Assembly: GCA_013335535.1 (NCBI GenBank)
Contig: JAAXVL010000004.1
Span: 1 to 64,000 of the forward strand
Source of the DNA: Azonexaceae bacterium
Lineage (GTDB): Bacteria; Pseudomonadota; Gammaproteobacteria; Burkholderiales; Rhodocyclaceae
Length of the DNA stretch: 64,000 bases
Reading direction: 5' to 3'
Made by a program: the position numbers and the translations under genes. The notes below the pieces were generated by a model, which ran no database searches, was not told where the DNA came from, and saw nothing but the letters and a program-made list of their open reading frames with translations. Below, piece by piece: positions 1 through 64,000 of the stretch (position 1 is its first letter; the number at the start of each line of letters is the position of its first letter).

Positions 1-536
1 ACGTCACCGACTCGGCCGGCCACCTGCTGCCGGACGGCGTCAAGGAACGCCTCGGTGCCGTACGTGCCGCCCTCAAGCCCGAAACCGAACTCGGCTTCCA
101 CGGCCACCACAACCTGGCCATGGGCGTTGCCAACTCCATCGCCGCCATCGAAGTCGGCGCCAACCGTATCGACGCAGCCGCGGCTGGCCTCGGCGCCGGG
201 GCCGGCAATACGCCGATGGAAGTGCTCATCGCCGTGTGCAGCCTGATGGGCATCGAGACCGGTGTCGATGTCGCCAAGATCACCGACGTCGCCGAAGACC
301 TCGTCGTCCCGATGATGGACTTCCCGATCCGCATCGACCGCGACGCACTGACGCTCGGTTATGCCGGCGTCTATGGCTCCTTCCTGCTCTTCGCCAAGCG
401 CGCCTCCGTCAAGTACGGCGTCCCGGCGCGCGACATCCTGGTCGAACTGGGTAGGCGTGGCATGGTCGGCGGTCAGGAAGACATGATCGAGGATACCGCC
501 ATGACCATGGCGCGGGAGCGCGGTATCGCTGTCTGA
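1..536 (+). CDS. 4-hydroxy-2-oxovalerate aldolase (C-terminal part, cut by window edge)
   Basis: This enzyme cleaves 4-hydroxy-2-oxovalerate to pyruvate and acetaldehyde, the last carbon-carbon cleavage of the catechol meta pathway, normally in complex with an acetaldehyde dehydrogenase. The frame is open from base 3 to the TGA at 534-536, so about 177 C-terminal residues are present and the start lies upstream of the window. The sequence shows the DSAG and GFHGHHNL motifs of the HMGL-like TIM barrel, the latter holding the metal-binding histidines, and then the communication domain typical of the DmpG/MhpE/BphI family. It is followed on the same strand by transporter genes and an MhpC-like hydrolase, which fits an aromatic-degradation operon. 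The exact pathway name (dmpG, mhpE, bphI) cannot be fixed from the fragment. Confidence 0.9.
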
Positions 537-620
537 CGACGCGGGCAGGGCGCTGCGGCGCCCTGCCCGATTGTTGCCGAGTATTGATCGTCGACCGCAG
601 TGGTCGCACTGGAGTCCTTT

Positions 621-3482
621 ATGGATACTGAAATCTTCGCCCTGCTGGCCCAGGATGGTGTCACCAACGGTGCCGTCTATGCCCTGCTGGCACTAGCGCT
701 GGTCCTGGTCTTTGCCGTCACCCGGATCATCTTCATTCCCCAGGGCGAATTCCTCGCCTGGGGAGCGCTTACCATGGCGGCCCTGGAGGCCGGCCAGTAT
801 CCCGGCACGGTCTGGTTGCTGCTAGGCGCCGGCGTGCTGACCCTGGCCGCCGACATCATCGACAGTCAGCCCGGCCGTCGCCAGTTCGGCAAGTCGCTGA
901 TCCGGAACATCGCCTACCCGGTGGCCGTCGCCGGCCTGCTCTGGTTCCTGCCTTTGGCCGAACTGCCGCACCTGGTCAAGGCCGTACTGGCGCTGGCCAT
1001 CGTCGTGCCGATGGGGCCGATGCTTTACCGCATTGCCTTCCAGCCCGTCGCCGAAGCGCCGGTGCTGATCCTGCTCATCATCTCGGTCGCCCTGCACCTG
1101 CTGATGGTCGGCCTCGGTCTGCTCATCTTCGGGCCGGAAGGGTCGCGCACCACGCCGTTCAGCGATGCCCAGATCGAAGTCGGCTCGCTGATGATCGGCG
1201 GTCACACGCTGGTCGTGCTGCTCGTTTCCCTGGCGCTGATCGTCGGTCTCTACCTGTATTTCGACCGCACCCTGGCCGGCAAGGCACTGCGCGCCACTGC
1301 CATCAACCGTAACGGTGCCCGCCTGATGGGCATCTCGCCGGCTTTGGCAGGTCGCCAGACCTTCTTCTTCGCCGCCCTGATCGGTACGCTGTCCGGCCTG
1401 CTCGTCGCCCCGCTGACCACGATTTACTACGACAGCGGCTTCCTGATCGGCCTCAAGGGCTTCGTCGCCGCCATCATCGGCGGTCTGGCCAGCTATCCGC
1501 TCGCCGCGGCAGGGGCCATCATCGTCGGCCTGCTTGAGTCCTTCTCCTCCTTCTGGGCCAGTTCCTTCAAGGATGTGCTGGTCTTCACGCTGATCATCCC
1601 CGTCCTGATCTGGCTTTCCTGGAAAACCCATCACGTCGAGGAAGAGGAAACAGCCCATGTCGTGACGACGGCGCGGCGCGACGGCTGGATCAGCCCGCGC
1701 CTGGTGCTGGCCGTCTTCCTCGGCGCCCTGCTGCTGGCGCCGCTGGTCCTGCCGGAGTTCTATGTCACGCTGCTCAACTACGTCGGCCTCTCGGCCCTGG
1801 TCGCCCTCGGCCTCGTCCTGCTGACCGGTGTCGGCGGCCTGACTTCCTTCGGGCAGGCAGCTTTCGTCGGCCTCGGCGCCTACACCACGGCCTGGCTTAC
1901 GACCTCCAGCGAACTGCCTTCGTGGATCGGCTTTGCCGGCGGTTCGCCGTGGGCGGCGCTGGTCGTCGGCCTGCTGCTGACGGCGGCGGTCGCGGTGATC
2001 ATCGGCTCCTTCACGCTCAAGCTCTCCGGCCACTACCTGCCACTCGGCACCATGGCCTGGGGCATCAGCCTGTTCTTCCTGTTCGGCAACATGGAATTCC
2101 TCGGCGGGCATGCCGGCCTCTCCAACTTGCCGACGGTCAACATCTTCGGCTTCGAGTTGCTCGATAACCGCTATTACTACTACCTGGTCTGGGCCTTCGT
2201 GCTGGCCGCCCTGTTCACCACCCGGAACCTGCTCGATTCCCGCGAAGGCCGTGCCATCCGGGCATTGAAGGGGGGCATGGTGATGGCCGAAGCAATGGGC
2301 GTCGATACCTCGCGCGCCCGCATGGTGATCTTCGTCATTGCCGCCTTGCATGCCTGTGCCGCCGGCTGGCTCTATGCCCACCTGCAGCGCTTCGTGAACC
2401 CGACGCCGTTTGGCCTGCACATCGGCATCGAGTACCTGTTCATGGCCGTCGTTGGCGGCGCCGGGCAGGTCTGGGGCGCCCTGGTCGGCGCCGGCGTGAT
2501 CACCGTGCTCAAGCAGTGGCTGGGTGACATCTTGCCCAAGCTGTTCGGCTCGGCCGGCAATTACGAAACCATCGTCTTCGGCCTGATGATGGTCATCCTC
2601 CTGCACCGGGCCCGTGAAGGCTTGTGGCCCCTGCTGGCCCGCCTGGTGCCGGTGCGCGTCGAAGCCAAGGTGGTCGATGCTTCGGCCGAACCCCTGGCAA
2701 GGAAGGTACAGCCGCCGCAGGGCGAGGTTATCCTCGAAGCCAAGGCGGTGACACGCAAATTCGGTGGCCTGGTCGCCAACAACAACATGAGCCTGCATGT
2801 CGAGGCCGGCGAAATCCTGGCGCTGATCGGCCCGAACGGCGCCGGCAAGAGCACGATGTTCAACCAGCTCTCCGGTGTCGATACGCCGACTTCCGGCGAG
2901 GTACTGTTCCGCGGCAAACCGGTGGCTGGCCACAGCTCGCGGGAAATCGCGGCGCTGGGCATGAGCCGGACCTTCCAGCATGTTCGCTTGCTACCCAACA
3001 TGAGCGTCCTCGAAAACGTCGCCATCGGCGCCCACATGCGTGGCAGCAAGAGCGTCCTGCCGGCCGCCTGGCGTCTTGATCGTGCTGAAGAGGCCCGCAT
3101 CCTGCGCGAAGCTGCGATCCAGGTCGAGCGCGTCGGTCTCGGCGAGTACATGCATGTCGAAGCCGGCAGCCTGGCACTTGGCCAGCAACGCATCCTCGAA
3201 ATCGCCCGTGCCTTGGCTTCCGACCCCTGCCTGCTGCTCCTCGACGAGCCGGCCGCCGGCCTGCGCCTGAAGGAAAAGCAGGCGCTGTCGGACCTGTTGC
3301 GGCGCCTGAAGTCGGAAGGCATGGCCGTGCTTATCGTCGAACACGACATGGACTTCGTCATGAGCCTTGTCGACCGCGTCGTCGTCATGGAATTCGGCGA
3401 GAAGATCGCCGAGGGACTGCCGGAGGAAATCCAGAATGACCCGGCAGTGCTTGAGGCCTATCTTGGCGGAGTGGCGGCATGA
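621..3482 (+). CDS. LivH-LivM-LivG triple fusion: branched-chain/aromatic-type ABC transporter permeases plus ATPase
   Basis: A single 953-residue chain carries three modules that are usually separate: a LivH-type permease (about residues 1-330), a LivM-type permease (about 345-665) and a LivG-type ATPase (about 690-950). The ATPase has Walker [10 protein letters not shown] near residue 736, signature SLALGQQR near 850 and Walker B LLLLDEP near 873. The ATG at 621 is preferred because GGAG sits at 611-614, six bases upstream; an upstream in-frame GTG at 600 has no such site. LivF follows after 34 bases, but no periplasmic binding protein is visible. HAAT-family transporters carry branched-chain amino acids and, in catabolic operons, aromatic acids. 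The position beside meta-cleavage genes suggests an aromatic substrate, which is inference. Confidence 0.92.
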
Positions 3483-3516
3483 GCGGGAAGCGGACGAAAT
3501 GCAAGGAGGCGACAGC

Positions 3517-4266
3517 ATGAGCGGAAAAGTATTGGTTGTGAAAGACCTCTCGGTCGCCTATGGCAAGGTCGAGGCGGTCAGCAAGATCAGCCTGGAAGTC
3601 GGCGAAGGCAAGATCGTCACGGTCATCGGCCCGAACGGCGCCGGCAAGACGACGACGCTGTCGGCCATCATGGGCCTGCTGCCATCCACGGGGCAGGTCG
3701 CCTTCGACGGTAGCATCGAGCAGGTGCCGGAGGTCGAGCGCATGGTCGTGCGCGGCATGAACCTGGTGCCGGAAAAGCGCGAGTTGTTCGGCACCATGAC
3801 CATCGAGGACAACCTGCTGCTTGGCGCTTTCCAGCGCAACCGGCACGGCCATCGCGACCATCTGCAGACGATGGAGGAGGTCTATGCGCTCTTCCCGCGT
3901 CTCAAGGAACGCCGCTTGCAGCAGGCCGGCACGATGTCGGGCGGCGAACGCCAGATGCTGGCCGTCGGCCGGGCGCTGATGGCCAAGCCCAAGCTGCTCA
4001 TGCTCGATGAGCCCAGCCTCGGCCTGGCGCCGCTGATCGTCCGCGAGATCTTCCGCATCATCTCGGAACTGCGCCGGCGCGGCGTTTCCATCCTGCTCGT
4101 CGAACAGAATGCCCGGGCTGCGCTACAGGTGGCCGACTATGCCTACGTGCTGGAGAATGGGGCGGTCAAGATGCAGGGCGAGGCCGAGATGCTGCGCAAC
4201 GATCCGCGCGTCATCGAGAGCTACCTCGGCCTGGCCAGCAAGCATCAGGAAATGCTGGCGACCTGA
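3517..4266 (+). CDS. livF: LivF-type ABC transporter ATP-binding protein
   Basis: This 249-residue ATPase should pair with the ATPase module of the preceding fusion protein on the cytoplasmic face of the transporter. Walker A GPNGAGKTTT lies near residue 37, the signature is MSGGERQML and Walker B is LLMLDEPSLGLAP, the last being typical of LivF. The H-loop region reads LLVEQN. The ATG at 3517 is chosen because AAGGAGG occupies 3503-3509; the frame is open further upstream, but that part overlaps the previous gene and does not resemble the family. A hemerythrin gene begins 20 bases downstream. Substrate specificity is not readable from the ATPase. Confidence 0.93.
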   Translation: MSGKVLVVKDLSVAYGKVEAVSKISLEVGEGKIVTVIGPNGAGKTTTLSAIMGLLPSTGQVAFDGSIEQVPEVERMVVRGMNLVPEKRELFGTMTIEDNLLLGAFQRNRHGHRDHLQTMEEVYALFPRLKERRLQQAGTMSGGERQMLAVGRALMAKPKLLMLDEPSLGLAPLIVREIFRIISELRRRGVSILLVEQNARAALQVADYAYVLENGAVKMQGEAEMLRNDPRVIESYLGLASKHQEMLAT

Positions 4267-4286
4267 AAGAACATTGGAGAACAGAT

Positions 4287-4871
4287 ATGGAAGCACTACA
4301 CATCATCGGCGAGGAGCATCAGTCGCTGGCCGCCATCCTGCATGCCATCCGCTTCATGCTCAAGGAAATCGCGGCTGGCAAGCTCGAAGCCGACCTCAAG
4401 CTCTTTCAGGCCATGGTGCATTACCTCGACGCCTACGCCGAGAAACGTCATCACCCGAAGGAAGACCTGCTGTTCCGTCGTCTGCCGCAGCGCGCAGCGG
4501 AAGGTGCCGAGGCGCTGGCCAAACTGGGCTTGCAGCATGCCGCCGCACCGCAGCGCATGGCAGCGCTGGAGCTGGGGCTGGCTAACTACGTTGCCGACAA
4601 TAGCCGATTTGACGATTTCGCCAGGGCTTTCGACGCCTACGCCGAGTTCTACCGTGAGCACATGATGCTGGAGGAAGATGTCGTCCTGCCGCTGCTACGC
4701 AGCCATCTGACAGCCGACGACTGGACCGAACTGGATGCCGCCTTCCGCGCTGAAATGTCTGCCAAGTCGGGCAAGGACGGCAAGGAAGAAGATTTCTCGG
4801 CGCTCTTCTCGCGTCTGGTCGATTGCGCGCCGGCGCCGATCGGCTTCGGCCCACGGCCTTTCGCCAACTGA
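4287..4871 (+). CDS. Hemerythrin HHE-domain protein
   Basis: This 194-residue cytoplasmic protein belongs to the hemerythrin-like cation-binding family, whose members hold a non-heme di-iron (or similar) centre and bind O2, NO or act as redox sensors. Candidate ligands are the early EEHQSL segment, EKRHHPKED near residue 52 and the late YREHMMLEEDVVLP segment near residue 117. A ribosome site (TTGGAGAA) precedes the ATG. It sits 20 bases after livF and 33 before the ring-cleavage hydrolase, in the same transcription direction, so it is probably part of that operon. A role in buffering oxygen for the pathway's oxygenases is possible but is inference. A second, shorter hemerythrin lies at 49742-50119. 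Confidence 0.85.
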   Translation: MEALHIIGEEHQSLAAILHAIRFMLKEIAAGKLEADLKLFQAMVHYLDAYAEKRHHPKEDLLFRRLPQRAAEGAEALAKLGLQHAAAPQRMAALELGLANYVADNSRFDDFARAFDAYAEFYREHMMLEEDVVLPLLRSHLTADDWTELDAAFRAEMSAKSGKDGKEEDFSALFSRLVDCAPAPIGFGPRPFAN

Positions 4872-4904
4872 CATCAAACAATTATTCAAGAAAGGAAACA
4901 CCTC

Positions 4905-5768
4905 ATGAGCACAGCACCCCTGACCGAAGCCGCGACCAGCAAGTTCGCCCGCATCAAGGAAGGCGACCTCGACCTGCAACTGCACTACAACGACTGCGGC
5001 AGCGGTGCGGAGACGGTCGTCATGCTGCACGGCTCCGGTCCCGGCGCCAGCGGCTGGGCCAATTTCAATCGCAACGTCGAACCACTAGTCGCTGCCGGCT
5101 ATCGCGTCATCCTGATGGACTGCCCGGGCTGGAGCAAGAGCGATCCCATCGTCTGCACCGGTTCGCGTTCGGACCTCAATGCCCGCGCCCTGAAAGGGCT
5201 GCTCAACGCGATCGGCCTCGACAAGGTACACATCATCGGCAACTCGATGGGCGGCCACAGCGCCGTCGCCTTCGCCTTGGCCAATCCGGCCCGCGTCGGC
5301 AAGCTGATCCTGATGGGCGGCGGCACCGGCGGTCCGAGCCAGTTCGTGCCGATGCCGACCGAAGGCATCAAGCTGATCCAGGCCCTGTATCGCGAGCCGA
5401 GCATCGAGAACCTGAAGCGGATGATGGCCGTCTTCGTCTTCGATTCCAGCAGCCTGACCGACGAACTCTACCAGGCGCGTCTTGACAACATGCTGGCCCG
5501 CCGCGACCACCTGGAGAACTTCGTCAAGAGCGCTGCCGCCAATCCCAAGCAGTTCACCGACTACGGCCACCGTCTCGGCGAAATTGCCGCGCCGGCCCTG
5601 ATCATCTGGGGCCGCGACGACCGATTCGTGCCGATGGACGTCGGCCTGCGCCTGGTCTGGGGCATGCAGAATGCTGAACTGCATATCTTCAACCGCTGCG
5701 GCCACTGGGCGCAGTGGGAGCATGCCGACAAGTTCAACCGCATGGTGCTGGATTTCCTGACACACTGA
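4905..5768 (+). CDS. mhpC: Meta-cleavage product hydrolase, MhpC-like alpha/beta hydrolase
   Basis: This 287-residue enzyme should hydrolyse the ring-fission product of a catecholic substrate (for MhpC, 2-hydroxy-6-oxonona-2,4-dienedioate) to a 2-hydroxydienoate and an acid. The oxyanion-hole segment [10 protein letters not shown], nucleophile elbow GNSMGG, acid WGRDDRFVP and histidine [10 protein letters not shown] are all present in the usual order, and the length is normal. AGAAAGGAAA lies before the ATG. It is the last gene of the operon, with a terminator 27 bases after the stop. Close relatives act on biphenyl or toluene ring-cleavage products, so the substrate is not certain. With the aldolase at the window start it supports a complete meta pathway extending upstream. 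Confidence 0.87.
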
Positions 5769-5794
5769 GCCGCGCAGCTTCCTCAGCGTACTTC

Positions 5795-5819
5795 GGCCGC
5801 CGCGTGCGGCCATTTTTTT
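5795..5819 (+). terminator. Rho-independent terminator after mhpC
   Basis: A GGCCGC/GCGGCC stem with a five-base loop is followed directly by A and seven T. It closes the aromatic operon. Confidence 0.88.
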
Positions 5820-6075
5820 CTAATTCGCGGCAATAAACCATATTGCTATCGCAGAGGAGAAGGCTGTCCAATGATGGCTAAGGCTAACTGCTAGTGTAGG
5901 TAGCCCGACTGGTTTCAAAGGTGGACCAGCCATTCAGACGGTCGTGCTTACGACGTATCGAATTTCCGCTCCTGGCCGAATGATCTCTGCCCGATGACGT
6001 TTTCATTGTCACTATGCCGGCTTGGTGAGGTGTCCGATATTTGTCGGCCAGCATTGGTGATAATTCATCGTCAAC
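5820..6075. other. Intergenic stretch with no recognised gene
   Basis: It lies between the mhpC terminator and the convergent MocR gene. Base composition is more AT-rich than the flanks. No open frame with a ribosome site, no tRNA and no clear promoter was seen. Confidence 0.5.
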
Positions 6076-7509
6076 TCACGTGATATTCCGCAAATTAGCC
6101 AACTGAGCATCGATCAATTGTCCGAGTTGTTCGATGGCGGCTTCCTGGCGGGTGTCTTCCGGATGTCCGAAATTGAGCCGAAGAAAATGGCCGTATTCGC
6201 GTTTGGCCGAGAAGATGGGGCCGGGCGCGGTGCTGATGCCGTGGGCCAAGGCCTGCTCGTGGACGGCCAACGCGTCGCAACCGGTGGGCAGTTCAAGCCA
6301 CAGGAAGTAGCCGCCTTGAGGGCGCGAGACCCGCGTGCCGGCGGGGAAGTGGCGCGCCACCCATTCGATCAGGCGGGCTTCCTGCGCGGCGAGTTTGCCG
6401 CGCAACTGGCGCAGGTGCTTGTCGTAGCCGCCCTGCTTGAGATAGATCGCCAGCGCGGCCTGGATGGGGGCGCTGGTGGCCAGGCTGGTCGTCAGTTTTT
6501 GCCTGCGGATCAGCTCGACATGACGCCCGGCCGCCACCCAGCCGATGCGGTAGCCCGGCGCCAGGCATTTGGCAAACGACGAGATGTGCATGACCAGCCC
6601 GTCGCGGTCGAGCGCCTTGCTGCACAGCGGGGGCGTCGGGCTGAAATGGAGTTCGGCGTAGACGTCGTCCTCGATCAGCGGCACCTGATGCGTACGCAAC
6701 AGTTCGATCAGCACCTTTTTGCGCTCGTCCGACATCAGACTGCCGGTAGGGTTGGAGAAGTTGAGCATGGCCACGCAGGCCTTGACCGGGTGCTGCGCCA
6801 GAGCCTCGGCGAGTGCTTCCAGGTTGAGGCCGTCGCGCGGATGGCTGGGAATCTCGACGACCTTGAGGCCGAGGCGTTCGGCTGCCTGCAGCACCGCGTA
6901 GAAGGTCGGTGATTCGACGGCGATCAGGTCGCCGGGCTGGGTGACGGCCTGCAGGCAGAGGTTGAGGCCTTCCATGGCGCCGGCCGTGATGATGATCTCG
7001 TCGGGCGAGACGGTGGCGCCGTGGCTCTGGTAGCGCAGGGCGAGCAGGCGGCGTAGTTCGGCATTGCCGGGCGGCAGGTCGGCCAGCGTGTCCTGCGGGC
7101 TGAACTGGCGGGCGGCACTGGCCAGCGAGCGGCCGAGCCGGTCGAGCGGGAAGAGTTCTGGTGCCGGAAAGCTGGAACCGAGCGGGACGACCGAACTATC
7201 CTTGATGCTGTCCAGCGTGCGGAAGATGAAATCGCTGACGGCCAGCCCGGTCGATCCGCTGCCCGGCTGGCTCATGGCCGGTTCGGAGAGTTTCTGGCCA
7301 AGGCGGGCGCGGACGAAATAGCCGGATTTGGGCCGAACCTCGATCAGCCCACGGCTTTCCAGCAGCTGATAGGCGGTGCTGACCGTGATGGGGCTGATCG
7401 TGTGCGTCTGGCAGGCCTGGCGGATCGAGGGCAGACGGTCGCCGGGGCGGAGCAGCCCGTCGGCGATGAGTTTTTCCGTGGTCGCGGCGAGTTCCTGATA
7501 ACGGCTCAT
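6076..7509 (-). CDS. MocR/PdxR-type regulator: GntR helix-turn-helix fused to an aminotransferase-like domain
   Basis: This 477-residue protein has an N-terminal winged helix (about 1-75, with RPGDRLPSIRQ and TVSTAYQLLESRGLIEVRPKSG) joined to a fold-type I PLP domain (about 110-470). The PLP domain shows SNPTGS, IEDDVYAEL and SSFAKCLAPGYRIGW, where the lysine should bind PLP. MocR proteins are mostly transcription regulators using PLP as effector, though some may retain aminotransferase activity. The ATG at 7509 is chosen because family similarity begins there; the frame remains open upstream over the neighbouring gene. It starts 13 bases after the membrane-protein gene, so the two could be co-transcribed. 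The regulated genes are not evident. Confidence 0.88.
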   Translation of the reverse strand: MSRYQELAATTEKLIADGLLRPGDRLPSIRQACQTHTISPITVSTAYQLLESRGLIEVRPKSGYFVRARLGQKLSEPAMSQPGSGSTGLAVSDFIFRTLDSIKDSSVVPLGSSFPAPELFPLDRLGRSLASAARQFSPQDTLADLPPGNAELRRLLALRYQSHGATVSPDEIIITAGAMEGLNLCLQAVTQPGDLIAVESPTFYAVLQAAERLGLKVVEIPSHPRDGLNLEALAEALAQHPVKACVAMLNFSNPTGSLMSDERKKVLIELLRTHQVPLIEDDVYAELHFSPTPPLCSKALDRDGLVMHISSFAKCLAPGYRIGWVAAGRHVELIRRQKLTTSLATSAPIQAALAIYLKQGGYDKHLRQLRGKLAAQEARLIEWVARHFPAGTRVSRPQGGYFLWLELPTGCDALAVHEQALAHGISTAPGPIFSAKREYGHFLRLNFGHPEDTRQEAAIEQLGQLIDAQLANLRNIT

Positions 7510-7522
7510 GCCGGGGATGGTA

Positions 7523-8080
7523 TCAGTCTTCGAGCGGGCGATAGCTCCAGCGCGGGATGACGAGCAGGGCGAGCACCGAGACGATGGCACCCAGCACCAG
7601 CAGGTAGAGGACGAAAGGCTTGTCGGCAAGGCGCTCCCGGTAAAGCTGCAGGACGACACCGATGCCGATGCCGTTGGCGCCCGTGGCGAGGATGGCGGCT
7701 GCGATGTCGTGAAAGCGGCGCACCTTGTTGACGCCATGCGCCCAGCGCGGGTCGGTGTTGTAGCTGGGCAGGCGTTCGTGCGCTTCATCCAGCTTTTCCA
7801 GCGCCGACAGGAAGGAGCGCAGGTTGGTGATGGCGCGCTCGGCCTTGTAGTTCAGGAAAGCCAGGCAGAGGCTGGTGACCGGAAAGCCGAAGACGAGCCA
7901 CTCGACTGGTAGCTGTTTTCCATTGGCTCCCGGATGCAATGCCAATAGGCCGGCAAGCAGGGTAGCGGTCAGCGTCACGAACAGCGCCAGGGCTTGCTGG
8001 CGCTGGACGATACGGGCATTGACTTCCTGGTAGGCGGCGATGAAGCGGTAATTGGCGTCGACGAAGGTTTTGCCGGACAT
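7523..8080 (-). CDS. Small membrane protein of unknown function
   Basis: The 185-residue product has hydrophobic stretches at about 29-47, 57-78, 124-144 and 152-175, suggesting four membrane segments in two pairs, with a charged region between the pairs (ALEKLDEAHERLPSYN). AAGGA precedes the ATG. I do not recognise the family. It lies between fccB and the MocR gene on the same strand and may be co-transcribed with the latter. No signal or catalytic motif is evident. Confidence 0.72.
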   Translation of the reverse strand: MSGKTFVDANYRFIAAYQEVNARIVQRQQALALFVTLTATLLAGLLALHPGANGKQLPVEWLVFGFPVTSLCLAFLNYKAERAITNLRSFLSALEKLDEAHERLPSYNTDPRWAHGVNKVRRFHDIAAAILATGANGIGIGVVLQLYRERLADKPFVLYLLVLGAIVSVLALLVIPRWSYRPLED

Positions 8081-8155
8081 GGGGTTCCTTGATGTAAAAA
8101 AGCCGTGGTTCCGGTTGGCCCGGTGCCACGGCTGTTGGCGTGAATCCCTGGAAAA

Positions 8156-9457
8156 TCAGGTCAGGATGTCGGCCCAGATATTGTTGGCCCAGGCCCGGGT
8201 GAACAGACCTTCTTCAACCGATGGCGCAGTGGACACGCCGCCCGAGCCGGGAACGACGATCGGTATTTTCTTTTCCGGGTCGTAGCGGTGCACCGAGTCG
8301 ACATGAATGGCGCGCCGGTTGTCGACCAGCGAGTAGCAGGTGTTGGCCATCAGGGTCGGTTGCGGTGTGCGGCCGGAGAGGATTTCGACGATCGCGGCGG
8401 CCGCCGCCTTGCCGTGCTGGTTGGCCATGTGGCCGGATTTCGGCATGAGCGGCGCCGACAGCGTGGCGTCGCCGAGAACGTGAATGTTCTGGATGGCGGT
8501 CGACTCCATCGTGATCCAGTCGATATTGACCCAGCGGTTGTTGGTATTGACCAGGCCGGCATCGTGCGCGATCTTGCCGGCGTGCTGCGGCGGCACGAGG
8601 TTGATGACGTCGCCGCGTTCCTTGTCGCCGATTTCGTTGGTCACAATCTTCGTCGCGGCATCGATCTCGGTGACGTTCCAGTTCGGCCGGTATTCGATGA
8701 TGCCGGCGTAGTCATCGTCCCAGACGCCCTTGAACAGCTTGCCCTTGGAAATGATCTGGTCGTTGGCGTCGAGCACGATGATCTTCGACTTCGGCTTCTG
8801 CGTCTTGAAATAGTGGGCGATCTGGCTGACGCGTTCGTACGGTCCGGGTGGGCAGCGGTAGGGCGCCTTCGGGATGGTCTGGACATAGACGCCGCCATCC
8901 GGCAGGTCGATCAGTTGCTGGCGCAGGGCCACGGTTTGCGGGCCGGCCTTCCAGGCGTGCAGGATATTCTTCTGGGCGGCCTCGTCGTAACCGGCGATGG
9001 CGCCGAACAGGAAATCGACACCCGGCGAAACGATCAGGCGGTCGTAGGAAAACTCGCCGGCAATATCTGTTGAAATTCGGCGTTTTTCCGGGTTCACCGT
9101 GGTAACGGTGGCATGAACGATCTTGATGCCCCAGTTCTTCTTCAGGCCTTCGTACGAATGCACGATGGACGAAAACTCGCGGTTGCCGGACAGTACTTCG
9201 TTCGAAGTCGGGCAGGAAATGAATTCCATGTTGCGCTCGATGAGCACGACCTCGATGGCGCCCTCGCTCCATTTGCGCAGGTATTTTGCCGCGGTTGCGC
9301 CGCCGAAACCGCCGCCAATGACGACGATGCGGCCGATGGTCTTGGTCTTTTTCGGTGCAGCGAGTGCGCCAGTCGGCAACAGGCCGGCGCCGGCCAGTGT
9401 GGCCGAAGCGCTGAGTCCTTGCAGAAGGCGGCGACGGTTGTCGTTGAATCGGGTCAT
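8156..9457 (-). CDS. fccB: Sulfide dehydrogenase flavoprotein subunit (flavocytochrome c type)
   Basis: This 433-residue FAD protein oxidises sulfide and passes electrons to its cytochrome partner in the periplasm. The N-terminus has a twin-arginine signal (RRRLLQG) followed by a hydrophobic stretch and ALAAP, which fits Tat export. The FAD-binding motif VVIGGGFGGATAA lies near residue 45. Cysteines occur in SCPTSNEV, YRCPPGP and NTCYSL, matching positions where family members carry the flavin link and the redox disulfide. GAGGAG precedes the ATG. The cytochrome gene ends 12 bases upstream, giving the normal fccA-fccB order. Some homologues act on other substrates, so sulfide is probable rather than proven. 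Confidence 0.88.
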   Translation of the reverse strand: MTRFNDNRRRLLQGLSASATLAGAGLLPTGALAAPKKTKTIGRIVVIGGGFGGATAAKYLRKWSEGAIEVVLIERNMEFISCPTSNEVLSGNREFSSIVHSYEGLKKNWGIKIVHATVTTVNPEKRRISTDIAGEFSYDRLIVSPGVDFLFGAIAGYDEAAQKNILHAWKAGPQTVALRQQLIDLPDGGVYVQTIPKAPYRCPPGPYERVSQIAHYFKTQKPKSKIIVLDANDQIISKGKLFKGVWDDDYAGIIEYRPNWNVTEIDAATKIVTNEIGDKERGDVINLVPPQHAGKIAHDAGLVNTNNRWVNIDWITMESTAIQNIHVLGDATLSAPLMPKSGHMANQHGKAAAAAIVEILSGRTPQPTLMANTCYSLVDNRRAIHVDSVHRYDPEKKIPIVVPGSGGVSTAPSVEEGLFTRAWANNIWADILT

Positions 9458-9469
9458 GTCGCGCTCCTC

Positions 9470-9769
9470 TTAACGTTGACGGGCAAAGTAGTCAGCGAGG
9501 ATGGCCAATTCCTCGTCGGTGTAACCCTTGGCCAGCTGGGTCATGATCGTCGCCTGCTTGGTGCCGGCCTTGAAGGCTTTCAGGGCTTCCTCGAGATAGG
9601 CCCGGTCGCGCCCGGCGATGGTCGGAATGGCTGAAACAGCCTTGCCTTCGGTGCCGTGGCAGTTGAAGCAGTTGGCTGCGAAATAGGGGCGGGCAGGGGC
9701 GGCCGTGTCGGCCGCGATGCCGGCCAGCGGCAACAGCAATAAGCCGAGTAACGGCAGGACTGTTTTCAT
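9470..9769 (-). CDS. fccA: Monoheme cytochrome c, FccA-like subunit
   Basis: This 99-residue class I cytochrome has a cleavable signal peptide (about 1-20, hydrophobic LLGLLLLPLAGIAA), one heme site NCFNCHG near residue 33 and a C-terminal sixth-ligand region with MTQLAKGYTDEEL. CAGGAGTC stands just before the ATG at 9769; the frame is open about 400 bases upstream, but that part lacks any family resemblance. It should accept electrons from FccB in the periplasm and pass them to the respiratory chain. FccA of purple sulfur bacteria can be diheme; this one has a single CxxCH, as is common in other proteobacteria. Confidence 0.87.
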   Translation of the reverse strand: MKTVLPLLGLLLLPLAGIAADTAAPARPYFAANCFNCHGTEGKAVSAIPTIAGRDRAYLEEALKAFKAGTKQATIMTQLAKGYTDEELAILADYFARQR

Positions 9770-10022
9770 GACGACTCCTGGATCGGGCGCAGACTGGGTG
9801 TTCGGCGCGCAGATGGCTGTGTGGCCAAGGTTTTGACGGTTCGCAATGTGCGTGAAGGGCGTCCCAAAACCAACGAATTTTTTCGCATAAGCAAAGACGG
9901 CAAAGGGATATGGAATGCTCGCACCCGCTGTCCCATGGCATATCGATATGCAAATTTTGTCGTTCCGCGATGCTTTTCGGCGCCCTAAGCTTGCCGGCAA
10001 ATTACTCTCCAATCCCTTTTCC

Positions 10023-10436
10023 ATGGCCGATACCCCGTGTGACTGTTCACCGCAAAATCTGCCCGAATGCGCTGGCACCGGGCAGTCCGTTTCTCCTGCC
10101 GGGGTGACGGCCACGCAGTTGCCGACCTTGCAGCGCAACGCGCTGCGCAAAATTTTCGATCGCCATGAATTCACTCCGGAAGAGGTGGCTGCGCTTGGTT
10201 ACCGGCGGCTGCAACAGGCGGAAGGGATCGGCAACAAGGGGCTGGCGGCCATCACCGAATGGCTCGGGCTGCATGGTTTTGAACTCAGACCGCCCGAACA
10301 GTCGGCCAATCCCCGGCAGGCGCTACCGAAGCGAATGCGCCGGAATATCGAGTCGGCGGTTCGGCTCTTACGTACCCATGGTTATGTCGTGCAACAGGCT
10401 CTCGAGAATGCCCAGGAGGGCAAGGGGAGCGTTTGA
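10023..10436 (+). CDS. Small protein with helix-hairpin-helix-like segment
   Basis: The product (137 residues from the ATG at 10023) has a central segment, about 50-100, reading LPTLQRNALRKIF, EEVAALGYRRLQQAEGIGNKGLAAITEWL. This resembles the helix-hairpin-helix seen at the C-terminus of RNA polymerase alpha and in some DNA-binding proteins. Upstream in-frame ATGs at 9915 and 9948 exist, but none of the candidate starts has a good ribosome site, so the start is uncertain. The N-terminus contains CDCSPQNLPEC. It precedes cysA on the same strand with a 157-base gap. Function unknown. Confidence 0.6.
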   Translation: MADTPCDCSPQNLPECAGTGQSVSPAGVTATQLPTLQRNALRKIFDRHEFTPEEVAALGYRRLQQAEGIGNKGLAAITEWLGLHGFELRPPEQSANPRQALPKRMRRNIESAVRLLRTHGYVVQQALENAQEGKGSV

Positions 10437-10593
10437 TACTCTGCTCTGCGCGGCCCATTTCTGAATGGTCGCTTATTCAATAATTGCATTAGCTTTTTAG
10501 AATTAAGTATTTCTTCTTATATGTTGGCTTCAATACACTGGGTCATCGATGCTGCATTGCAGCAGGCACAGACAACGTATTGGAGGTCGCAAC

Positions 10594-11664
10594 ATGAGTA
10601 TCGCCGTTCGCAACATTCGCAAGAGCTTCGGGGCATTCCACGCGCTTGACGATGTTTCCATCGATATTCCGTCCGGGGAACTGGTCGCCTTGCTCGGCCC
10701 CTCCGGATGCGGAAAAACCACGCTGCTGCGGATCATTGCCGGTCTGGAATACGCCGATCAGGGGCAAATCCTCCTCGAAGGCGACGATGCCTCGGATCGC
10801 CATGTCCGCGAGCGCGAAGTCGGCTTCGTTTTCCAGCATTACGCCCTGTTCCGCCACATGACCGTGTTCGACAACGTGGCTTTCGGCCTGCGCGTGAAGC
10901 CGCGCCGCTTCCGCCCGAACGAAGCGGAAATCCGCAAGCGCGTGACGCGCCTGCTTGATCTCGTCCAACTCGGCTGGCTGGCCGATCGCTTTCCTTCCCA
11001 GCTTTCCGGCGGCCAGCGCCAGCGGATTGCGCTGGCCCGTGCGCTGGCCGTCGAGCCGAAAGTCTTGTTGCTCGATGAGCCGTTCGGCGCGCTCGACGCC
11101 AAGGTGCGCAAGGAATTGCGCCGCTGGCTGCGCCAGTTGCACGACGAAATTCATGTCACCAGCGTGTTCGTGACGCACGACCAGGAAGAGGCGCTCGAAG
11201 TGTCCGATCGTGTCGTCCTGATGAACAAGGGCAAGGTCGAACAGATCGGGGCGCCGGACGAGGTCTACGATCATCCTGCGACGCCCTTCGTTGCCAGCTT
11301 CCTTGGCTCGGTCAATCTTTTTCACGGGCGTGTCGAGGACGGTCATCTGCATGTCGGCGACCATGCGCTCGTGGTCGGTAGTGAGCACGATGCGACCGAT
11401 TCGGCTATCGGCTTCGTTCGCCCACACGAATTCGATCTCCTGCCGGCCAATGCGCCAGGGAAGGGCTTGCCAGCAAAGATCCTGCGCGTCATCGCCATCG
11501 GTCCAATGGCCCAGGTCGAGCTCACCCGCGAAAACGGCGAGTTGCTCGAAGTATCGGTCCTGCGCGACACGCTGGCCGCGCTCGGCTTGCGTGAGGGCGA
11601 CGCCGTTTCGGTCAGGCCACGACACATCCGCGTTTTTCAAAGCGGCGAAAAATTAGCAGCCTGA
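10594..11664 (+). CDS. cysA: Sulfate/thiosulfate ABC transporter ATP-binding protein
   Basis: This 356-residue ATPase energises sulfate or thiosulfate import. Walker [11 protein letters not shown] is near residue 35, the signature LSGGQRQR near 135 and Walker [12 protein letters not shown] follows, with the C-terminal TOBE-like regulatory region after about 240. GGAGG at 10582-10586 supports the ATG at 10594. The permease and binding-protein genes (cysT, cysW, cysP or sbp) that normally precede cysA are absent here; the gene stands between a small DNA-binding-like protein and cysB. The missing partners are presumably elsewhere in the genome. Confidence 0.92.
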
Positions 11665-11686
11665 GTGCTGTCACAGGGAGAGAGCC

Positions 11687-12622
11687 ATGAATTTCCAACA
11701 ACTCAGAATCGTCCGCGAAACGGTGCGTCAGGATTTCAATCTGACTGAGGTCGCCAATGCCTTGTATACCTCGCAGCCCGGGGTCAGCAAACACATCAAG
11801 GACCTTGAGGACGAACTCGGTATCGAGGTCTTCATCCGCCGTGGCAAGCGCCTGCTCGGCCTGACGGAGCCGGGCAAGGAACTCGTCAGCGTGGTCGAAC
11901 GCATCCTGCTCGATACCCAGAACCTGCGCCGGATTGCCGACCAGTTTGCCAGCCGCGAAACCGGACATTTCGTCGTTGCCACCACCCATACCCAGGCCCG
12001 CTACGCGCTGCCCAAAATCATCAAGTGGTTCAAGGCGGACTATCCGAAGGTGCACCTGACCCTGTTGCAGGGCAGCCCACGCGAAATCGCGGAACTGGTC
12101 GAATCAGGGCAGGCCGACGTCGGTATCGCCACGGAGTCGCTGGACGTCATGCCCGAGCTGGCATCGTTCCCTTTCTACTCCTGGCATCACGCGGTCATCG
12201 TGCCCGAAGGTCACCCCTTGCTTTCGCTGGAGAACGTGACGCTCGAGGCGCTGGGCGAATATCCGATCATTACCTACCACGAAGGTTTCACCGGTCGCGC
12301 GCATGTCGACAAAGGCTTCGCCGACGCCGGCATCGTTCCGGATATCGTTCTCTCGGCCATCGACGCCGACGTGATCAAGACCTACGTCGCGCTTGGCTTG
12401 GGTGTCGGGATTGTCGCTTCGGTCGCCTACGACGAGGAGCAGGATCGCAATCTCAAACTGATCCCGGTCCCCGATCTCTTTCCCGCCAACACGACGCGCA
12501 TCGCAGTCCGGCGTGGCACTTACCTGCGCAGCTATGTGCACGCGTTCATCGAAAAGGTTTCGCCGGACATTGGCGAAGAGGCGATCAAGGCGATTCAGAA
12601 GCCGCTCAACGGCGGGGATTGA
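11687..12622 (+). CDS. cysB: LysR-type regulator of sulfur assimilation
   Basis: This 311-residue regulator has an N-terminal winged helix (about 1-60) starting MNFQQLRIVRE, with the CysB-specific recognition segment LTEVANALYTSQPGVSKHIKDLE, and a periplasmic-binding-like effector domain (about 90-300) with TTHTQARYALP and YPIITYHEGFTGR. CysB proteins sense O-acetylserine and activate sulfur-uptake genes. It lies 22 bases after cysA with GGGAGAG before the ATG, so the two are probably co-transcribed. Linkage of cysA directly to cysB is compact and self-consistent: regulator next to target. Confidence 0.92.
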   Translation: MNFQQLRIVRETVRQDFNLTEVANALYTSQPGVSKHIKDLEDELGIEVFIRRGKRLLGLTEPGKELVSVVERILLDTQNLRRIADQFASRETGHFVVATTHTQARYALPKIIKWFKADYPKVHLTLLQGSPREIAELVESGQADVGIATESLDVMPELASFPFYSWHHAVIVPEGHPLLSLENVTLEALGEYPIITYHEGFTGRAHVDKGFADAGIVPDIVLSAIDADVIKTYVALGLGVGIVASVAYDEEQDRNLKLIPVPDLFPANTTRIAVRRGTYLRSYVHAFIEKVSPDIGEEAIKAIQKPLNGGD

Positions 12623-12987
12623 TTTTAGCTGGCGTTGCGCGGAGTGCACCGCGTCGGTGTGCGAGGTGCCAGGTTCCGGCGAGTTCCACCAATGCAGGTC
12701 TGCCAAACAATCAAGGCGTGTTTGGCGACCTGCATTCGCTTTTGTGCGAACGATATTTGCTGCCGGAATTTTGACCGGCGATGGATAATGTCCGACGTGG
12801 CCAAGGCAGGGCAATAGCCCCTGCGCCTGCTTTTTCGCCGTATTTGGAGCACTCCCTGGGCCGGATTTCGGTTGGCGAAATCCGGTAATTGCTTCATGCT
12901 TTTCAGTCAATCCGAAAACAGCGCGAGTTGATGTGCAGGGTGGGAAGCCTGGCCCTTTTGACATCGGACCTTGTGCAAAGGTGATTC
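12623..12987. other. Intergenic stretch after cysB
   Basis: It contains no convincing open frame. The notable element is a perfect inverted repeat at 12861-12885, listed separately. AAGGTG near 12977 serves the next gene. Confidence 0.5.
12861..12885. repeat. Perfect 10-bp inverted repeat with 5-base loop
   Basis: The arms CCGGATTTCG and CGAAATCCGG flank GTTGG. No T-tract follows, so it is either a weak terminator of cysA-cysB or a protein-binding site for the gene starting at 12988. Confidence 0.7.
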
Positions 12988-13884
12988 ATGAACAGACTGA
13001 TTAGTGAACTGACTCGGCTCTATTTTCTTCCTGACCAGGAGTGGCTCAGTTGGCAGCCAGACGAAAACGGCGAGCGGGTCTATATGGGCGAGGGGAAACT
13101 GACGCCGGAGATCCTCGCCGAGCGCCTGATGACCGGAAGCAATCTCGGGCTCTCCCTCGTTAGTTCGCAAGGAATGCTCCGCACCCTGGTCATCTGTATT
13201 GACAGAGGTTGTTACTGGGAGCAATTGGCCGCGCTCTATCAGGCGGTTCAAGAGGATTTGGACCTGCCGGCGCCTGCCATCTCTGTTTCTGTTGAAGATG
13301 GTTATCAACTCTGGTTTTCACTGGCCGAGCCTGTGCCATCTCAGCAGGCGCAGTTTTTTTTGAATGCGCTCCGTCTCAAATATCTTGTCGATATTCCCCT
13401 GTCGAGGCTGAAGTTTCGACCAGCGATTGAAGCATGTGCAAACGCTGAGTCGCTGAGTGTCCTGCCGCTGATGCAGACGCTGACCGAACCGGCCGAGCGC
13501 TGGTCAGCATTCATCGACCCGACCATGGGCAGCATGTTCGTTGATGAGTCATGGTTGGAAATGGCGCCAAATCTGGATAAGCAGGCGGCCATGCTGGCTG
13601 GTGTCGAAAGTATCAAGTCCACGGATTTCCAGCGGGTATTGACCCTCCTTCAGGAGGAAGCGGCGCTTTCCGCTTCCTTGGTTGAAAGCAGCCGTTCCGG
13701 AAGGGAAAGCGGGCCGCAAGGCGTGGCGACCGATCCCCCGCTGTTGTCATCTGGTGTGCGCGGCAATTTCTCCGACCCAAAGAGCTTCCTGATGGCGGTC
13801 ATGAACGATCCGCAAACCTGCACTTGCGACAGGATCGAGGCTGCCAAGGCGCTCTTGCCATACTTTGCAAATCTCAAGGTCTAG
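12988..13884 (+). CDS. Uncharacterised protein, faintly primase-like
   Basis: The 298-residue product is acidic, with no signal or membrane segment. Residues 50-140 include LVSSQGMLRTLVICIDRG, ISVSVEDGYQLWFSLAEPVP and IPLSRLKFRPAIE. This order of an acidic strand followed by a G-Y-Q-x-W-F strand loosely recalls archaeo-eukaryotic primase-like domains, but the resemblance is weak and I do not claim the activity. The C-terminal 100 residues are low in complexity and end with a helix-rich tail. AAGGTG precedes the ATG. The HD-domain gene starts three bases after its stop, so the two are very likely co-transcribed. Confidence 0.68.
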   Translation: MNRLISELTRLYFLPDQEWLSWQPDENGERVYMGEGKLTPEILAERLMTGSNLGLSLVSSQGMLRTLVICIDRGCYWEQLAALYQAVQEDLDLPAPAISVSVEDGYQLWFSLAEPVPSQQAQFFLNALRLKYLVDIPLSRLKFRPAIEACANAESLSVLPLMQTLTEPAERWSAFIDPTMGSMFVDESWLEMAPNLDKQAAMLAGVESIKSTDFQRVLTLLQEEAALSASLVESSRSGRESGPQGVATDPPLLSSGVRGNFSDPKSFLMAVMNDPQTCTCDRIEAAKALLPYFANLKV

Positions 13885-13887
13885 GCA

Positions 13888-14571
13888 ATGTCGGGCGATC
13901 CATCACAATACACCTCGACGGATCTGGTTCAGCGCGTCGCCAGCTTTATCAAAGCCAGGTTCGCAGCGGAAAGTTCCGGACACGACTGGCACCATATCCG
14001 TCGCGTATGGCAGCTGGCGAGAGAAATTGCCCGGCGCGAGGGAGCAAACCAGGAGGTCGTTGAGCTGGGCGCGTTGGTGCATGATATCGCCGACTGGAAG
14101 TTCCATGACGGCGACGATACTGTAGGCCCCCGCGAGGCAGGGCGCCTGTTAGCCGATGAGGGCGCATCCCCGGGCGTTATCGAGCAGGTCGTCGCAATCG
14201 TTGCGAGCATCTCCTACAAAGGGGCGGGGGTGAAGACGGAAATGGCCAGTCTTGAGGGCAAGTGTGTGCAGGATGCCGATCGACTGGATGCCATCGGAGC
14301 CATCGGCATCGCCCGCTGTTTTGCCTATGGCGGACACACCAATCGCCTGATGTACGATCCCGACGTTCCGCCTGTCCTGCATGCGACGGCAGCAGCCTAC
14401 AAGGCCGCGAAAGGGAGCAGCCTGAATCACTTTTACGAGAAACTGTTCTTGCTGAAAGAGCGCATGAACACGGCGACAGGCAAGGAACTGGCGGAGGAGC
14501 GTCACCGCTACATGGAGGAGTTTGTCGATCGATTCCTCGAAGAATGGGGCGCGGGTGCCAAATTCGGTTAA
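13888..14571 (+). CDS. HD-domain metal-dependent phosphohydrolase
   Basis: The 227-residue protein has the HD superfamily signature: HDWHHIRRVW near residue 32, LGALVHDIADWKF near 62 and VQDADRLDAIGAIGIARCF near 130. These supply the H...HD...D metal ligands. Length and motif spacing match the YedJ-type family of uncharacterised phosphohydrolases. Its start is three bases after the previous stop, and a small DUF5710-like protein follows after 57 bases. The substrate is unknown; nucleotides are usual for the fold. Confidence 0.85.
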   Translation: MSGDPSQYTSTDLVQRVASFIKARFAAESSGHDWHHIRRVWQLAREIARREGANQEVVELGALVHDIADWKFHDGDDTVGPREAGRLLADEGASPGVIEQVVAIVASISYKGAGVKTEMASLEGKCVQDADRLDAIGAIGIARCFAYGGHTNRLMYDPDVPPVLHATAAAYKAAKGSSLNHFYEKLFLLKERMNTATGKELAEERHRYMEEFVDRFLEEWGAGAKFG

Positions 14572-14628
14572 TGGTCCAAATGCGCTCACTATAATTGGCG
14601 CCCAATACGTGACAGAACAGAGAGCAAC

Positions 14629-14949
14629 ATGCGCATCAATTTGAAGGTTCCCTTCGCAGAGAAGGAACAAGCCAAGAAGCTGGGAGCACGCTGGGATGCC
14701 GCCCGGAAGATCTGGTACATCGAGCAGCAGGCTGATATGGCGCCTTTTGCCAGATGGTCACCGGTGGTGCATGAGGCTATTGGTGGTGACGAAGCGCCGC
14801 AGCAGAAAAAGGTCTCGGCGCCCAGGCAACAGGGGAGCGGCAAAGTTCATGTCGGTGCCGATTTCGTCGAGCTGCCGAAGGTCTGCGATTGCCTGCCGTG
14901 GAACTCATGCGAAAAATGTGAGTCGATGCTTTTGAAGAGAATCAGTTAA
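14629..14949 (+). CDS. DUF5710-like small protein
   Basis: The 106-residue protein opens with RINLKVPFAEKEQAKKLGARWDAARKIWYI, the pattern of the DUF5710 domain (K-x-LGA-x-WD-x3-K-x-WY), a short module often attached to DNA-processing proteins in plasmids and phages. The C-terminal half is basic, then ends with a cysteine-rich stretch (VCDCLPWNSCEKCESM) that could bind a metal. AGAGAG precedes the ATG. It stands alone in its transcription direction before a long poorly coding region. Function unknown. Confidence 0.75.
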   Translation: MRINLKVPFAEKEQAKKLGARWDAARKIWYIEQQADMAPFARWSPVVHEAIGGDEAPQQKKVSAPRQQGSGKVHVGADFVELPKVCDCLPWNSCEKCESMLLKRIS

Positions 14950-15280
14950 GTAGCTTCTGCGGAAACTGCCTGATGCCAGGTGCAATGCACTGCATTGACC
15001 ATGCCTGATCTGTGTGGTGGCTACAAACTGATACAAAGCGTTGCAATGCACATGAACTCGCAGCGCCTTGTTGGTGTGAAGATGGATATTCGTCGATGAC
15101 GCTGATCGAGCAGGCAGTGCGTCATCGAGCGTTCCCATCAAGGCTGCTGAAGCCCGATACATCCGGGTTTCGCAATTGATTAACGATGAACCGGGAGGCT
15201 GATCAACATTTTCTGGTTTTATTCGCGAGGCAAACTTTAGTAGGATTATTGACGCAAAACCACACGGGAGATTTGGCCGA

Positions 15281-15493
15281 ATGAAAGTGAAGTCTTCAAT
15301 CGAACGCGGTGCAGAGTATCTTTGCACCAAACTAGGTGATGTTGTAACAGCCATTGAGCAGGTCGCAGTAGTCAAAGGTTTGGCCATGTGGGAAGTCGAG
15401 CGAAAGATAGGTGCCGGGATTAGAAAGCGGCTGATCGTTTCGGAGCGCTCTTTGGTGCCGCAGCAGCTTTCAACTGCGGGAAATCCGGCCTAG
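15281..15493 (+). CDS. Possible 70-residue hypothetical protein
   Basis: The frame opens with an ATG preceded by GGGAG about ten bases upstream. The product is basic, helix-prone (AEYLCTKLGDVVTAIEQVAVVKG) and matches no family I know. It lies in an otherwise empty region, so it may be a chance frame. Confidence 0.3.
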   Translation: MKVKSSIERGAEYLCTKLGDVVTAIEQVAVVKGLAMWEVERKIGAGIRKRLIVSERSLVPQQLSTAGNPA

Positions 15494-15718
15494 GAAGGTT
15501 TTGAGAAAAGTCCGCAAATAGGCTGGACTTTCCAAATCAGAGGAGTATTCTGAAATTGAGTTCTGGGCAGTAGGAAGTTTCACCAGAACGGAGTTTTTGT
15601 TAAATGACTGGAGGTTCTATGGTTGATAGTCCGCCGCAGTTTGACGAGAAGTCTGAGTAGCATCCCAACGGCAAAATGCCGAATACCAAGGCCGTGAGAG
15701 CCTCGGTCAAAGATCTAA

Positions 15719-15747
15719 GAAGCCCATGTCTAAAACGCATGGGCTTC
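15719..15747 (-). terminator. Inverted repeat downstream of nifM
   Basis: Perfect 10-bp arms GAAGCCCATG/CATGGGCTTC with a nine-base loop lie 41 bases past the nifM stop. On the minus strand the stem is followed by TTAGATCTTT, a weak T-tract, so termination is probable but not certain. Confidence 0.6.
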
Positions 15748-15787
15748 ATGCTTTATGGCTGCCGGATTTATCGGTTGCCGCAGGCGC

Positions 15788-16597
15788 TCAAACTTGTTCC
15801 CTGATCCAGTCGCGCTGCGCTTCGCGGCGGCGTTTTTCAGTGAGTTTTTCGATGATGCGCGGACAGGCCTCGGCGAAGGGCATCATGCCGAAGGGCAGTA
15901 TTTCGTCGCAGCGCAGGATGTGCAGGCCCATCGGCGATTCGAGGACTTCGGATATTTCGCCAACCGCCAGTTCAAAAGCAGCTGGCTCCAACTCCGGGAA
16001 AAGCTGCTGGCGCTTGACGGTGCCGAGCCTGCCACCATCCATTGCCGTGGGGCATTGCGAATGGCGTAGAGCTGACTGACTGAAAATTTCGACGTTTTTT
16101 CCGGTTGACCGTAGATCTTCCAGCGTTTTCGCGGCGATGGCCTTTTCTATCGGATTCGAAAAGGTAATCAGGATGTGGCGAAGCAGGCGCGCTTCCGGGC
16201 GATCGAAGGCTTCCGGGTGCAGGCGGTAGTAGATCTCCGCATCGATTTCGGTAGCCGGGGCAACGGCTGAGGCGACCTTTTCAAGGACTGCTTCGATACG
16301 CAGGTCGCGCTCGACGGCTTCGGCCAGCTTGTCGGCATCCAGACCAATCCGTTCGAGATCGGCGGTCATGTCGTCCGGACTGGCGTAGCGCTGGCAGATT
16401 TCGTCGAGCCGGGTGGCGATAGTCGGTGCCGGAACAACGACCCTGGCCGCGGCATCGCTGCTCAGAATGCGTTGCTCGAGGCGAGCCTGTTTGCCGGCAA
16501 TTTCACCGAGACGTGAAAGCTCGTCTTCACTCAGTGTTTCAGGTGCCTTTTTGAACAGTTCGTGGGCGAGTTTCAGTTCAAGATAGCCGTTCAGCAT
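15788..16597 (-). CDS. nifM: NifM, peptidyl-prolyl isomerase for nitrogenase Fe protein maturation
   Basis: This 269-residue protein has an N-terminal helical region and a C-terminal parvulin-type PPIase domain (about 130-255: ARLLRHILITF, ALRHSQCPTAMDGGRLG, GLHILRCDEI). NifM is needed to fold the NifH homodimer. The ATG at 16597 is preferred (CGGGGAGTAAACG before it); the frame runs a little further upstream into nifZ. It is the last gene of the nifV-cysE-TPR-nifW-nifZ-nifM operon, five bases after nifZ. One copy of the dispersed CCGGTTGACCG motif lies within the parvulin-domain coding region at 16101-16114, without disturbing the protein. Confidence 0.9.
   Translation of the reverse strand: MLNGYLELKLAHELFKKAPETLSEDELSRLGEIAGKQARLEQRILSSDAAARVVVPAPTIATRLDEICQRYASPDDMTADLERIGLDADKLAEAVERDLRIEAVLEKVASAVAPATEIDAEIYYRLHPEAFDRPEARLLRHILITFSNPIEKAIAAKTLEDLRSTGKNVEIFSQSALRHSQCPTAMDGGRLGTVKRQQLFPELEPAAFELAVGEISEVLESPMGLHILRCDEILPFGMMPFAEACPRIIEKLTEKRRREAQRDWIREQV
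16101..16114 (+). repeat. Dispersed 14-bp motif, copy 1 (one change, inside nifM)
   Basis: CCGGTTGACCGTAG preceded by GTTTTTT. It differs from the other six copies at the next-to-last base. It lies on the strand opposite to nifM. Confidence 0.85.
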
Positions 16598-16601
16598 TCG
16601 T

Positions 16602-17060
16602 TTACTCCCCGGTTTTATGCGGTTCGAGGATGGCTTCGGGAATCTGCAGAACACGGCCCGGCAGGCTGTCGAAGTGAATGTGATAGGTCACGCCGTTTGC
16701 TGCATCGCGGATCACCTTGATGACTTCGCCGACGGCGCCCAGTTCAACCAGCACCGTGCCGCCAACCGAAAGTTGCTTGGCAGCGCGGACCTTTTCGCGG
16801 AACTCGAAGCGTGATGGCGTCCATTCATCGTCGCCGCCAATCAGCTCTTCTTCACGGCAACCGACGATCTTGCCTTCTTCGAGGAAGTTCACCGAGTAGA
16901 TGATCTGGTCCTGAAGGAAGGTGCCGACATCGACGACGTAGCCGATGCTGCCCCGGCGCACGAGAAAGTCGCCCGGGTCGAGGCCGGGATAGGTGCCGTC
17001 GTTGCGGACGTTACGGGTGAGGCGCACGGCCTCACCGTACTCCCATTTGGCGTTCATCAT
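16602..17060 (-). CDS. nifZ: NifZ, nitrogenase MoFe protein P-cluster maturation factor
   Basis: The 152-residue product shows the NifZ core RLTRNVRNDGTYPG, FLVRRGSIGYVVDVGTFLQDQIIYSVNFLE, which forms the SH3-like fold of the family. NifZ helps form the second P-cluster in the MoFe protein. The ATG at 17060 overlaps the nifW stop in ATGA fashion, supporting translational coupling; a second ATG follows immediately at 17057. The C-terminal half extends past the conserved NifZ core, as in A. vinelandii-type proteins. It lies between nifW and nifM in the usual order. Confidence 0.9.
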   Translation of the reverse strand: MMNAKWEYGEAVRLTRNVRNDGTYPGLDPGDFLVRRGSIGYVVDVGTFLQDQIIYSVNFLEEGKIVGCREEELIGGDDEWTPSRFEFREKVRAAKQLSVGGTVLVELGAVGEVIKVIRDAANGVTYHIHFDSLPGRVLQIPEAILEPHKTGE

Positions 17061-17398
17061 TGGCGGAATACCTTGTCGAGGGAGACGAAGGAGCTCATGC
17101 CGCCATCCGGCTTGGAAACGTTCTGGAAGACGGCGAAAACCTTTTCGGTCAGCGAATCCGAAGTCACGAAGTCCTGGTAGGCGCGTTCCAGCCACAGGCG
17201 GTAGATCCCGCGCTGCATCTCTTCTTCCGGCGGCAGGTTCGGAGCCTGCTTCGTCAGATAATCGTGGAAGCGCTGCAGGATGTGCAGGCGATTCACATGC
17301 ACGACAGCCGGGTCGTAGGGGACTGCGAAATAGTCGAGAAAGTCTTCGGCAGAAACCAGGTCTTCCATGGCTTCGGCAAGGGTCAGGGTATCGTCCAT
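17057..17398 (-). CDS. nifW: NifW, nitrogenase stabilising/protective protein
   Basis: This 113-residue protein matches NifW in length and in the segments AEDFLDYFAVPYDPAVVHVNRLHILQRF, EEEMQRGIYRLWLERAYQDFV and TEKVFAVFQ. NifW associates with the MoFe protein and is linked to protection against oxygen and to its maturation. GAGGAAACC stands before the ATG at 17398. Its stop overlaps the nifZ start, and the TPR-like gene ends 10 bases upstream, so all are in one operon. Confidence 0.92.
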   Translation of the reverse strand: MDDTLTLAEAMEDLVSAEDFLDYFAVPYDPAVVHVNRLHILQRFHDYLTKQAPNLPPEEEMQRGIYRLWLERAYQDFVTSDSLTEKVFAVFQNVSKPDGGMSSFVSLDKVFRQ

Positions 17399-17408
17399 GA
17401 TGGTTTCC

Positions 17409-17951
17409 TCAGGCAGCAACTAGGGTTAGTGAAGGTTCTTCGGCCGAGGCCGGGTTTTCGCTCTGGAACTCGTCGACCACTTCGAGCAACTTGGCGGCGC
17501 CCAGGTGGTCACGGCTATCCAGCGCGGCGAGTTTGGTCAGGCGGTCACGCGATTCGGCGATGCGGCCGAGGCGGAGCAGGACGACGCTTTCGGCCTTGAG
17601 CGCGAGCAGATAGAAACGGAGCAGGCCGAAGGAGGTGGTCGCTGCCGAGCCGAGCTGGGCTTCATTGATCAGGCGCCAGTCGTTCGGAATGCCGAGGTGG
17701 CGGGCCGAGATGCGCTTGGCGTGGTCGGCGACGATCAGTACGTCGTCGAGTCGATGCTGATAGAAGTAATAGCGATACAGGCTGACCAGTACGGTCAGGT
17801 GCTCGGGGGCGAGCAGATGGGCGCGCAGCAGGGCGAGTTCGGCCGTCGGGTCGCCGTAATCCTGAGCGGCCTGGGCGATCAGACGTTCGGCCTCGGCGGG
17901 CAGTTCGTCCTCGAAATACAGCTTGCAGTCGGAGAAGTCGAGCAGGTCCAT
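17409..17951 (-). CDS. Nif-operon TPR-like protein
   Basis: This 180-residue acidic protein is almost entirely helical, with TPR-like pairs (AELALLRAHLLAPEHLTVLVSLYRYYFYQHRLDDVLIVADHA and, later, YLLALKAESVVLLRLGRIAESRDRL). Unnamed proteins of this kind are found between cysE/nifP and nifW in other diazotrophs. It lies four bases after the cysE stop and 10 before nifW, in an operon that opens with a NifA-type promoter. A role as a helper in nitrogenase maturation is likely, but no mechanism can be read from the sequence. Confidence 0.8.
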   Translation of the reverse strand: MDLLDFSDCKLYFEDELPAEAERLIAQAAQDYGDPTAELALLRAHLLAPEHLTVLVSLYRYYFYQHRLDDVLIVADHAKRISARHLGIPNDWRLINEAQLGSAATTSFGLLRFYLLALKAESVVLLRLGRIAESRDRLTKLAALDSRDHLGAAKLLEVVDEFQSENPASAEEPSLTLVAA

Positions 17952-17955
17952 GGGT

Positions 17956-18741
17956 TCAGTTCACCAGGTGCATGGACTCGTGCTCGCAGCACAAGTCGCC
18001 GGCCGAACAGGTATTGCATTGGCCGCTGTGGTCGGCTGGCGCCGGTTCATGGCGAACTTCCGCCAGTTCCTTTTCGAGAATCTCGATGCGCTCGATCAGG
18101 CAGGCAATCGATTTGGCGACCGGATCGGGCATCAGGTTGTGATCGAGGCTGATGCCATTGGCGGGGCGTGCCGTACCGACCCGGGTGTCGACGATCCGGC
18201 CGGGAACCCCGACGACGGTCCGGTCGGCCGGCACGTCCTTGACGACAACCGAGTTGGCACCGACGCGAACACGTTCGCCGATGCTGATCGGGCCGAGAAT
18301 CTTGGCGCCGGCGCCGACGACAACACCGTCGGCCAGCGTCGGGTGGCGCTTGCCCTTGTTCCACGAGGTGCCGCCCAGCGTGACGCCGTGGTAGAGCGTG
18401 ACATCGTTGCCGACTTCAGCCGTTTCGCCGATCACGACGCAGGCGCCGTGGTCGATGAAGAAGCGGCGGCCGATGGTGGCGCCGGGATGGATGTCGACAT
18501 TGGTCAGCGTCCGCCCGACGAAAGACAGGAGGCGTGCCGGGAAACGCCAGCCGGCGCTCCACAGGCGGTGCGACAGGCGGTGGGTGAGGATGGCATGGAC
18601 GCCCGGATAGGTGGTCAGTACTTCGAGTGTCGAGCGGGCGGCCGGGTCGCGCTGGAAAACGCAGTCGAGGTCTTCCCGGAGGGTTGCCCACAGGCCGGGG
18701 GCTGCCAGTGCAGTTGCTGTCATGGTCATCGCTTCAGACAT
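17956..18741 (-). CDS. cysE: Nif-associated serine O-acetyltransferase (CysE1/NifP type)
   Basis: The 261-residue enzyme makes O-acetylserine, the cysteine precursor, and nif-linked copies raise cysteine supply for Fe-S cluster assembly. The left-handed beta-helix region (about 75-185) shows [42 protein letters not shown] and [22 protein letters not shown]. The C-terminal tail carries a cluster of cysteines ([15 protein letters not shown]), unusual for CysE, that might bind a metal or reduce feedback inhibition; this is inference. Its start overlaps the end of nifV by eight bases, showing tight coupling. Confidence 0.9.
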
Positions 18742-19873
18742 GGAGTTGGCTCCGGACGGAGGTCAGAAGTTCGCGCAGATCGGTGGTTTCCGGTGCGTGC
18801 TTGTGTTCGGCGACAAAGTTGCGGACACGCGGCAACATGGCCTGCGCTTCGCGCTCGCCGAGTTCGATACCGAGGCCGGCAAAAACCACTTGCACAGCGC
18901 GCGAGCCGGAATGCTTGCCGAGCACGATGCGGTGCGACTGGCCGACTTCCTGCGGGTCGTAACCCTGGTAGTTGTCCGGGTGCTTGAGCAGGCCATCGAC
19001 GTGGATGCCGGCTTCGTGCGTGAAGGCGCCGGCGCCGACGATGCTTTTTTGCCACGGTACCGCGCGCCCCGAGGCGCTGGCAACCTGGCTGGAAAGGGCG
19101 GGAAAGCCTTTGAGGCTGACGCCGGTTTCCATGCCGTAGAGCTTGCTCAGGCCGAGCACGACTTCTTCGAGCGGGGCGTTGCCGGCGCGTTCGCCGAGGC
19201 CGTTGACCGTGGTGTTGACGTGCGTCGCCCCGGCCTTGCAGGCAGCCAGCGTGTTGGCAGTGGCCAGGCCCATGTCGTCGTGGGCGTGCATTTCGATTTC
19301 GAGGCCGGTGTTGCGACGCAGGGTGCTGATCTTGTCGAAGGTGCCGAAGGGCTCAAGAACGCCCAGTGTGTCGGCGAAACGCAGGCGGCGGGCGCCGGCG
19401 CGTTCGGCCGTTTCGGCCAGGGCGCACAGGAAGTTCATGTCGGCGCGCGAAGCATCCTCGCAACCGAGGCCGACTTCGAGGCCGAGTGACAGTGCGGCCC
19501 CGATGAACTTGGGCAGTTCGCGCAGCAACCAGGCGCGGTCCTGCTTGAGCTTGTAGGAGAGGTGCTGGTCGGAGGCCGGCACCGAAATGTCGATCAGGTG
19601 GGCGCCGAGGTCGGCGCAGGCCGCGATATCGGCCGGGTGCATGCGGCTCCACACCATCAACCGGGGGGCGAGCTTGAGGTCGGCGACGGCGCGGATCGAG
19701 TCGCGTTCCTCGTCGCCCATGGCTGGGATGCCGACTTCCAGTTCCGGCACGCCGATGGCGGCGAGCTGGCGGGCGATGTCCAGTTTTTCGGCCAGCGAGA
19801 ACGCCACGCCAGCCGACTGTTCGCCGTCGCGCAGGGTGGTGTCGTTGATGGTGACGAAAGCTGGGTGGGTCAT
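18734..19873 (-). CDS. nifV: Homocitrate synthase NifV
   Basis: This 379-residue enzyme condenses acetyl-CoA with 2-oxoglutarate to homocitrate, the organic part of FeMo-cofactor. The alpha-IPMS/homocitrate synthase signatures are visible: [16 protein letters not shown] at the N-terminus, [17 protein letters not shown] near 205 and [20 protein letters not shown] after it. AGGAGATTGCC precedes the ATG. It is the first gene of the nifV-cysE-TPR-nifWZM operon and has a sigma-54 promoter at 19898-19912 and a NifA site at 19973-19988. Confidence 0.94.
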
Positions 19874-19897
19874 GGCAATCTCCTCGGCTTCTTTTCA

Positions 19898-19912
19898 GCA
19901 AGGATGGTGCCA
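19898..19912 (-). promoter_or_regulatory. Sigma-54 (-24/-12) promoter of the nifV operon
   Basis: On the minus strand it reads TGGCACCATCCTTGC, an exact match to TGGCAC-N5-TTGC with GG-N10-GC spacing, about 25-40 bases before the nifV start. Confidence 0.88.
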
Positions 19913-19972
19913 ATTTGCAAGTCATTGAAAATAGATTGAAATTTTAATTCGCTGCTGATGATGTTGGGCTGT

Positions 19973-19988
19973 TGTCGCGAACGCGACA
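19973..19988. promoter_or_regulatory. NifA upstream activator site of the nifV operon
   Basis: TGTCGCGAACGCGACA fits TGT-N10-ACA and is almost fully palindromic. It lies about 60 bases upstream of the -24 element. Confidence 0.85.
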
Positions 19989-20170
19989 AATTGTTTCGTC
20001 GCGCCATTCCGGCAATTTCGGTGATAGGCTAGGCCTTACCGGGCAAGCAGATTGCCCCAACCGCGCGAGTGCCTTTTCGGCCTGCATGGCTCTTCTCCAG
20101 AAGCGTTGTGTCTTTCGATCAGAACATTTTCCTGATTCAACAACGCAGCATTTGATGGGAAGAATCTGCC

Positions 20171-20854
20171 ATGACCGGGCGAGACAACGAACTTTGGCAA
20201 CAGTCCTGGCGCGACGACGAGATCGCCTTTCACCAACTCGCAGTGAATCCGCTTCTTGTGAAATTTTGGCCAAATTTCCGGTTGACCGTGGAAGACCGGG
20301 TTTTTGTGCCACTTTGCGGCAAGAGTCTCGATCTGCTCTGGCTCGCCGGGCAAGGCCACCAGGTCATCGGCGTTGAATTGAGTTCGCTGGCTGTGGGCGC
20401 TTTTTTCCACGAAAACAAGTTGCAGCCGACGCGCCGGAAAGTCGGCAAGTTCACCCTCTGGGAACACGGCCGAATCGGGATTCTGTGCGGCGATTTCTTC
20501 GAATTGACGGCGGCCGATCTGGGCGACATTTCCGTCGTTTTTGACCGTGCCTCGCTGACAGCTTTGCCAGACGACATTCGCGGCGATTACGTCGCCCAAC
20601 TCCGGCGCATTCTGCCTGCCCGTTATCGCATGCTGCTGCTGACCACCGAGGAGCCGGAAGAGGGTGAAACGCAAGGGCAGCCGTTCGCCGTGGCCGACGA
20701 AATTGCCAGCCTGTACGCCAGCGCGTTCGACGTCGAGCTCCGCCATGTCGAAAGTTTCTTCGAGCCTGACCCAGATCCGGCAATCAGCCAGCCGGTGCGT
20801 GTCGAGCAGAAGGTCTATGTTCTGACGCCAAAACACGATGTCTCTCCCGGATGA
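20171..20854 (+). CDS. tpm: Thiopurine S-methyltransferase family protein
   Basis: This 227-residue SAM-dependent methyltransferase has the bacterial TPMT opening (LWQQSWRDDEIAFHQL), the SAM-binding region RVFVPLCGKSLDLLWLAGQGHQVIGVELS near residues 45-73 and the later DRASLTALPDD. Bacterial members methylate selenium or tellurium compounds and thiols. The coding region carries an exact copy of the dispersed motif at 20278-20291, where the protein reads KFWPNFRLTVEDR at a normal position for the family. Its stop overlaps the start of the oxygenase gene (ATGA), so the two are coupled. Confidence 0.9.
   Translation: MTGRDNELWQQSWRDDEIAFHQLAVNPLLVKFWPNFRLTVEDRVFVPLCGKSLDLLWLAGQGHQVIGVELSSLAVGAFFHENKLQPTRRKVGKFTLWEHGRIGILCGDFFELTAADLGDISVVFDRASLTALPDDIRGDYVAQLRRILPARYRMLLLTTEEPEEGETQGQPFAVADEIASLYASAFDVELRHVESFFEPDPDPAISQPVRVEQKVYVLTPKHDVSPG
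20278..20291 (+). repeat. Dispersed 14-bp motif, copy 2 (inside tpm)
   Basis: Exact CCGGTTGACCGTGG, with AATTTTGGCCAAATTT just before it, the same left flank as in intergenic copies. It lies on the coding strand of tpm. Confidence 0.9.
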
Positions 20855-21468
20855 GCGAATTCGGTTCGACCATCAACCTGAGCCTCATTGCAGATCAGCT
20901 GGAACGCGTTGGCTACATCGTCCTGCGCGCGCCGTTATTGGAAAGACTATCGGCCCAGTTGCTGCTGCGTTGCCAGGATGACGATCCTGAGCGCTTTCAT
21001 GCTGCCCGGGTTGGCCGCGGTCAGGCTGAGAGGCGCATCGACGCCATTCGTGGCGACGTCATCTGCTGGCTCGATGGCCAGGACTGCGTCGATCAAGCCT
21101 ATCTGGCGTGGATGGAAGAATTGCGCGTCGGACTCAACGCGGCACTTTTCCTTGGCCTGTTCGATTACGAGTGCCACTACGCTATTTACGGCTCAGGCGC
21201 CGGCTATGCCCGGCATTTGGACGTGCTGGCCGGGACGCGAAATCGTGTGCTGTCGACGGTCTATTACCTGAATGAAGCCTGGCAGGCTGCCGACGGCGGC
21301 GAACTGCTCCTCTTCGCCCCAACCGGGGATGCCGTTATCGCTACGGTGAAGCCGCAATTCGGCACGATGATCATCTTCCTGAGCGAATCGTTTCCGCATC
21401 AGGTGCTGGCCGCCCACCAGTCACGGCGCAGCATCGCCGGCTGGTTTCGGGTCAGGGAAATTGGCTGA
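20851..21468 (+). CDS. 2-oxoglutarate/Fe(II)-dependent oxygenase, prolyl 4-hydroxylase-like
   Basis: This 205-residue protein fits a double-stranded beta-helix dioxygenase: YARHLDV near residue 116 gives the HxD iron ligands, FPHQVLAAH near 181 the distal histidine, and SRRSIAGWFRV the arginine for 2-oxoglutarate. The middle segment STVYYLNEAWQAADGGELLLF is typical of P4H-like members. Its start overlaps the tpm stop. The substrate could be a protein or a small molecule. Convergent with the last gene of the nifHDK operon, 20 bases away. Confidence 0.85.
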   Translation: MSEFGSTINLSLIADQLERVGYIVLRAPLLERLSAQLLLRCQDDDPERFHAARVGRGQAERRIDAIRGDVICWLDGQDCVDQAYLAWMEELRVGLNAALFLGLFDYECHYAIYGSGAGYARHLDVLAGTRNRVLSTVYYLNEAWQAADGGELLLFAPTGDAVIATVKPQFGTMIIFLSESFPHQVLAAHQSRRSIAGWFRVREIG

Positions 21469-21488
21469 TGGCCAGGGCTGGCCTGCCT

Positions 21489-22457
21489 TCAAACTGAGTA
21501 CGGACGGTGTAGCCAGCCGCGCACGATATCAACGTCGCGTTGCGGCAGGTAGGCGAAGCCGGCCAGGGCGTCTTCGACGACGGTCTGCGCTACCCAGTGG
21601 GGAACCGCCTTGGTGCTCAGCATGTGGAAATACCAGGCGAGCGGGTAGCCCATTTCACGGTCAAAGCGGGTCAGCGCTTCCTGCAGGCTCAGGCCACTGG
21701 TGCCGGCGCTGGCTTCGAATTCGGGCGGCTCACCGGCCAGCGTGGCAATCGGCTGGGCGCGGAAGACCGGCTGGTGGTAACGGTCGAGATGTTCGCGGGT
21801 GGCGATGACCCAGTGGTTGTAGAAAGTTGTGGCGTTGCCGGCGCTGCTCTTGCTCCAGTCGTCGACCATGCGGTGAATCGAGGCCGGTTCCGGCTTTTGC
21901 GCCAGCATGCGCTTGAGGAAATTGCCGACATGCTGGATGCGGCGGAAAGCGTAAAAGGGTAGCCCGACCGGGATCGGGGCATCATTGCCGCCGCGCGGGT
22001 CAACCAGTTCCTCGAGCGTGCTTGGCTCGTTGACGAATAGCTGATGGACGCGCATTTCCTGCAGGTCTTCGATTTCAAGCTGCAGGAAGTCGTCACTGCC
22101 TTCGCCGGCCGAGGCGACGAGGTAGTGGGTCTGGCCAACCAGGCGGGTGGCGTAGAGTTGCTGACCGGCAAAGTCGTCGATCAGTCGGGCGATATCGCCG
22201 TCGCGCTCGTCGATGGCGTCTTCGACCCAGCTTTCGAGGCTGTCGCTGACCCGCTGGCCGGTAGCATCGATGATGCCGCCGAGACGGTACCAGCCGCCGC
22301 GCCCCAGCGCATGGCGGAATTTCCATTCGGGCAGGGCGTTGCCCAGGGCTTTGACCAGCGCGGCCGGGCCGGCGCTGACCGGCGTCTTGGCACAGGTTTC
22401 GACAATCGCTGGCGACAGCGATTTGCAATATTCGGTCCATCCCTGGTCTTGTTTCAT
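21489..22457 (-). CDS. Conserved-looking nif-operon protein of unknown function
   Basis: The 322-residue soluble protein ends the nifHDK-nifT-fdx-nifY-orf-lrv run, 15 bases after lrv. No catalytic motif is recognised. It contains an aromatic-rich central part (VGLPFYAFRRIQHVGNFLKRML, ATTFYNHWVIATREHLDRYHQPVF) and a C-terminal helical part (GYPLAWYFHMLSTKAVPHWVAQTVV). There is no signal peptide or membrane segment. Operon position suggests a helper role in nitrogenase synthesis or protection, which is inference only. Confidence 0.75.
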   Translation of the reverse strand: MKQDQGWTEYCKSLSPAIVETCAKTPVSAGPAALVKALGNALPEWKFRHALGRGGWYRLGGIIDATGQRVSDSLESWVEDAIDERDGDIARLIDDFAGQQLYATRLVGQTHYLVASAGEGSDDFLQLEIEDLQEMRVHQLFVNEPSTLEELVDPRGGNDAPIPVGLPFYAFRRIQHVGNFLKRMLAQKPEPASIHRMVDDWSKSSAGNATTFYNHWVIATREHLDRYHQPVFRAQPIATLAGEPPEFEASAGTSGLSLQEALTRFDREMGYPLAWYFHMLSTKAVPHWVAQTVVEDALAGFAYLPQRDVDIVRGWLHRPYSV

Positions 22458-22472
22458 GACTTTCCCTTGTGG

Positions 22473-23231
22473 TCAGGCAGCTTCCGATTCGGCGAGCCGG
22501 GCTTGCGCCGCTTCGCGCACTTCAATTTCCGGGTCGGCGGTCAGCGGCTGTAAAAATTCGATGGGGGCGTTGCCGACGGCCGCCAGGCGCACCCACCATT
22601 CGCTGTCCTGCAGCATGGCAGCGGCCAGGCCGGGCAGGGCGCGCTCGGCAACAATGGCGCGCACTTCCGGTTCATCGTCGTCGGCCAGCAGGTGCAGGGC
22701 AAAGGGCGGCAGGCGGGAGGCGACGACCTTGCGGACTTCGCGTTCCGGATCCTTGGTTAGTTTGGCCAACTGGCCATGCGGCAGGCGGCGGGCGACGGTG
22801 GCGCGGATCAGGTAGTCCGGGTCGTTGATCAGGCGGATGAGTAGCGCCTCGGGCAGACGGGCGGCGACCGAGAGGCGGACTTCGCGGTCGTGGTCGCCGG
22901 CCATGTCGATCAACTCTTCAGCCGGCAAACGCATGGCGACGACACGGCGGACCACTTCGTCAGGGTCTGATTTCAGCGGAAAAATCCGGTCGACCGTGGC
23001 ATAGCGGGTGGCAATGGCCCGCCGCTCCCAGAATATGTCGGTGAGGTACTCGGGTGCGAGTTCCGGGTTGTTGCGCAGGAAGCGGTCGATCTGCCGGCCG
23101 CTGTGGGCGCGGATACAGGCATCGCCCGGCGTGCATTTGCGGCCGTTCAGATAGTCCGGAAAAAAGCGGCAGCCCGAGCACAGGCCGAGTTTTCCGTAGC
23201 CTGCGTCGGCGGCGGTCTTTTCACTCGTCAT
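22473..23231 (-). CDS. lrv: LRV protein: leucine-rich repeat variant with N-terminal 4Fe-4S cluster
   Basis: This 252-residue protein has a cysteine-rich N-terminus (LCSGCRFFPDYLNGRKC, then GDAC), the LRV Fe-S cluster motif, followed by about eight 24-residue repeats of the form DP(D/E)xxVRxxVAxRLP. The A. vinelandii LRV protein, encoded in the nif region, has the same architecture, and its repeats form a right-handed superhelix of alternating alpha and 3-10 helices. The ATG at 23231 overlaps the end of the preceding small gene by 11 bases. A role in protein-protein interaction during nitrogenase assembly is likely; the function of the cluster is not established. Confidence 0.9.
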   Translation of the reverse strand: MTSEKTAADAGYGKLGLCSGCRFFPDYLNGRKCTPGDACIRAHSGRQIDRFLRNNPELAPEYLTDIFWERRAIATRYATVDRIFPLKSDPDEVVRRVVAMRLPAEELIDMAGDHDREVRLSVAARLPEALLIRLINDPDYLIRATVARRLPHGQLAKLTKDPEREVRKVVASRLPPFALHLLADDDEPEVRAIVAERALPGLAAAMLQDSEWWVRLAAVGNAPIEFLQPLTADPEIEVREAAQARLAESEAA

Positions 23232-23484
23232 CGACCTTGGCGGCAATCAGGATGCCGGTAGCCAATTCCGCCGTGTTGGTCAGTTCCAGGCAATGGCCGG
23301 TGGCGCCGGAGATGTAGAAAAGGTCGTAGCCTTCGATGCTGAAAGCCGGGCGATAACGCGGTGAAACGTCGTCTTCGCTGCATTCGGTAAAGTGCAGTTC
23401 AGGAAAGCGCTGGCGCAGCGCGGCGGCCCTGCCATCGAGCAAGACGGCTTCGCCGACCCGGACAAGCTGGGTGGGGGTGATCAT
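23221..23484 (-). CDS. Small nif-operon protein between nifY and lrv
   Basis: This 87-residue protein (RVGEAVLLDGRAAALRQRFPELHFTECSEDDVSPRYRPAF, then GYDLFYISGATGHCLELTN) corresponds in place and size to the unnamed frame between nifY and lrv in other diazotrophs. It overlaps nifY by four bases (ATGA) and lrv by 11, so translation is tightly coupled. Two cysteines are present but no recognised cofactor motif. Function unknown. Confidence 0.8.
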   Translation of the reverse strand: MITPTQLVRVGEAVLLDGRAAALRQRFPELHFTECSEDDVSPRYRPAFSIEGYDLFYISGATGHCLELTNTAELATGILIAAKVDDE

Positions 23485-24212
23485 GCTGACTCCTCCGACT
23501 CGATTTCCTCTTCGAAGCGGGCCAGCGAGGCTGCCGGCACGCCCATGATCTGGGCCAGCCAGGGTGGCGGGCTGGCCAGGCGGGCCTGCAGTTCGACCAG
23601 CACTTCGCGGGCCTTGCCGCCTTCCGGCTTCTTGACCGGATGGACGCCGGCACGAACGACCTTGGCCGCAGCCGGGCCGCCAATCGATTGCACATAGACG
23701 ATCTGGCAGTCGTTGATCAGCGCCGAGCGGGCAGCATTCTTGTCTTCGGCGGTGTCAGCCTCGACCGTCGTGCGGATGTCGATGAGCCGGATGGCGTCGG
23801 AGCTGACCTGATAGACCAGGAAGCGTTCGCATGAGCCGAAATGGCCATCGAGCGTTTCGCCGCGATTGGCCGCAATGGCTACGCGCAGCGAACCGGGCAT
23901 GTCGCCGTCGGTGTAGGCGTCGACCGCCGGAAAGTCGCTGTTCTCGACACCCTGGCCCCAGAGCAGGCGGACGGCTTCCTTGAGCGCTTCGCCTTCGACG
24001 CCGACATGGCAGCCCTGTTCGGCAAAGTCGCCGGCCAGGATGACGCGCAGGTCTTCAACCGTCAGCGTACCGAGCTTGGCTTCGGTGAGCGGGGCTTCCA
24101 GTTTCTCGATCAGCGCGCCAACCAGGGCACGAACATCGAGACCGTTCAGGGCGCGGGCTGCGAGCGCAATGCGCAGGGCTGCTTCGCGAGAGGCAATTGG
24201 CGTGTTCGACAT
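23481..24212 (-). CDS. nifY: NifY/NafY-type FeMo-cofactor-binding protein
   Basis: This 243-residue protein has an N-terminal helical domain (about 1-95, ASREAALRIALAARALNGLDV) and a C-terminal NifX-like domain (about 110-215) with VAIAANRGETLDGHFGSCERFLVYQV. The histidine of DGHFGSC matches the cofactor ligand described for NafY. It should hold apo-MoFe protein or FeMo-co during insertion. The ATG at 24212 has GGAG six bases upstream; an earlier GTG is less likely. A clear relative lies at 52353-53087 in nif block 2. Confidence 0.9.
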   Translation of the reverse strand: MSNTPIASREAALRIALAARALNGLDVRALVGALIEKLEAPLTEAKLGTLTVEDLRVILAGDFAEQGCHVGVEGEALKEAVRLLWGQGVENSDFPAVDAYTDGDMPGSLRVAIAANRGETLDGHFGSCERFLVYQVSSDAIRLIDIRTTVEADTAEDKNAARSALINDCQIVYVQSIGGPAAAKVVRAGVHPVKKPEGGKAREVLVELQARLASPPPWLAQIMGVPAASLARFEEEIESEESA

Positions 24213-24291
24213 GGTGTGCTCCACAGAGGGTCTTCAGTGGAACACCGGTGCAGGTTTTGCTGCACCGGCGTTCGGCTCAAGATTCTTTGGC

Positions 24292-24483
24292 TCAGGCCGG
24301 GCCGATGCAGCCCGACGGGCAGACATCGACACACAGCGGTGAATCGTTGTGGCCGTCACATTCCGTACAGGTCGCAGCATCGATCTTGAAGAAGATCTTG
24401 CCGGAACTGATGGACTTGGTCGGGCAGACAGGCTTGCAGTCGCCGCAGGCGGTGCACATGTCGGGGTCGATTTTCATTGCCAT
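24292..24483 (-). CDS. 2[4Fe-4S] ferredoxin of the nif operon
   Basis: This 63-residue ferredoxin has one cluster motif CTACGDCKPVCP near residue 10 and a second, CTECDGHNDSPLCVDVCP, with the longer loop between the second and third cysteines typical of nif- and Alvin-type ferredoxins. It may deliver electrons to nitrogenase or to cofactor-assembly enzymes. It lies between nifT and nifY in the same direction, with GGAGAG before the start. Confidence 0.92.
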   Translation of the reverse strand: MAMKIDPDMCTACGDCKPVCPTKSISSGKIFFKIDAATCTECDGHNDSPLCVDVCPSGCIGPA

Positions 24484-24562
24484 GATGCTCTCCTTAAATT
24501 CCGCTTTCGCTGGTCGCTGTGGTCAAACCAGCGGCTGGCTGGGCGGGCAGGTTTCAACGGGC

Positions 24563-24790
24563 TTAATCTTCGGCAGCGCCGAGGCGCTTTGCTCTCAGCG
24601 AAACAGGCAAGCGGGGCGGTTTGGCGATCGGATCGATGTAGTACGTTCCACCGTTGTCCAGTTTCAGTTCGCCGCCCCATTTTTCTGCGGTGTCGAATTC
24701 GATGGATTCGATGGATGCTTCCAGGTCGCGCTTCGGAAGGTAGAACACCAGCCCACCGCTGCTGCCTTGCTGGATCATGATGTTGGCCAT
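24563..24790 (-). CDS. nifT: NifT/FixU family protein
   Basis: This 75-residue protein has the NifT pattern MANIMIQ, LVFYLPKRDLEASIESIEF, KWGGELKLDNGGTYYIDP. It follows nifK, as in most diazotrophs. Its role is unclear and loss usually has little effect in other species. GGGAGCC stands before the ATG. An 83-base gap with a strong stem-loop separates it from nifK. Confidence 0.92.
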   Translation of the reverse strand: MANIMIQQGSSGGLVFYLPKRDLEASIESIEFDTAEKWGGELKLDNGGTYYIDPIAKPPRLPVSLRAKRLGAAED

Positions 24791-24828
24791 TTCGGCTCCC
24801 TAATGATGTTGTCGCCAAGCTTCGCGCC

Positions 24829-24862
24829 CATGCCCCACTACCGTTGCCGGTAGCGGGGCATG
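24829..24862 (-). other. Stem-loop between nifK and nifT
   Basis: Arms of 15 bases (CATGCCCCNCTACCG and its complement) with a short loop; the single mismatch becomes a G-U pair in the minus-strand RNA. No T-tract follows, so it is more likely an mRNA stabiliser or attenuator than a full terminator. Confidence 0.8.
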
Positions 24863-24873
24863 GCGAAAACCGG

Positions 24874-26442
24874 TTAGCGAACCAGGTCGAAGTTGTAGTC
24901 GGTGGTGCCCATGCCGATCGTTTCCTTGTCGAGTTGCTCAAGGACAGCGTTGGTCAGCTGGGTAACTACAGACATCATGCCTTCGTAGCCCATGGTCGTG
25001 GCGCGGTGCATGTGGTGACGGTCGAAGATCGGGAAGCCGAGGCGGATCAACGGCACTTCAAACTCTTCACCCTTGTGGCGGGTGTCGCGCTGGATGTACT
25101 TGCCGTAGGAGTTGCCGATCAGGAAGTCCGGCTTGTCCGTGAAGCACAGGCTGCGCATGTGCCACAGATCGTTGCCGGCGTAGACCTTGCCATTGACGCC
25201 GAACGGGCTGGAGGCGAGCAGCTTTTCCATGCTCTTGGCCCAACGCTTGTTGCCGTTGTGAGCCAGGATGTGGGTCGGTTCGGCACCCACTTCGAGCAGG
25301 ATCTTGACGACGCCCATGACGAAGTCCGGATCACCGTAGAGGGCGAACTTCTTGCCGTGCAGCCAGGCGTGGCTGTCGGAGACCAAGTCCATGCAGCGGC
25401 CGCGTTCCAGTTCCAGCGAGGCCGGGATCGGCTTGCCGGTGACTTCGGAGACCTTCATCAGGAACTCGTCGGTCCATTCGACGCCCATCGGGATGTTGAG
25501 CTTCGGGATGTCATGGTTCCAGGTGTTTTCGACGAACTTCTTCGTCTTTTCCAGCTGGCCCGGCTGCAGCAGAACGGTGGTGATGGCGTTCGGCGCATCC
25601 TTGACCTGGTCCATCGTCGTGCCGCCCGAGTACATGCGGAATTCGCCGTCGGCCGGGGTGTCGAAGACTTCGGAAGGATCGGACAGCATCGTGTAATCGA
25701 CGTCCATTTCACCGAGCATGCGCTTGATGACACGGTAGTTGCCGAGGTAGGTCTCGAAGCCCGGCACGATGTTGATCTTGCCGTTCGAACCGACCTTCTT
25801 GCCTTCCATGTTGTTCAGCGTGAAGTAGCGGAGGATGCCTTCTTCCATGTTGTCCCAGCCGGTCGTGTGCGAACCGACGAAAGACGGGGTGTGGGCGTAA
25901 GGAACCGGGTATTCCTGGGGAATGTTGCCGGCCTTCTTGGTGTTGTTGATGAAGGCATTCAAGTCGTCACCGATGACTTCCGCCATGCAGGTCGTGGAGA
26001 CCGCGATCATGTCCGGCTTGTAGATGGCCTTGGCGTTTTCCAGACCGTCGATCATGTTCTTCTGACCACCGAACACGGCAGCATCTTCGGTCATCGAGTC
26101 GGAGACGCAGGAGCACGGTTCCTTGAAGTGACGGTTGAAGTAGGTGCGGAAGTAGGCGACGCAGCCTTGCGAACCATGCACGTAGGGCAGTGTCTTGTGG
26201 AAGCCGGAGGCGGCGAGGACAGCGCCCAGCGGCTGGCAGGCCTTGGCGGGGTCAACCGTCAGGGCTTCGCGTTTGAAGTTGAGGTCCTGGTATTCCTTGG
26301 TGGTCGACCACATGAAGGTTTCCCAGACCTTTTCGGGGCCATGGCCTTCTTCGAAGAGTTCGCGCTTTTCAGCGAGGTTCTTCTTGTAGTCGTCGTCGCG
26401 GAACAGCGGGTAACAGGGCTTGATGTTGTCTGCGGTTTGCAT
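24874..26442 (-). CDS. nifK: Nitrogenase MoFe protein beta subunit
   Basis: This 522-residue subunit pairs with NifD and shares the P-cluster. The expected cluster cysteines are seen in KACQPLGAV, HGSQGCVAYFR and STTCMAEVIGDD. The length matches Mo-nitrogenase NifK with its N-terminal extension (QTADNIKPCYPLF). The ATG at 26442 is chosen because CAAGGAGATA lies before it; the frame continues nine codons upstream without a ribosome site. Third gene of the nifHDK operon. Confidence 0.97.
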   Translation of the reverse strand: MQTADNIKPCYPLFRDDDYKKNLAEKRELFEEGHGPEKVWETFMWSTTKEYQDLNFKREALTVDPAKACQPLGAVLAASGFHKTLPYVHGSQGCVAYFRTYFNRHFKEPCSCVSDSMTEDAAVFGGQKNMIDGLENAKAIYKPDMIAVSTTCMAEVIGDDLNAFINNTKKAGNIPQEYPVPYAHTPSFVGSHTTGWDNMEEGILRYFTLNNMEGKKVGSNGKINIVPGFETYLGNYRVIKRMLGEMDVDYTMLSDPSEVFDTPADGEFRMYSGGTTMDQVKDAPNAITTVLLQPGQLEKTKKFVENTWNHDIPKLNIPMGVEWTDEFLMKVSEVTGKPIPASLELERGRCMDLVSDSHAWLHGKKFALYGDPDFVMGVVKILLEVGAEPTHILAHNGNKRWAKSMEKLLASSPFGVNGKVYAGNDLWHMRSLCFTDKPDFLIGNSYGKYIQRDTRHKGEEFEVPLIRLGFPIFDRHHMHRATTMGYEGMMSVVTQLTNAVLEQLDKETIGMGTTDYNFDLVR

Positions 26443-26515
26443 TGCTATCTCCTTGCCCGGACCGCTCATCTGCGGCGCCAGGCGAAAGGTTGATGATCAG
26501 GGTTTCCGGTTACGG

Positions 26516-26551
26516 GGCGGGTGAAGGACGCAAAGTCCGCAATCACCTGCC
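26516..26551 (-). other. Stem-loop between nifD and nifK
   Basis: Outer arms GGCGGGTGA/TCACCTGCC (one mismatch) enclose an inner GGAC/GTCC stem. It lies in the 137-base gap between the stop of nifD and the start of nifK and may adjust subunit ratio through mRNA decay. Confidence 0.6.
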
Positions 26552-26579
26552 GCCGCAACCTTTTCCCAATTCCTGAAAC

Positions 26580-28052
26580 TTAGGCAGCCTTCTTGACTTC
26601 TTCAGCAGCAACCTTCTTCCAAGGCGGAACAAGGTTCTTGAAGGTCGGGTTGGACAGGGCGATGTCCATGTCACGGGCGAAGATCGCGAAACCGTCGTAA
26701 CCGTGGTACGGACCCGAGTAGTCCCAGGAGTGCATCTGGCGCAGCGGAATGCCCATCTTCTGGAAGATGTACTTTTCCTTGATGCCGGAGCCGACCATGT
26801 CGGGCTTCAGGCGCTTGACGAACTCTTCCAGCTCGAAACCGGTGACGTCGTCGTAGAGCAGGGTGGCATCACCCATTTCCTTGATCGTGCGGTCGTAGTC
26901 GTCGTTGTGGCCGAATTCGTAGCCGGTGCCGATGACTTCCATGCCGAGGTCTTCGTAGGCGCCGATAACGTGACGCGGACGCAGGCCGCCGACGTAGAGC
27001 ATGACCTTCTTGCCCTCGAGACGCGGTTTGTACTTGGCGATGATCTCGTCCATCATCGGCTTGTAGCGGGCGATGACGGCTTCGGTCTTTTCCTTGACGG
27101 AATCGTCGAAGAAGGCAGCGATCTTGCGCAGGGATTCGATGATCTTGGTCGGGCCGAAGAAGTTGTATTCCAGGTAAGGAATGCCGTACTTCTCTTCCAT
27201 GTGACGGGAGATGTAGTTCATCGAACGGTAGCAGTGCAGCAGGTTCAGCTTGACCTTCGGTGTGTTCATCATTTCGGCAATGGTGCCGTCGCCGGACCAC
27301 TGAGCTACGACACGCAGGCCCATCTCTTCGAGCAGGATACGGGTGGCCCAGGCATCGCCGCCGATGTTGTAGTCACCGATGATGGCGACATCGTAAGGGG
27401 TCGATTCGAAGGCGGCGCCGTCGCGCTTGTCGAGCACCCAGTCACGGATCGCGTCATTGGCGATGTGGTGGCCGAGGGACTGCGAAACACCGCGGAAGCC
27501 TTCGCAACGAACCGGGACAACCGGCTTGTCGATGGCGGCGGCAGCCTTCTTGGAAACGGACTCGATGTCGTCGCCGATCAGGCCGATCGGGCATTCGGAC
27601 TGGACCGAGATACCCTTGTGCAGCGGGAAGAGTTGTTCGACTTCTTCGATCAGCTTGGCGAGCTTCTTGTCGCCGCCGAAGACGATGTCCTTCTCCTGGA
27701 AGTCGGAGGTGAAGTTCATCGTGCCGAAGGTGTCGATGCCGGTGGTGCCGACATAGTAGTTACGGCGACCGGCGCGGGAGTACTGACCGCAGCCGACAGG
27801 GCCGTGCGAGATGTGGATCATGTCCTTGATCGGACCCCAGACCACGCCCTTGGAACCGGCGTAGGCACAACCACGAATGGTCATGACACCGGGCAGGGAC
27901 TTGCGGTTGGAAGTGATGCACTTCTTGGATTGTTCAACGGTTTGATCATTGGACGCGAGATGCTTGGCGCGGTCCTTCTGGGCTTTTTCCGGATAAACCT
28001 CAAGCACCTCGGCAATGAGGGCTTCGGTTTCTTCGCGAGACAGAGTCGTCAT
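26580..28052 (-). CDS. nifD: Nitrogenase MoFe protein alpha subunit
   Basis: This 490-residue subunit carries FeMo-cofactor. The P-cluster cysteines are in [24 protein letters not shown] and [11 protein letters not shown]; the cofactor cysteine is in [11 protein letters not shown] and the histidine in [12 protein letters not shown]. These match Mo-dependent NifD rather than VnfD or AnfD. AGGAGGAAAAC stands before the ATG. Middle gene of nifHDK. Confidence 0.97.
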
Positions 28053-28118
28053 GTTTTCCTCCTGACGTCGCCACCAATCTGTGGCCGACGTGCTGGTTGA
28101 AAGTGGCGAGGGGTAAGG

Positions 28119-28140
28119 CCCCCGCCGTAGCTTGCGGGGT
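28119..28140 (-). other. Stem-loop between nifH and nifD
   Basis: CCCCGC and GCGGGG arms with an eight-base loop stand just after the nifH stop. In other diazotrophs hairpins here keep nifH mRNA more abundant than nifDK; the same role is inferred. Confidence 0.65.
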
Positions 28141-28145
28141 CTTGC

Positions 28146-29039
<894 letters not shown>

Positions 29040-29092
29040 TTAGTCTGTCAGTCGATTTGCGAAGGAATCTTTGAGAGTCGCACCTCACCTTC

Positions 29093-29108
29093 TGCACGTA
29101 GCGTGCCA
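29093..29108 (-). promoter_or_regulatory. Sigma-54 promoter of nifHDK
   Basis: The minus strand reads TGGCACGCTACGTGCA, with a perfect -24 TGGCAC and GG-N10-GC spacing; the -12 part is GTGCA instead of TTGCA. It lies about 65 bases before the nifH start. Confidence 0.85.
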
Positions 29109-29169
29109 GGTCGACTGGCAGGCTGTAATTGATTGATTATTAAATGAAAAAACAAAATGAGGCGGTGAT

Positions 29170-29185
29170 TGTCGGGGCGGATACA
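29170..29185. promoter_or_regulatory. NifA activator site 1 of nifH
   Basis: TGTCGGGGCGGATACA fits TGT-N10-ACA, about 62 bases upstream of the -24 element. It lies in the frame upstream of the chosen draT start. Confidence 0.8.
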
Positions 29186-29206
29186 TCCGACAATATCCCT
29201 ACGCTT

Positions 29207-29222
29207 TGTAGGGGTGACGACA
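29207..29222. promoter_or_regulatory. NifA activator site 2 of nifH
   Basis: TGTAGGGGTGACGACA fits TGT-N10-ACA, 37 bases from site 1 centre to centre, so close to three and a half DNA turns. Confidence 0.78.
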
Positions 29223-29317
29223 ATGCGTCGAGCGCAAGCGAGACAAAACCGAACTCAGGAGACGACAGTCTCCTATCTGACTCATTGCGCGGTAGCCCCG
29301 AACTTCAGGCTGGTGAA

Positions 29318-30130
29318 ATGCATAAGGCAACGCTGCCCCGCGAGGCTCGTCTGCCGATCAATCGCTGCAATCTGCCGGCGGTGGTGCTCGGTGGCCTGAC
29401 CTACCAGCAATACCCCAGCCCCCTGTTGATCGACGGTGTTGCCGAACTGCACAGCGACCTCTTCCGTCGCCTCGTTGCTGCACCGCCGGAAGCGCGGGCT
29501 GATGTTTTTCGTGATTACCTGACCATCCATTTCCAGCTCGAGTGGCCGGAGGAGATGGGATTCACCGGCCACAAGAAAAGTCGGGCCAAGGCCAATTACA
29601 TTCGAATGATCCGTGGCTGGAGCTTCGATTCGGACAGCCGCGAGGGCGCCGTACTCAAGGGCTGGGTCGAGTCCCGCTTCGGCTTGATGCCGCGCTACCA
29701 CGGGCAGCCGCTGCGCGATCCGGCCGGTGAGGGCTATCGGCGCTACCAGGAAATGCGCTCGCATGGCCTGTACGGCACCAGTGCGCTCGAAGCTCAGCTC
29801 GATCTGCTGTACACCTTCTGCCAGTTCGAATTGGCCCAGCGTCATCAGGGCGCCCGGCACGTCACGCTCTATCGCGGCGTCAATCGCCTGGCCGACCACG
29901 AGGTGCTCAAGAAGGGCGCTGGCGGGCAGCACGTCGTCCTCCTCAACAACCTCAATTCATTTACCTGCAGCCGCGAACGCGCCTGCGAATTCGGCGACTA
30001 CATCCTGGAAGTCAATATTCCGCTGACCAAGATCTTCTTCCAGTGCGGCTTGCTACCCGGCGTGCTGCAGGGCGAGGACGAGTTCCTGGTGATTGGCGGC
30101 GTCGTCGATGTGACGTTGTCGACAATCTGA
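29318..30130 (+). CDS. draT: NAD+-dinitrogen-reductase ADP-ribosyltransferase
   Basis: DraT transfers ADP-ribose from NAD+ to an arginine of NifH and switches nitrogenase off after ammonium or darkness/energy shifts. The 270-residue product shows the family segments LPINRCNLPAVVLGGLTYQQYP, GFTGHKKSRAKANYIRMIRGW and YRRYQEMRSHGLYG. The frame is open to an ATG at 29144, but that region has no ribosome site and contains two NifA sites, so the ATG at 29318 is preferred; its own ribosome site is weak. Divergent from nifH. The usual partner draG (glycohydrolase) is not next to it and not in this window. Confidence 0.88.
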   Translation: MHKATLPREARLPINRCNLPAVVLGGLTYQQYPSPLLIDGVAELHSDLFRRLVAAPPEARADVFRDYLTIHFQLEWPEEMGFTGHKKSRAKANYIRMIRGWSFDSDSREGAVLKGWVESRFGLMPRYHGQPLRDPAGEGYRRYQEMRSHGLYGTSALEAQLDLLYTFCQFELAQRHQGARHVTLYRGVNRLADHEVLKKGAGGQHVVLLNNLNSFTCSRERACEFGDYILEVNIPLTKIFFQCGLLPGVLQGEDEFLVIGGVVDVTLSTI

Positions 30131-30193
30131 CGCCTTGCCGCTTGTCGCGAGGCACTGACTGCCTCCTCCCGATTTCATTTTTGGCCATTTTTT

Positions 30194-30207
30194 CCGGTTG
30201 ACCGTGG
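30194..30207 (+). repeat. Dispersed 14-bp motif, copy 3
   Basis: Exact CCGGTTGACCGTGG preceded by TTTTTGGCCATTTTTT, 64 bases after the draT stop. Confidence 0.9.
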
Positions 30208-30312
30208 AAATTGCCCGGCCGGGCATGTGAACCGATTCGCCCGCGGGGCAGGCCGGTCATGGCCTGCCGCCTTGTCGTTTGTTCGGTGTTGGCCGGCTCA
30301 AAAGCACCCCAT

Positions 30313-30328
30313 CTAAACCAAAGTCTAA
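30313..30328. promoter_or_regulatory. Candidate TodT/StyR-type operator before tmoA
   Basis: CTAAACCAAAGTCTAA has a TAAAC-N4-GTCTA dyad, one base off the TAAAC-N4-GTTTA pattern of the boxes bound by StyR/TodT-family regulators. It lies about 145 bases before the tmoA start and the matching regulators are encoded at 37-40 kb. Confidence 0.4.
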
Positions 30329-30472
30329 TAGAGACCTTCTTTCAATCCTTGTAACTTTAGCCACATGCGGAATCTCGATATTTTTCAATTTACCGCGTGG
30401 CCCTGGCGACAGAGATCGCTTTGATTCGGGAAGTGCGGGATCCCCAATCCTGCAAAAAAGAAGGAGACATAG

Positions 30473-31978
30473 ATGGCTGTATTAAACAGAATGGACTGGT
30501 ATGACCTGGCCAGAACCACGAACTGGACACCGACGTATGTGACGGAAGACGAGCTGTTTCCGCCGCTCATGTCAGGCAATTTCGGTCTGCCGCAAAACGC
30601 CTGGGAAAAATACGACGAGCCCTACAAACAGACCTATCCGGAATACGTGAAGGTCCAGCGCGACAAGGATGCCGGTGCCTACTCGGTCAAGGCCGCGCTG
30701 GAACGCAGCCGCATTTTCGAAAATGCCGATCCGGGCTGGAAGTCGGTCATGAAGGCCCACTACGGCGCCATCGCCCGCGGCGAATATGCTGCCGCCAGCG
30801 CAGAGGCCCGCATGATGCGCTTCTCCAAGGCGCCGGGCATGCGCAACATGTCCACGCTGGGTTGTCTGGACGAAGTTCGCCACGGCCAGATGCAGCTGTA
30901 TTTCCCGCACGAGCATGTGTCGAAGGACCGCCAGATGGACTGGGCCTTCAAGGCCTACGACACCAACGAGTGGGGCATGATCGCTGCCCGTCACTTCTTC
31001 GACGACATCATGATGACGCGTGACGCCATCAGTGTTTCGATCATGCTGACCTTCAGCTTCGAAACCGGCTTCACCAACATGCAGTTCCTCGGCCTCGCCG
31101 CCGACGCTGCCGAAGCGGGCGACCACACCTTCGCCAACCTGATCTCGAGCATCCAGACCGACGAGTCCCGCCACGCCCAGATCGGCGGCCCGGCCCTCAA
31201 GGTGCTCATCGAAAACGGCCAGAAGGCGGAAGCGCAAAAGCGCGTCGACATCGCCGTGTGGGGCGCCTGGAAGCTGTTCTCGGTGCTGACCGGTCCGATC
31301 ATGGACTATTACACGCCGCTCGAGCACCGCAAGCAGTCGTTCAAGGAATTCATGGAGGAGTGGATCGTCGCCCAGTTCGAGCGCGCCCTGACCGACATGG
31401 GCCTCGATCTGCCCTGGTACTGGGACATCTTCCTCAAGGACATCGCCGAAACCCACCACGGCATGCACATGGGCTCCTACTTCTGGCGTCCGACCGTATG
31501 GTGGAACCCGGCTGCCGGCGTTACCCCGGATGAGCGCGCGTGGCTGGAAGAGAAGTACCCCGGCTGGAACGACACCTGGGGTCAGTGCTGGGACGTCATC
31601 ATCGACAACGTCGTCGACGGCAACATGGCCATGGCCTATCCGGAAACCCTGCCCTACGTCTGCAACATGTGCCAGCTGCCGATCCTCGGCACGCCGGGCA
31701 AGAAGTGGAACGTCAAGGACTACCCGCTCGAGTACAACGGCCGCCTCTACCACTTCGGTTCCGAAGTCGACCGCTGGTGCTTCGAGCAGGAGCCGGAACG
31801 CTACGCCGGTCACCTCTCCATCGTCGACCGCTTCCTGGCCGGCATGATCCAGCCGATGGATCTCGGTGGTGCGCTGGCCTACATGAACCTGGCACCGGGC
31901 GAGTGCGGCGACGACGCCCACAACTATGCCTGGGCCGAGGTTTATCGCGCCCTGCGGGCAACCAAGAAGGCGAGCTGA
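30473..31978 (+). CDS. tmoA: Toluene monooxygenase hydroxylase alpha subunit (TmoA/TbuA1-like)
   Basis: This 501-residue subunit holds the di-iron centre that hydroxylates toluene, benzene or phenols. It opens with MDWYDLARTTNWTPTYVTE, as in TmoA. The two ExxH iron motifs are visible in LDEVRHGQ and QTDESRHAQ, with the intervening glutamate in FSFETGF. Length and the C-terminal VDRFLAGMIQPMDLGGALAYM match toluene 4-/3-/2-monooxygenases rather than phenol hydroxylase DmpN. AAGGAG lies before the ATG. First gene of tmoABCDEF. Regiospecificity cannot be read safely. Confidence 0.93.
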   Translation: MAVLNRMDWYDLARTTNWTPTYVTEDELFPPLMSGNFGLPQNAWEKYDEPYKQTYPEYVKVQRDKDAGAYSVKAALERSRIFENADPGWKSVMKAHYGAIARGEYAAASAEARMMRFSKAPGMRNMSTLGCLDEVRHGQMQLYFPHEHVSKDRQMDWAFKAYDTNEWGMIAARHFFDDIMMTRDAISVSIMLTFSFETGFTNMQFLGLAADAAEAGDHTFANLISSIQTDESRHAQIGGPALKVLIENGQKAEAQKRVDIAVWGAWKLFSVLTGPIMDYYTPLEHRKQSFKEFMEEWIVAQFERALTDMGLDLPWYWDIFLKDIAETHHGMHMGSYFWRPTVWWNPAAGVTPDERAWLEEKYPGWNDTWGQCWDVIIDNVVDGNMAMAYPETLPYVCNMCQLPILGTPGKKWNVKDYPLEYNGRLYHFGSEVDRWCFEQEPERYAGHLSIVDRFLAGMIQPMDLGGALAYMNLAPGECGDDAHNYAWAEVYRALRATKKAS

Positions 31979-32041
31979 GCGCAGGCCATGCAAGCCGGCG
32001 CCTGCGGGCGCCGGTTCCAAAGAACATAGGAGATTCAAGAA

Positions 32042-32308
32042 ATGGCGTTGTTTCCAATTACTTCCAACTTCGAAGGCGATTTCGTCCTGCAACTGGTCGC
32101 GGTCGACACCGAGAACACCATGGACGAGGTCGCAGCAGCGGCTGCGCATCATTCCGTCGGCCGTCGCGTCCGCGCCCGTCCCGGGCAGATTCTGCGGGTC
32201 CGCCGCCAGGGCTCGGAAGAGTGCTTTCCGCGCTCCATGAAGCTCGGCGAAGCCGGTCTGAAGCCGACCGAAACCGTCGAAATCATCTGGGAGGCACCGA
32301 AGCACTGA
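32042..32308 (+). CDS. tmoB: Toluene monooxygenase hydroxylase gamma subunit
   Basis: This 88-residue ubiquitin-like small subunit of the hydroxylase matches TmoB in size and in the segments FPITSNFEGDFVLQLVAVDTENTMDEVA and GRRVRARPGQILRVRRQG, FPRSMKLGEAGLKPTE. It binds the alpha subunit in the (abg)2 hydroxylase. CATAGGAG precedes the ATG. Lies between tmoA and tmoC with short gaps. Confidence 0.9.
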   Translation: MALFPITSNFEGDFVLQLVAVDTENTMDEVAAAAAHHSVGRRVRARPGQILRVRRQGSEECFPRSMKLGEAGLKPTETVEIIWEAPKH

Positions 32309-32355
32309 GTGCTTGCGGACAAGCCATCCGAATCAGGAATTATCAGGAGTCAGGA

Positions 32356-32691
32356 ATGGGTTTCAAAAAGGTATGCACGCTCGACGACCTCTGGGAAGGG
32401 GAAATGGAGTCGTTCGAGGTCGATGGCCAGGAAATTCTGCTGGTCTGTGCCGAGGGCGGTGAAATCAAGGCCTTCCAGGGCATTTGTCCGCACCAGGACA
32501 TTCCCCTTGTCGAAGGCACTTTCGACGGCAAAAAGCTGATTTGCAAGGCTCATCTGTGGCAGTTCGACGCTAGCAACGGCAAGGGTATCAACCCCGACGA
32601 CTGTGCCCTGGCCGAGTACCCGGTGAGGCTGGACGGGGACGACGTGCTGGTTGAAACCGTGGGCGTCGAACCGCTGTTCGCCCACTCCTGA
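32356..32691 (+). CDS. tmoC: Toluene monooxygenase Rieske ferredoxin
   Basis: This 111-residue [2Fe-2S] Rieske protein carries electrons from TmoF to the hydroxylase. The ligands are in CPHQDIPLVEG and CKAHLWQFD (C-x-H...C-x2-H). CAGGAGTCAGGA lies before the ATG at 32356. Length and opening (FKKVCTLDDLWEGEMESFEVDG) match TmoC. Confidence 0.92.
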   Translation: MGFKKVCTLDDLWEGEMESFEVDGQEILLVCAEGGEIKAFQGICPHQDIPLVEGTFDGKKLICKAHLWQFDASNGKGINPDDCALAEYPVRLDGDDVLVETVGVEPLFAHS

Positions 32692-32849
32692 CGCCTTTCA
32701 CCAATCAATACTGGAAAAGTCATATGGGCATTTTGAACTGGCTGGCGAAATTGCTGGGGGGCGGACAACTCGAGCCGCAACTGGCGTGTCCTTCCGGGCA
32801 GGCAAGCGCCGTTGGCACGCCTGAATTGAAAGAAAACGAGGAGAAAAAA

Positions 32850-33164
32850 ATGAGCACAACGAGTTCCGCGCAGGCGTTCCACAACAATCTGGTCGGGCCG
32901 GTCATGCGTGCTGGCGATCTGGCGATGGCCGTCATCGAAGCGGCCAAGCTCGACAACCCCGGCAAGGAAGTCTTCGTCGAGGACAAGCGGGCCTATATCC
33001 GCATCCACACCGAACACGAGATGGTCCTGCACCGCCAGACGATCGAGGAAGAACTGGGTCGCCCGTTCAAGATGAACGACCTGGAAGTCGACCTGAGCTC
33101 CTTTGCCGGTCAGATCGAAAGCGGTGACAACTCCATCCGCTTCTATTTCACGAAAAAGATGTAA
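32850..33164 (+). CDS. tmoD: Toluene monooxygenase effector (coupling) protein
   Basis: This 104-residue cofactorless protein binds the hydroxylase and tunes oxygen activation. It matches TmoD throughout: NNLVGPVMRAGDLAMAVIEAAKLDNPGKEVFVEDKRAYIRI and LGRPFKMNDLEVDLSSFAGQI. GAGGAGAAAAAA before the ATG at 32850 makes this the likely start. The frame is open to an ATG at 32724, which would add 42 residues (MGILNWLAKLLGGG...), an amphipathic helix not known in TmoD. Confidence 0.9.
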   Translation: MSTTSSAQAFHNNLVGPVMRAGDLAMAVIEAAKLDNPGKEVFVEDKRAYIRIHTEHEMVLHRQTIEEELGRPFKMNDLEVDLSSFAGQIESGDNSIRFYFTKKM

Positions 33165-33222
33165 GCACTGCCCGAGCCAAGCAAGCAACGGTCAGAACAT
33201 AACCAGAATTCAGGAGACAAAC

Positions 33223-34209
33223 ATGTCGGAAACCCAAGTACTCAAGCCGCTCAAGACCTGGAGCCATCTCGCCGCCCGCCGCCGCAAGCCAAGCGAATAC
33301 GAAATCGTCAGCGCCAACCTGCACTACAACGACAAGCGCCCCGACTCACCCTACGAGTTGTCGCCCACGATGTTCATGAACGAGTGGTACAAGAAGAACA
33401 CCTTCGGTACCGCCCTCAAGCATGCCGACTGGAACGCCTTCCGCGATCCGGAAGAAGTGGTCTACCGCACCTACAACATGATGCAGGACGGTCAGGAAAC
33501 CTACGTCTTCAGCCTCTTCGACCAGTTCAACCAGCGCGAGCACGACACCGCCCTCGATCCGCGCTGGGCTGGCACACTGGCCCGCTTCTACACGCCGTCC
33601 CGCTACCTGTTCCATACGATCCAGATGGCCTCGGCCTACGTCGGTCAGGTCTCGCCGGCCAGCACCATCACCAACTGCCACTACTTCCAGATGGCCGACA
33701 GCTTCCGCTGGCTCAGCCACACCGCCTATCGCACCAAGGAGCTCTCGCTCGCTTTCGCCGACAAGGGTTTTGCCAGCGACGAGCGCATCTACTGGGAAAC
33801 CGATCCGGTCTGGCAGGGCTTCCGCGAACTCATGGAAAAAACGCTGACCGTCTGGGACTGGGGTGAGGCCATCATCGTCCTCAATCTGATCGCCAAGCCT
33901 GCCATCGACGAAGCCGTGCTGCGCAAGCTCGGTGAATCGGCCCGCCACAACGGCGACACGCTCCTTGGCTTGCTCACCGATGCCCAACTTATCGATGCCG
34001 CGCGCCATCGCCGCTGGCTGGCGACCTTCATCAAGATGGCCCTCGAAACACCGGGCAACCTTGAGCTGATCCAGGGCTGGATCGCCAAATGGGAGCCGCT
34101 GGCTGACAAGGCCATCGACGCCTACTGCGCCCACCTGCCCGACGTGGCCGGCGGTGCCGGAGCAGCCAAGGCGGCGACGCGCGACTTCCGTCATTCCCTC
34201 GGCCTGTAA
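33223..34209 (+). CDS. tmoE: Toluene monooxygenase hydroxylase beta subunit
   Basis: This 328-residue subunit shares the ferritin-like fold of TmoA but lacks the iron ligands. It shows LKTWSHLAARRRKPSEYEIVSANLHYN and YRTYNMMQDGQETYVFSLFDQ, both characteristic of TmoE/TbuA2. AGGAGACAAAC supports the ATG at 33223; the longer upstream frame overlaps tmoD. Structural role in the (abg)2 hydroxylase. Confidence 0.92.
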   Translation: MSETQVLKPLKTWSHLAARRRKPSEYEIVSANLHYNDKRPDSPYELSPTMFMNEWYKKNTFGTALKHADWNAFRDPEEVVYRTYNMMQDGQETYVFSLFDQFNQREHDTALDPRWAGTLARFYTPSRYLFHTIQMASAYVGQVSPASTITNCHYFQMADSFRWLSHTAYRTKELSLAFADKGFASDERIYWETDPVWQGFRELMEKTLTVWDWGEAIIVLNLIAKPAIDEAVLRKLGESARHNGDTLLGLLTDAQLIDAARHRRWLATFIKMALETPGNLELIQGWIAKWEPLADKAIDAYCAHLPDVAGGAGAAKAATRDFRHSLGL

Positions 34210-34280
34210 TCGTCAAGCAACCTGAGTTTGGCTTGTGCCAGCAGGCAAGGGCCAAACTCGACCTTCACATTCGTGCATCC

Positions 34281-35297
34281 ATGACCAATCCAATTATCCG
34301 GAATGAAAAAGACGGTTCCGTCTGTGAGCAGGAGGAGGGCGACACCATCCTGCGCGCCGCCTTGCGTGCCGGGCTGGGGCTTTCATACGAGTGCAATTCG
34401 GGCGGCTGTGGTGCCTGCAAGTTCGAGCTCGTCGAAGGCGAAGTCGAGACACTGTGGGCCGAAGCGCCGGGGCTCAGCGAGCGTGATCGCAAACGCGGTC
34501 GGCACCTGGCCTGCCAGTGCCGGGCGCGTGGTTCCGTCAGCATCAAGGCAGCGACGGCGCCCGAATATCAGCCCAGAATTCTGCCCAAACGCCAACGCGC
34601 CCACCTGATCGGGACGCGCGACATCACCCACGACATCCGCGAATTCCGCTTTCGTTCCGAGGACGATGCCGAGTTCCTGCCCGGCCAGTTCGCCATGCTC
34701 GACCTGCCCGGCATTACCGCCTCGCGGGCCTATTCCCTGTCAAACACCGCCAATGAAAAGCGCGAGTGGCATTTTCAGATTCGCCGTGTCCTGCATGGCC
34801 ACGGCACCCACACTCTTTTCGAGAAGCTGGCCGAGGGCGACGAGATTGGCCTCGATGGCCCCTACGGCGTGGCCTACCTGCGCACCGAATCGCCGCGTGA
34901 CATCGTCTGCGTGGCGGGTGGTTCCGGCCTGGCGCCGATGATTTCGCTGACACGTGGGGCGGTCGAGGCCGGGCTGCTGGCCGACAGGAAGCTGTATTTC
35001 TTCTACGGCGCACGAACGCCGCGCGATGTCTGCGGCGAGGAGATGCTGCGTGCCCTCGACGGCTTCGGCGACCGGATCGTCTATGTCCCGGTGGTTTCGC
35101 TGCCCGGCGACAACGGCGACTGGCGTGGCGAAACCGGCTTCGTGCATGACACCGTGGCGCGTGCCCTGCCGGCCGAGCTGGCGGGCTACGAGTTCTACTT
35201 CGCCGGCCCGCCACCGATGACGCAAGCCCTGCAGGAACTGCTCATGGTCGGCCATCGGGTGCCCTTCGAGCAGATTCATTTCGACCGCTTCTTTTGA
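34281..35297 (+). CDS. tmoF: Toluene monooxygenase NADH-ferredoxin reductase
   Basis: This 338-residue protein moves electrons from NADH to TmoC. The N-terminal plant-type [2Fe-2S] domain has ECNSGGCGACKFE and LACQC; the FAD domain has RAYSLSN; the NAD domain has VAGGSGLAPM and ends with the family's FDRFF. The ATG at 34281 fits the TmoF N-terminus; the frame is open 16 codons upstream from a non-ATG start without clear reason. The ribosome site is weak. Last enzyme gene of the cluster. Confidence 0.9.
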   Translation: MTNPIIRNEKDGSVCEQEEGDTILRAALRAGLGLSYECNSGGCGACKFELVEGEVETLWAEAPGLSERDRKRGRHLACQCRARGSVSIKAATAPEYQPRILPKRQRAHLIGTRDITHDIREFRFRSEDDAEFLPGQFAMLDLPGITASRAYSLSNTANEKREWHFQIRRVLHGHGTHTLFEKLAEGDEIGLDGPYGVAYLRTESPRDIVCVAGGSGLAPMISLTRGAVEAGLLADRKLYFFYGARTPRDVCGEEMLRALDGFGDRIVYVPVVSLPGDNGDWRGETGFVHDTVARALPAELAGYEFYFAGPPPMTQALQELLMVGHRVPFEQIHFDRFF

Positions 35298-35368
35298 GGC
35301 GCGCTTCAACCCGGTGACACCGGGAGTTTCAACTGTTTCGCATTCCAACAACAGAGGAGATGACGGGG

Positions 35369-36778
35369 ATGACTACAAGAAAATTCGTTGTATCGGCGCT
35401 GGTTTCGGCGCTGGCTGGTGGAACTCAGATGGCACAGGCGACCGATGTCTTTCGACTGGAAGGTTTCGGCGCCATCTCGCGCGGCATGGGTGGCACAGCG
35501 GTCGCCCATGACGTCGGCCCGGCCGGCATGATGACCAATCCGGCCACGCTATCGCTGATGCCGGACGGCGACCAGGCCATGATCGGCCTGGATCTGGTGA
35601 CGACGGACATCACCGTCAAGAACAAGACAACTGGCGAAAGTGTTTCCTCAGAGACTCACTCGAATAACCGGGGCCCGTATGTCGCGCCTGAAGCGTCGTT
35701 CACCAAGCGGATCGGTGCGTGGTCCTTCGGTGTCGGTGCCTTTGCCCAGGGTGGGCTGGGGACCGAATACGGGAATGGCAGTTTCCTGTCGGCGGGCCAG
35801 GACGGTAATCCCACGGGGCTTGCCAATTCGAGCCGCTTGCTGGTTCTCAACATTCCATTTGCCGCCAGCTTTCAGGTAACCGACAAACTGATTGTCGGCG
35901 GGAGTGTCGACGCGATGTGGCAGGGGCTCAATCTGGATTTGCTGCTGACCACCAATCAGGTTGGGACGCTGTTAGGGGCAGGACGGGTCGCTCCGGCCAC
36001 ACCAGGCACGATTGCTGGAATTTTGGGGCAGCTTGCTTTTAATGGCACTTTGCAGGGCGCCCACTTCAGTCTGACCAAAGACCAGTTTCTGGGCAGCGGT
36101 GTTGATTCCTGGGGCTACGGCGGCAAGCTGGGCATGCTCTACAAGGCAAGCCTGGATACGACGCTGGGTGCTTCGTACACCTTCAAGAGCCAGATGAACG
36201 ACATGGAAGGGCAAGCGAGGCTGACGGCCATCGACGATGGAGGCAACATCGCGCTGGACGGAAAAATCAAGATCAAGGATTTCCAGATGCCCGCCCATCT
36301 TGATCTGGGTATCAGCCAGCGCCTGGGTTCGCAATGGACTGTTGCCGCCGATGTGTCGCGGGTGTTCTGGAATGACGTGATGAAGGACATCAAGGTGAGT
36401 TTTGTCCATGATGGCCCTCTGGGTGATCTCAATATCCTCTTGCCGCAGGACTACAAGGATCAGACCATCCTTTCCCTCGGGGCAGCCTATGAATTGAATG
36501 ACCAGCTGACTCTGCGTGGTGGTTTCCGCTTCGCCACCCAGGCCCTGCGTTCCTCGACCTTGTTCGCGGTCATACCCGCAACCCCAAGAAAACATTTGTC
36601 GGCGGGTTTGACCTATGCCTTCTCGAAACAGGCAAAGCTTGATTTTGCTTACTCCCACGCGTTCAAGGAGACCATGGACAACCCGGGTGTGGCAGCCGGC
36701 TCTTCGAACGCCAACGATCCGATTCAAGTGACGCACGCCCAAAACAATGCGACCCTGAATTTCCGCTACAGCTTCTAA
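35369..36778 (+). CDS. TodX/TbuX-type outer-membrane hydrocarbon channel (FadL family)
   Basis: This 469-residue protein has a signal peptide ending near AQA-TDVF, then the FadL hatch-like opening (EGFGAISRGMGGTAVAHDVGPAGMMTNPATL) and a long beta-barrel ending in RYSF, the usual C-terminal aromatic residue of outer-membrane proteins. It should admit toluene-like hydrocarbons. The ATG at 35369 is chosen because GAGGAG ends nine bases before it; that site touches an earlier in-frame ATG at 35360 and could not serve it. A terminator follows the gene. Confidence 0.88.
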   Translation: MTTRKFVVSALVSALAGGTQMAQATDVFRLEGFGAISRGMGGTAVAHDVGPAGMMTNPATLSLMPDGDQAMIGLDLVTTDITVKNKTTGESVSSETHSNNRGPYVAPEASFTKRIGAWSFGVGAFAQGGLGTEYGNGSFLSAGQDGNPTGLANSSRLLVLNIPFAASFQVTDKLIVGGSVDAMWQGLNLDLLLTTNQVGTLLGAGRVAPATPGTIAGILGQLAFNGTLQGAHFSLTKDQFLGSGVDSWGYGGKLGMLYKASLDTTLGASYTFKSQMNDMEGQARLTAIDDGGNIALDGKIKIKDFQMPAHLDLGISQRLGSQWTVAADVSRVFWNDVMKDIKVSFVHDGPLGDLNILLPQDYKDQTILSLGAAYELNDQLTLRGGFRFATQALRSSTLFAVIPATPRKHLSAGLTYAFSKQAKLDFAYSHAFKETMDNPGVAAGSSNANDPIQVTHAQNNATLNFRYSF

Positions 36779-36804
36779 GGTTCACCCATCCTCCGATGGT
36801 TTTT

Positions 36805-36828
36805 GGCGAGTTTTTACTCGCCTTTTTT
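36805..36828 (+). terminator. Rho-independent terminator after the tmo-channel operon
   Basis: GGCGAG/CTCGCC stem with a six-base loop and a run of six T. Confidence 0.9.
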
Positions 36829-36991
36829 GCTTTCTGTTCAGTATGGAAATGACTGTCACGAGCGGCTCAAGGCGGCAATTTCCAACTGAAACTGCGATGG
36901 AAATACCTCGCCGACTTTTTTGCTCGTATAGTCGAGAAATGCTCAGGCACAACACTTCGTGCCGGCCGTGAAAGCGGATTTTGGAGAGTGG

Positions 36992-39880
36992 ATGAGAACT
37001 GAATTTTTAGCGCAGGAGCAGAACGTGCACGCTTCCGTCAAAGGCGTGATGCTCGCTGCAGATGACAGCACCGAGGTGCGCCGGCAGAAGCTGGCGCGCA
37101 TCATTCTCGACGCCATGTACCAGTTTCTGGGGTTGCTTGATGTTGATGGCACCGTGCTTGAGATCAATAAGGCGGCTCTGGAGGGGGCTGGTGTCTGCCT
37201 TGACGATGTGGTCGGGAAGCCCTTCTGGGAGGCACGTTGGTGGGCTGTTTCCGAAGATTCGAGCAAGCGCGTGCGGGAGATGGTCGAGTTGGCCAAGCGC
37301 GGCGAATTCGTACGATGCGATGTCGAAGTCTATGGCGATCTCCATGGCGAAAAAACGATCTTTGTCGATTTTTCGCTGACCCCGATTTACGACGACGAGG
37401 GGTGTGTTGCTTTCCTGCTGCCCGAGGGCAGGAATATCACCGAAAAGATCGCCATCGAGGCCGAGTTGACGCGCAAGAATGGCGAATTGCAGCTGGCGCT
37501 CGAGAAGCTGCGCGAAATCGACGGTTTCAAGACGAAGTTCTTTGCCAACGTCAGCCACGAACTGCGCACCCCGCTGGCACTGATTCTCGGCCCGGTCGAT
37601 CAGCTCCTCAAGGAGGCCACGCAGCTCGGTGAGCGGGAGCGCTTCCGGCTGACGACCATCAAGCGCAATGCCCAGTCCCTGCTGCATCAGGTGAACGATC
37701 TGCTCGATCTGGCGCGCATCGATGCCCAGCAAATGCCGCTGGCCTACGTTTGCGCCAATGTCAGCGCCATGCTCAGGGATGTCGCGGCCAGTTTTGCCGC
37801 GGCGGCCGAAGAGCGCTCGATTACCTTGCTCATTGAAGGGGCGGATGAGCTGTATGCCGACGTCGATCGGGCCAAATTGGCTCGCGTCCTCGCCAATTTG
37901 CTCTCCAACGCCTTCAAGTTCACGCCGGTCGGTGGCCGTATTTGCTGTTCGATCACGCGCGTGGCGAATCGGCGGTTCTTGCTGAGCGTGCAGGACAACG
38001 GGCCGGGCGTACCGCCGCAAATGAAGGAGCAGATTTTTTCCCGCTTTGCCCAGGGGCAGGATGGCCTTTCGGGGAGTGGCAGTGGCCTCGGTCTCAACAT
38101 CGTCAAGGAATTTGTCGAACTGCACTTTGGCACGGTGGTGGCGCTTGATGCGCCGGGCGGCGGGGCGATCTTCCAGGTCGAAATGCCAATGCGTGCCCCG
38201 AAAGGCGTTTTTGTTAGAGAGAGCAGCGAAGAGTCTGGCCTCGGTGCTTTCCAGTCGGTCGATTTTGGCGATCCGCAGAGTCAGCCGGCCCGCGACGACA
38301 AGCCGGGTGTTTGCCGGATTCTCGTCGTCGAGGACAATCCCGACCTGCGCCATTTTCTCTATGACGTCCTGATCGACGACTACAACGTCACGTTGGCCGA
38401 AAACGGCGCGATCGCGCTGTCGTTGGCGTTGGAAAACCCGCCGGATCTGGTGATTACCGATCTGATGATGCCGTATTTCGATGGCGAGCAGTTCGTCCGC
38501 GCGCTCCGAGCCAGTGACCGTTTTCCGAACATCCCCGTGCTCGTCCTGTCGGCCCGCGCCGACGATGCGCTGCGCGAGACATTGCTCGAAGAACTGGTCC
38601 AGGATTACCTGACCAAGCCGTTTTCGCCGCAGGAATTGCGGGCCCGCGTCCGCAATCTGGTCATGGTCAAGCGCACCGTCGACATTCTGCAGAAGGAACT
38701 CAATTCGCAAGCTTCCGACGTTTGCGAACTGACCGCCGGCCTCGTCGCCAGCCGGAAATCATTGCAGGATGGCTTCGTGGCCTTGCAGATATCGGAGCGA
38801 CGCTGGCAGGGGCTGTACAAGAACACGGCAGTCGGGATCGCCCTGGCTGACAGGGAAGGGCGGATTTTGACCGCCAATCCGGCCCTGCAACGCATGCTCG
38901 GTTACAACGAAGCCGACATCGTTGGCGTCTCTTTTATCGATATCTCCGAAGAGTCGCAGCGGGCGATGACCAAGCAAAACGTGCATGGCCTGTTCGATGG
39001 CGTGATCGACAACTATCACGTGCAGAAACGCTATGAGAATAGAAAGGGTGGCTTCCTCTGGGCCAACGTCAGCGCCTCGCTGATTCCTGCTGTGGATCGG
39101 GAGGGGCCGCGCCTGGCGGTCATCGTTGAAGACGTCACCTCGCGCAAGCAGGCCGAGAGCGCCCTTGCCGTCACCCAGGCTGAGCTGGCCAGGGTGTCGC
39201 GATTCACGACCATGGGCGAACTGGTCGCCTCCATTGCACACGAAGTCAATCAACCGCTTTCAGCGATTGCCACCAATAGCCAGGCCGCATTGCGCTGGCT
39301 GGCGCGCGAAACGCCCGACCTCGACGAGGTCGTCGCCGCCTTGAAACGGGTTAATCGTGATGCCAGCCTGGCCGGGGAGGTTATTACCCGCATCCGGCAT
39401 TTTCTCCGCATGGGGGGCATCAAGCGTGAGGTGCTTGATGTCCAGGGCATGCTCGACGACTTGCTGCAGATGCTGCAAACCATGTTGCTCGAGTCTGGCA
39501 TGCAGGTGGATGTCTTGATAGCGCCCGATTTGCCGGTCGTGCACGCCGATCTGGTCCAGTTGCAGCAGGTCATGCTCAACCTCGTCGTCAATGCCGTCGA
39601 TGCCATGCGCGATCAGCCAGCAGCCGAGCGAGTACTGAGCATTTCAGTGACGGCCCATCCGCAGGAAGGGGCGCTATTCAAATTCAGCGACACGGGACCG
39701 GGCATTCGCGCCGAGATGAAAGAGAAGATTTTCGATGCCCTGTTCTCGACCAAGCGCGACGGTCTGGGCATGGGCCTGGCGATCAGCCGCTCGATCATCG
39801 AGAACCACGGGGGGCGGCTACGCCTGGAACCGGCCGGCACCGGCGCCAACTTCGTCTTCAATATTCCGATCAGCCAATGA
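36992..39880 (+). CDS. TodS/TmoS-type double sensor histidine kinase
   Basis: This 962-residue cytoplasmic protein has the rare layout PAS (about 40-150), histidine kinase 1 (SHELRTPLALILGP near 195; G-box SGSGLGLNI), receiver (about 440-560, DLVITDLMMP), PAS (about 610-720) and histidine kinase 2 (SIAHEVNQPLSAIATN; GLGMGLAISRS). TodS-type kinases bind aromatic hydrocarbons in the first PAS and phosphorylate TodT. The ATG at 36992 has TTGGAGAG before it; a GTG at 36959 is less likely. Overlaps the response-regulator gene by four bases. Placed directly after the tmo genes, it is the expected toluene sensor. Confidence 0.92.
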   Translation: MRTEFLAQEQNVHASVKGVMLAADDSTEVRRQKLARIILDAMYQFLGLLDVDGTVLEINKAALEGAGVCLDDVVGKPFWEARWWAVSEDSSKRVREMVELAKRGEFVRCDVEVYGDLHGEKTIFVDFSLTPIYDDEGCVAFLLPEGRNITEKIAIEAELTRKNGELQLALEKLREIDGFKTKFFANVSHELRTPLALILGPVDQLLKEATQLGERERFRLTTIKRNAQSLLHQVNDLLDLARIDAQQMPLAYVCANVSAMLRDVAASFAAAAEERSITLLIEGADELYADVDRAKLARVLANLLSNAFKFTPVGGRICCSITRVANRRFLLSVQDNGPGVPPQMKEQIFSRFAQGQDGLSGSGSGLGLNIVKEFVELHFGTVVALDAPGGGAIFQVEMPMRAPKGVFVRESSEESGLGAFQSVDFGDPQSQPARDDKPGVCRILVVEDNPDLRHFLYDVLIDDYNVTLAENGAIALSLALENPPDLVITDLMMPYFDGEQFVRALRASDRFPNIPVLVLSARADDALRETLLEELVQDYLTKPFSPQELRARVRNLVMVKRTVDILQKELNSQASDVCELTAGLVASRKSLQDGFVALQISERRWQGLYKNTAVGIALADREGRILTANPALQRMLGYNEADIVGVSFIDISEESQRAMTKQNVHGLFDGVIDNYHVQKRYENRKGGFLWANVSASLIPAVDREGPRLAVIVEDVTSRKQAESALAVTQAELARVSRFTTMGELVASIAHEVNQPLSAIATNSQAALRWLARETPDLDEVVAALKRVNRDASLAGEVITRIRHFLRMGGIKREVLDVQGMLDDLLQMLQTMLLESGMQVDVLIAPDLPVVHADLVQLQQVMLNLVVNAVDAMRDQPAAERVLSISVTAHPQEGALFKFSDTGPGIRAEMKEKIFDALFSTKRDGLGMGLAISRSIIENHGGRLRLEPAGTGANFVFNIPISQ

Positions 39881-40524
39881 CCGCAAGCCTGACTTCGCAA
39901 ATCCCCATCGTCTATGTCGTCGATGACGATGCCTCCGTTCGTGAATCCCTGAGCAGCCTGATCCGCTCGGCAGGAATGGCCGTCGAGGTCTTTGCCTCGC
40001 CCTTCGATTTTCTGGCCAAGGAAAAGCTCAAGGATTTTTCCTGTCTTGTCCTCGATGTCCGCATGCCGGGCCTCGACGGACTGGCGCTGCAGGAAAGAAT
40101 CGCCGAACTGGGCGTCGAGATACCGATCATCTTCATCACCGGCCACGGCGATGTTCCGCTGGCCGTTAGGGCCATGAAGGCCGGCGCCATCGATTTCCTC
40201 AACAAGCCGTTCAACGACACCGATCTGTTGCAGGCCATCGCCGCCGCCCTGTCGCGGGTTAGCGCCGCAGTCAATGAACGCACCGAACTGGCTGATCTAT
40301 GCCAGCGTTTCGACGCCCTGACCCCGCGCGAAAAACAGATCATGTTCGCGGTGGCGCTGGGCAAGCAGAACAAGGCCATCGCCTACGATTTGGCGGTGAC
40401 GGAAAGCACCGTCAAAGTGCACAAGCACAACGTGATGAGCAAAATGAATCTGCGCTCAGTTGCCGAACTGACGCTGGCGATTCAGCAGCTCAAAAGCGTC
40501 GGCAAGAAAGCCCCGACAAGCTGA
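39877..40524 (+). CDS. TodT/TmoT-type response regulator (FixJ family)
   Basis: This 215-residue regulator has a receiver (VYVVDDDASVRESL, phosphorylated Asp in CLVLDVRMPG, Lys in FLNKPFND) and a LuxR-type helix-turn-helix (LTPREKQIMFAVALGKQNKAIA, ESTVKVHKHNVMSKM). Starts within the stop of the kinase gene (ATGA). It should bind a site before tmoA, for which 30313-30328 is a candidate. Confidence 0.92.
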   Translation: MTASLTSQIPIVYVVDDDASVRESLSSLIRSAGMAVEVFASPFDFLAKEKLKDFSCLVLDVRMPGLDGLALQERIAELGVEIPIIFITGHGDVPLAVRAMKAGAIDFLNKPFNDTDLLQAIAAALSRVSAAVNERTELADLCQRFDALTPREKQIMFAVALGKQNKAIAYDLAVTESTVKVHKHNVMSKMNLRSVAELTLAIQQLKSVGKKAPTS

Positions 40525-40530
40525 AAAATC

Positions 40531-40578
40531 CCGGAAAAACGGCCAAGACGGAATTTCGATTTTGGCCGTTTTTTCCGG
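40531..40578 (+). terminator. Long stem-loop after the TodT-like gene, merging into the dispersed motif
   Basis: CCGGAAAAACGGCCAA pairs with TTGGCCGTTTTTTCCGG (one bulged T). The right arm is the left flank and first bases of motif copy 4, so here the motif serves as half of a terminator. Confidence 0.75.
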
Positions 40579-40588
40579 TTGACCGTGG
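40575..40588 (+). repeat. Dispersed 14-bp motif, copy 4
   Basis: Exact CCGGTTGACCGTGG preceded by ATTTTGGCCGTTTTTT, 50 bases after the TodT-like gene. Confidence 0.9.
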
Positions 40589-40845
40589 AAGCTCGCTCAA
40601 GGACGCTCTGCAGTGGCGTATTCTGCTTCCAGCAAAAGTGCTAATAGGTTTCGCATAGTGAATTGTTGGTGCCGAATGGATTGCCATCGGAATAAATGGC
40701 ACTAATTTCCAATTCGTTTGTCACAAAAAAGTTAGCCTGAATAATCTTTCTCGCCCCACGGCGAGAAAACTGCTGCTCGCAACTCGATGGATCGCTGCTC
40801 TTGCTTGAAAGAGCCTTGTCGTGAACGTTGTAGGGGGAATGCGTC

Positions 40846-41280
40846 ATGTTGAGAATCATCGTCATCATGTTGCTGTTTCTGGTGGGCCACGCCTTTGGCA
40901 TTGAGCAGCCCATCGGCCATGTAAAAAGCGTTAGCGGCGAGGCAACAATCACGAGCGGCGAGAAAAAAATCAAGGCCGAGGTTGGTTCACCGATCTACCA
41001 GGGAAGCATTCTGCAAACCGGGAAAAATAGCGCGATGGGTGTTACTTTCAAGGATGAGACGGTCATGTCCTTCGGTGCCGATACCGTTTTCTCCGTCGAT
41101 GAATATTTGTATTCACCAGCGCAGGGGAATCTGAAATTCAGCAGCAAACTGGCCAAGGGCAGCCTCAACTATGTCTCCGGGGTGATTGAAAAGCTGAAGC
41201 CCGACGCCGTGACGGTGCGGACCAAATCCGGAATCATCGGGGTCCGCGGTACCCAATTTCTCCTCAGGGTTGAAGAATGA
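40846..41280 (+). CDS. FecR-domain periplasmic protein
   Basis: This 144-residue protein has a signal peptide (about 1-18, IIVIMLLFLVGHAFG) and a FecR domain (GHVKSVSGEATITSGEKKIKAEVGSPIYQGSILQTG ... VRTKSGIIGVRGTQF). It lacks a transmembrane anti-sigma part and no sigma factor gene is near, so it is not a classical FecR. The OmpA-like gene starts within its stop (ATGA). The set FecR-OmpA-cyclase suggests an envelope-sensing module. Confidence 0.82.
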   Translation: MLRIIVIMLLFLVGHAFGIEQPIGHVKSVSGEATITSGEKKIKAEVGSPIYQGSILQTGKNSAMGVTFKDETVMSFGADTVFSVDEYLYSPAQGNLKFSSKLAKGSLNYVSGVIEKLKPDAVTVRTKSGIIGVRGTQFLLRVEE

Positions 41281-41891
41281 ACCCGCAAGTGTCGGGCTCC
41301 CCGTTGTGGCGTGGCGGTTCGCGCTCGCTGTGTACCTTCATTTTGCTGTCGATGCTGTTGGGGGGATGTGCAACGAAATCATATGTCGTACTGCTACCCA
41401 GCCCCGACGGCTCGGTTGGCGAGGTCGTGATCAAGGGAGAAAAAGGTGAACAGGTGCTTAACCAGGCCGGTCAGGCTGGGTCGCTGGACGGGCGCGCGCT
41501 CAAGATAGAAGAGAGGCAGATCAAGGAGGACTTCGGCGCTACCATCGCTGCCTTGCCCAAGATACCCGTACGTTATCTGCTCTATTTCTCAGCAGGAACC
41601 ACACTGACGCCCCAGTCGGAATCCTTGATCCCCAAGATAATCAGCGAGGCAAAGACAAGACCGGCCGTCGATATTTCGGTCATTGGCCATACCGACACCG
41701 TTTTTACCGACCCCTACAACATGCAGTTGGCGTTGAAGCGAGCCGGCAGGGTATCCGAGCTGCTCACGGAGAAAGGGCTCAAGGCCAATTCGATGGTCAT
41801 CGAATCCCACGGTAAAAGAAACCTGCTCATTCCGACGCCGGACAATACCTGGGAACCACGAAACCGTCGTGTCGAGGTGTCAGTCCGCTAG
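41277..41891 (+). CDS. OmpA-family outer-membrane lipoprotein
   Basis: This 204-residue protein has a lipobox (SMLLGGCAT, lipidated Cys near 31) and a C-terminal OmpA domain (about 100-204) with YFSAGTTLTPQSESLI, VIGHTDTV, LALKRAGRVSELL and NRRVEVSV, which bind peptidoglycan. Translation is coupled to the FecR gene by a four-base overlap. Likely tethers a sensing complex to the cell wall (inference). Confidence 0.85.
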   Translation: MNPQVSGSPLWRGGSRSLCTFILLSMLLGGCATKSYVVLLPSPDGSVGEVVIKGEKGEQVLNQAGQAGSLDGRALKIEERQIKEDFGATIAALPKIPVRYLLYFSAGTTLTPQSESLIPKIISEAKTRPAVDISVIGHTDTVFTDPYNMQLALKRAGRVSELLTEKGLKANSMVIESHGKRNLLIPTPDNTWEPRNRRVEVSVR

Positions 41892-41987
41892 GCCTCTCAG
41901 GGTACTGGCACGCCGGGTAGTTAGGTAAGCTTGGGTGATTCGCGGCGCACGGAACCTGTCGTGCGTGTTCATCTGGGAGGGGGCCAT

Positions 41988-44180
41988 GTGAAAATTGTCC
42001 ATGTTCCAAGCCGATTTCTGAAGAACAACAAGGCACTCAAACGGCTGGGCGTCCTGCTGCCCATTATCTCGGTCGTCTTCGGTCTCGCGTTGCTGATTGT
42101 GGATCCGCTTCCCATGCAAACACTACGCAATAACGTGTTTGATCAATATCAGCGCTGGTACCCCCGCCCCTACGACGTTGTTCCCGTGCGCATAGTGGAC
42201 ATCGACGAGGAAACCTTGACCCGTCTAGGGCAATGGCCCTGGCCGAGGACGCGCCTGGCCGAACTCGTCGGCCGCCTGAAAGATGCCGGGGTGGCCGCTA
42301 TCGGCTTCGACGTGTTGCTTGCCGAGGCCGATAGAACCTCGCCCAAGGCGATGGCGCAACTGTGGAAACTGCACGGCGCGGCACGCAAGTCGCTTGAGCG
42401 GCTGCCGGACCACGATCTGGTGCTGGCCAAAAGCTTCGAGCTTGCCAATGTGAGCCTGGGCTTCGTCCTGCAGAGAGGGGAGGGGGCGAGTGGAGAGGGC
42501 GACGAGGCATCCGGCTTGGCACATCGACCGTTCCGCTACATCAGTTCTGGGCAGAATCCGATCAGTCATCTGCACGCCTTTGATGCGGTGATCACGGCCA
42601 GACCGGAGTTCGAGGCAGCCGCCCTTGGCAACGGTGCCCTGAATTTTGTTCCCGACAGCGATGGCATTGTCCGTCGCGTTCCGCTGGTCTTTAGCCTGAG
42701 CGGCAAGCCGGTACCCAGCATCGCGGCTGAATCGCTCCGTGTGGCCCAAGGAGAGCAGAACTACTTTCTCAAGGCGATGCAGCAGGGCTACGGACTTTCG
42801 GAGGTGCGGATCGGTGCCTACAAGATTCCAACGACTGCCGAGGGTGACGTCTGGGTGCATTACACGAGACCTGTTGCCAATCGTTACCTGCCTGCCTGGA
42901 GAGTCCTTTCCGGCGACATTCCCGATGCGTTGCTGGCTGGCCATATTGTCTTCATCGGCAGCTCGGCCCAAGGCTTGATGGATCTTCGGTTTACGCCCCT
43001 CGGCGGTGTCATGCCCGGGGTGGAGGCACACGCCCAGGTGGTCGAGCAGATTTTGTCCGGCCATATCCTCTCGCGTCCGGACTGGGCCAAGGCAGCGGAG
43101 GTCATTGCCATCATCCTCGGCGGGCTGGCCATTTCGTTCCTCTCCATTCGTGCCCGGGCCATGCTGGCAGCCAGCGTCGCCGCGGCCTTTCTCTCGGTAA
43201 CGCTGGCCGGTGGCTGGGTCGCCTTTCGTGAGTATTCCTTGCTGATCAATACGGTGACGCCGTCCCTGATTTTTGCCCTGGCCTTTGTTCTGGGTAGTCT
43301 GATCCATCACTTTATCAGCGAGCGTGAACAGCGATGGATCAAGGACATGTTTTCCCGCTACGTCTCGCCAAACCGTGTCGACTATCTGGTCAAGCACCCG
43401 GAAGCAATGAGCCTGGGTGGCGGGCGTCAGGAGTGCAGCTTCGTATTCACCGATCTGGCCAATTTCACCTGTCTCATGGAAAGCATCGATCCTGGAAAAG
43501 CTGCAGACATGTTGAACCGCTATCTGGACCAGATGATCGCCATCGCCTTCCAATACGAAGGCACACTTGACCGAATAGTCGGCGATTCCGTGGCGATCAT
43601 GTTTTCCGCCCCGGTGCTGCAACCGGATCACCGGGCCAGGGCGCTGGCCTGCGCACTCGAGATGGATGCCTTCGCCACGGCATATGCGCAAAAACTCAAT
43701 GCCGAAGGCGTCAAATTCGGTATCACGCGGATCGGCATTCATTCGGGCGAGGTGATCGTCGGAAACTTTGGCGGTTCGACCATGTTCGATTACCGGGCTC
43801 TTGGCGACCCGGTCAATACCGCGTCACGGCTGGAGAGCGTGAATAAGCAACTCGGTACGAACATGTGCATGTCGGCAGCAACCCTGGCTGGCTGTGCCGA
43901 TGCGGCCGTTCGACCGGTGGGCCGCCTTGTCCTGAAAGGCAAGACAGAAGCGATCGAAGTATTCGAACCTCTGGTTGCCGAGCGTGAAAAAGGCTATGCG
44001 CCACGGGCGCGTTATCTCGCTGCCTACCATCAGTTGTCGGTGGCCGGTGGCGACGAGTCGGCGAAACTCCTGTTTGCCGAGTTGGCGCTGCGCTACCCGG
44101 ATGATCCCCTGGTCAAGCTGTACAGCGGCCGACTCGAGCGCGAGGAGGGCGGGAACCTGATTTTGATGGCGGAGAAATGA
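41988..44180 (+). CDS. CHASE2-domain adenylate/guanylate cyclase
   Basis: The protein (730 residues from GTG 41988, which has GGGAGGGGG four bases before it) has one N-terminal membrane segment, a periplasmic CHASE2 sensor (about 55-330, VRIVDIDEETLTRLGQWPWPR, IGFDVLLAE), three further membrane segments (about 355-430) and a class III cyclase domain (about 465-640). Catalytic segments include FVFTDLANFT, GDSVAIMFSAP and FDYRALGDPVNTASRLE; the usual K-F-I-G-D is R-I-V-G-D here. Product is cAMP or cGMP. It follows the OmpA gene by 96 bases and precedes an antiporter with a cNMP-binding domain. Confidence 0.88.
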   Translation: MKIVHVPSRFLKNNKALKRLGVLLPIISVVFGLALLIVDPLPMQTLRNNVFDQYQRWYPRPYDVVPVRIVDIDEETLTRLGQWPWPRTRLAELVGRLKDAGVAAIGFDVLLAEADRTSPKAMAQLWKLHGAARKSLERLPDHDLVLAKSFELANVSLGFVLQRGEGASGEGDEASGLAHRPFRYISSGQNPISHLHAFDAVITARPEFEAAALGNGALNFVPDSDGIVRRVPLVFSLSGKPVPSIAAESLRVAQGEQNYFLKAMQQGYGLSEVRIGAYKIPTTAEGDVWVHYTRPVANRYLPAWRVLSGDIPDALLAGHIVFIGSSAQGLMDLRFTPLGGVMPGVEAHAQVVEQILSGHILSRPDWAKAAEVIAIILGGLAISFLSIRARAMLAASVAAAFLSVTLAGGWVAFREYSLLINTVTPSLIFALAFVLGSLIHHFISEREQRWIKDMFSRYVSPNRVDYLVKHPEAMSLGGGRQECSFVFTDLANFTCLMESIDPGKAADMLNRYLDQMIAIAFQYEGTLDRIVGDSVAIMFSAPVLQPDHRARALACALEMDAFATAYAQKLNAEGVKFGITRIGIHSGEVIVGNFGGSTMFDYRALGDPVNTASRLESVNKQLGTNMCMSAATLAGCADAAVRPVGRLVLKGKTEAIEVFEPLVAEREKGYAPRARYLAAYHQLSVAGGDESAKLLFAELALRYPDDPLVKLYSGRLEREEGGNLILMAEK

Positions 44181-44367
44181 ATCCGGATGGGTGAATTGAA
44201 AGTCCTTTTTGGTTCACGGCAGCAGCTTTTCGGAGCTTGAGCGTCAAGTGCTCATGAATACCGGAAAGAGCGTTTCCGAACCGGTTGTTGTGAGTTATCC
44301 GAATGAGATGGCGGGTGGAGTTCGATCATCGGTATTGGTGCACTTTTCAGACATAGTGAGGCAGTAA

Positions 44368-46812
44368 ATGGCCAGCGTTCCAATTTCAGTGCTTGTTGTA
44401 GCTGCGTTGTTGGCGGTAGTCGTGGCAACCGAGCCGATTGCCCGCCGAGTGAACCTGCCGCTCTCGATAACCCTGGTGATCGTGGGCGCCTTTCTCGGCT
44501 TCATCATCGATATCGGGAATGCCGTATCGATCACGGCGATGACCATTTCCAGCGAGGCGTTCCTGTATCTGTTTTTGCCTATTTTGCTGTTTGAGACGGC
44601 CATCGACATCGATGTTCGGCGCCTGCTGGCCGATATTGCGCCGATCATGCTTCTCGCCGTTGTCGCCGTTCTGGCATCGACTGTCGTGGTGGGCGTCGCG
44701 CTGGCCTGGACTTCGACGTACGGATTGGTCGCCTGCCTCTTGCTGGCCGCCATCATTTCGACCACCGACCCGGTTGCGGTGGTGGCGCTGTTCAAGGATT
44801 TGAGCGTTCCGCATCGGCTGAGCCTCCTCGTCGAAGGGGAAAGCCTTTTCAATGACGCCGCGGCCATCGCACTTTTTTCGGTTCTGATGACAATGCTGAC
44901 CAGCGGTTCGGGCGATTGGAGCGACGCCGTCTGGGCTTTTCTGCGCGGCTTTTCCGGCGGCTTGCTTGTCGGATTCGTACTCGCCATTCTTGCCACACAC
45001 CTGCTCACACATCTGCCGGGCAAACGAACGGCCGAAGTGACCGTCACGGTTACGGTCGCCTACCTCGCCTTCGTCATCGGCGAGCTTGCCTTTCATGTTT
45101 CCGGCGTCGTTGCCGTTGTTTCGGCAGCGCTGGTTTTCTCCTACGACGGGCGGACCCGTGTGTCGCCCGAAACCTGGTCCTTCCTCGTGCGGATCTGGAA
45201 ACAGCTGGGCTATTGGGCGAGTTCGCTGATTTTCCTGCTTGCCGCCCTGCGCATTCCCGATCTGCTCTCCGGGGCCGGTCTGGCCGATATCCTGATGCTC
45301 GGCGTACTAGTGCTGAGCGCCCTGGCAGCGCGCGGTCTTGTGTTGTTTGGGCTGATGCCGCTGATGAGTGTCGTGGGCTTGGCGCAAAAGGTCGAGAGCG
45401 GGTTGCGTCTGGTGATTCTATGGGGCGGCTTGCGCGGTGCCATCTCGCTGGCGCTGGCCATGGCCGTGCTCGAACACCCGGCCGTTCCGCCCGAAATCAA
45501 GCGTCTGGTCTCGACCCTGGTCACCGCGTTTGTGCTGTTCACCTTGTTCGTCAACGGGTTGACGCTTCGGCCACTGATCCGGGCGCTCAATATCGATCGC
45601 CTGTCGTCGGTTGATCGCATCCTGCGTGGCCGGGCAATTGCCCACAGTCTGGGCACGGTCAAGCACCGTCTCGATGCTGCTGCCGATCAGTATCGTATCG
45701 ATACCATCGTCCGCCAGAATTTGGCCGACGATTACACCCAGCGCCTGCAGGATGCAGAGATGTCGTTTGATCTGGATACCGCGCTCTCCGACAAGCAGCG
45801 CTTGCGCGTCGCTTTGGTGGCGACGGCCCGACGCGAGCAGGTGCTGCATTTGCAGCATTATCGGGAACGCATCGTCTCGGGCCGGATTGTCCGTAACCTC
45901 GTCGCCCAGGCCTACCATCTGGAAGACGGGGCGCGATCCGATGGCCGCCAAGGCTACGAAATCGCCTCCCGGCGCGAACTGGCCTTTCCCCTGGAGTTCC
46001 GCCTGGCCATCGAAGTGCATCGGTGGCTGGGCTGGCAGCGCTGGCTGGCTGGCGCTTTGGCTGACCGGCTCGAAACCTTGCTGGTTGGGCGGGCCACTGT
46101 CCACACGCTCTTGCACTTCGCCGAAGAACGTATTCCGGAAATGCTCGGGTCCGAAGCTGCCAAGTTGCTGATCGAGGTTCTGACCAAAAGACAGGAGGCA
46201 ATCGAAGACACGCTGGCAGCCTTGCGGCTTCAGTACGCCGATTTTGCCGAAAAGATGCAGGTTCGTTATCTGGAGCGTGCTGCGCTGCGAATCGAGCATG
46301 CCGAATACCTGCGCCTGTTCAACGAAGCGGTGATCAGCCGGGAGATTCTGCGTGGTCTGCTCGGTGATCTCTCGGCCCGCTGGCGCAGTGCAAACCGGCG
46401 TCCATCGCTGGACCTCCAGTTGAGTGCCATGGCCCTGCTGGGGCAGGTTCCCTTGTTTCAGAACCTGGAGACATCAATGTTGGAATCGATTGCCGCCGTT
46501 CTCAAACCGCGCTTTGCACTGCCTGGCGAAAAGGTCATCCGCAAGGGCGAAAAGGGTCAGGAAATGTTCTTTGTCGCATCGGGCGCGCTGGAGGTGGCGG
46601 TGCCCGGACAGACGCTCAGGCTGGGCTCAGGAGATTATTTTGGTGAATTGGCCCTGCTTAACCAGTCGCCGCGCACCGCCGATGTAACCGCACTCGGCTT
46701 TTGCGAGCTGCTGGTGATGACCGCCGACGACTTCGCCAGCCTTCTCGACCGCCATTCGGAACTCAATTCGCACGTTGCCGAGACGGCAAAGGTCCGCCTG
46801 GCGCGAGGCTGA
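44368..46812 (+). CDS. CPA1/NhaP-type Na+/H+ antiporter with C-terminal cyclic-nucleotide-binding domain
   Basis: This 814-residue inner-membrane protein has about twelve membrane segments (1-410) with the CPA1 motifs STTDPVAVVALFKDL and LVEGESLFNDAAAIALFS, a long cytoplasmic helical part (about 420-680) and a cNMP-binding domain (about 690-805: FALPGEKVIRKGEKGQEMFFVASGALEV, GDYFGELALL, SPRTADVTAL). The GELAL and R-T-A positions match the phosphate-binding cassette. Close relatives include the plant SOS1-like exchangers. The cyclase gene lies 187 bases upstream on the same strand. GTGAGGCAG precedes the ATG. Confidence 0.9.
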   Translation: MASVPISVLVVAALLAVVVATEPIARRVNLPLSITLVIVGAFLGFIIDIGNAVSITAMTISSEAFLYLFLPILLFETAIDIDVRRLLADIAPIMLLAVVAVLASTVVVGVALAWTSTYGLVACLLLAAIISTTDPVAVVALFKDLSVPHRLSLLVEGESLFNDAAAIALFSVLMTMLTSGSGDWSDAVWAFLRGFSGGLLVGFVLAILATHLLTHLPGKRTAEVTVTVTVAYLAFVIGELAFHVSGVVAVVSAALVFSYDGRTRVSPETWSFLVRIWKQLGYWASSLIFLLAALRIPDLLSGAGLADILMLGVLVLSALAARGLVLFGLMPLMSVVGLAQKVESGLRLVILWGGLRGAISLALAMAVLEHPAVPPEIKRLVSTLVTAFVLFTLFVNGLTLRPLIRALNIDRLSSVDRILRGRAIAHSLGTVKHRLDAAADQYRIDTIVRQNLADDYTQRLQDAEMSFDLDTALSDKQRLRVALVATARREQVLHLQHYRERIVSGRIVRNLVAQAYHLEDGARSDGRQGYEIASRRELAFPLEFRLAIEVHRWLGWQRWLAGALADRLETLLVGRATVHTLLHFAEERIPEMLGSEAAKLLIEVLTKRQEAIEDTLAALRLQYADFAEKMQVRYLERAALRIEHAEYLRLFNEAVISREILRGLLGDLSARWRSANRRPSLDLQLSAMALLGQVPLFQNLETSMLESIAAVLKPRFALPGEKVIRKGEKGQEMFFVASGALEVAVPGQTLRLGSGDYFGELALLNQSPRTADVTALGFCELLVMTADDFASLLDRHSELNSHVAETAKVRLARG

Positions 46813-46828
46813 TTGGTGTCACGCACCA

Positions 46829-46851
46829 GGGCTTGCCGGCTGGGCAAGCCC
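46829..46851 (+). terminator. Terminator-like hairpin after the antiporter gene
   Basis: GGGCTTGCC/GGCAAGCCC arms with a five-base loop, then GCCGATTTTAATTTT. Confidence 0.7.
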
Positions 46852-46877
46852 GCCGATTTTAATTTTGGCCGATTTTT

Positions 46878-46891
46878 CCGGTTGACCGTGG
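46878..46891 (+). repeat. Dispersed 14-bp motif, copy 5
   Basis: Exact CCGGTTGACCGTGG preceded by AATTTTGGCCGATTTTT, 65 bases after the antiporter stop and 17 before the convergent CoA-transferase stop. Confidence 0.9.
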
Positions 46892-46908
46892 CAAGTGGTG
46901 GCGGCGCC

Positions 46909-48093
46909 TTAGCGCGAGACCGGGTCGCTGACGACACCGCTGGCCGCCAGGCACTCGATTTCCTCAGCGGAAAGACCCAGTGCAGTCAGGCATTCGCGCG
47001 AGTGTTCGCCGAGCAGCGGGGGCGGGTTCTGGATGGCGCCCGGAGTGCGCGACAGGCGGGGGGCGGGGGTTGGTTGCAGGACGCCAGCGACCTCGGCGAA
47101 GGCTTCACGGGCGATGTTGTGCGGGTGGGCTGGAGCGTCGCTCATGCTGAGCACCGGCCAGACGCAATCGTCGGTGTCGTCGAACAGGGCTGTCCAGTGG
47201 TCGCGTGGCTGCCCTTTGAAAATGGCGGTCAGGCGATCCTTCATGGCCGGCCAGGTCGTCGTGTCGTATTGCTTGCCGCTGAAGTCCGGGTCGCCGACGA
47301 GGCCGAGGCGTTCGACGAAGGTCTTGTAGAACTGCGGTTCGAGCGGGCAGACGCTGATCCATTCGCCGTCGGCGCATTGATAGACGTCGTAGAACGGGGC
47401 GCTCGAGTCGATGGCGCACTCGCCTTTCCATTCGCCCAGCGCTTCTAGGTTGAACAGCCCGTGGGCGAGGACGGCGGCGCCTTCGCACATGGCGGCGTCG
47501 ATGACCTGGCCCTTGCCTGAACGTTGCGTTTCGATCAGGGCACAGGCGATGCCCCAGGCCAGCATGAGGCCGCCGCCGCCCATATCGCCGACCAGCGTCG
47601 GCGGCGCCCACGGTGCGCCACCGTGGCGACGGCCGGTGTCGAGCACGCCGGCGATGGCCGCGTAGTTGGCGTCGTGGCCGGCGCGCGGGGCGAGGGGGCC
47701 GGTCTGGCCCCAGCCGGTCATGCGGCCGTAGATGAGGCGCGGGTTGCGGGCCAGACATTCGTCCGGCCCGAAGCCGAGGCGCTCCATGACGCCGGGGCGG
47801 AAGCCTTCGATGAGTACATCGGCGCCTTCGATCAGCTTGAAGACGAGCGCCTTGGCTTCCGGATGCTTGAGGTCGATGCACAGCGATTTCTTGCCTCGAT
47901 TGGCCACCGCCTTGCGTCCGCCGCCGAACAGCTGCGAGGCGAAGGTGCCGCCGGCGCGTTCGAGCAGCGTGACTTCGGCGCCCATGTCGGCGAGCAGCAT
48001 GCCGCAGAACGGTCCGGGGCCGATGCCGGCGAATTCGACGACCTTGATGCCGGCCAGCGGGCCGCGGGATGGGTTTTGAGTGTTGGTTGGCAT
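46909..48093 (-). CDS. Family III CoA-transferase / alpha-methylacyl-CoA racemase-like protein
   Basis: This 394-residue protein has the CaiB/BaiF fold: VVEFAGIGPGPFCGMLLADMGAEVTLLER at the N-terminus, VLIEGFRPGVMERLGFGPDE, RMTGWGQTGPLAPRAGHDANYAAIAGVL. The GHDANY segment is typical of alpha-methylacyl-CoA racemases, which epimerise 2-methylacyl-CoA. The ATG at 48093 is chosen by family alignment; the frame extends upstream over a NifA-regulated promoter region. It is a single gene between the antiporter and nif block 2, convergent with the former and divergent from the latter. Substrate unknown. Confidence 0.85.
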   Translation of the reverse strand: MPTNTQNPSRGPLAGIKVVEFAGIGPGPFCGMLLADMGAEVTLLERAGGTFASQLFGGGRKAVANRGKKSLCIDLKHPEAKALVFKLIEGADVLIEGFRPGVMERLGFGPDECLARNPRLIYGRMTGWGQTGPLAPRAGHDANYAAIAGVLDTGRRHGGAPWAPPTLVGDMGGGGLMLAWGIACALIETQRSGKGQVIDAAMCEGAAVLAHGLFNLEALGEWKGECAIDSSAPFYDVYQCADGEWISVCPLEPQFYKTFVERLGLVGDPDFSGKQYDTTTWPAMKDRLTAIFKGQPRDHWTALFDDTDDCVWPVLSMSDAPAHPHNIAREAFAEVAGVLQPTPAPRLSRTPGAIQNPPPLLGEHSRECLTALGLSAEEIECLAASGVVSDPVSR

Positions 48094-48192
48094 GGTGTTG
48101 GCGAGAAAAGGATTCAGGTGGGGGCAGAACATATCACCCAATGGGCATGAGCTGGGCATGGTCCGCAGTGTAGGGCGTGTGCCGAAAAACAC

Positions 48193-48208
48193 TGTCGCAA
48201 ACATGACA
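48193..48208. promoter_or_regulatory. NifA activator site of the SIR2-like operon
   Basis: TGTCGCAAACATGACA fits TGT-N10-ACA, 51 bases upstream of a -24/-12 promoter in the correct orientation. Confidence 0.78.
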
Positions 48209-48258
48209 ATCCTTTCCCGCCGCGCCCGGAAACACCGGCCAGATCACGAAGTGCCATC

Positions 48259-48274
48259 AGGCGTGGAATTTGCT
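48259..48274 (+). promoter_or_regulatory. Sigma-54 promoter of the SIR2-like operon
   Basis: AGGCGTGGAATTTGCT has GG-N10-GC spacing and a perfect -12 TTGCT; the -24 part is AGGCGT instead of TGGCAC. About 36 bases before the first gene. Confidence 0.72.
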
Positions 48275-48309
48275 GAATAGGGCTACACCCCCTTTCAGAG
48301 CATACAAAA

Positions 48310-49146
48310 ATGACCCCAGAACTGCGCGAAAAACTGCTGGCCGGCCTCAAGGATGGCAGCATCGTTCCCTACCTCGGCCCTGGTGTTTTGGCTGACGTCA
48401 AAAATGCGGCGACCGGCGCACCGATTCCGGCCGACAGCGATTCGCTGATCTACGCCATGAACGACGGCAAGCCGATGGCGCCCAAGCTCATGTACGAATT
48501 CCCGCGCGCCGCCATGAACGTCGAGCTCAAGCGCGGCCGCAGCGCCGTTACCAAGTTCCTCAACCGCACCTACGGCGAAACCGCCTGGACGCGTGGTGCC
48601 GTGCATGACTGGCTCAAGGGCATCGCTCCGCACTACGTCATCGACATCAACCGCGACACGCAGTTGCAGGACTCCTACGCCGATGTCCCGCACAACCTGA
48701 TCGTCGGCATCGCCCGTCTCGGCGGCACTGATTTTCGCTACAAACTGTATTTCTGGGATGGCGTCGCCTACCAGAAGACCGAAGTCATCAACCCGGCCCT
48801 GCCCATCCTCTACAAGCCAATGGGCACGCCGAAGCCGGAAGCCAACTACATCGCTTCCGACGCCGATTACGTTGATTTCATCACCGAACTCATGGGCGGC
48901 TTCTCCATCCCGCCGGAGGTCAAGGAACTGCGCAAGGGCAAGCAATACCTGTTCATGGGCCTGCGCATGAACCGCGACACCGAGCGCATGGTGCTCTCCG
49001 ACGTCATCTACGCCGCCGCCGAACCGGCAGGCTGGGCGCTGATCGCCAACCCGACCGACAAGGAACGTCGCTTCTGCAAAAAGCAGAAACTCGAAGTGAT
49101 CGAAGCCGACGTCTTCGACCTGATCGGCGCCGCGATTGCGGCCTGA
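48310..49146 (+). CDS. SIR2-like domain protein, first gene of a probable NifA-regulated operon
   Basis: The 278-residue protein resembles the SIR2-like fold: IVPYLGPGVL near residue 17 (the GAG/GPG nucleotide-binding turn), HYVIDINRDTQLQ near 111, YKLYFWDG, ILYKPMGTPKPE, IASDADYVDFITEL and KQYLFMGLRMNRDTERM near 215. In this group the domain may bind or cleave NAD+ derivatives, or may bind only. Four genes with short gaps or overlaps follow it in the order SIR2-like, unknown, bacteriohemerythrin, Rieske. The ribosome site is weak. No membrane segment or signal. Confidence 0.78.
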   Translation: MTPELREKLLAGLKDGSIVPYLGPGVLADVKNAATGAPIPADSDSLIYAMNDGKPMAPKLMYEFPRAAMNVELKRGRSAVTKFLNRTYGETAWTRGAVHDWLKGIAPHYVIDINRDTQLQDSYADVPHNLIVGIARLGGTDFRYKLYFWDGVAYQKTEVINPALPILYKPMGTPKPEANYIASDADYVDFITELMGGFSIPPEVKELRKGKQYLFMGLRMNRDTERMVLSDVIYAAAEPAGWALIANPTDKERRFCKKQKLEVIEADVFDLIGAAIAA

Positions 49147-49184
49147 GAGGCAGCCTAATTCATTCAATCCACCAAGGAAGCAAC

Positions 49185-49742
49185 ATGTCGCTTGATCGCT
49201 ACGAACCCCTTTTCTTCAACGCCAATTTCAAGGAAGCCGCCACCTCCGGCGGCCTCGTCGCCTATCGCGGCGAGCTCGTCCTCAAGGAAGGCGAAGTGGC
49301 CGACGCCAACGGTCGCCGCAAGCCGCCGACGGAAGTCCTCAAGCAGGCCGTCCTGCTCGGCGATGCCGGTGGCCTCAAGCTGATTTCCGGCTCGCTCGAC
49401 GAACTGCAGCAATACCCGTTCGTCGTTGAAAAGTTTGGCGCTGAATTCAATGCTGGAACGATTGCCGTCTTCTTCACGGTCAATATTCCCAAGGGTTTCG
49501 TGACGACCACCAACGGCGCAACCGTCGCCTTCATCCCGCTCGTTCAGGGCATGGTGTGGACCGAGTTGAGCGACCTCGTTGCGCTCGACAAGGGTGACTT
49601 CAAGGGCCTGAGCGCTGCCGACAAGGTTGTCACGGTCTACGACGCACTCAAGAGCTTCAAGTTCAAGCTCGCCGAGAACACCGTCGACGAAGCCCTGAAG
49701 ACGACCAACAACGCCAAGCGCGAGACGCACGGGGCGATCTGA
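49185..49742 (+). CDS. Uncharacterised protein of the SIR2-like operon
   Basis: This 185-residue soluble protein contains SLDRYEPLFFNANFKEAATSGGLVAYRGELVL and VAFIPLVQGMVWTELSDLVAL, predicted mostly beta in the first half and helical at the end. I recognise no family. CAAGGAAGCAAC stands before the ATG, and its stop overlaps the hemerythrin start (TGATG). Its place between a SIR2-like and a hemerythrin gene, in a NifA-type operon, is the only clue to function. Confidence 0.75.
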   Translation: MSLDRYEPLFFNANFKEAATSGGLVAYRGELVLKEGEVADANGRRKPPTEVLKQAVLLGDAGGLKLISGSLDELQQYPFVVEKFGAEFNAGTIAVFFTVNIPKGFVTTTNGATVAFIPLVQGMVWTELSDLVALDKGDFKGLSAADKVVTVYDALKSFKFKLAENTVDEALKTTNNAKRETHGAI

Positions 49743-50119
49743 TGGCCTGGGACGAGTCCCGTCACGCGCTGGGTGTCCCCGAAATGGACGACACCCATCG
49801 CGAATTCGTCGAGCTTGCCTACGCCTTGCTCGTTGCGTCCGACGAGGACTTTCCGGCGCTCTTCGTTCGCCTGCACGAGCACACCCGCCAGCATTTCGAG
49901 CACGAAGGCAAGCTCATGAAGGCCTGCCGTTTTCCCGCCATTGGCGAGCACAACAGCGAGCACCTGCGCGTGCTCGGTGAGCTGGCCCACTTCGCTCGCG
50001 GCGTGGCGGCCGGCCGGCTGGGGACGGCGCGTGAATACGTGCGCAACCTGCCAACCTGGTTCGCCGGTCACCTGGCGACGATGGATTCGGCCCTGGCGGG
50101 GTGTTTGAAGAAGGCGTGA
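49742..50119 (+). CDS. Bacteriohemerythrin
   Basis: This 125-residue protein has the bacteriohemerythrin pattern: MDDTHREFVEL near 17, FVRLHEHTRQHFEHEGKLM near 37, IGEHNSEHLRVL near 62 and WFAGHLATMDSAL near 106. The spaced His and Glu/Asp residues bind a di-iron site that carries O2. In methane oxidisers and others, such proteins deliver or buffer O2. Overlaps both neighbours by one to three bases. Its first residues, AWDESRHALGVPEMDD, resemble the usual WD-x-LG-x-P start. Confidence 0.88.
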   Translation: MAWDESRHALGVPEMDDTHREFVELAYALLVASDEDFPALFVRLHEHTRQHFEHEGKLMKACRFPAIGEHNSEHLRVLGELAHFARGVAAGRLGTAREYVRNLPTWFAGHLATMDSALAGCLKKA

Positions 50120-50505
50120 TGGCGGCAGATCGCGTCGCGCCCAAGTTTGCGGTCTGCCCGAGTGCCGAACTGGCCGACGGCGAGCACCGCAAACTGACCC
50201 TGACCTTCGAAGGGCGGGAGGAGGAATGCCTGCTCCTACGCTTCGACGGGCAGGTCTACGCCTACATCAACCTCTGCGTGCACATGCCGCGCCGGCTAGA
50301 TGGCGAGGAACCGCAGGTTTTCGACCATACCGGGCGCTACCTGCGCTGCTCGATGCACGGCATCGTCTATACGCCGCAAACCGGCGCCTCGGTCAGCGCC
50401 ATGTGCGAAGGCGAGCGCCTGCGGGCGGTCGATAGCTACGAGGATGGCGGGGAGGTTGGGATTGCTGACTTCCGGGTGAGCGCCGTTGTTGCAGCCGTCA
50501 ATTAA
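50119..50505 (+). CDS. Rieske-type [2Fe-2S] protein
   Basis: This 128-residue protein has the Rieske ligands C-x-H in CVHMPRRLDG and C-x2-H in LRCSMHGIVYTPQTG, in a small soluble ferredoxin-like fold. The ATG at 50119 overlaps the hemerythrin stop, so the start is set by coupling. It may reduce the hemerythrin or serve another redox partner; this is inference. Last gene of the operon. Confidence 0.87.
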   Translation: MAADRVAPKFAVCPSAELADGEHRKLTLTFEGREEECLLLRFDGQVYAYINLCVHMPRRLDGEEPQVFDHTGRYLRCSMHGIVYTPQTGASVSAMCEGERLRAVDSYEDGGEVGIADFRVSAVVAAVN

Positions 50506-50590
50506 GCGCGTCGCTCCTGCGCAAACAACCGTGGTCTGTCCCCTGTTGTTCGCTGTGCCGCCTTATTGGATAACGCCCCTCACCACATGG

Positions 50591-51103
50591 TCATCCGGCG
50601 CAGAATAGCCGATAGGATTTGCGCGAAAAACCACGAAGTCGATTTGGAAGATCAACTCCACGGCTAGCTGCGCGTTCCAGCGCAGCCAAAGACGATTCGA
50701 TCAGAAGAGCTTTTTGTGGATCGCCTTCTTCTCTGTCCGCAGCGAGAGACATTGCTACTCGAAATGCGCCGATGTTTTCGTAAACGTAGACCACGTCTTC
50801 AATCAAATCGCTATCAAGCAAGCCAAGCTTTGAAACGCTATTTTCAAATACGTGATCAGTGATCTTGTCGACCTTTAGTAGCTTGATATTCTGATTGGCC
50901 TTTAATGCAGCCAGAATTTGACTCAAAGCATTGCGTAGAAGCTCAACTCCTTCGCTCCGCGAAGAAAGTTCGCCCGCCAAAGCTCGGGCCAGAGATTTGC
51001 CATCACGGAAACGACGGTAATCCTCTGCCAAAAAGTTGGCTATGAAGCCAATAACAAGGGTTCCCGACAACGCAATTAAGGCAGCGGCCAGAGGGTCACT
51101 CAT
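50591..51103 (-). CDS. Hypothetical protein with N-terminal membrane segment
   Basis: The 170-residue product begins with a hydrophobic segment (ALIALSGTLVIGFIANFLA, about 7-26) followed by a long charged helical region, with no known motif. Codon use is more AT-rich than the flanks, so the gene may be acquired. GAGAAAACCC lies before the ATG. It is on the minus strand between two nif-related groups and is not obviously linked to them. Confidence 0.6.
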   Translation of the reverse strand: MSDPLAAALIALSGTLVIGFIANFLAEDYRRFRDGKSLARALAGELSSRSEGVELLRNALSQILAALKANQNIKLLKVDKITDHVFENSVSKLGLLDSDLIEDVVYVYENIGAFRVAMSLAADREEGDPQKALLIESSLAALERAASRGVDLPNRLRGFSRKSYRLFCAG

Positions 51104-51365
51104 GGGTTTTCTCGCACGTGTTACGACGCTGTAAAAAACTATTCATGCCTCCATCGTGCCTCGAACCATATGGAATAACAAGACGCATATTTGTTTTCTA
51201 AGCGATAGCAAACAGCGGCTATTGAGCCTTCTCTAGACGGGCACCTTCCGGCCGATGTTTGTCCAATGACATTTGGATTGTCACTGTACTGAGCCGGTCA
51301 GGCCCCAGCTATTCTCTGACCATCGTCCATGAGAAACGATGGCCAGTTCGGGTGATATTTCGCGT
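51104..51365. other. Intergenic stretch downstream of nifF
   Basis: AT-rich and without a supported gene. A seven-bp stem CCATCGT/ACGATGG at 51320-51342 may end nifF transcription on the minus strand, but lacks a T-tract. Confidence 0.4.
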
Positions 51366-51929
51366 TCAAGCTTCCGCCGTCAGCTTTTCCAGCAGCAGCG
51401 GTTTGACCTGGGCCAGCCAGGTGGTGATGCGTTCGTCGGTGAACATGCCTTGCGTTCGCTGGTCGATGAGCAGGCCGATGAAACGGCCGTCGACTTCGGC
51501 GGCGGAGTGGTCGTAGGTGTAGCCGTCGGTTGGCCAGTCGCCGACGATTTCGGCGCCCCAGCCCTTGAACTTCTCGACCAGCGCGAACAGCGAGCTGCAG
51601 AAGCGGTCGGCGTAGCGTTCCTGGGCGCCTAGGCCGAAGAAGGCGATGCGTTTGCCGCTGAAGTCCACATCGGCCGGCAGCAGGGCGAGGAACTCCTCCC
51701 AGTTCGGCTCGAAGCAGCCGGACGAGGCGCCCTTGCCGGGGATTTCGCCGATGCCGTAGCTCGGCGTGCCGAGGATCAGCGCGTCGTATTTGAGCATGTC
51801 GTCCGGGGTGATGCGATTGACGTTGACCGGCTTGTCGCAGATGTCGTCGCCGAGTTGTTTCTGCATTTTCTTGGCGATGAGGCGGGTGGTGCCGGTTTCG
51901 GTGCCAAAAAACATTCCGATTTTATTCAT
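51366..51929 (-). CDS. nifF: Flavodoxin NifF
   Basis: This 187-residue long-chain flavodoxin has the FMN phosphate loop FFGTETGTTRLIAKK at the N-terminus, LGTPSYGIGEIPG near 57 and FGLGAQERYADRFCSSLF near 100. It is the electron donor to nitrogenase Fe protein in many diazotrophs. The ATG at 51929 is chosen by family alignment with CAGGAACGACC before it. No clear -24/-12 promoter was seen on its strand within 130 bases. Confidence 0.9.
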   Translation of the reverse strand: MNKIGMFFGTETGTTRLIAKKMQKQLGDDICDKPVNVNRITPDDMLKYDALILGTPSYGIGEIPGKGASSGCFEPNWEEFLALLPADVDFSGKRIAFFGLGAQERYADRFCSSLFALVEKFKGWGAEIVGDWPTDGYTYDHSAAEVDGRFIGLLIDQRTQGMFTDERITTWLAQVKPLLLEKLTAEA

Positions 51930-51971
51930 GGTCGTTCCTGATTGAGGTTGGAGGTTTGTGCGGCGCGGACT

Positions 51972-51986
51972 TGGCACGCCCGTTGC
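51972..51986 (+). promoter_or_regulatory. Strong sigma-54 promoter before the 86-residue gene
   Basis: TGGCACGCCCGTTGC is an exact TGGCAC-N5-TTGC match, about 75 bases before the start at 52062. No TGT-N10-ACA site was found upstream, in the nifF coding region. Confidence 0.82.
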
Positions 51987-52061
51987 GAAGATGGGTGAAA
52001 GCAGGCTGCCGTCGTCGGTTTTGCGACAGGGCAGCAGACCCAACCCCAACGGAGTTCGCCA

Positions 52062-52321
52062 TGAGTGCCACCACCATTGATTGCAAGGGACAGATCGTCA
52101 GCATGGGCGACAAGGTCCGCGTTCTCGAAGTCAGCGTCGATCCCGATCTCGATGAGGACGATCTGGAGATGTTTCGCGACATGGTCGGCGCCATCTGCGC
52201 CATCGAGCGCATCGATGCGGAAGGCGCGGCCTGGGTGGCGCTGTGGTGGAACGGCGACGAAGGCACCGTCCTGACCCAGGTTGGGCTGGCGCCGCGGCAG
52301 ATGGAGCGGGTGGCGGCGTGA
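52062..52321 (+). CDS. Small acidic protein with its own sigma-54 promoter
   Basis: The 86-residue protein (KGQIVSMGDKVRVLEVSVDPDLDEDDLEMFRDMVGAICAIERID, then AAWVALWWNGDEGTVLTQVGLAP) has a short beta-rich look reminiscent of SH3-like small barrels. I recognise no family. GGAGTTCGCC lies before the ATG. It is flanked by nifF and the second nifY, so it is probably part of the nif regulon. Confidence 0.78.
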
Positions 52322-52352
52322 GCCGCCGTTATCCCGCTCATTCGTCGCTGGT

Positions 52353-53087
52353 TCACTCTTCAATCTCAGCCGCGCTGTAGTTCTTCAGCCGCTTCTCGGC
52401 CGATACGCCGAGCACCTTGAGCAGCCAGGGCGGCGGCGATTCGACCATGGCCACCTGGAAGGGCTGGAGGATGTCGAGCGCCGGGCCACCATCGGGAATC
52501 TTGATCGGGTAGATGTCGGCGCGGATGACCTTGGCGGCAGCCGGGCCGCCGATGGACACGACGTAGCAGACGTGACAATCGCCGATCAGCCTGGCGCGCC
52601 ACAGGTTCTTGTCCTCGGAAAACTCGGCGTCCATGGTGTCGCGGATATCGACCAGGCGGATTTCGGTCGGCGACACCTGATAGACCAGGAAACGCAGGCA
52701 GGAGCCGAAGTGGCCGGAGAGCAGGTCGCCCTTGTCGGAGGCGATGGCGACGCGCACCGAGCCGGGCATGTCGCCGTCTTCATAGGCCTCGATCTTGGGC
52801 AGCGAATCGTCGCCCTGCGTTTCGCCCCACAGGATGCGCACGGCCAGTTTCATGGCCTCGAGGCCGATGCCGATATCCTCGCCGTCCTCTTCGCCGTCGG
52901 CGCTGGCAAAGCCGGTCTTGAGCATGGTCACCGTCGTCTGGCGCAGCTTTTCCTCGTCGATGTCCTCGCCAAGGCGGCGTTGCAGCAATTCAATCAGCGC
53001 CGGCAGGCTGGCATTGGGCATGGCCCGCGAGGCCAGCGCAATGCGCAGCGCGGCTTCGCGGGTAATCGGAGGCGTGGCTTTTTCCAT
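52353..53087 (-). CDS. Second NifY/NafY-type protein
   Basis: This 244-residue protein repeats the plan of the copy at 23481-24212: N-terminal helical domain (TREAALRIALASRAMPNASLPALIELL) and C-terminal NifX-like domain with VAIASDKGDLLSGHFGSCLRFLVYQV. The SGHFGSC histidine is conserved. ATGs at 53090 and 53087 are adjacent; 53087 has the better spacing to GAGGAG. Has a sigma-54 promoter and NifA site. Two such proteins in one genome resemble the NifY/NafY pair of Azotobacter; which is which cannot be told. Confidence 0.9.
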   Translation of the reverse strand: MEKATPPITREAALRIALASRAMPNASLPALIELLQRRLGEDIDEEKLRQTTVTMLKTGFASADGEEDGEDIGIGLEAMKLAVRILWGETQGDDSLPKIEAYEDGDMPGSVRVAIASDKGDLLSGHFGSCLRFLVYQVSPTEIRLVDIRDTMDAEFSEDKNLWRARLIGDCHVCYVVSIGGPAAAKVIRADIYPIKIPDGGPALDILQPFQVAMVESPPPWLLKVLGVSAEKRLKNYSAAEIEE

Positions 53088-53127
53088 CATGTTCTCCTCT
53101 GTTGGTCGGTTGGGGTAACAACTCCCT

Positions 53128-53143
53128 TGCAGAGATGGTGCCA
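53128..53143 (-). promoter_or_regulatory. Sigma-54 promoter of the second nifY
   Basis: The minus strand reads TGGCACCATCTCTGCA, with exact -24 and GG-N10-GC spacing, about 40-55 bases before the start. Confidence 0.85.
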
Positions 53144-53178
53144 GCCGGCCAATATCGGCTAACTGCCTGATTTCACGC

Positions 53179-53193
53179 GGGCATGGGGCTTGC
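53179..53193 (+). promoter_or_regulatory. Weaker sigma-54 promoter candidate before the SagB-like gene
   Basis: GGGCATGGGGCTTGC has GG-N10-GC spacing and TTGC, but two mismatches in the -24 box. It would put the transcript start about 25 bases before GTG 53229. Confidence 0.45.
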
Positions 53194-53228
53194 TGAAGTC
53201 CACCCAACGCCAAGGAAAACCCATCATC

Positions 53229-54872
53229 GTGTCGGATACCTCACAAGAAGTCGTACGCGCCTACCACGCGCGGACCAAGCATCGCTTCGAAGCCTATGCC
53301 GAAGGCCCTGGCCAACTCGACTGGGATGCCCAGCCGGCAGCCTTCCGCCACTATCCGGGCGCGCCCGTCCTTGAATTGCCGCTTTCTGGTGACAAATTCG
53401 AGCGTTGCTACGGTCAACTGGAAAAAAAGCCCAAAAATGAAATCGCGCCGGATCTCGACAGCCTCGGCGCATTGCTCGAACTATCGTTCGGGCTGTCGGC
53501 GTGGAAGACCTGGGGGCCGAGTCGCTGGGCTTTGCGCTGCAATCCTTCATCGGGCAACCTGCACCCGGTCGAAGCCTGGGTGCTGAGCGCCGGGCTGCCC
53601 GGTGTCGGCGCCGGCCTGCAGCACTACGACCCGGAAGAGCACGCCCTCGAAGGTCGTGCCCTGACGGCGCCAGTGGCCGGCGAGGCATGGCTGGCCATCG
53701 GCCTGAGCAGCGTCATGTGGCGCGAAGCCTGGAAATACGGCGAACGCGCCTTCCGCTACTGCCAGCTCGACATCGGCCACGCCGTCGGCGCCCTGGCCTA
53801 CGCCGCCGCACTGCTCGGCTGGGAAGTCGTGCCGCTTGGCGCCACGGCCGCAGCGCTGAAGCATTGCCTCGGGCTGGATCGGCCGGACGATTTCCCGCCC
53901 TCGCGCTACGCCTTCACGGAAACCGAAGAACCGGAAATCCTGCTCGCTATCCGCGCGCCCGGCCTGAATACGCCGCCGTCGGCCGAAGCGCTCGCTGCCT
54001 GGCTCGATAGCGCCAACTGGCAAGGCAAACCGACGCGCATCGACCCGTCGCCCGATTACCGCTGGCCAGCTATCGATCAGGTCGCCGCGGCTAGCCGCGA
54101 GGCGCTCAGCGCGCCAGAATCCTTTGGTTTCGCGCCGCAACCGCCCCTCGTACCGCACCCGACGACAACCGGCGCCGCCCAAATCATCCGCCAGCGCCGC
54201 AGCGGCCAGCGTTTTGATCCGCACTACGCGCTGCTCAAACCGGCCTTCTACCGCATGCTCGACGCCGTGCTGCCCCGGCCGCAATTGCCGTGGCTGGCCC
54301 AGGCCACGCCGCCGCGCATCCACCTGCTGCTCTTCGTCCTGCGCGTTCACGGGCTGCCCAGCGGTCTTTACCTGTTGCCGCGCACGCCGGCTGCCTTCAC
54401 CGAATTGCCCGCCGCGCTGCTGCCCGCCGACGAGCGCTTCGCCGCCCGCCGTCCGGTGGCAGAGTTCGACCCCGAATGCCCACCACACCTCGGCCTCATC
54501 CAGCTCGCCGAAATGGGCCTGCAGGAAATGCAGCGCCTGGCCCGCTCGCTGTCCTGCCATCAGGACATCGCCTCGACCAGCGCCTTCTCGCTCGGCATGC
54601 TCGGCGAGTTTGCGGACGCGACGACCACCGGCCACGGCTACCGCGAACTGCTGCGCGAAGCCGGGCTGGTCGGCCAGGTGCTCTATCTCGAAGCCGAAGC
54701 CGCCGAAGTGCGCGGCACCGGCATCGGCTGCTTCTTCGACGACCCGGTGCATCAGCTCGTCGGCCTCTCCGGCCCGCGCTACCAGAGCGTCTATCACTTC
54801 ACGGTCGGTACGCCGGTCACCGACGACCGCATCGAAACCGGCCCGCCTTATCCCCAACGACAACAGGAATAA
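53229..54872 (+). CDS. SagB-type nitroreductase-family oxidoreductase with two domains
   Basis: The protein (547 residues from GTG 53229) has two related halves: about 1-270 (YHARTKHRFEAYAEGPGQLDW, CNPSSGNLHPVEAWVLSAG, YRYCQLDIGHAVGALAYAAALLGWEV) and about 300-535 (IRQRRSGQRFDP, HLLLFVLRVHGLPSGLYLL, QDIASTSAFSLGMLGEF, YRELLREAGLVGQVLYLEA). This is the layout of SagB/ThcOx-like FMN enzymes, which in peptide biosynthesis oxidise azolines, but no cyclodehydratase or precursor peptide is nearby. Overlapping the start is a NifA site. Downstream is an ankyrin gene. TTG 53190 is less likely because it lies in the promoter candidate. Confidence 0.83.
   Translation: MSDTSQEVVRAYHARTKHRFEAYAEGPGQLDWDAQPAAFRHYPGAPVLELPLSGDKFERCYGQLEKKPKNEIAPDLDSLGALLELSFGLSAWKTWGPSRWALRCNPSSGNLHPVEAWVLSAGLPGVGAGLQHYDPEEHALEGRALTAPVAGEAWLAIGLSSVMWREAWKYGERAFRYCQLDIGHAVGALAYAAALLGWEVVPLGATAAALKHCLGLDRPDDFPPSRYAFTETEEPEILLAIRAPGLNTPPSAEALAAWLDSANWQGKPTRIDPSPDYRWPAIDQVAAASREALSAPESFGFAPQPPLVPHPTTTGAAQIIRQRRSGQRFDPHYALLKPAFYRMLDAVLPRPQLPWLAQATPPRIHLLLFVLRVHGLPSGLYLLPRTPAAFTELPAALLPADERFAARRPVAEFDPECPPHLGLIQLAEMGLQEMQRLARSLSCHQDIASTSAFSLGMLGEFADATTTGHGYRELLREAGLVGQVLYLEAEAAEVRGTGIGCFFDDPVHQLVGLSGPRYQSVYHFTVGTPVTDDRIETGPPYPQRQQE
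53230..53245. promoter_or_regulatory. NifA activator site of the second nifY (and possibly the SagB-like gene)
   Basis: TGTCGGATACCTCACA fits TGT-N10-ACA, about 87 bases upstream of the nifY2 -24 element. It overlaps the first codons of the SagB-like gene. Confidence 0.72.
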
Positions 54873-54874
54873 AC

Positions 54875-55333
54875 ATGACTCCCCAGCTTGCTGCCTTTCT
54901 CGCCGAACACGGCTTTCAATCCAACGACATCAACGCCCCGCAAGCCGACGGCCGCTTCACGCCGCTCATGCGCGCCGCCAAGCTTGGCCGGCTCGATATC
55001 GTCGATGAACTGCTGGCCCTCGGCGTCGATCTCAATGCGCTCAACGCCGACGGCTGCAACGCCCTGTGGCTGGCCTGCTACAACGGCAGCCACGAACTGA
55101 TCGAACGCCTGATCGCCGCCGGCGTGAACATCGACCAGCAGAACGGCAACGGCGCCAGCGCGCTGATGTATGTCTCGTCAAACAGCAAGTCCGACCTCGT
55201 CAAACTGCTGCTGGAAAAAGGCGCCAAGCCGGACTTGAAGAATTTCGACGATTCGACGGCGCTTGATCTGGCGGCTTCGCTGGAATGCTTGAAGCTGTTG
55301 CGCGCGCCTAGCCTATTGCGGCTTGGTCGGTGA
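54875..55333 (+). CDS. Ankyrin-repeat protein
   Basis: This 152-residue soluble protein has about four ankyrin repeats (GRFTPLMRAAKLGRLDIVDELLALGVDLNALNADG, NALWLACYNGSHELIERLIAAGVNI, ASALMYVSSNSKSDLVKLLLEKGAKP). ACAGGAATAAAC precedes the ATG, two bases after the SagB stop, so the two are co-transcribed. Probably a protein-binding adaptor; ankyrin proteins occur in some other nif clusters. Its end overlaps a small convergent gene. Confidence 0.87.
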   Translation: MTPQLAAFLAEHGFQSNDINAPQADGRFTPLMRAAKLGRLDIVDELLALGVDLNALNADGCNALWLACYNGSHELIERLIAAGVNIDQQNGNGASALMYVSSNSKSDLVKLLLEKGAKPDLKNFDDSTALDLAASLECLKLLRAPSLLRLGR

Positions 55334-55510
55334 CCGTTTGCCGAACAGGTCGTCGGCATCGTCAACGATCAGAATGGTGTTGTTAGACGGCGATGCGGGC
55401 AGAACCCTGTCCAGATTCTTCTCGGCTTCCACCCGGTATTTCGACGGCTTAACGGTATTTTGAGTGGCTGCTATTTTGCCGACCGGGGCGCGGGTTTTGG
55501 CTTTTGTCAT
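55313..55510 (-). CDS. Small basic hypothetical protein
   Basis: The 65-residue product is basic at the N-terminus (TKAKTRAPVGKIAATQ) and acidic near the end (ILIVDDADDLFGKR). It overlaps the ankyrin gene end by 21 bases. No family recognised; the start has only a weak ribosome site. Confidence 0.45.
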   Translation of the reverse strand: MTKAKTRAPVGKIAATQNTVKPSKYRVEAEKNLDRVLPASPSNNTILIVDDADDLFGKRSPTKPQ

Positions 55511-55539
55511 CTTGGATATTTCAAAATTGGCTGAATTTT

Positions 55540-55553
55540 CCGGTTGACCGTGG
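55540..55553 (+). repeat. Dispersed 14-bp motif, copy 6
   Basis: Exact CCGGTTGACCGTGG preceded by AAAATTGGCTGAATTTT, between two minus-strand genes. Confidence 0.9.
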
Positions 55554-55571
55554 CAATGGCTGAAAAGGCGG

Positions 55572-57740
55572 TCAGTGCCGGGAAACCTGCAGAAATTCCA
55601 TCAGCTGTCGCGATGGCAGGGGGCGGCTGAAGAAATAGCCCTGCATTTCGTTGCAGCCGAGTTGCCTGAGAATGGCCACCTGCAGCTCGGTTTCGACACC
55701 TTCGACGATGACGTGGAGATCGAAGTTTTTGGCAATCCCGACGATGGCCTGAATGATGGCGAAGGAGTCGTGCGAGGTTCGCAGGTCGCGCACAAACGAC
55801 TGGTCGATCTTGATCCGGCTGACCGAAAAGCGGCGCAGGTAGCTCAGCGATGAATAGCGGGTGCCGAAGTCGTCGATCGAAATATGGACGCCGGTGCTGC
55901 GCAGGTGTTTGACCCGGGCGACGATGTTTTCGGCGTCCTTCATGAGCAGGCTCTCGGTGATTTCGATCTCGAGTGATTCGGGCGGAATGCGGAATTCGTC
56001 GAGCGGGATGCGAATCCGGTCAAGAAGGTCGATGCGGTCGAACTCACGGGCCGACAGATTCACGCCCAGTCGAAGTTCGTGGAAACCCTGCGCTTTCAAG
56101 TGGGCCAATTGCGCGCAGGCTTCGCGTAAAACCCAGTCGCTGATGTTGATGATCAGCCCGGTTTCTTCGGCTATCGGGATGAAAATGTCCGGGCTGATCA
56201 TGCCGGCGCTCGGATGGTGCCAGCGAATCAGTGCTTCAACGCCAACCACCTTGCCGGTGGCGGCATTGATTTGTGGCTGGAAGTGCAATTCGAACTGGTC
56301 GCCTTCCTTGACCGCCTTGCGCAAGTCGTTTTCCAGTGACAGGCGATCGAGATGGGCTGTATGCATGTCGGGCTGGAAATCCAGCGCACCGTTTTTCCCC
56401 TGCGCCTTGACCTGATACATCGCCATGTCGGCACAGCGAATCAGGTCTTCGGCATTGGTGCTGTTGTCAGGGTACATGGCAATGCCGATGCTGGTCGTCG
56501 CCAGGAACTGGGTTTCACCGAGCAGGAAGGGCTTGCGCAGTTCGGCCAGAATTTTTTCGGCGACGATCCGGGCATCTTCCGTGTTGTTGATGTTCGGCAG
56601 CAAGGCCGTGAATTCGTCGCCACCTTGCCGGGCCAGGGTGTCCCCCGTACGCAAACAACTGCGCACGCGTGCCGCAAATTTGCGCAGCAGTTGATCACCG
56701 ACCTGGTGGCCATAGGTGTCGTTGACCAACTTGAATCGATCGATGTCGAGGAACATCACGGCGAGTTTTTCCTTGCGCCGCATGGCTTGCGTGATGGCCA
56801 TCTCGAGCCGGTCCACGAACAGGATGCGGTTGGGCAGCTTGGTCAGCAGGTCGTGAAAGGCCTGGAAGGTAATGGTTTCTTCGGCCTTCTTGCGTTCCGA
56901 AATGTCGCGCGCCACGCCCGAGGTGCCGAGGAAGGTTTCCGAAGCGCCGCCCGTGCCCGTTTCGTAGACCCCTTGCGAACTGAGGATGGCGGTCATGACC
57001 GGACCGCTGCCGGTGCGCGGCATGGCGGGCTTGGGCTTGAAGCGGACTTCCAGGTTGCTCGTCGCACGTTCGCCGACTCGCCGTTCGTTGAAGGCGTACT
57101 GGACATGCTCGTGGTCGCGCGGGTCGACGACCTTGGTGTAGTTCTGGCCGATCAGTTCTTCCGGGGAATAGCCGAGCAGGCTGCTGACGCGTCCGTTGAT
57201 GAAGGTGAAGCGGCCTTCACGATCGAGGGTGAAAATCAGGTCAGGCGACTGCTCGACAAGAAAACGGTGCAGCCGTTCGGAATGCTGGAGCTGGGTCGAG
57301 ACGACGGCGAGTTCCTTGTCGCGGAGGCGATTGGCCAGGGCGCGATCGACTGCCAGGATCATGTCGTTCGGATCGCAATCCTTGCGCAGGAATTCGAAGG
57401 CGCGGTGACGCAGGGCGTGAATGGCCGAGTTGATCGACTTGTCGGCGCTGAAGACGATGACCGAGGCGTCGATCCGGTGCGAGCTCATCCACTCCATGAT
57501 TTCGAAGCCGGAAATATCCGGCAGCCGCAAATCCAGAATGACCAGGTCGGTCGTTCCTTGCTTGAGCTGGGCGATGGCTTCCTGTCCAGTGCTCGCCTCG
57601 CTGATCGAACGCTGGTCGCCCGCCAGCAATTCGCTGTAAGCGCGCCGAAAGTGCGGCTCATCGTCGACGATCAGGATGTTCTGTCGCAACTGGATGCCCG
57701 GCACCCTGGCCAATTCGTACAGTGCGGTGATGGCGTTCAT
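55572..57740 (-). CDS. Response regulator with PAS, GGDEF and EAL domains
   Basis: This 722-residue protein has a receiver (about 18-135, DLVILDLRLPDISG), PAS (about 155-285, DLIFTLDREGRFTFIN), GGDEF (about 300-455, RQGGDEFTALLP) and EAL (about 470-715, VGVEALIRWHHP, then DDFGTRYSSLSYL). GGDEF is intact, as is EALIRW, so it could make and degrade c-di-GMP. Its start overlaps the stop of the HDOD-kinase gene by four bases, so the kinase is the likely phosphodonor. Confidence 0.93.
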   Translation of the reverse strand: MNAITALYELARVPGIQLRQNILIVDDEPHFRRAYSELLAGDQRSISEASTGQEAIAQLKQGTTDLVILDLRLPDISGFEIMEWMSSHRIDASVIVFSADKSINSAIHALRHRAFEFLRKDCDPNDMILAVDRALANRLRDKELAVVSTQLQHSERLHRFLVEQSPDLIFTLDREGRFTFINGRVSSLLGYSPEELIGQNYTKVVDPRDHEHVQYAFNERRVGERATSNLEVRFKPKPAMPRTGSGPVMTAILSSQGVYETGTGGASETFLGTSGVARDISERKKAEETITFQAFHDLLTKLPNRILFVDRLEMAITQAMRRKEKLAVMFLDIDRFKLVNDTYGHQVGDQLLRKFAARVRSCLRTGDTLARQGGDEFTALLPNINNTEDARIVAEKILAELRKPFLLGETQFLATTSIGIAMYPDNSTNAEDLIRCADMAMYQVKAQGKNGALDFQPDMHTAHLDRLSLENDLRKAVKEGDQFELHFQPQINAATGKVVGVEALIRWHHPSAGMISPDIFIPIAEETGLIINISDWVLREACAQLAHLKAQGFHELRLGVNLSAREFDRIDLLDRIRIPLDEFRIPPESLEIEITESLLMKDAENIVARVKHLRSTGVHISIDDFGTRYSSLSYLRRFSVSRIKIDQSFVRDLRTSHDSFAIIQAIVGIAKNFDLHVIVEGVETELQVAILRQLGCNEMQGYFFSRPLPSRQLMEFLQVSRH

Positions 57741-59911
57741 GCGCGGCTGCCCCCGATGGTGCTAGCGCCGTTTCCCGGCATCGCTGCCCGGGTTTTGGGA
57801 ATGAGCAGGGCGATGCTGGTGCCGGCACCGAGCTGGCTGCGGCAGGTGATGAGTATCCCTTCCTTCCTGGCCAGACTGCCGACGACGGACAGGCCGATAC
57901 CGCGTTGCGCCGTGTCGGCGATCGGTTTCGGTCGATAGATCGCCTGAATGGTCTCCTCGGACATGCCGGGGCCATTATCATCGACCCGCAACTGCACGTA
58001 GCTGGCGCCATCGTGAATGATGTTGTCGCTGACCGATATCTTGACGATCTTGCCCTCGGCGAGCGCTTCCGAGGCGTTCTTCCAGAGGTTGAGGACGATC
58101 TGCTTGAGATTGTCGCGGTTGACCTGGATCGGCAATTCAACCTGGGGCAGGGCCGTTTCGAGGCGTATTCCCTTGGCGTTGAACAAGGTGTCGGCATAGA
58201 GCAACAGGAAGTCGTTGAGGACACCAACGAGATCAATGCTGCCGGTTGCAGGGCTGCCCTTGAGCGATTGGGTCATGTGGCCGACGATGTTGGCGACACG
58301 GTCGATTTCCTCGGTCAGCACGGCCAGTTCCTGGCGAACGCCATCTTCCGGCAGTTTCCGTTCGAGAATGCTCAGGTAACTCTTGATGATGCCCAGTGGA
58401 TTGCCGGCTTCATGGACGATCTGGCGCGCCTGACGGGTAAATTGCTGGGTCAGTTCCGCTTCGACTTGCTGGCGGTGCTGGTTCGCTTCAATGACTGCAT
58501 CGAGACTGATTGCAGCGATTTTGCCGAAATTGGCCAGCCAGGGAATCTTGCGCTGCAGGCGAGCGTATTGCTTTTCCGAGAGGCCGCAGACAATGACGCC
58601 GATGACGCGATTGCGCGCCAGCATGGGGATGCAGAGAAGACCGTCGGCAGAGAGTGCGCGGGCGAGTTGCAGATCGAGCAAGGCGAGTGGTTCAGGCTGG
58701 TCGAAGGTGGTCCGAACCTGGCGCCCGATGATGGCCGCTGCGGCCAGCGAGCGGGAAGAGACCAGTGGGATGGATAGTTGGCGGAAAAGTTCCGGTTGAG
58801 CCCCCACCTTTTCGCCGGAAATCGCATCGCCCTTGTCGTTGGCGAGCAGGATGGCGACTTTCGGCAGGTCAAACAGGATGCGGGCGGATTCTCTCAGCGC
58901 GAGCAGGACTTCGGTGTCGCTGCCCAGCTGGAAGAGATCCTGCTGCAATGGCTGCAGCAAGGCCATGCCACCGACCAGGGTCGCCAGATCCTCGTCAGCC
59001 GCAGTCGCCGGGTCGGGCAGCGGTGGCGGTGACGTCGGCGTGGCCGCACGGCGTTTGGGGAAGTCGTCGGCGATACTGATGCCCAGGGCATCAGCAATCT
59101 GGCGGGCGCGCTGGATGGCGCGTTCGCGAACGGCGAGCAATGCCGACATCTCCAGTCGCGGGCTGCTGCGATTGACGACAATGGCCAATTCCGACGTGCT
59201 CTCCCCCGTGGTACTCAGCACCTGGGCGATCCAGACGATTTGCGGCAGCGTGGTGGCCGTGACGATCTGATTGGCGGCCGTGTGATGGAAGGCGACGCCA
59301 TCGGCCAGCACAGAGTCCATTCCCCAGTGGTCGATCAGCCAGCCGCCGACGTCGGCATGCGTCGTGCCGAACAGCTGAAACTCCTCGGCCTGGAGCTTGG
59401 GGTTTTCGCTCGAATTTGCCAAAAAGCGGCGATAGGGCTCGCCAATGGCCGAGAGCAGGATCAGCTCGCCGATATCGTGCAACAGACCCGACAGATAGGC
59501 TTCATCGGGATGCGGATATTCCGCCAGTTCGGCCACGCCGCGCGCTATCTCACCGACCAGAAGGGAGTGACTCCAGTAGTCGGCGACATCGAATTTGTCG
59601 AGGCTGGGGTTGCGGTCGAAAAGTTTCTGGATGGACAGGCAGGTTGCCAGCGAACGGACGAGGCGTGTGCCGAGGGCGATCAGGCAGGTTTCCAGATTTC
59701 TGAGTTCTTTGCCCCGGCGCAGGGCGGGCGAGTTGGCGACGCTCAGTATCCGGCTGGCCAGGCCCGGGTCTTGTTCCACAATGGTGGCCAGCTCCGACAT
59801 CGTCGCTTGTTCGTCTTCGACGGTCCGCACCAGTCGTAACAGAATCTCGGGCGGCGAGGGAATCCGGGCGATATCGATTGATTCGAGAACCGACTTGGGG
59901 AGACTGTGCAT
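57737..59911 (-). CDS. HDOD-domain sensor histidine kinase
   Basis: This protein (724 residues from ATG 59911) has an HDOD domain (about 5-205, IPSPPEILLRLVRTVEDE, HDIGELILLSAIGEPY), a GAF-like domain (about 320-470) and a histidine kinase core (QIVHEAGNPLGIIKSYLSIL; NLWKNASEAL; DDNGPGMSEE; GIGLSVVGSLARK). HDOD domains often sense or bind partners in signalling. The start is uncertain: ATG 59947 is also in frame and neither has a good ribosome site. Overlaps the downstream GGDEF-EAL regulator, forming a two-component c-di-GMP pair. Confidence 0.86.
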   Translation of the reverse strand: MHSLPKSVLESIDIARIPSPPEILLRLVRTVEDEQATMSELATIVEQDPGLASRILSVANSPALRRGKELRNLETCLIALGTRLVRSLATCLSIQKLFDRNPSLDKFDVADYWSHSLLVGEIARGVAELAEYPHPDEAYLSGLLHDIGELILLSAIGEPYRRFLANSSENPKLQAEEFQLFGTTHADVGGWLIDHWGMDSVLADGVAFHHTAANQIVTATTLPQIVWIAQVLSTTGESTSELAIVVNRSSPRLEMSALLAVRERAIQRARQIADALGISIADDFPKRRAATPTSPPPLPDPATAADEDLATLVGGMALLQPLQQDLFQLGSDTEVLLALRESARILFDLPKVAILLANDKGDAISGEKVGAQPELFRQLSIPLVSSRSLAAAAIIGRQVRTTFDQPEPLALLDLQLARALSADGLLCIPMLARNRVIGVIVCGLSEKQYARLQRKIPWLANFGKIAAISLDAVIEANQHRQQVEAELTQQFTRQARQIVHEAGNPLGIIKSYLSILERKLPEDGVRQELAVLTEEIDRVANIVGHMTQSLKGSPATGSIDLVGVLNDFLLLYADTLFNAKGIRLETALPQVELPIQVNRDNLKQIVLNLWKNASEALAEGKIVKISVSDNIIHDGASYVQLRVDDNGPGMSEETIQAIYRPKPIADTAQRGIGLSVVGSLARKEGILITCRSQLGAGTSIALLIPKTRAAMPGNGASTIGGSRA

Positions 59912-60149
59912 GGATATACGATATGAATATTGACCAATAAACAGCACTGCAAGTACGGCTGGCTTGAGGCCTGCACAACCGACAAAGTTCTAATTTACAC
60001 ATTTCACAGCCAGTAAATGTGAATTGTTTGAAATATTTTTTATAGGTAAAAAGCGTAGGCTAAACCGTCAAATGCCATGTAAATAAAGGGTCTAGGGTTT
60101 TTACTAGGCACTCTAAAATGGTCGAAAATTTGATATTTAGTCGGAATTT

Positions 60150-60163
60150 CCGGTTGACCGTGG
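60150..60163 (+). repeat. Dispersed 14-bp motif, copy 7
   Basis: Exact CCGGTTGACCGTGG preceded by ATTTAGTCGGAATTT, just beyond the gltA terminator. Confidence 0.9.
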
Positions 60164-60181
60164 AAGTGCTGCCGCCAGACG

Positions 60182-60218
60182 AAAAAAAGCCGGCCAGGGA
60201 GAATTTCCCCGGCCGGCC
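60182..60218 (-). terminator. Rho-independent terminator of gltA
   Basis: On the minus strand a GGCCGGCC-rich stem with a small AATT-centred loop ends in GGCCGGC and a run of seven T. Confidence 0.85.
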
Positions 60219-60231
60219 TTTACTTGCCTGA

Positions 60232-61530
60232 TTAGCCGCGTTGAGCGAGCGGCGTGACGTCCCGCTTGGCGGCGCCGACGTAAAGTTGGCGCGGACGACC
60301 GATCTTGTATTCCGGATCGGAGATCATTTCTTCCCACTGCGTCATCCAGCCGACCGTGCGGGCCAGCGCGAAGATGCAGGTGAACATTTCGGTCGGGATG
60401 CCGATGGCTTTCTGGACGATGCCGGAATAGAAGTCGACGTTCGGGTAGAGCTTCTTCTCGACAAAGTACGGATCTTCCAGCGCGATCCTTTCCAGTTCCA
60501 TGGCCAGCTTGAACAGGCGATCGTTTTCCAGGCCGAGCTCGGTCAGCACTTCGTTGCACACCTTGCGCATGAGCTTGGCGCGCGGGTCGAAGTTTTTGTA
60601 AACACGGTGGCCGAAACCCATGAGCTTGAACGAATCGTTCTTGTCCTTGGCGCGGGCGATGAATTCGGGAACGCGCGAGACGTCGCCGATTTCTTCGAGC
60701 ATCTGCAGGCAGGCTTCGTTGGCGCCACCGTGGGCGGGGCCCCACAGGCAGGCGATGCCGGCCGCGATGCAGGCAAACGGATTGGCGCCGGAGGAGCCGG
60801 CCAGACGGACGGTCGAGGTCGAGGCGTTCTGCTCGTGATCGGCGTGTAGCGTGAAGATGACGTCGAGGGCGCGGACCAGCACCGGGTTCGGCACGTATTT
60901 CTCGCACGGATTGCCGAACATCATGCGCATGAAGTTGGCTGTGTAGCCGAGTTCATTGTCGGGGTGCATGAAGGGCATGCCGACGCTGTACTTGTAGGCC
61001 ATGGCGACGATGGTCGGCATCTTGGCGATGAGGTGGATGAAATTCGTGTTGCGATGCTCGGCATCGGCGAAATCCATGGCGTCGTGGTAGAAGGCCGACA
61101 GGGCGCCGACGACGCCGGTCATGACGGCCATCGGGTGGGCGTCGCGACGGAAACCGGAGAAGAATTTGGCGAGTTGCTCGTGCACCATCGTGTGATGGGT
61201 CACCGCCCCTTCGAACTCGGCTTTCTGCTTGGCGTTCGGCAGTTCTCCGTTTTTCAGCAGATAGGCCACCTCGAGGAAGTTGCAGTTTTCGGCAAGCTGC
61301 TCAATCGGGTAGCCGCGATAAAGCAGCTGGCCAACGTCGCCATCGATGAAAGTGATTTTCGACTTGCAGCTGGCCGTCGACAGGAAGCCGGAGTCGTAGG
61401 TGAACAGACCCGTCTTGGCGCCCAATGTACGGATGTCGACACAGTCGTTGCCATGAACCGGCGCCATGATCGAAAAGTCGACCGGTGCCAGACCGTCAAT
61501 GTTCAGTGTTGCCTTGCGTTCAATCGTCAT
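60232..61530 (-). CDS. gltA: Citrate synthase (type II)
   Basis: This 432-residue enzyme condenses acetyl-CoA and oxaloacetate. The catalytic segments are visible: [18 protein letters not shown]-type region ([10 protein letters not shown]), [12 protein letters not shown] and [15 protein letters not shown]. The N-terminal extension ([16 protein letters not shown]) is typical of NADH-sensitive hexameric proteobacterial enzymes. CAGGGAGTAAAA precedes the ATG. Monocistronic, with its own terminator. Confidence 0.96.
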
Positions 61531-61861
61531 TTTTACTCCCTGAAAAAGTTATCTGTGGCCTATGCATCGTGAAAGCGATGGCGGATATCGAACAAACGCC
61601 AATTTTTATTGGTAATTTTGAATTCAAGCAATACACATGCCTTGGTCGCCCGAAAAAGAACACAGGCCAGCCAAGCGCTGCCAGACCGCGAGGATAGCAG
61701 GCATGGCGGGCTTGAACTTTGAGCAAAGCTAATATGGCAGCACCAAAGCGGCGCTACGTTTCAGTAATTGCTCAATTTCGGTGCGTTTATGTGCAGCACC
61801 CGCCGGGGGCAAGTTTTGGTGCCATGAATAAAGCCAGCGAGGCTGGCTGTTCGGGCGAGGC
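61531..61861. other. Upstream region of gltA
   Basis: AT-rich near 61600-61640, where the gltA promoter probably lies. Short frames here look like chance. No gene recognised. Confidence 0.45.
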
Positions 61862-63841
61862 TCAGGCGATCGGAAGCCAGAGGGTGACCACCGTGCCGAC
61901 TCCGATCTGGCTGGCGATGCTGACATGGCCACCGTGCAATTCAATAATTTCCTTGACGATGCTCATGCCCAGTCCGGTGCCGGGAATCTTGCCGGACGTA
62001 TCGGCCCGGTAGAAACGCTCGCAAACGCGAGCGAGCTGCTCGGGGGTCATCCCGATTCCATGGTCCGCTATGCGAATACCGATACTTCTTGGCTGTGTAT
62101 CATCGATCGATTCGAACAGTTCCACTGCGACTTGGCCGCCGTTCGGCGAGTATTTATACGCGTTTGAGAGCACATTGTTCACCACCTGCGTCAGTTTCTT
62201 GCGGTCACCCCTGACCCAGTGCGGCTGATCGACGGATGGTGGTGTTGGCGGCTGGAAACCCTCGATGGTCTTGAAATTGGTCAGCACTTCGCGCAACAGG
62301 TCGCCGACTTCGATGCGCGCAATATTGAAGTCTTTTCCCCGGCGCTCCTCTATGCGGACCAGATCGAGCAATTCGTTGATGATCGACACCATCAGCTCGG
62401 ACTGGCGATGGATGATGTCGAGAAACTCCTGTTGCTCGTCGTGGCTGAACTGGTGTTTCAGCATCAGTTCTGAATAGCCAAAAATGCTGGCCATCGGGGT
62501 GCGCAGTTCATGGGCCGCCGTCGACAGAAACTCACTTTTGAGTCGATCAACTTCTGTCTCGTGGGTGACGTCGCGGAAATACAGAATCTGCGATACCGTT
62601 TCGGCTCCGGATATGCGAATGCCGACGTCGAGAACGCGATTGCCAGCCCCGGCTATTTCGATCAGTTGCCGCTTCCCGATGTCACCTTTTTTTCCTGAGT
62701 GCATCGCGGCGATGCTTGAGAAAGAAGCGTTTGCGGAGCATCTCTGGGCCAGGCGTTCGACGAATGCGTCTTCGTCCAGGCCGGCAATATCGCTTTGTTC
62801 CAGGCCAGTCATCCGGGTGAAGGTCGGGCTGATGTATTTGACGCGTCGCTCGCGGTCAAAAGACACGAAACCGTCAGGACTCAGGGAAAAGATCGCATCC
62901 AGTTGTCGTCTGACTTCCTCGAGCGAGGATAGCGAGCGAAAGAGCATGAAAAACAGCGACAGCGCCAGGGCAGTGACCGCCGCTGCGCCGGAAACGACGG
63001 TAATTCGATGGTCAAAATAAGGGCGAAGAATTTCATTTACCGATTCACCGACGACGAAATTCAGTCCGTAGTCCGGCACCCTGTAGTAACCGTATATTCG
63101 TTCTGTGCTGTCAACGGTCGCGTTGCGCCGGAAATTGCCTGAGTCCGCAGTATTGTCACTGAGATACGGCGTGTCCCTGAGTATCTTGCCCAGGCTGGAT
63201 TGGAGTGCGGGGTAGCGCGCCATGATTTCCCCGGTATTGCGCACGACCGTCAAAGAGCCCTCGCCCACGATGCGTAGTTTCTCGCCAAAGCTGGCAAATT
63301 GTTCGGGGCTCACCGAAACCACGAGAACTCCGTTGAATTTGCCGTCCCGCAGAATCGGGCGGGTAATCTGGATCGACCATTTACCGGAAACTTTCCCCAC
63401 TACAGGTCGGCTGATAAAAAGGCGGTCGGTGTTTTCATTGTTCTTGTGGACCTTGAAATGTTCGCGCTGACTGAGGTCGACCCGATCGTTGGGGGAGGCC
63501 AGATTGGAGTAAGCCAGTATTCCGTCCCGGTCGACGACGACGACTTGAAAGGTCAGGTCGTCGATGTTTTCCTGTCGGCGCTGGACAGAGGCAGCAAAGG
63601 ATTTCCAGTCCCCTCGCCAGTCATTGCGAATATCCAGAATGAATTCATTGATCCGCTTGATTGTCGAGCGCGAATATTCGGCCAGGACATGGGCGCGTAC
63701 TGCTGTCCTGACCTCCGCCTCGTGCAAGTAGGTTTGACGGCTGCGATACAGTTCGTAGGCGGCTGCCGCCCAGACCAGAATGATGGCAAGCACCACGATG
63801 AAGCTGATCTGGTTTTTTAGTTTGGATCTAGCGTGATTCAT
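61862..63841 (-). CDS. Membrane sensor histidine kinase with extracytoplasmic Cache-like domain
   Basis: This 659-residue kinase has membrane segments at about 10-30 and 280-302 around a periplasmic Cache-like sensor, a PAS domain (about 315-430, AIFSLSPDGFVSFDRERRVKYIS), a HisKA domain (STAAHELRTPMASIFGY near 447) and a HATPase (NNVLSNAYKYSPNGG; DHGIGMTPEQ; GTGLGMSIVKEI). It probably phosphorylates a regulator encoded elsewhere. The start at 63841 lies 21 bases after the preceding gene's stop, so they are likely co-transcribed. The signal is unknown; Cache domains bind small organic ligands. Confidence 0.9.
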   Translation of the reverse strand: MNHARSKLKNQISFIVVLAIILVWAAAAYELYRSRQTYLHEAEVRTAVRAHVLAEYSRSTIKRINEFILDIRNDWRGDWKSFAASVQRRQENIDDLTFQVVVVDRDGILAYSNLASPNDRVDLSQREHFKVHKNNENTDRLFISRPVVGKVSGKWSIQITRPILRDGKFNGVLVVSVSPEQFASFGEKLRIVGEGSLTVVRNTGEIMARYPALQSSLGKILRDTPYLSDNTADSGNFRRNATVDSTERIYGYYRVPDYGLNFVVGESVNEILRPYFDHRITVVSGAAAVTALALSLFFMLFRSLSSLEEVRRQLDAIFSLSPDGFVSFDRERRVKYISPTFTRMTGLEQSDIAGLDEDAFVERLAQRCSANASFSSIAAMHSGKKGDIGKRQLIEIAGAGNRVLDVGIRISGAETVSQILYFRDVTHETEVDRLKSEFLSTAAHELRTPMASIFGYSELMLKHQFSHDEQQEFLDIIHRQSELMVSIINELLDLVRIEERRGKDFNIARIEVGDLLREVLTNFKTIEGFQPPTPPSVDQPHWVRGDRKKLTQVVNNVLSNAYKYSPNGGQVAVELFESIDDTQPRSIGIRIADHGIGMTPEQLARVCERFYRADTSGKIPGTGLGMSIVKEIIELHGGHVSIASQIGVGTVVTLWLPIA

Positions 63842-63862
63842 CGCGTGCCATTCAGGTTGGAT

Positions 63863-64000
63863 TTAACGTGGGGCATGGGTCGGGCTGGTACCGGTGGCGA
63901 ACATCCTGTTCGCGTGCTGGCTGCGCGCTTCAATCCGGCCAAACAGCGGCTGAATCTCCTTGTCGAAGACCAGGCCAAGCGATTTGCAGGCATCGCTGGA
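63863..64000 (-). CDS. C-terminal fragment of an unidentified protein (cut by window edge)
   Basis: About 45 residues are visible (KSLGLVFDKEIQPLFGRIEARS, then ending HAPR) on the minus strand, running off the window. It would be the gene before the sensor kinase in one operon. Too short to assign. Confidence 0.5.
   Translation of the reverse strand, partial: SSDACKSLGLVFDKEIQPLFGRIEARSQHANRMFATGTSPTHAPR

Follow-up and report, generated by a model that had tools for sequence, protein, structure and literature searches.

Copies of a repeated word in the window

Given the recurrence of a 14-bp word along the window, by which we mean the whole 64-kb stretch of DNA analysed here, we asked what kind of element this word belongs to and how its copies came to lie where they do. 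The initial annotation had reported seven copies, and all seven were found at the positions it gave, six of them exact and the one at 16101 with one change. As the initial annotation supposed, chance does not account for this number: at up to two mismatches the window holds 11 matches where 0.64 would be expected, a count that 100 shuffles never attained. The list was correct as far as it went and incomplete, with a further one-mismatch copy at 22986 (plus strand) and two more elements, at 9089 (plus) and 53408 (minus), detected by a 39-column matrix. The window total is ten elements, nine on the plus strand and one on the minus strand.

9067..9105, plus strand: degenerate element, core 9089-9102 with 2 mismatches, antisense in a flavocytochrome c sulfide dehydrogenase-type gene (Pfam); score 27.3
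16079..16117, plus strand: element, core 16101-16114 with 1 mismatch, antisense in a PPIC-rotamase gene (nifM-like); core identical and gapless in G210 and G243
20256..20294, plus strand: element, exact core 20278-20291, in a TPMT-domain gene; core identical in G210 and G243
22964..23002, plus strand: element, core 22986-22999 with 1 mismatch, antisense in an LRV/HEAT-repeat gene; G243 orthologue gapless with 5 core differences
30172..30210, plus strand: element, exact core 30194-30207, intergenic, downstream of a DRAT-domain gene; score 66.9
40553..40591, plus strand: element, exact core 40575-40588, intergenic, downstream of a LuxR-type response regulator gene; score 64.0
46856..46894, plus strand: element, exact core 46878-46891, intergenic between convergent Na/H exchanger-domain and CoA-transferase genes; score 65.6
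53405..53443, minus strand: element, core 53408-53421 with 2 mismatches, antisense in a nitroreductase-domain gene; score 54.9; inverted match
55518..55556, plus strand: element, exact core 55540-55553, intergenic; score 59.3; core identical in G221
60128..60166, plus strand: element, exact core 60150-60163, intergenic, downstream of gltA; score 51.2

The element at 9089 falls within the first 16 kb, which had been described as free of copies. The A/T-rich left flank, said to be loose in copies 1, 6 and 7, is general, and the seven copies score 32.6 to 66.9 bits with a matrix partly trained on them. By the coordinates of our own codon-score gene caller, five of the seven are intergenic and two lie in genes, as proposed, and the domains of these two host genes are consistent with the names tpm (20278) and nifM (16101). 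The core at 60150 is identical in four relatives despite a local identity of just 0.71-0.74. A match at 19199 with two mismatches was rejected as a member, having neither an A/T flank nor a matrix score.

Architecture and distribution of the 39-bp element

Across the 4.25-Mb genome we counted 637 copies of the 14-mer when up to one mismatch was allowed, 315 on the forward and 322 on the reverse strand; the reversed control gave 2. Exact cores number 375 (control 0), leaving 262 with one mismatch and indicating a strong consensus such as has been noted for the uptake signals of Pasteurellaceae (USS) and Neisseriaceae (DUS). A strict word in hundreds of copies, far above chance, is a mark of uptake sequences, and the 14-mer is such a word. 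Its density is 0.235 per kb in C1 and, with up to one mismatch allowed, 0.15 per kb over the whole genome. Published values for USS and DUS are near 1 per kb, so the word falls well short of them, a difference of degree.

The 14-mer forms the core of a 39-bp element, WTTT-CR-WTTTTT-GGCC-N-WTTTTT-CCGGTTGACCGTGG-MAA, and the core of the element is GTTGACCGTG. On its 5' side, A/T tracts lie at -22..-19, -17..-12 and -6..-1, spaced about one helical turn apart, and 5-bp A/T tracts at -16..-12 and -5..-1 stand beside 267 of the 375 exact cores (control 0). Conservation does not reach past -23 or +18 (85 copies in 464 kb), the outer columns being loose, the core strict and the centre near-palindromic. 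The core holds 24 bits and the flank 27 bits, the latter value inflated by the choice of the 81 copies for A/T at -5..-1. These 81 copies, from C1 and the window, also trained the 39-column matrix, so that matches there are partly by construction; the independent sequences gave 78 matches in 480 kb of G210 and 73 in 480 kb of G243, with no match in the reversed controls.

Phased A/T tracts and a near-palindromic centre would also suit a binding site of a nucleoid or chromosome-organising protein, placed chromosome-wide and kept by selection on binding, with the tracts acting as intrinsic bends. This proposal of the initial annotation keeps a small chance of being correct, and it accounts for fewer of the facts than an uptake signal does. 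The whole element carries about 54 bits, when about 14 bits would suffice to mark 637 sites, which counts against such a site, not decisively.

The plus-strand orientation of the seven reported copies had suggested a strand-polar chromosome motif. The orientation of the seven stands, but it does not extend to the genome, in which exact copies are split 188 forward to 187 reverse. In the C1 scan, 50 of 94 copies are co-directional with replication (p 0.61); 21 of 29 point one way in the left 114 kb and 29 of 65 in the remainder. KOPS and Chi display strong strand bias. Because this required bias is absent, we rejected a polar motif of the KOPS or Chi type, and the strand-polar interpretation is refuted.

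Within C1, 49 of the 94 copies lie in genes, 40 are intergenic and 5 lie at gene ends, at a coding fraction of 0.926; the in-gene share is 33/78 in G210 and 33/73 in G243. Occurrence in both coding and non-coding DNA, with enrichment in the latter, is a further mark of uptake sequences that we observed here. The intergenic enrichment would likewise fit a nucleoid-protein site, as would the conservation of orthologous sites and the spacing in C1, which is more even than random (CV 0.69; random 0.83-1.16). Uptake sequences, too, are spaced more regularly than random; the evenness of C1 is not seen in G210 (CV 0.98) or G243 (CV 1.21). That many copies are genic, in either orientation, speaks against such a site without settling the matter. 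Close inverted pairs number one in C1 and none in G210 or G243.

Absence from islands had been proposed as a check, and the 34-kb comEC island indeed holds 0 copies when 7.6 are expected (P 0.0005). DNA not common to relatives is also poorer in the motif, at 0.106 versus 0.194 per kb (p 0.013) and 0.089 versus 0.187 per kb (p 0.005). Protein binding alone needs neither the empty island nor this deficit, a point that again weighs against a nucleoid-protein site short of deciding it. When a 61-bp query containing one copy was searched against plasmids, no match was found.

Origin of the copies and dialects of the word

REP/BIME and transposase-associated repeats occur as hundreds of short copies, many of them intergenic. 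The initial annotation had accordingly raised a REP-like element or a transposon end, that is, a short mobile repeat (a MITE, or REP/BIME moved by a transposase) spread by insertion. The hundreds of similar 39-bp copies, their intergenic enrichment and the palindromic pairs of the second dialect described below are in keeping with such a repeat. The element differs from REP/BIME, however, in being about half genic and in having motif-lacking in-gene orthologues that align without gaps. Such gapless alignment was observed at 7 of 8 loci (eleven comparisons, in which two comparators lie just below the motif threshold and two loci are counted twice), indicating that the in-gene copies arose by substitution. 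Among 176 aligned site-pairs, the largest single gap near the element is at most 19 columns, a count that alignment-splitting insertions could escape, and the loose outer columns around a strict core also argue against insertion. At one intergenic locus, a stretch of 62-68 bp is missing from the near relative G218, and in G210 and G243 this stretch contains the element. This indel favours a mobile repeat and makes the origin of the intergenic copies less settled than that of the in-gene copies, where a REP-like element or transposon end is disfavoured. Taken together, we regard spread by insertion as very improbable.

Between G210 and G243, 48 of 51 sites are conserved in unbroken alignment. 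The core is more conserved than the flank in genes (identity 0.949 versus 0.903; 28 sites, p 0.0007); outside genes the mean identities are 0.860 for the core and 0.862 for the flank (23 sites), and a paired test favours the core (p 0.018).

Segments might also be exchanged at the element through recombination or rearrangement, whether Chi-like or site-specific, and such a site would be expected to coincide with breaks in synteny. We observed G210-G243 breaks in 12 of 39 motif-bearing intergenic regions versus 16 of 180 others (OR 4.6, p 0.0008), with 12/35 versus 32/187 in the reverse comparison (OR 2.5, p 0.035), and the G243 segment that matches window positions 40732-46813 adjoins the motif copy equivalent to that at 30194. 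However, motif-bearing intergenic regions are longer than the others (medians 206 and 213 versus 139 and 147 bp), which inflates their break counts, and the excess is weak against the window alone (P 0.05 to 0.24). The strand bias of Chi or KOPS is lacking, the sites conserved in unbroken alignment point away from exchange at the motif, and recombination driven by uptake predicts the same pattern of breaks. A dedicated recombination site is thus hard to credit.

In 399 sampled genomes of the order, the core reaches high copy numbers only within a part of one genus close to Dechloromonas/Azonexus. A second dialect, GTYGACCGTGAA, occurs in neighbouring lineages and has similar A/T tracts, which peak at -18..-14, -8..-4 and +12..+15 and more weakly at +21..+24. 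This word occurs in 374 copies in G147, 393 in G249 and 146 in G205, and the first word at up to one mismatch in 99, 85 and 31 copies in the same genomes. Palindromic copies make up 12 of 43 in dialect 2, and 9 of 15 dialect-2 sites aligned to C1 are gapped within 72 columns, all nine at an identity below 0.65. No such word was seen in 100 kb each of G206 and G199. In a gyrB tree built from 30 chosen genomes, a single branch (support 98/98) divides 11 dialect-1 from 4 dialect-2 rows, the labels denoting at least 150 and at least 50 copies, respectively; the 13 dialect-2 copies of G255 were entered as 0, which leaves the groups unaffected. The dialects follow phylogeny, as those of uptake sequences do, with the word-poor G218, G112 and G241 inside the dialect-1 part of the tree and dialect 2 patchy and forming no clade. 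A change of dialect across hundreds of sites in sister lineages is a further, also not decisive, point against a nucleoid-protein site.

Relation to known uptake signals and candidate receptors

The copy number, the core with phased A/T tracts, the gyrB-related dialects, the in-gene substitution, the lack of strand bias and the absence from the island are published hallmarks of uptake signal sequences. On these hallmarks we read the repeat as probably an uptake signal sequence of natural transformation that evolved independently in one genus of Rhodocyclaceae, a predicted role that agrees with the DNA-uptake-type word entertained by the initial annotation. Our inference has three parts: the word favours uptake, a pilin recognises it, and biased import acts as the drive. 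Recognition of the GTTGACCGTG core would fall to a DNA receptor on the cell surface, probably one of the type IV pilins. As the pilus draws the DNA through the outer membrane, the 5' A/T tracts, with their spacing of about one helical turn, would make it bend or melt, a role already proposed for such tracts in the Haemophilus signal. DNA fragments that contain the word would enter cells more often than others and would then recombine into the genome. Over many generations, this bias would convert near-matches to perfect copies by substitution and then keep them perfect, and the second dialect would derive from a changed receptor specificity in sister lineages.

As described in PMC1626085, the Pasteurellaceae USS resembles the element in having a short strict core with A/T segments on one side at intervals of about a helical turn (12 positions between centres for the Hin type, about 11 here), subclade variants, no orientation bias, genic and intergenic copies, and in-gene copies that arise by substitution. 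The cores are unrelated (GTTGACCGTG here versus AAGTGCGGT), and the core here is longer and is accompanied by a third, short tract of A/T at -22..-19; the density is lower and the host betaproteobacterial. The element is not a member of the Pasteurellaceae USS, whose 9-bp core is AAGTGCGGT or ACAAGCGGT, but may work in a similar way. The Neisseriaceae DUS, as described in PMC3630211, shares with the element a betaproteobacterial host, phylogeny-related dialects, hundreds of copies and palindromic copies (here those of dialect 2). However, the DUS is an unrelated word of 10 to 12 nt without A/T flanks, and its receptor is ComP, whose family relative here does not track dialect. Membership in the DUS was rejected on both the word and these pilins (PF16732, 28 rows).

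The ComP_DUS-type pilin (PF16732) is present in 30 of 30 genomes searched. Mean identities of this pilin are 43% among dialect-1 genomes (range 29-91), 39% from one dialect to the other and 40% from dialect 1 to others, in a comparison of 28 of the 30 rows from which G252 and G248, with the pilin not at the expected place, were dropped; we rejected it as the receptor. A FimT-like pilin was also rejected, being 85-87% identical in G243 and G244 only and 31-54%, mostly over partial length, in the other eight dialect-1 genomes. A receptor that tracks dialect was not found among these two kinds of pilin.

Genes of the comEC family and type IV pilin genes are present. Because the comEC gene of the source genome is interrupted, the isolate may currently be non-transformable. 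Word-rich genomes could not be told from word-poor ones by the presence of ComEC (71 of 76 positive), and the ComEC-family search was also positive in 10 of 14 control genomes, E. coli included. A limited literature search, with most subscription journals and bioRxiv outside its scope, returned no report of competence in the genus and no paper on an uptake sequence in Rhodocyclales or Dechloromonas.

Known uptake-signal bacteria are mostly host-associated. If the repeat is an uptake signal, barriers to gene flow imposed by uptake would extend to bacteria with a quite different way of life. According to PMC12616744, uptake signals and sequence-specific uptake have so far been reported from Neisseriaceae and Pasteurellaceae only, and the present case would be the third. 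We lean toward a third independent origin of self-specific DNA uptake outside these two families, with an architecture converging on the Pasteurellaceae signal in a betaproteobacterium, at least two dialects, a receptor other than a dialect-tracking ComP, and an import bias that shapes the gain and loss of gene segments between species. With word-rich and word-poor species inside a single genus, such a third case would make it possible to ask, by comparison and at the bench, why sequence-specific uptake evolved and whether drawing DNA across the outer membrane physically requires a core accompanied by bendable A/T tracts. As a separate observation, five viral contigs carry TTTCCGGTTGACCGTGG, and two of the five score with the matrix.

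Abundance, orientation and anatomy of the repeat

All seven 14-mer copies that the initial annotation had placed in the window were confirmed, as was its claim that they exceed chance: the window holds 11 matches at up to two mismatches, with 0.64 expected. Across the source genome (G000; 4,246,987 bases searched in 72 contigs) there are 375 exact copies of the core, CCGGTTGACCGTGG, and 637 at up to one mismatch, with 0 and 2 for the respective reversed controls. The single orientation of the seven holds for those copies, which are indeed on the plus strand, but not for the family: whole-element scoring yields ten members in the window, nine plus and one minus (53408), and exact copies genome-wide are divided 188 to 187 between the strands (315 and 322 at up to one mismatch). 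Whole-element scoring also places a member at 9089, within the first 16 kb that had been described as empty.

Aligned together, the 85 copies with no more than one mismatch in 464 kb of G000 (the window plus 400 kb from contig C1) give the element as WTTT-CR-WTTTTT-GGCC-N-WTTTTT-CCGGTTGACCGTGG-MAA, with conservation fading outside -23 and +18. The information content of 81 copies is 54 bits per element (core 24; flank 27, inflated by selection of these copies for A/T at -5..-1), as against the approximately 14 bits that would mark 637 sites. A/T tracts of 5 bp at both -16..-12 and -5..-1 accompany 267 of the 375 exact cores (control, 0). A 39-column matrix of the element, used with a cut-off score of 18, finds 94 copies in C1. 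Among relatives it finds 78 in G210 and 73 in G243, with 480 kb scanned of each, and 6 in G147 and 2 in G205, with 100 kb scanned of each. It finds none in the scanned stretches of G206, G199, G218 and G202, and ten of ten reversed controls gave 0 hits.

Taking the C1 origin to lie near gyrB, at the GC skew sign change, 50 of the 94 C1 copies point in the direction of fork movement (p 0.61), which does not bear out the proposed strand bias relative to replication; by part, 21 of the 29 copies in the left 114 kb point one way, as do 29 of the 65 elsewhere. C1 has a single close inverted pair; G210 and G243 have none.

Taxonomic range and dialects

Sampling of the family covered 199 genomes, of which 22 have an exact 14-mer, with at most two in any genome of another genus. 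Copy numbers from a survey of 76 genomes of the host genus are tabulated below.

Copies per genome in the genus survey (14-mer at up to one mismatch; core with both A/T tracts; dialect-2 word GTYGACCGTGAA, where counted)
G210: 582; 213
G221: 581; 197
G243: 535; 171
G244: 485; 66
G215: 482; 64
G255: 462; 168
G216: 435; 93
G239: 308; 56; 61
G266: 259; 67
G232: 167; 42
G147: 99; at most 8; 374
G249: 85; at most 8; 393
G177: 54; at most 8
G241: 44; at most 8
G205: at most 33; at most 8; 146
G253: at most 33; at most 8; 53
Others: at most 33; at most 8 (65 genomes in all at most 8)
G000, for dialect 2: 16

Words like GTYGACCGTGAA are over-represented in 100 kb each of G147 and G205; the same search in 100 kb each of G206 and G199 found no such word. 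Across a sample of 399 genomes from the order, GGTYGACCGTG, the core common to both dialects, occurs 567 times in G000 and 746 times in G147, and its maximum outside the genus is 42 (G324; reversed control 8). In 43 strict dialect-2 copies from 340 kb of G147, A/T peaks lie at -18..-14, -8..-4 and +12..+15, with a weaker one at +21..+24. Twelve of these copies are palindromic, and the remaining 31 show the inner and far peaks more faintly; by eye, some dialect-2 copies sit in terminator-like hairpins.

In a gyrB tree of 30 selected genomes (11 dialect-1 rows, 4 dialect-2 rows and 15 unlabelled), the branch separating the two dialects has support of 98/98, and the copy-poor G218, G112 and G241 fall within the dialect-1 part. 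Dialect 2 is not monophyletic by gyrB, since G147 and G249 are sisters, G205 belongs to an open fork that also holds unlabelled rows, and G253 is placed next to the dialect-1 part.

The 21-kb gltA locus of a metagenome bin called Dechloromonas aromatica (gltA 88%, the nearest named among the matches listed) holds no copy; the host genus appears to lie near Dechloromonas/Azonexus. Two IMG/VR viral contigs, L362 and L363, carry two matrix-scoring elements each and are possibly proviruses of this genus. G218, a near relative (GyrB 98%), has only 4 copies when one mismatch is allowed, and its comEC match consists of two overlapping pieces in different frames; it may be a lineage that lost competence first and the word afterwards.

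Origin and upkeep of copies

Predicted genes contain 49 of the 94 C1 copies, while 40 are intergenic and 5 overlap a gene end, at a coding fraction of 0.926; the in-gene counts are 33 of 78 in G210 and 33 of 73 in G243. Between these two relatives, 51 of the 78 G210 sites align and 48 of the 51 are retained. Within genes, core identity exceeds flank identity (0.949 against 0.903; 28 sites, p 0.0007), and at the 23 non-genic sites their means are equal (0.860 and 0.862; paired p 0.018, one-sided). The core at 60150 is identical in G210, G243, G221 and G255, in surroundings that are 0.71-0.74 identical.

Eleven in-gene comparisons, at flank identity of at least 0.75, set a copy against an orthologue under the motif threshold, and ten are gapless; because two comparators lie just under threshold (14.3 and 17.6) and one locus was counted twice, these reduce to eight loci, seven of them gapless. 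Five of the eight were compared with the dialect-2 bearer G147 and only one with a word-poor genome (G218). For in-gene copies, and for these only, the alignments support the suggestion that copies would arise by mutation. Comparison of 15 dialect-2 sites of G147 with C1 found the core kept at 4, one or two off at 5 and absent at 6; gaps occur at all nine sites with identity below 0.65 and at none of the six at or above it.

Spread of a mobile repeat by insertion is an alternative. At the intergenic element at G210 132941 / G243 122122, G218 is shorter by 68 / 62 bp between flanking alignments, one type of event expected from a mobile repeat; this would fit an insertion, and also a deletion in G218. 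Against spread by insertion, single gaps near an element reach at most 19 columns among 176 aligned site-pairs, a count that alignment-splitting insertions would escape.

Two comparisons put the density lower in DNA not shared by G210 and G243: 0.106 per kb as against 0.194 (p 0.013), and 0.089 as against 0.187 (p 0.005). Synteny breaks occur in 12 of 39 motif-bearing intergenic regions against 16 of 180 others, and in 12 of 35 against 32 of 187, counts on which the greater length of motif-bearing regions bears; window-based comparisons give P 0.05 to 0.24. The 6-kb segment between two copies at window 40575-46891 is missing from that place in G210 and from the 480 kb of it covered, and in G243 adjoins a different copy, as if gene segments were gained or lost between elements. 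Separately, two diverged direct-repeat pairs at window 23605-23923 and 52474-52792 (72% and 76% identity) share a spacing of 28,869 bp and are perhaps paralogous genes.

A candidate uptake signal and the competence genes

Judged from sequence, the repeat is probably an uptake signal, a reading in which one process would account for the strong facts; the main rival reading is a nucleoid-protein binding site. The uptake signals of Pasteurellaceae (USS) and Neisseriaceae (DUS) are described as having about 1 copy per kb, unbiased orientation, somewhat regular spacing, enrichment in non-coding DNA together with numerous copies in coding sequence, a strong consensus and an origin by mutation, the USS having, next to its core, a pair of A/T-rich motifs that both lie to the same side (PMC1626085). 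A/T-tract shape has been tied to uptake (PMC7811141), and DUS dialects are reported to be congruent with phylogeny (PMC3630211). The density of the element falls short of about 1 per kb, and its spacing is more regular than random in one of three genomes (C1, but not G210 or G243). Low density and the intergenic length difference from G218 count against the uptake-signal reading. PMC12616744 gives Neisseriaceae and Pasteurellaceae as the only families known to discriminate DNA in this manner, and both are likewise named in PMC5031613 and PMC4212676; our literature search found no report of an uptake sequence in the host group.

The ComEC family is present in 71 of 76 genus genomes, which says little, as 10 of 14 control genomes have it too. 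In G000, comEC is split into a short first part (20.9 bits, below the family cut-off) and a second part (171 bits) 33.7 kb away, and G250 shows the same type of split. The competence gene comM is known to be interrupted by mobile elements (PMC11472951). The G000 features concerned are:

C33:109525-144033, island of 34 kb splitting comEC, lower G+C, outside the window, on the same contig
C37:122788-124393, type IV minor pilin cluster (by eye, PilE/ComP-like, FimT-like, PilV- and PilW-like)

The first island gene encodes a large serine recombinase with Resolvase, Recombinase and zinc-ribbon domains. The proposed absence of copies from islands is upheld here: C33 is free of elements from 109158 to 149318, with 7.6 expected in the island (P 0.0005). 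By eye, the island also encodes a helicase-like protein of 1626 aa and has genes resembling those for UmuC and UmuD.

Prepilin-type matches in G000 number 16 at E ≤0.1, 14 of them above cut-off, and one cluster holds both ComP_DUS-family (the family of the DUS receptor pilin) and GspH/FimT-type pilins. Neither tracks dialect, so neither is supported as receptor. The minor pilin cluster is strongly variable among relatives; its FimT-like protein has 85-87% identity to the G243 and G244 versions and 31% to that of G210.
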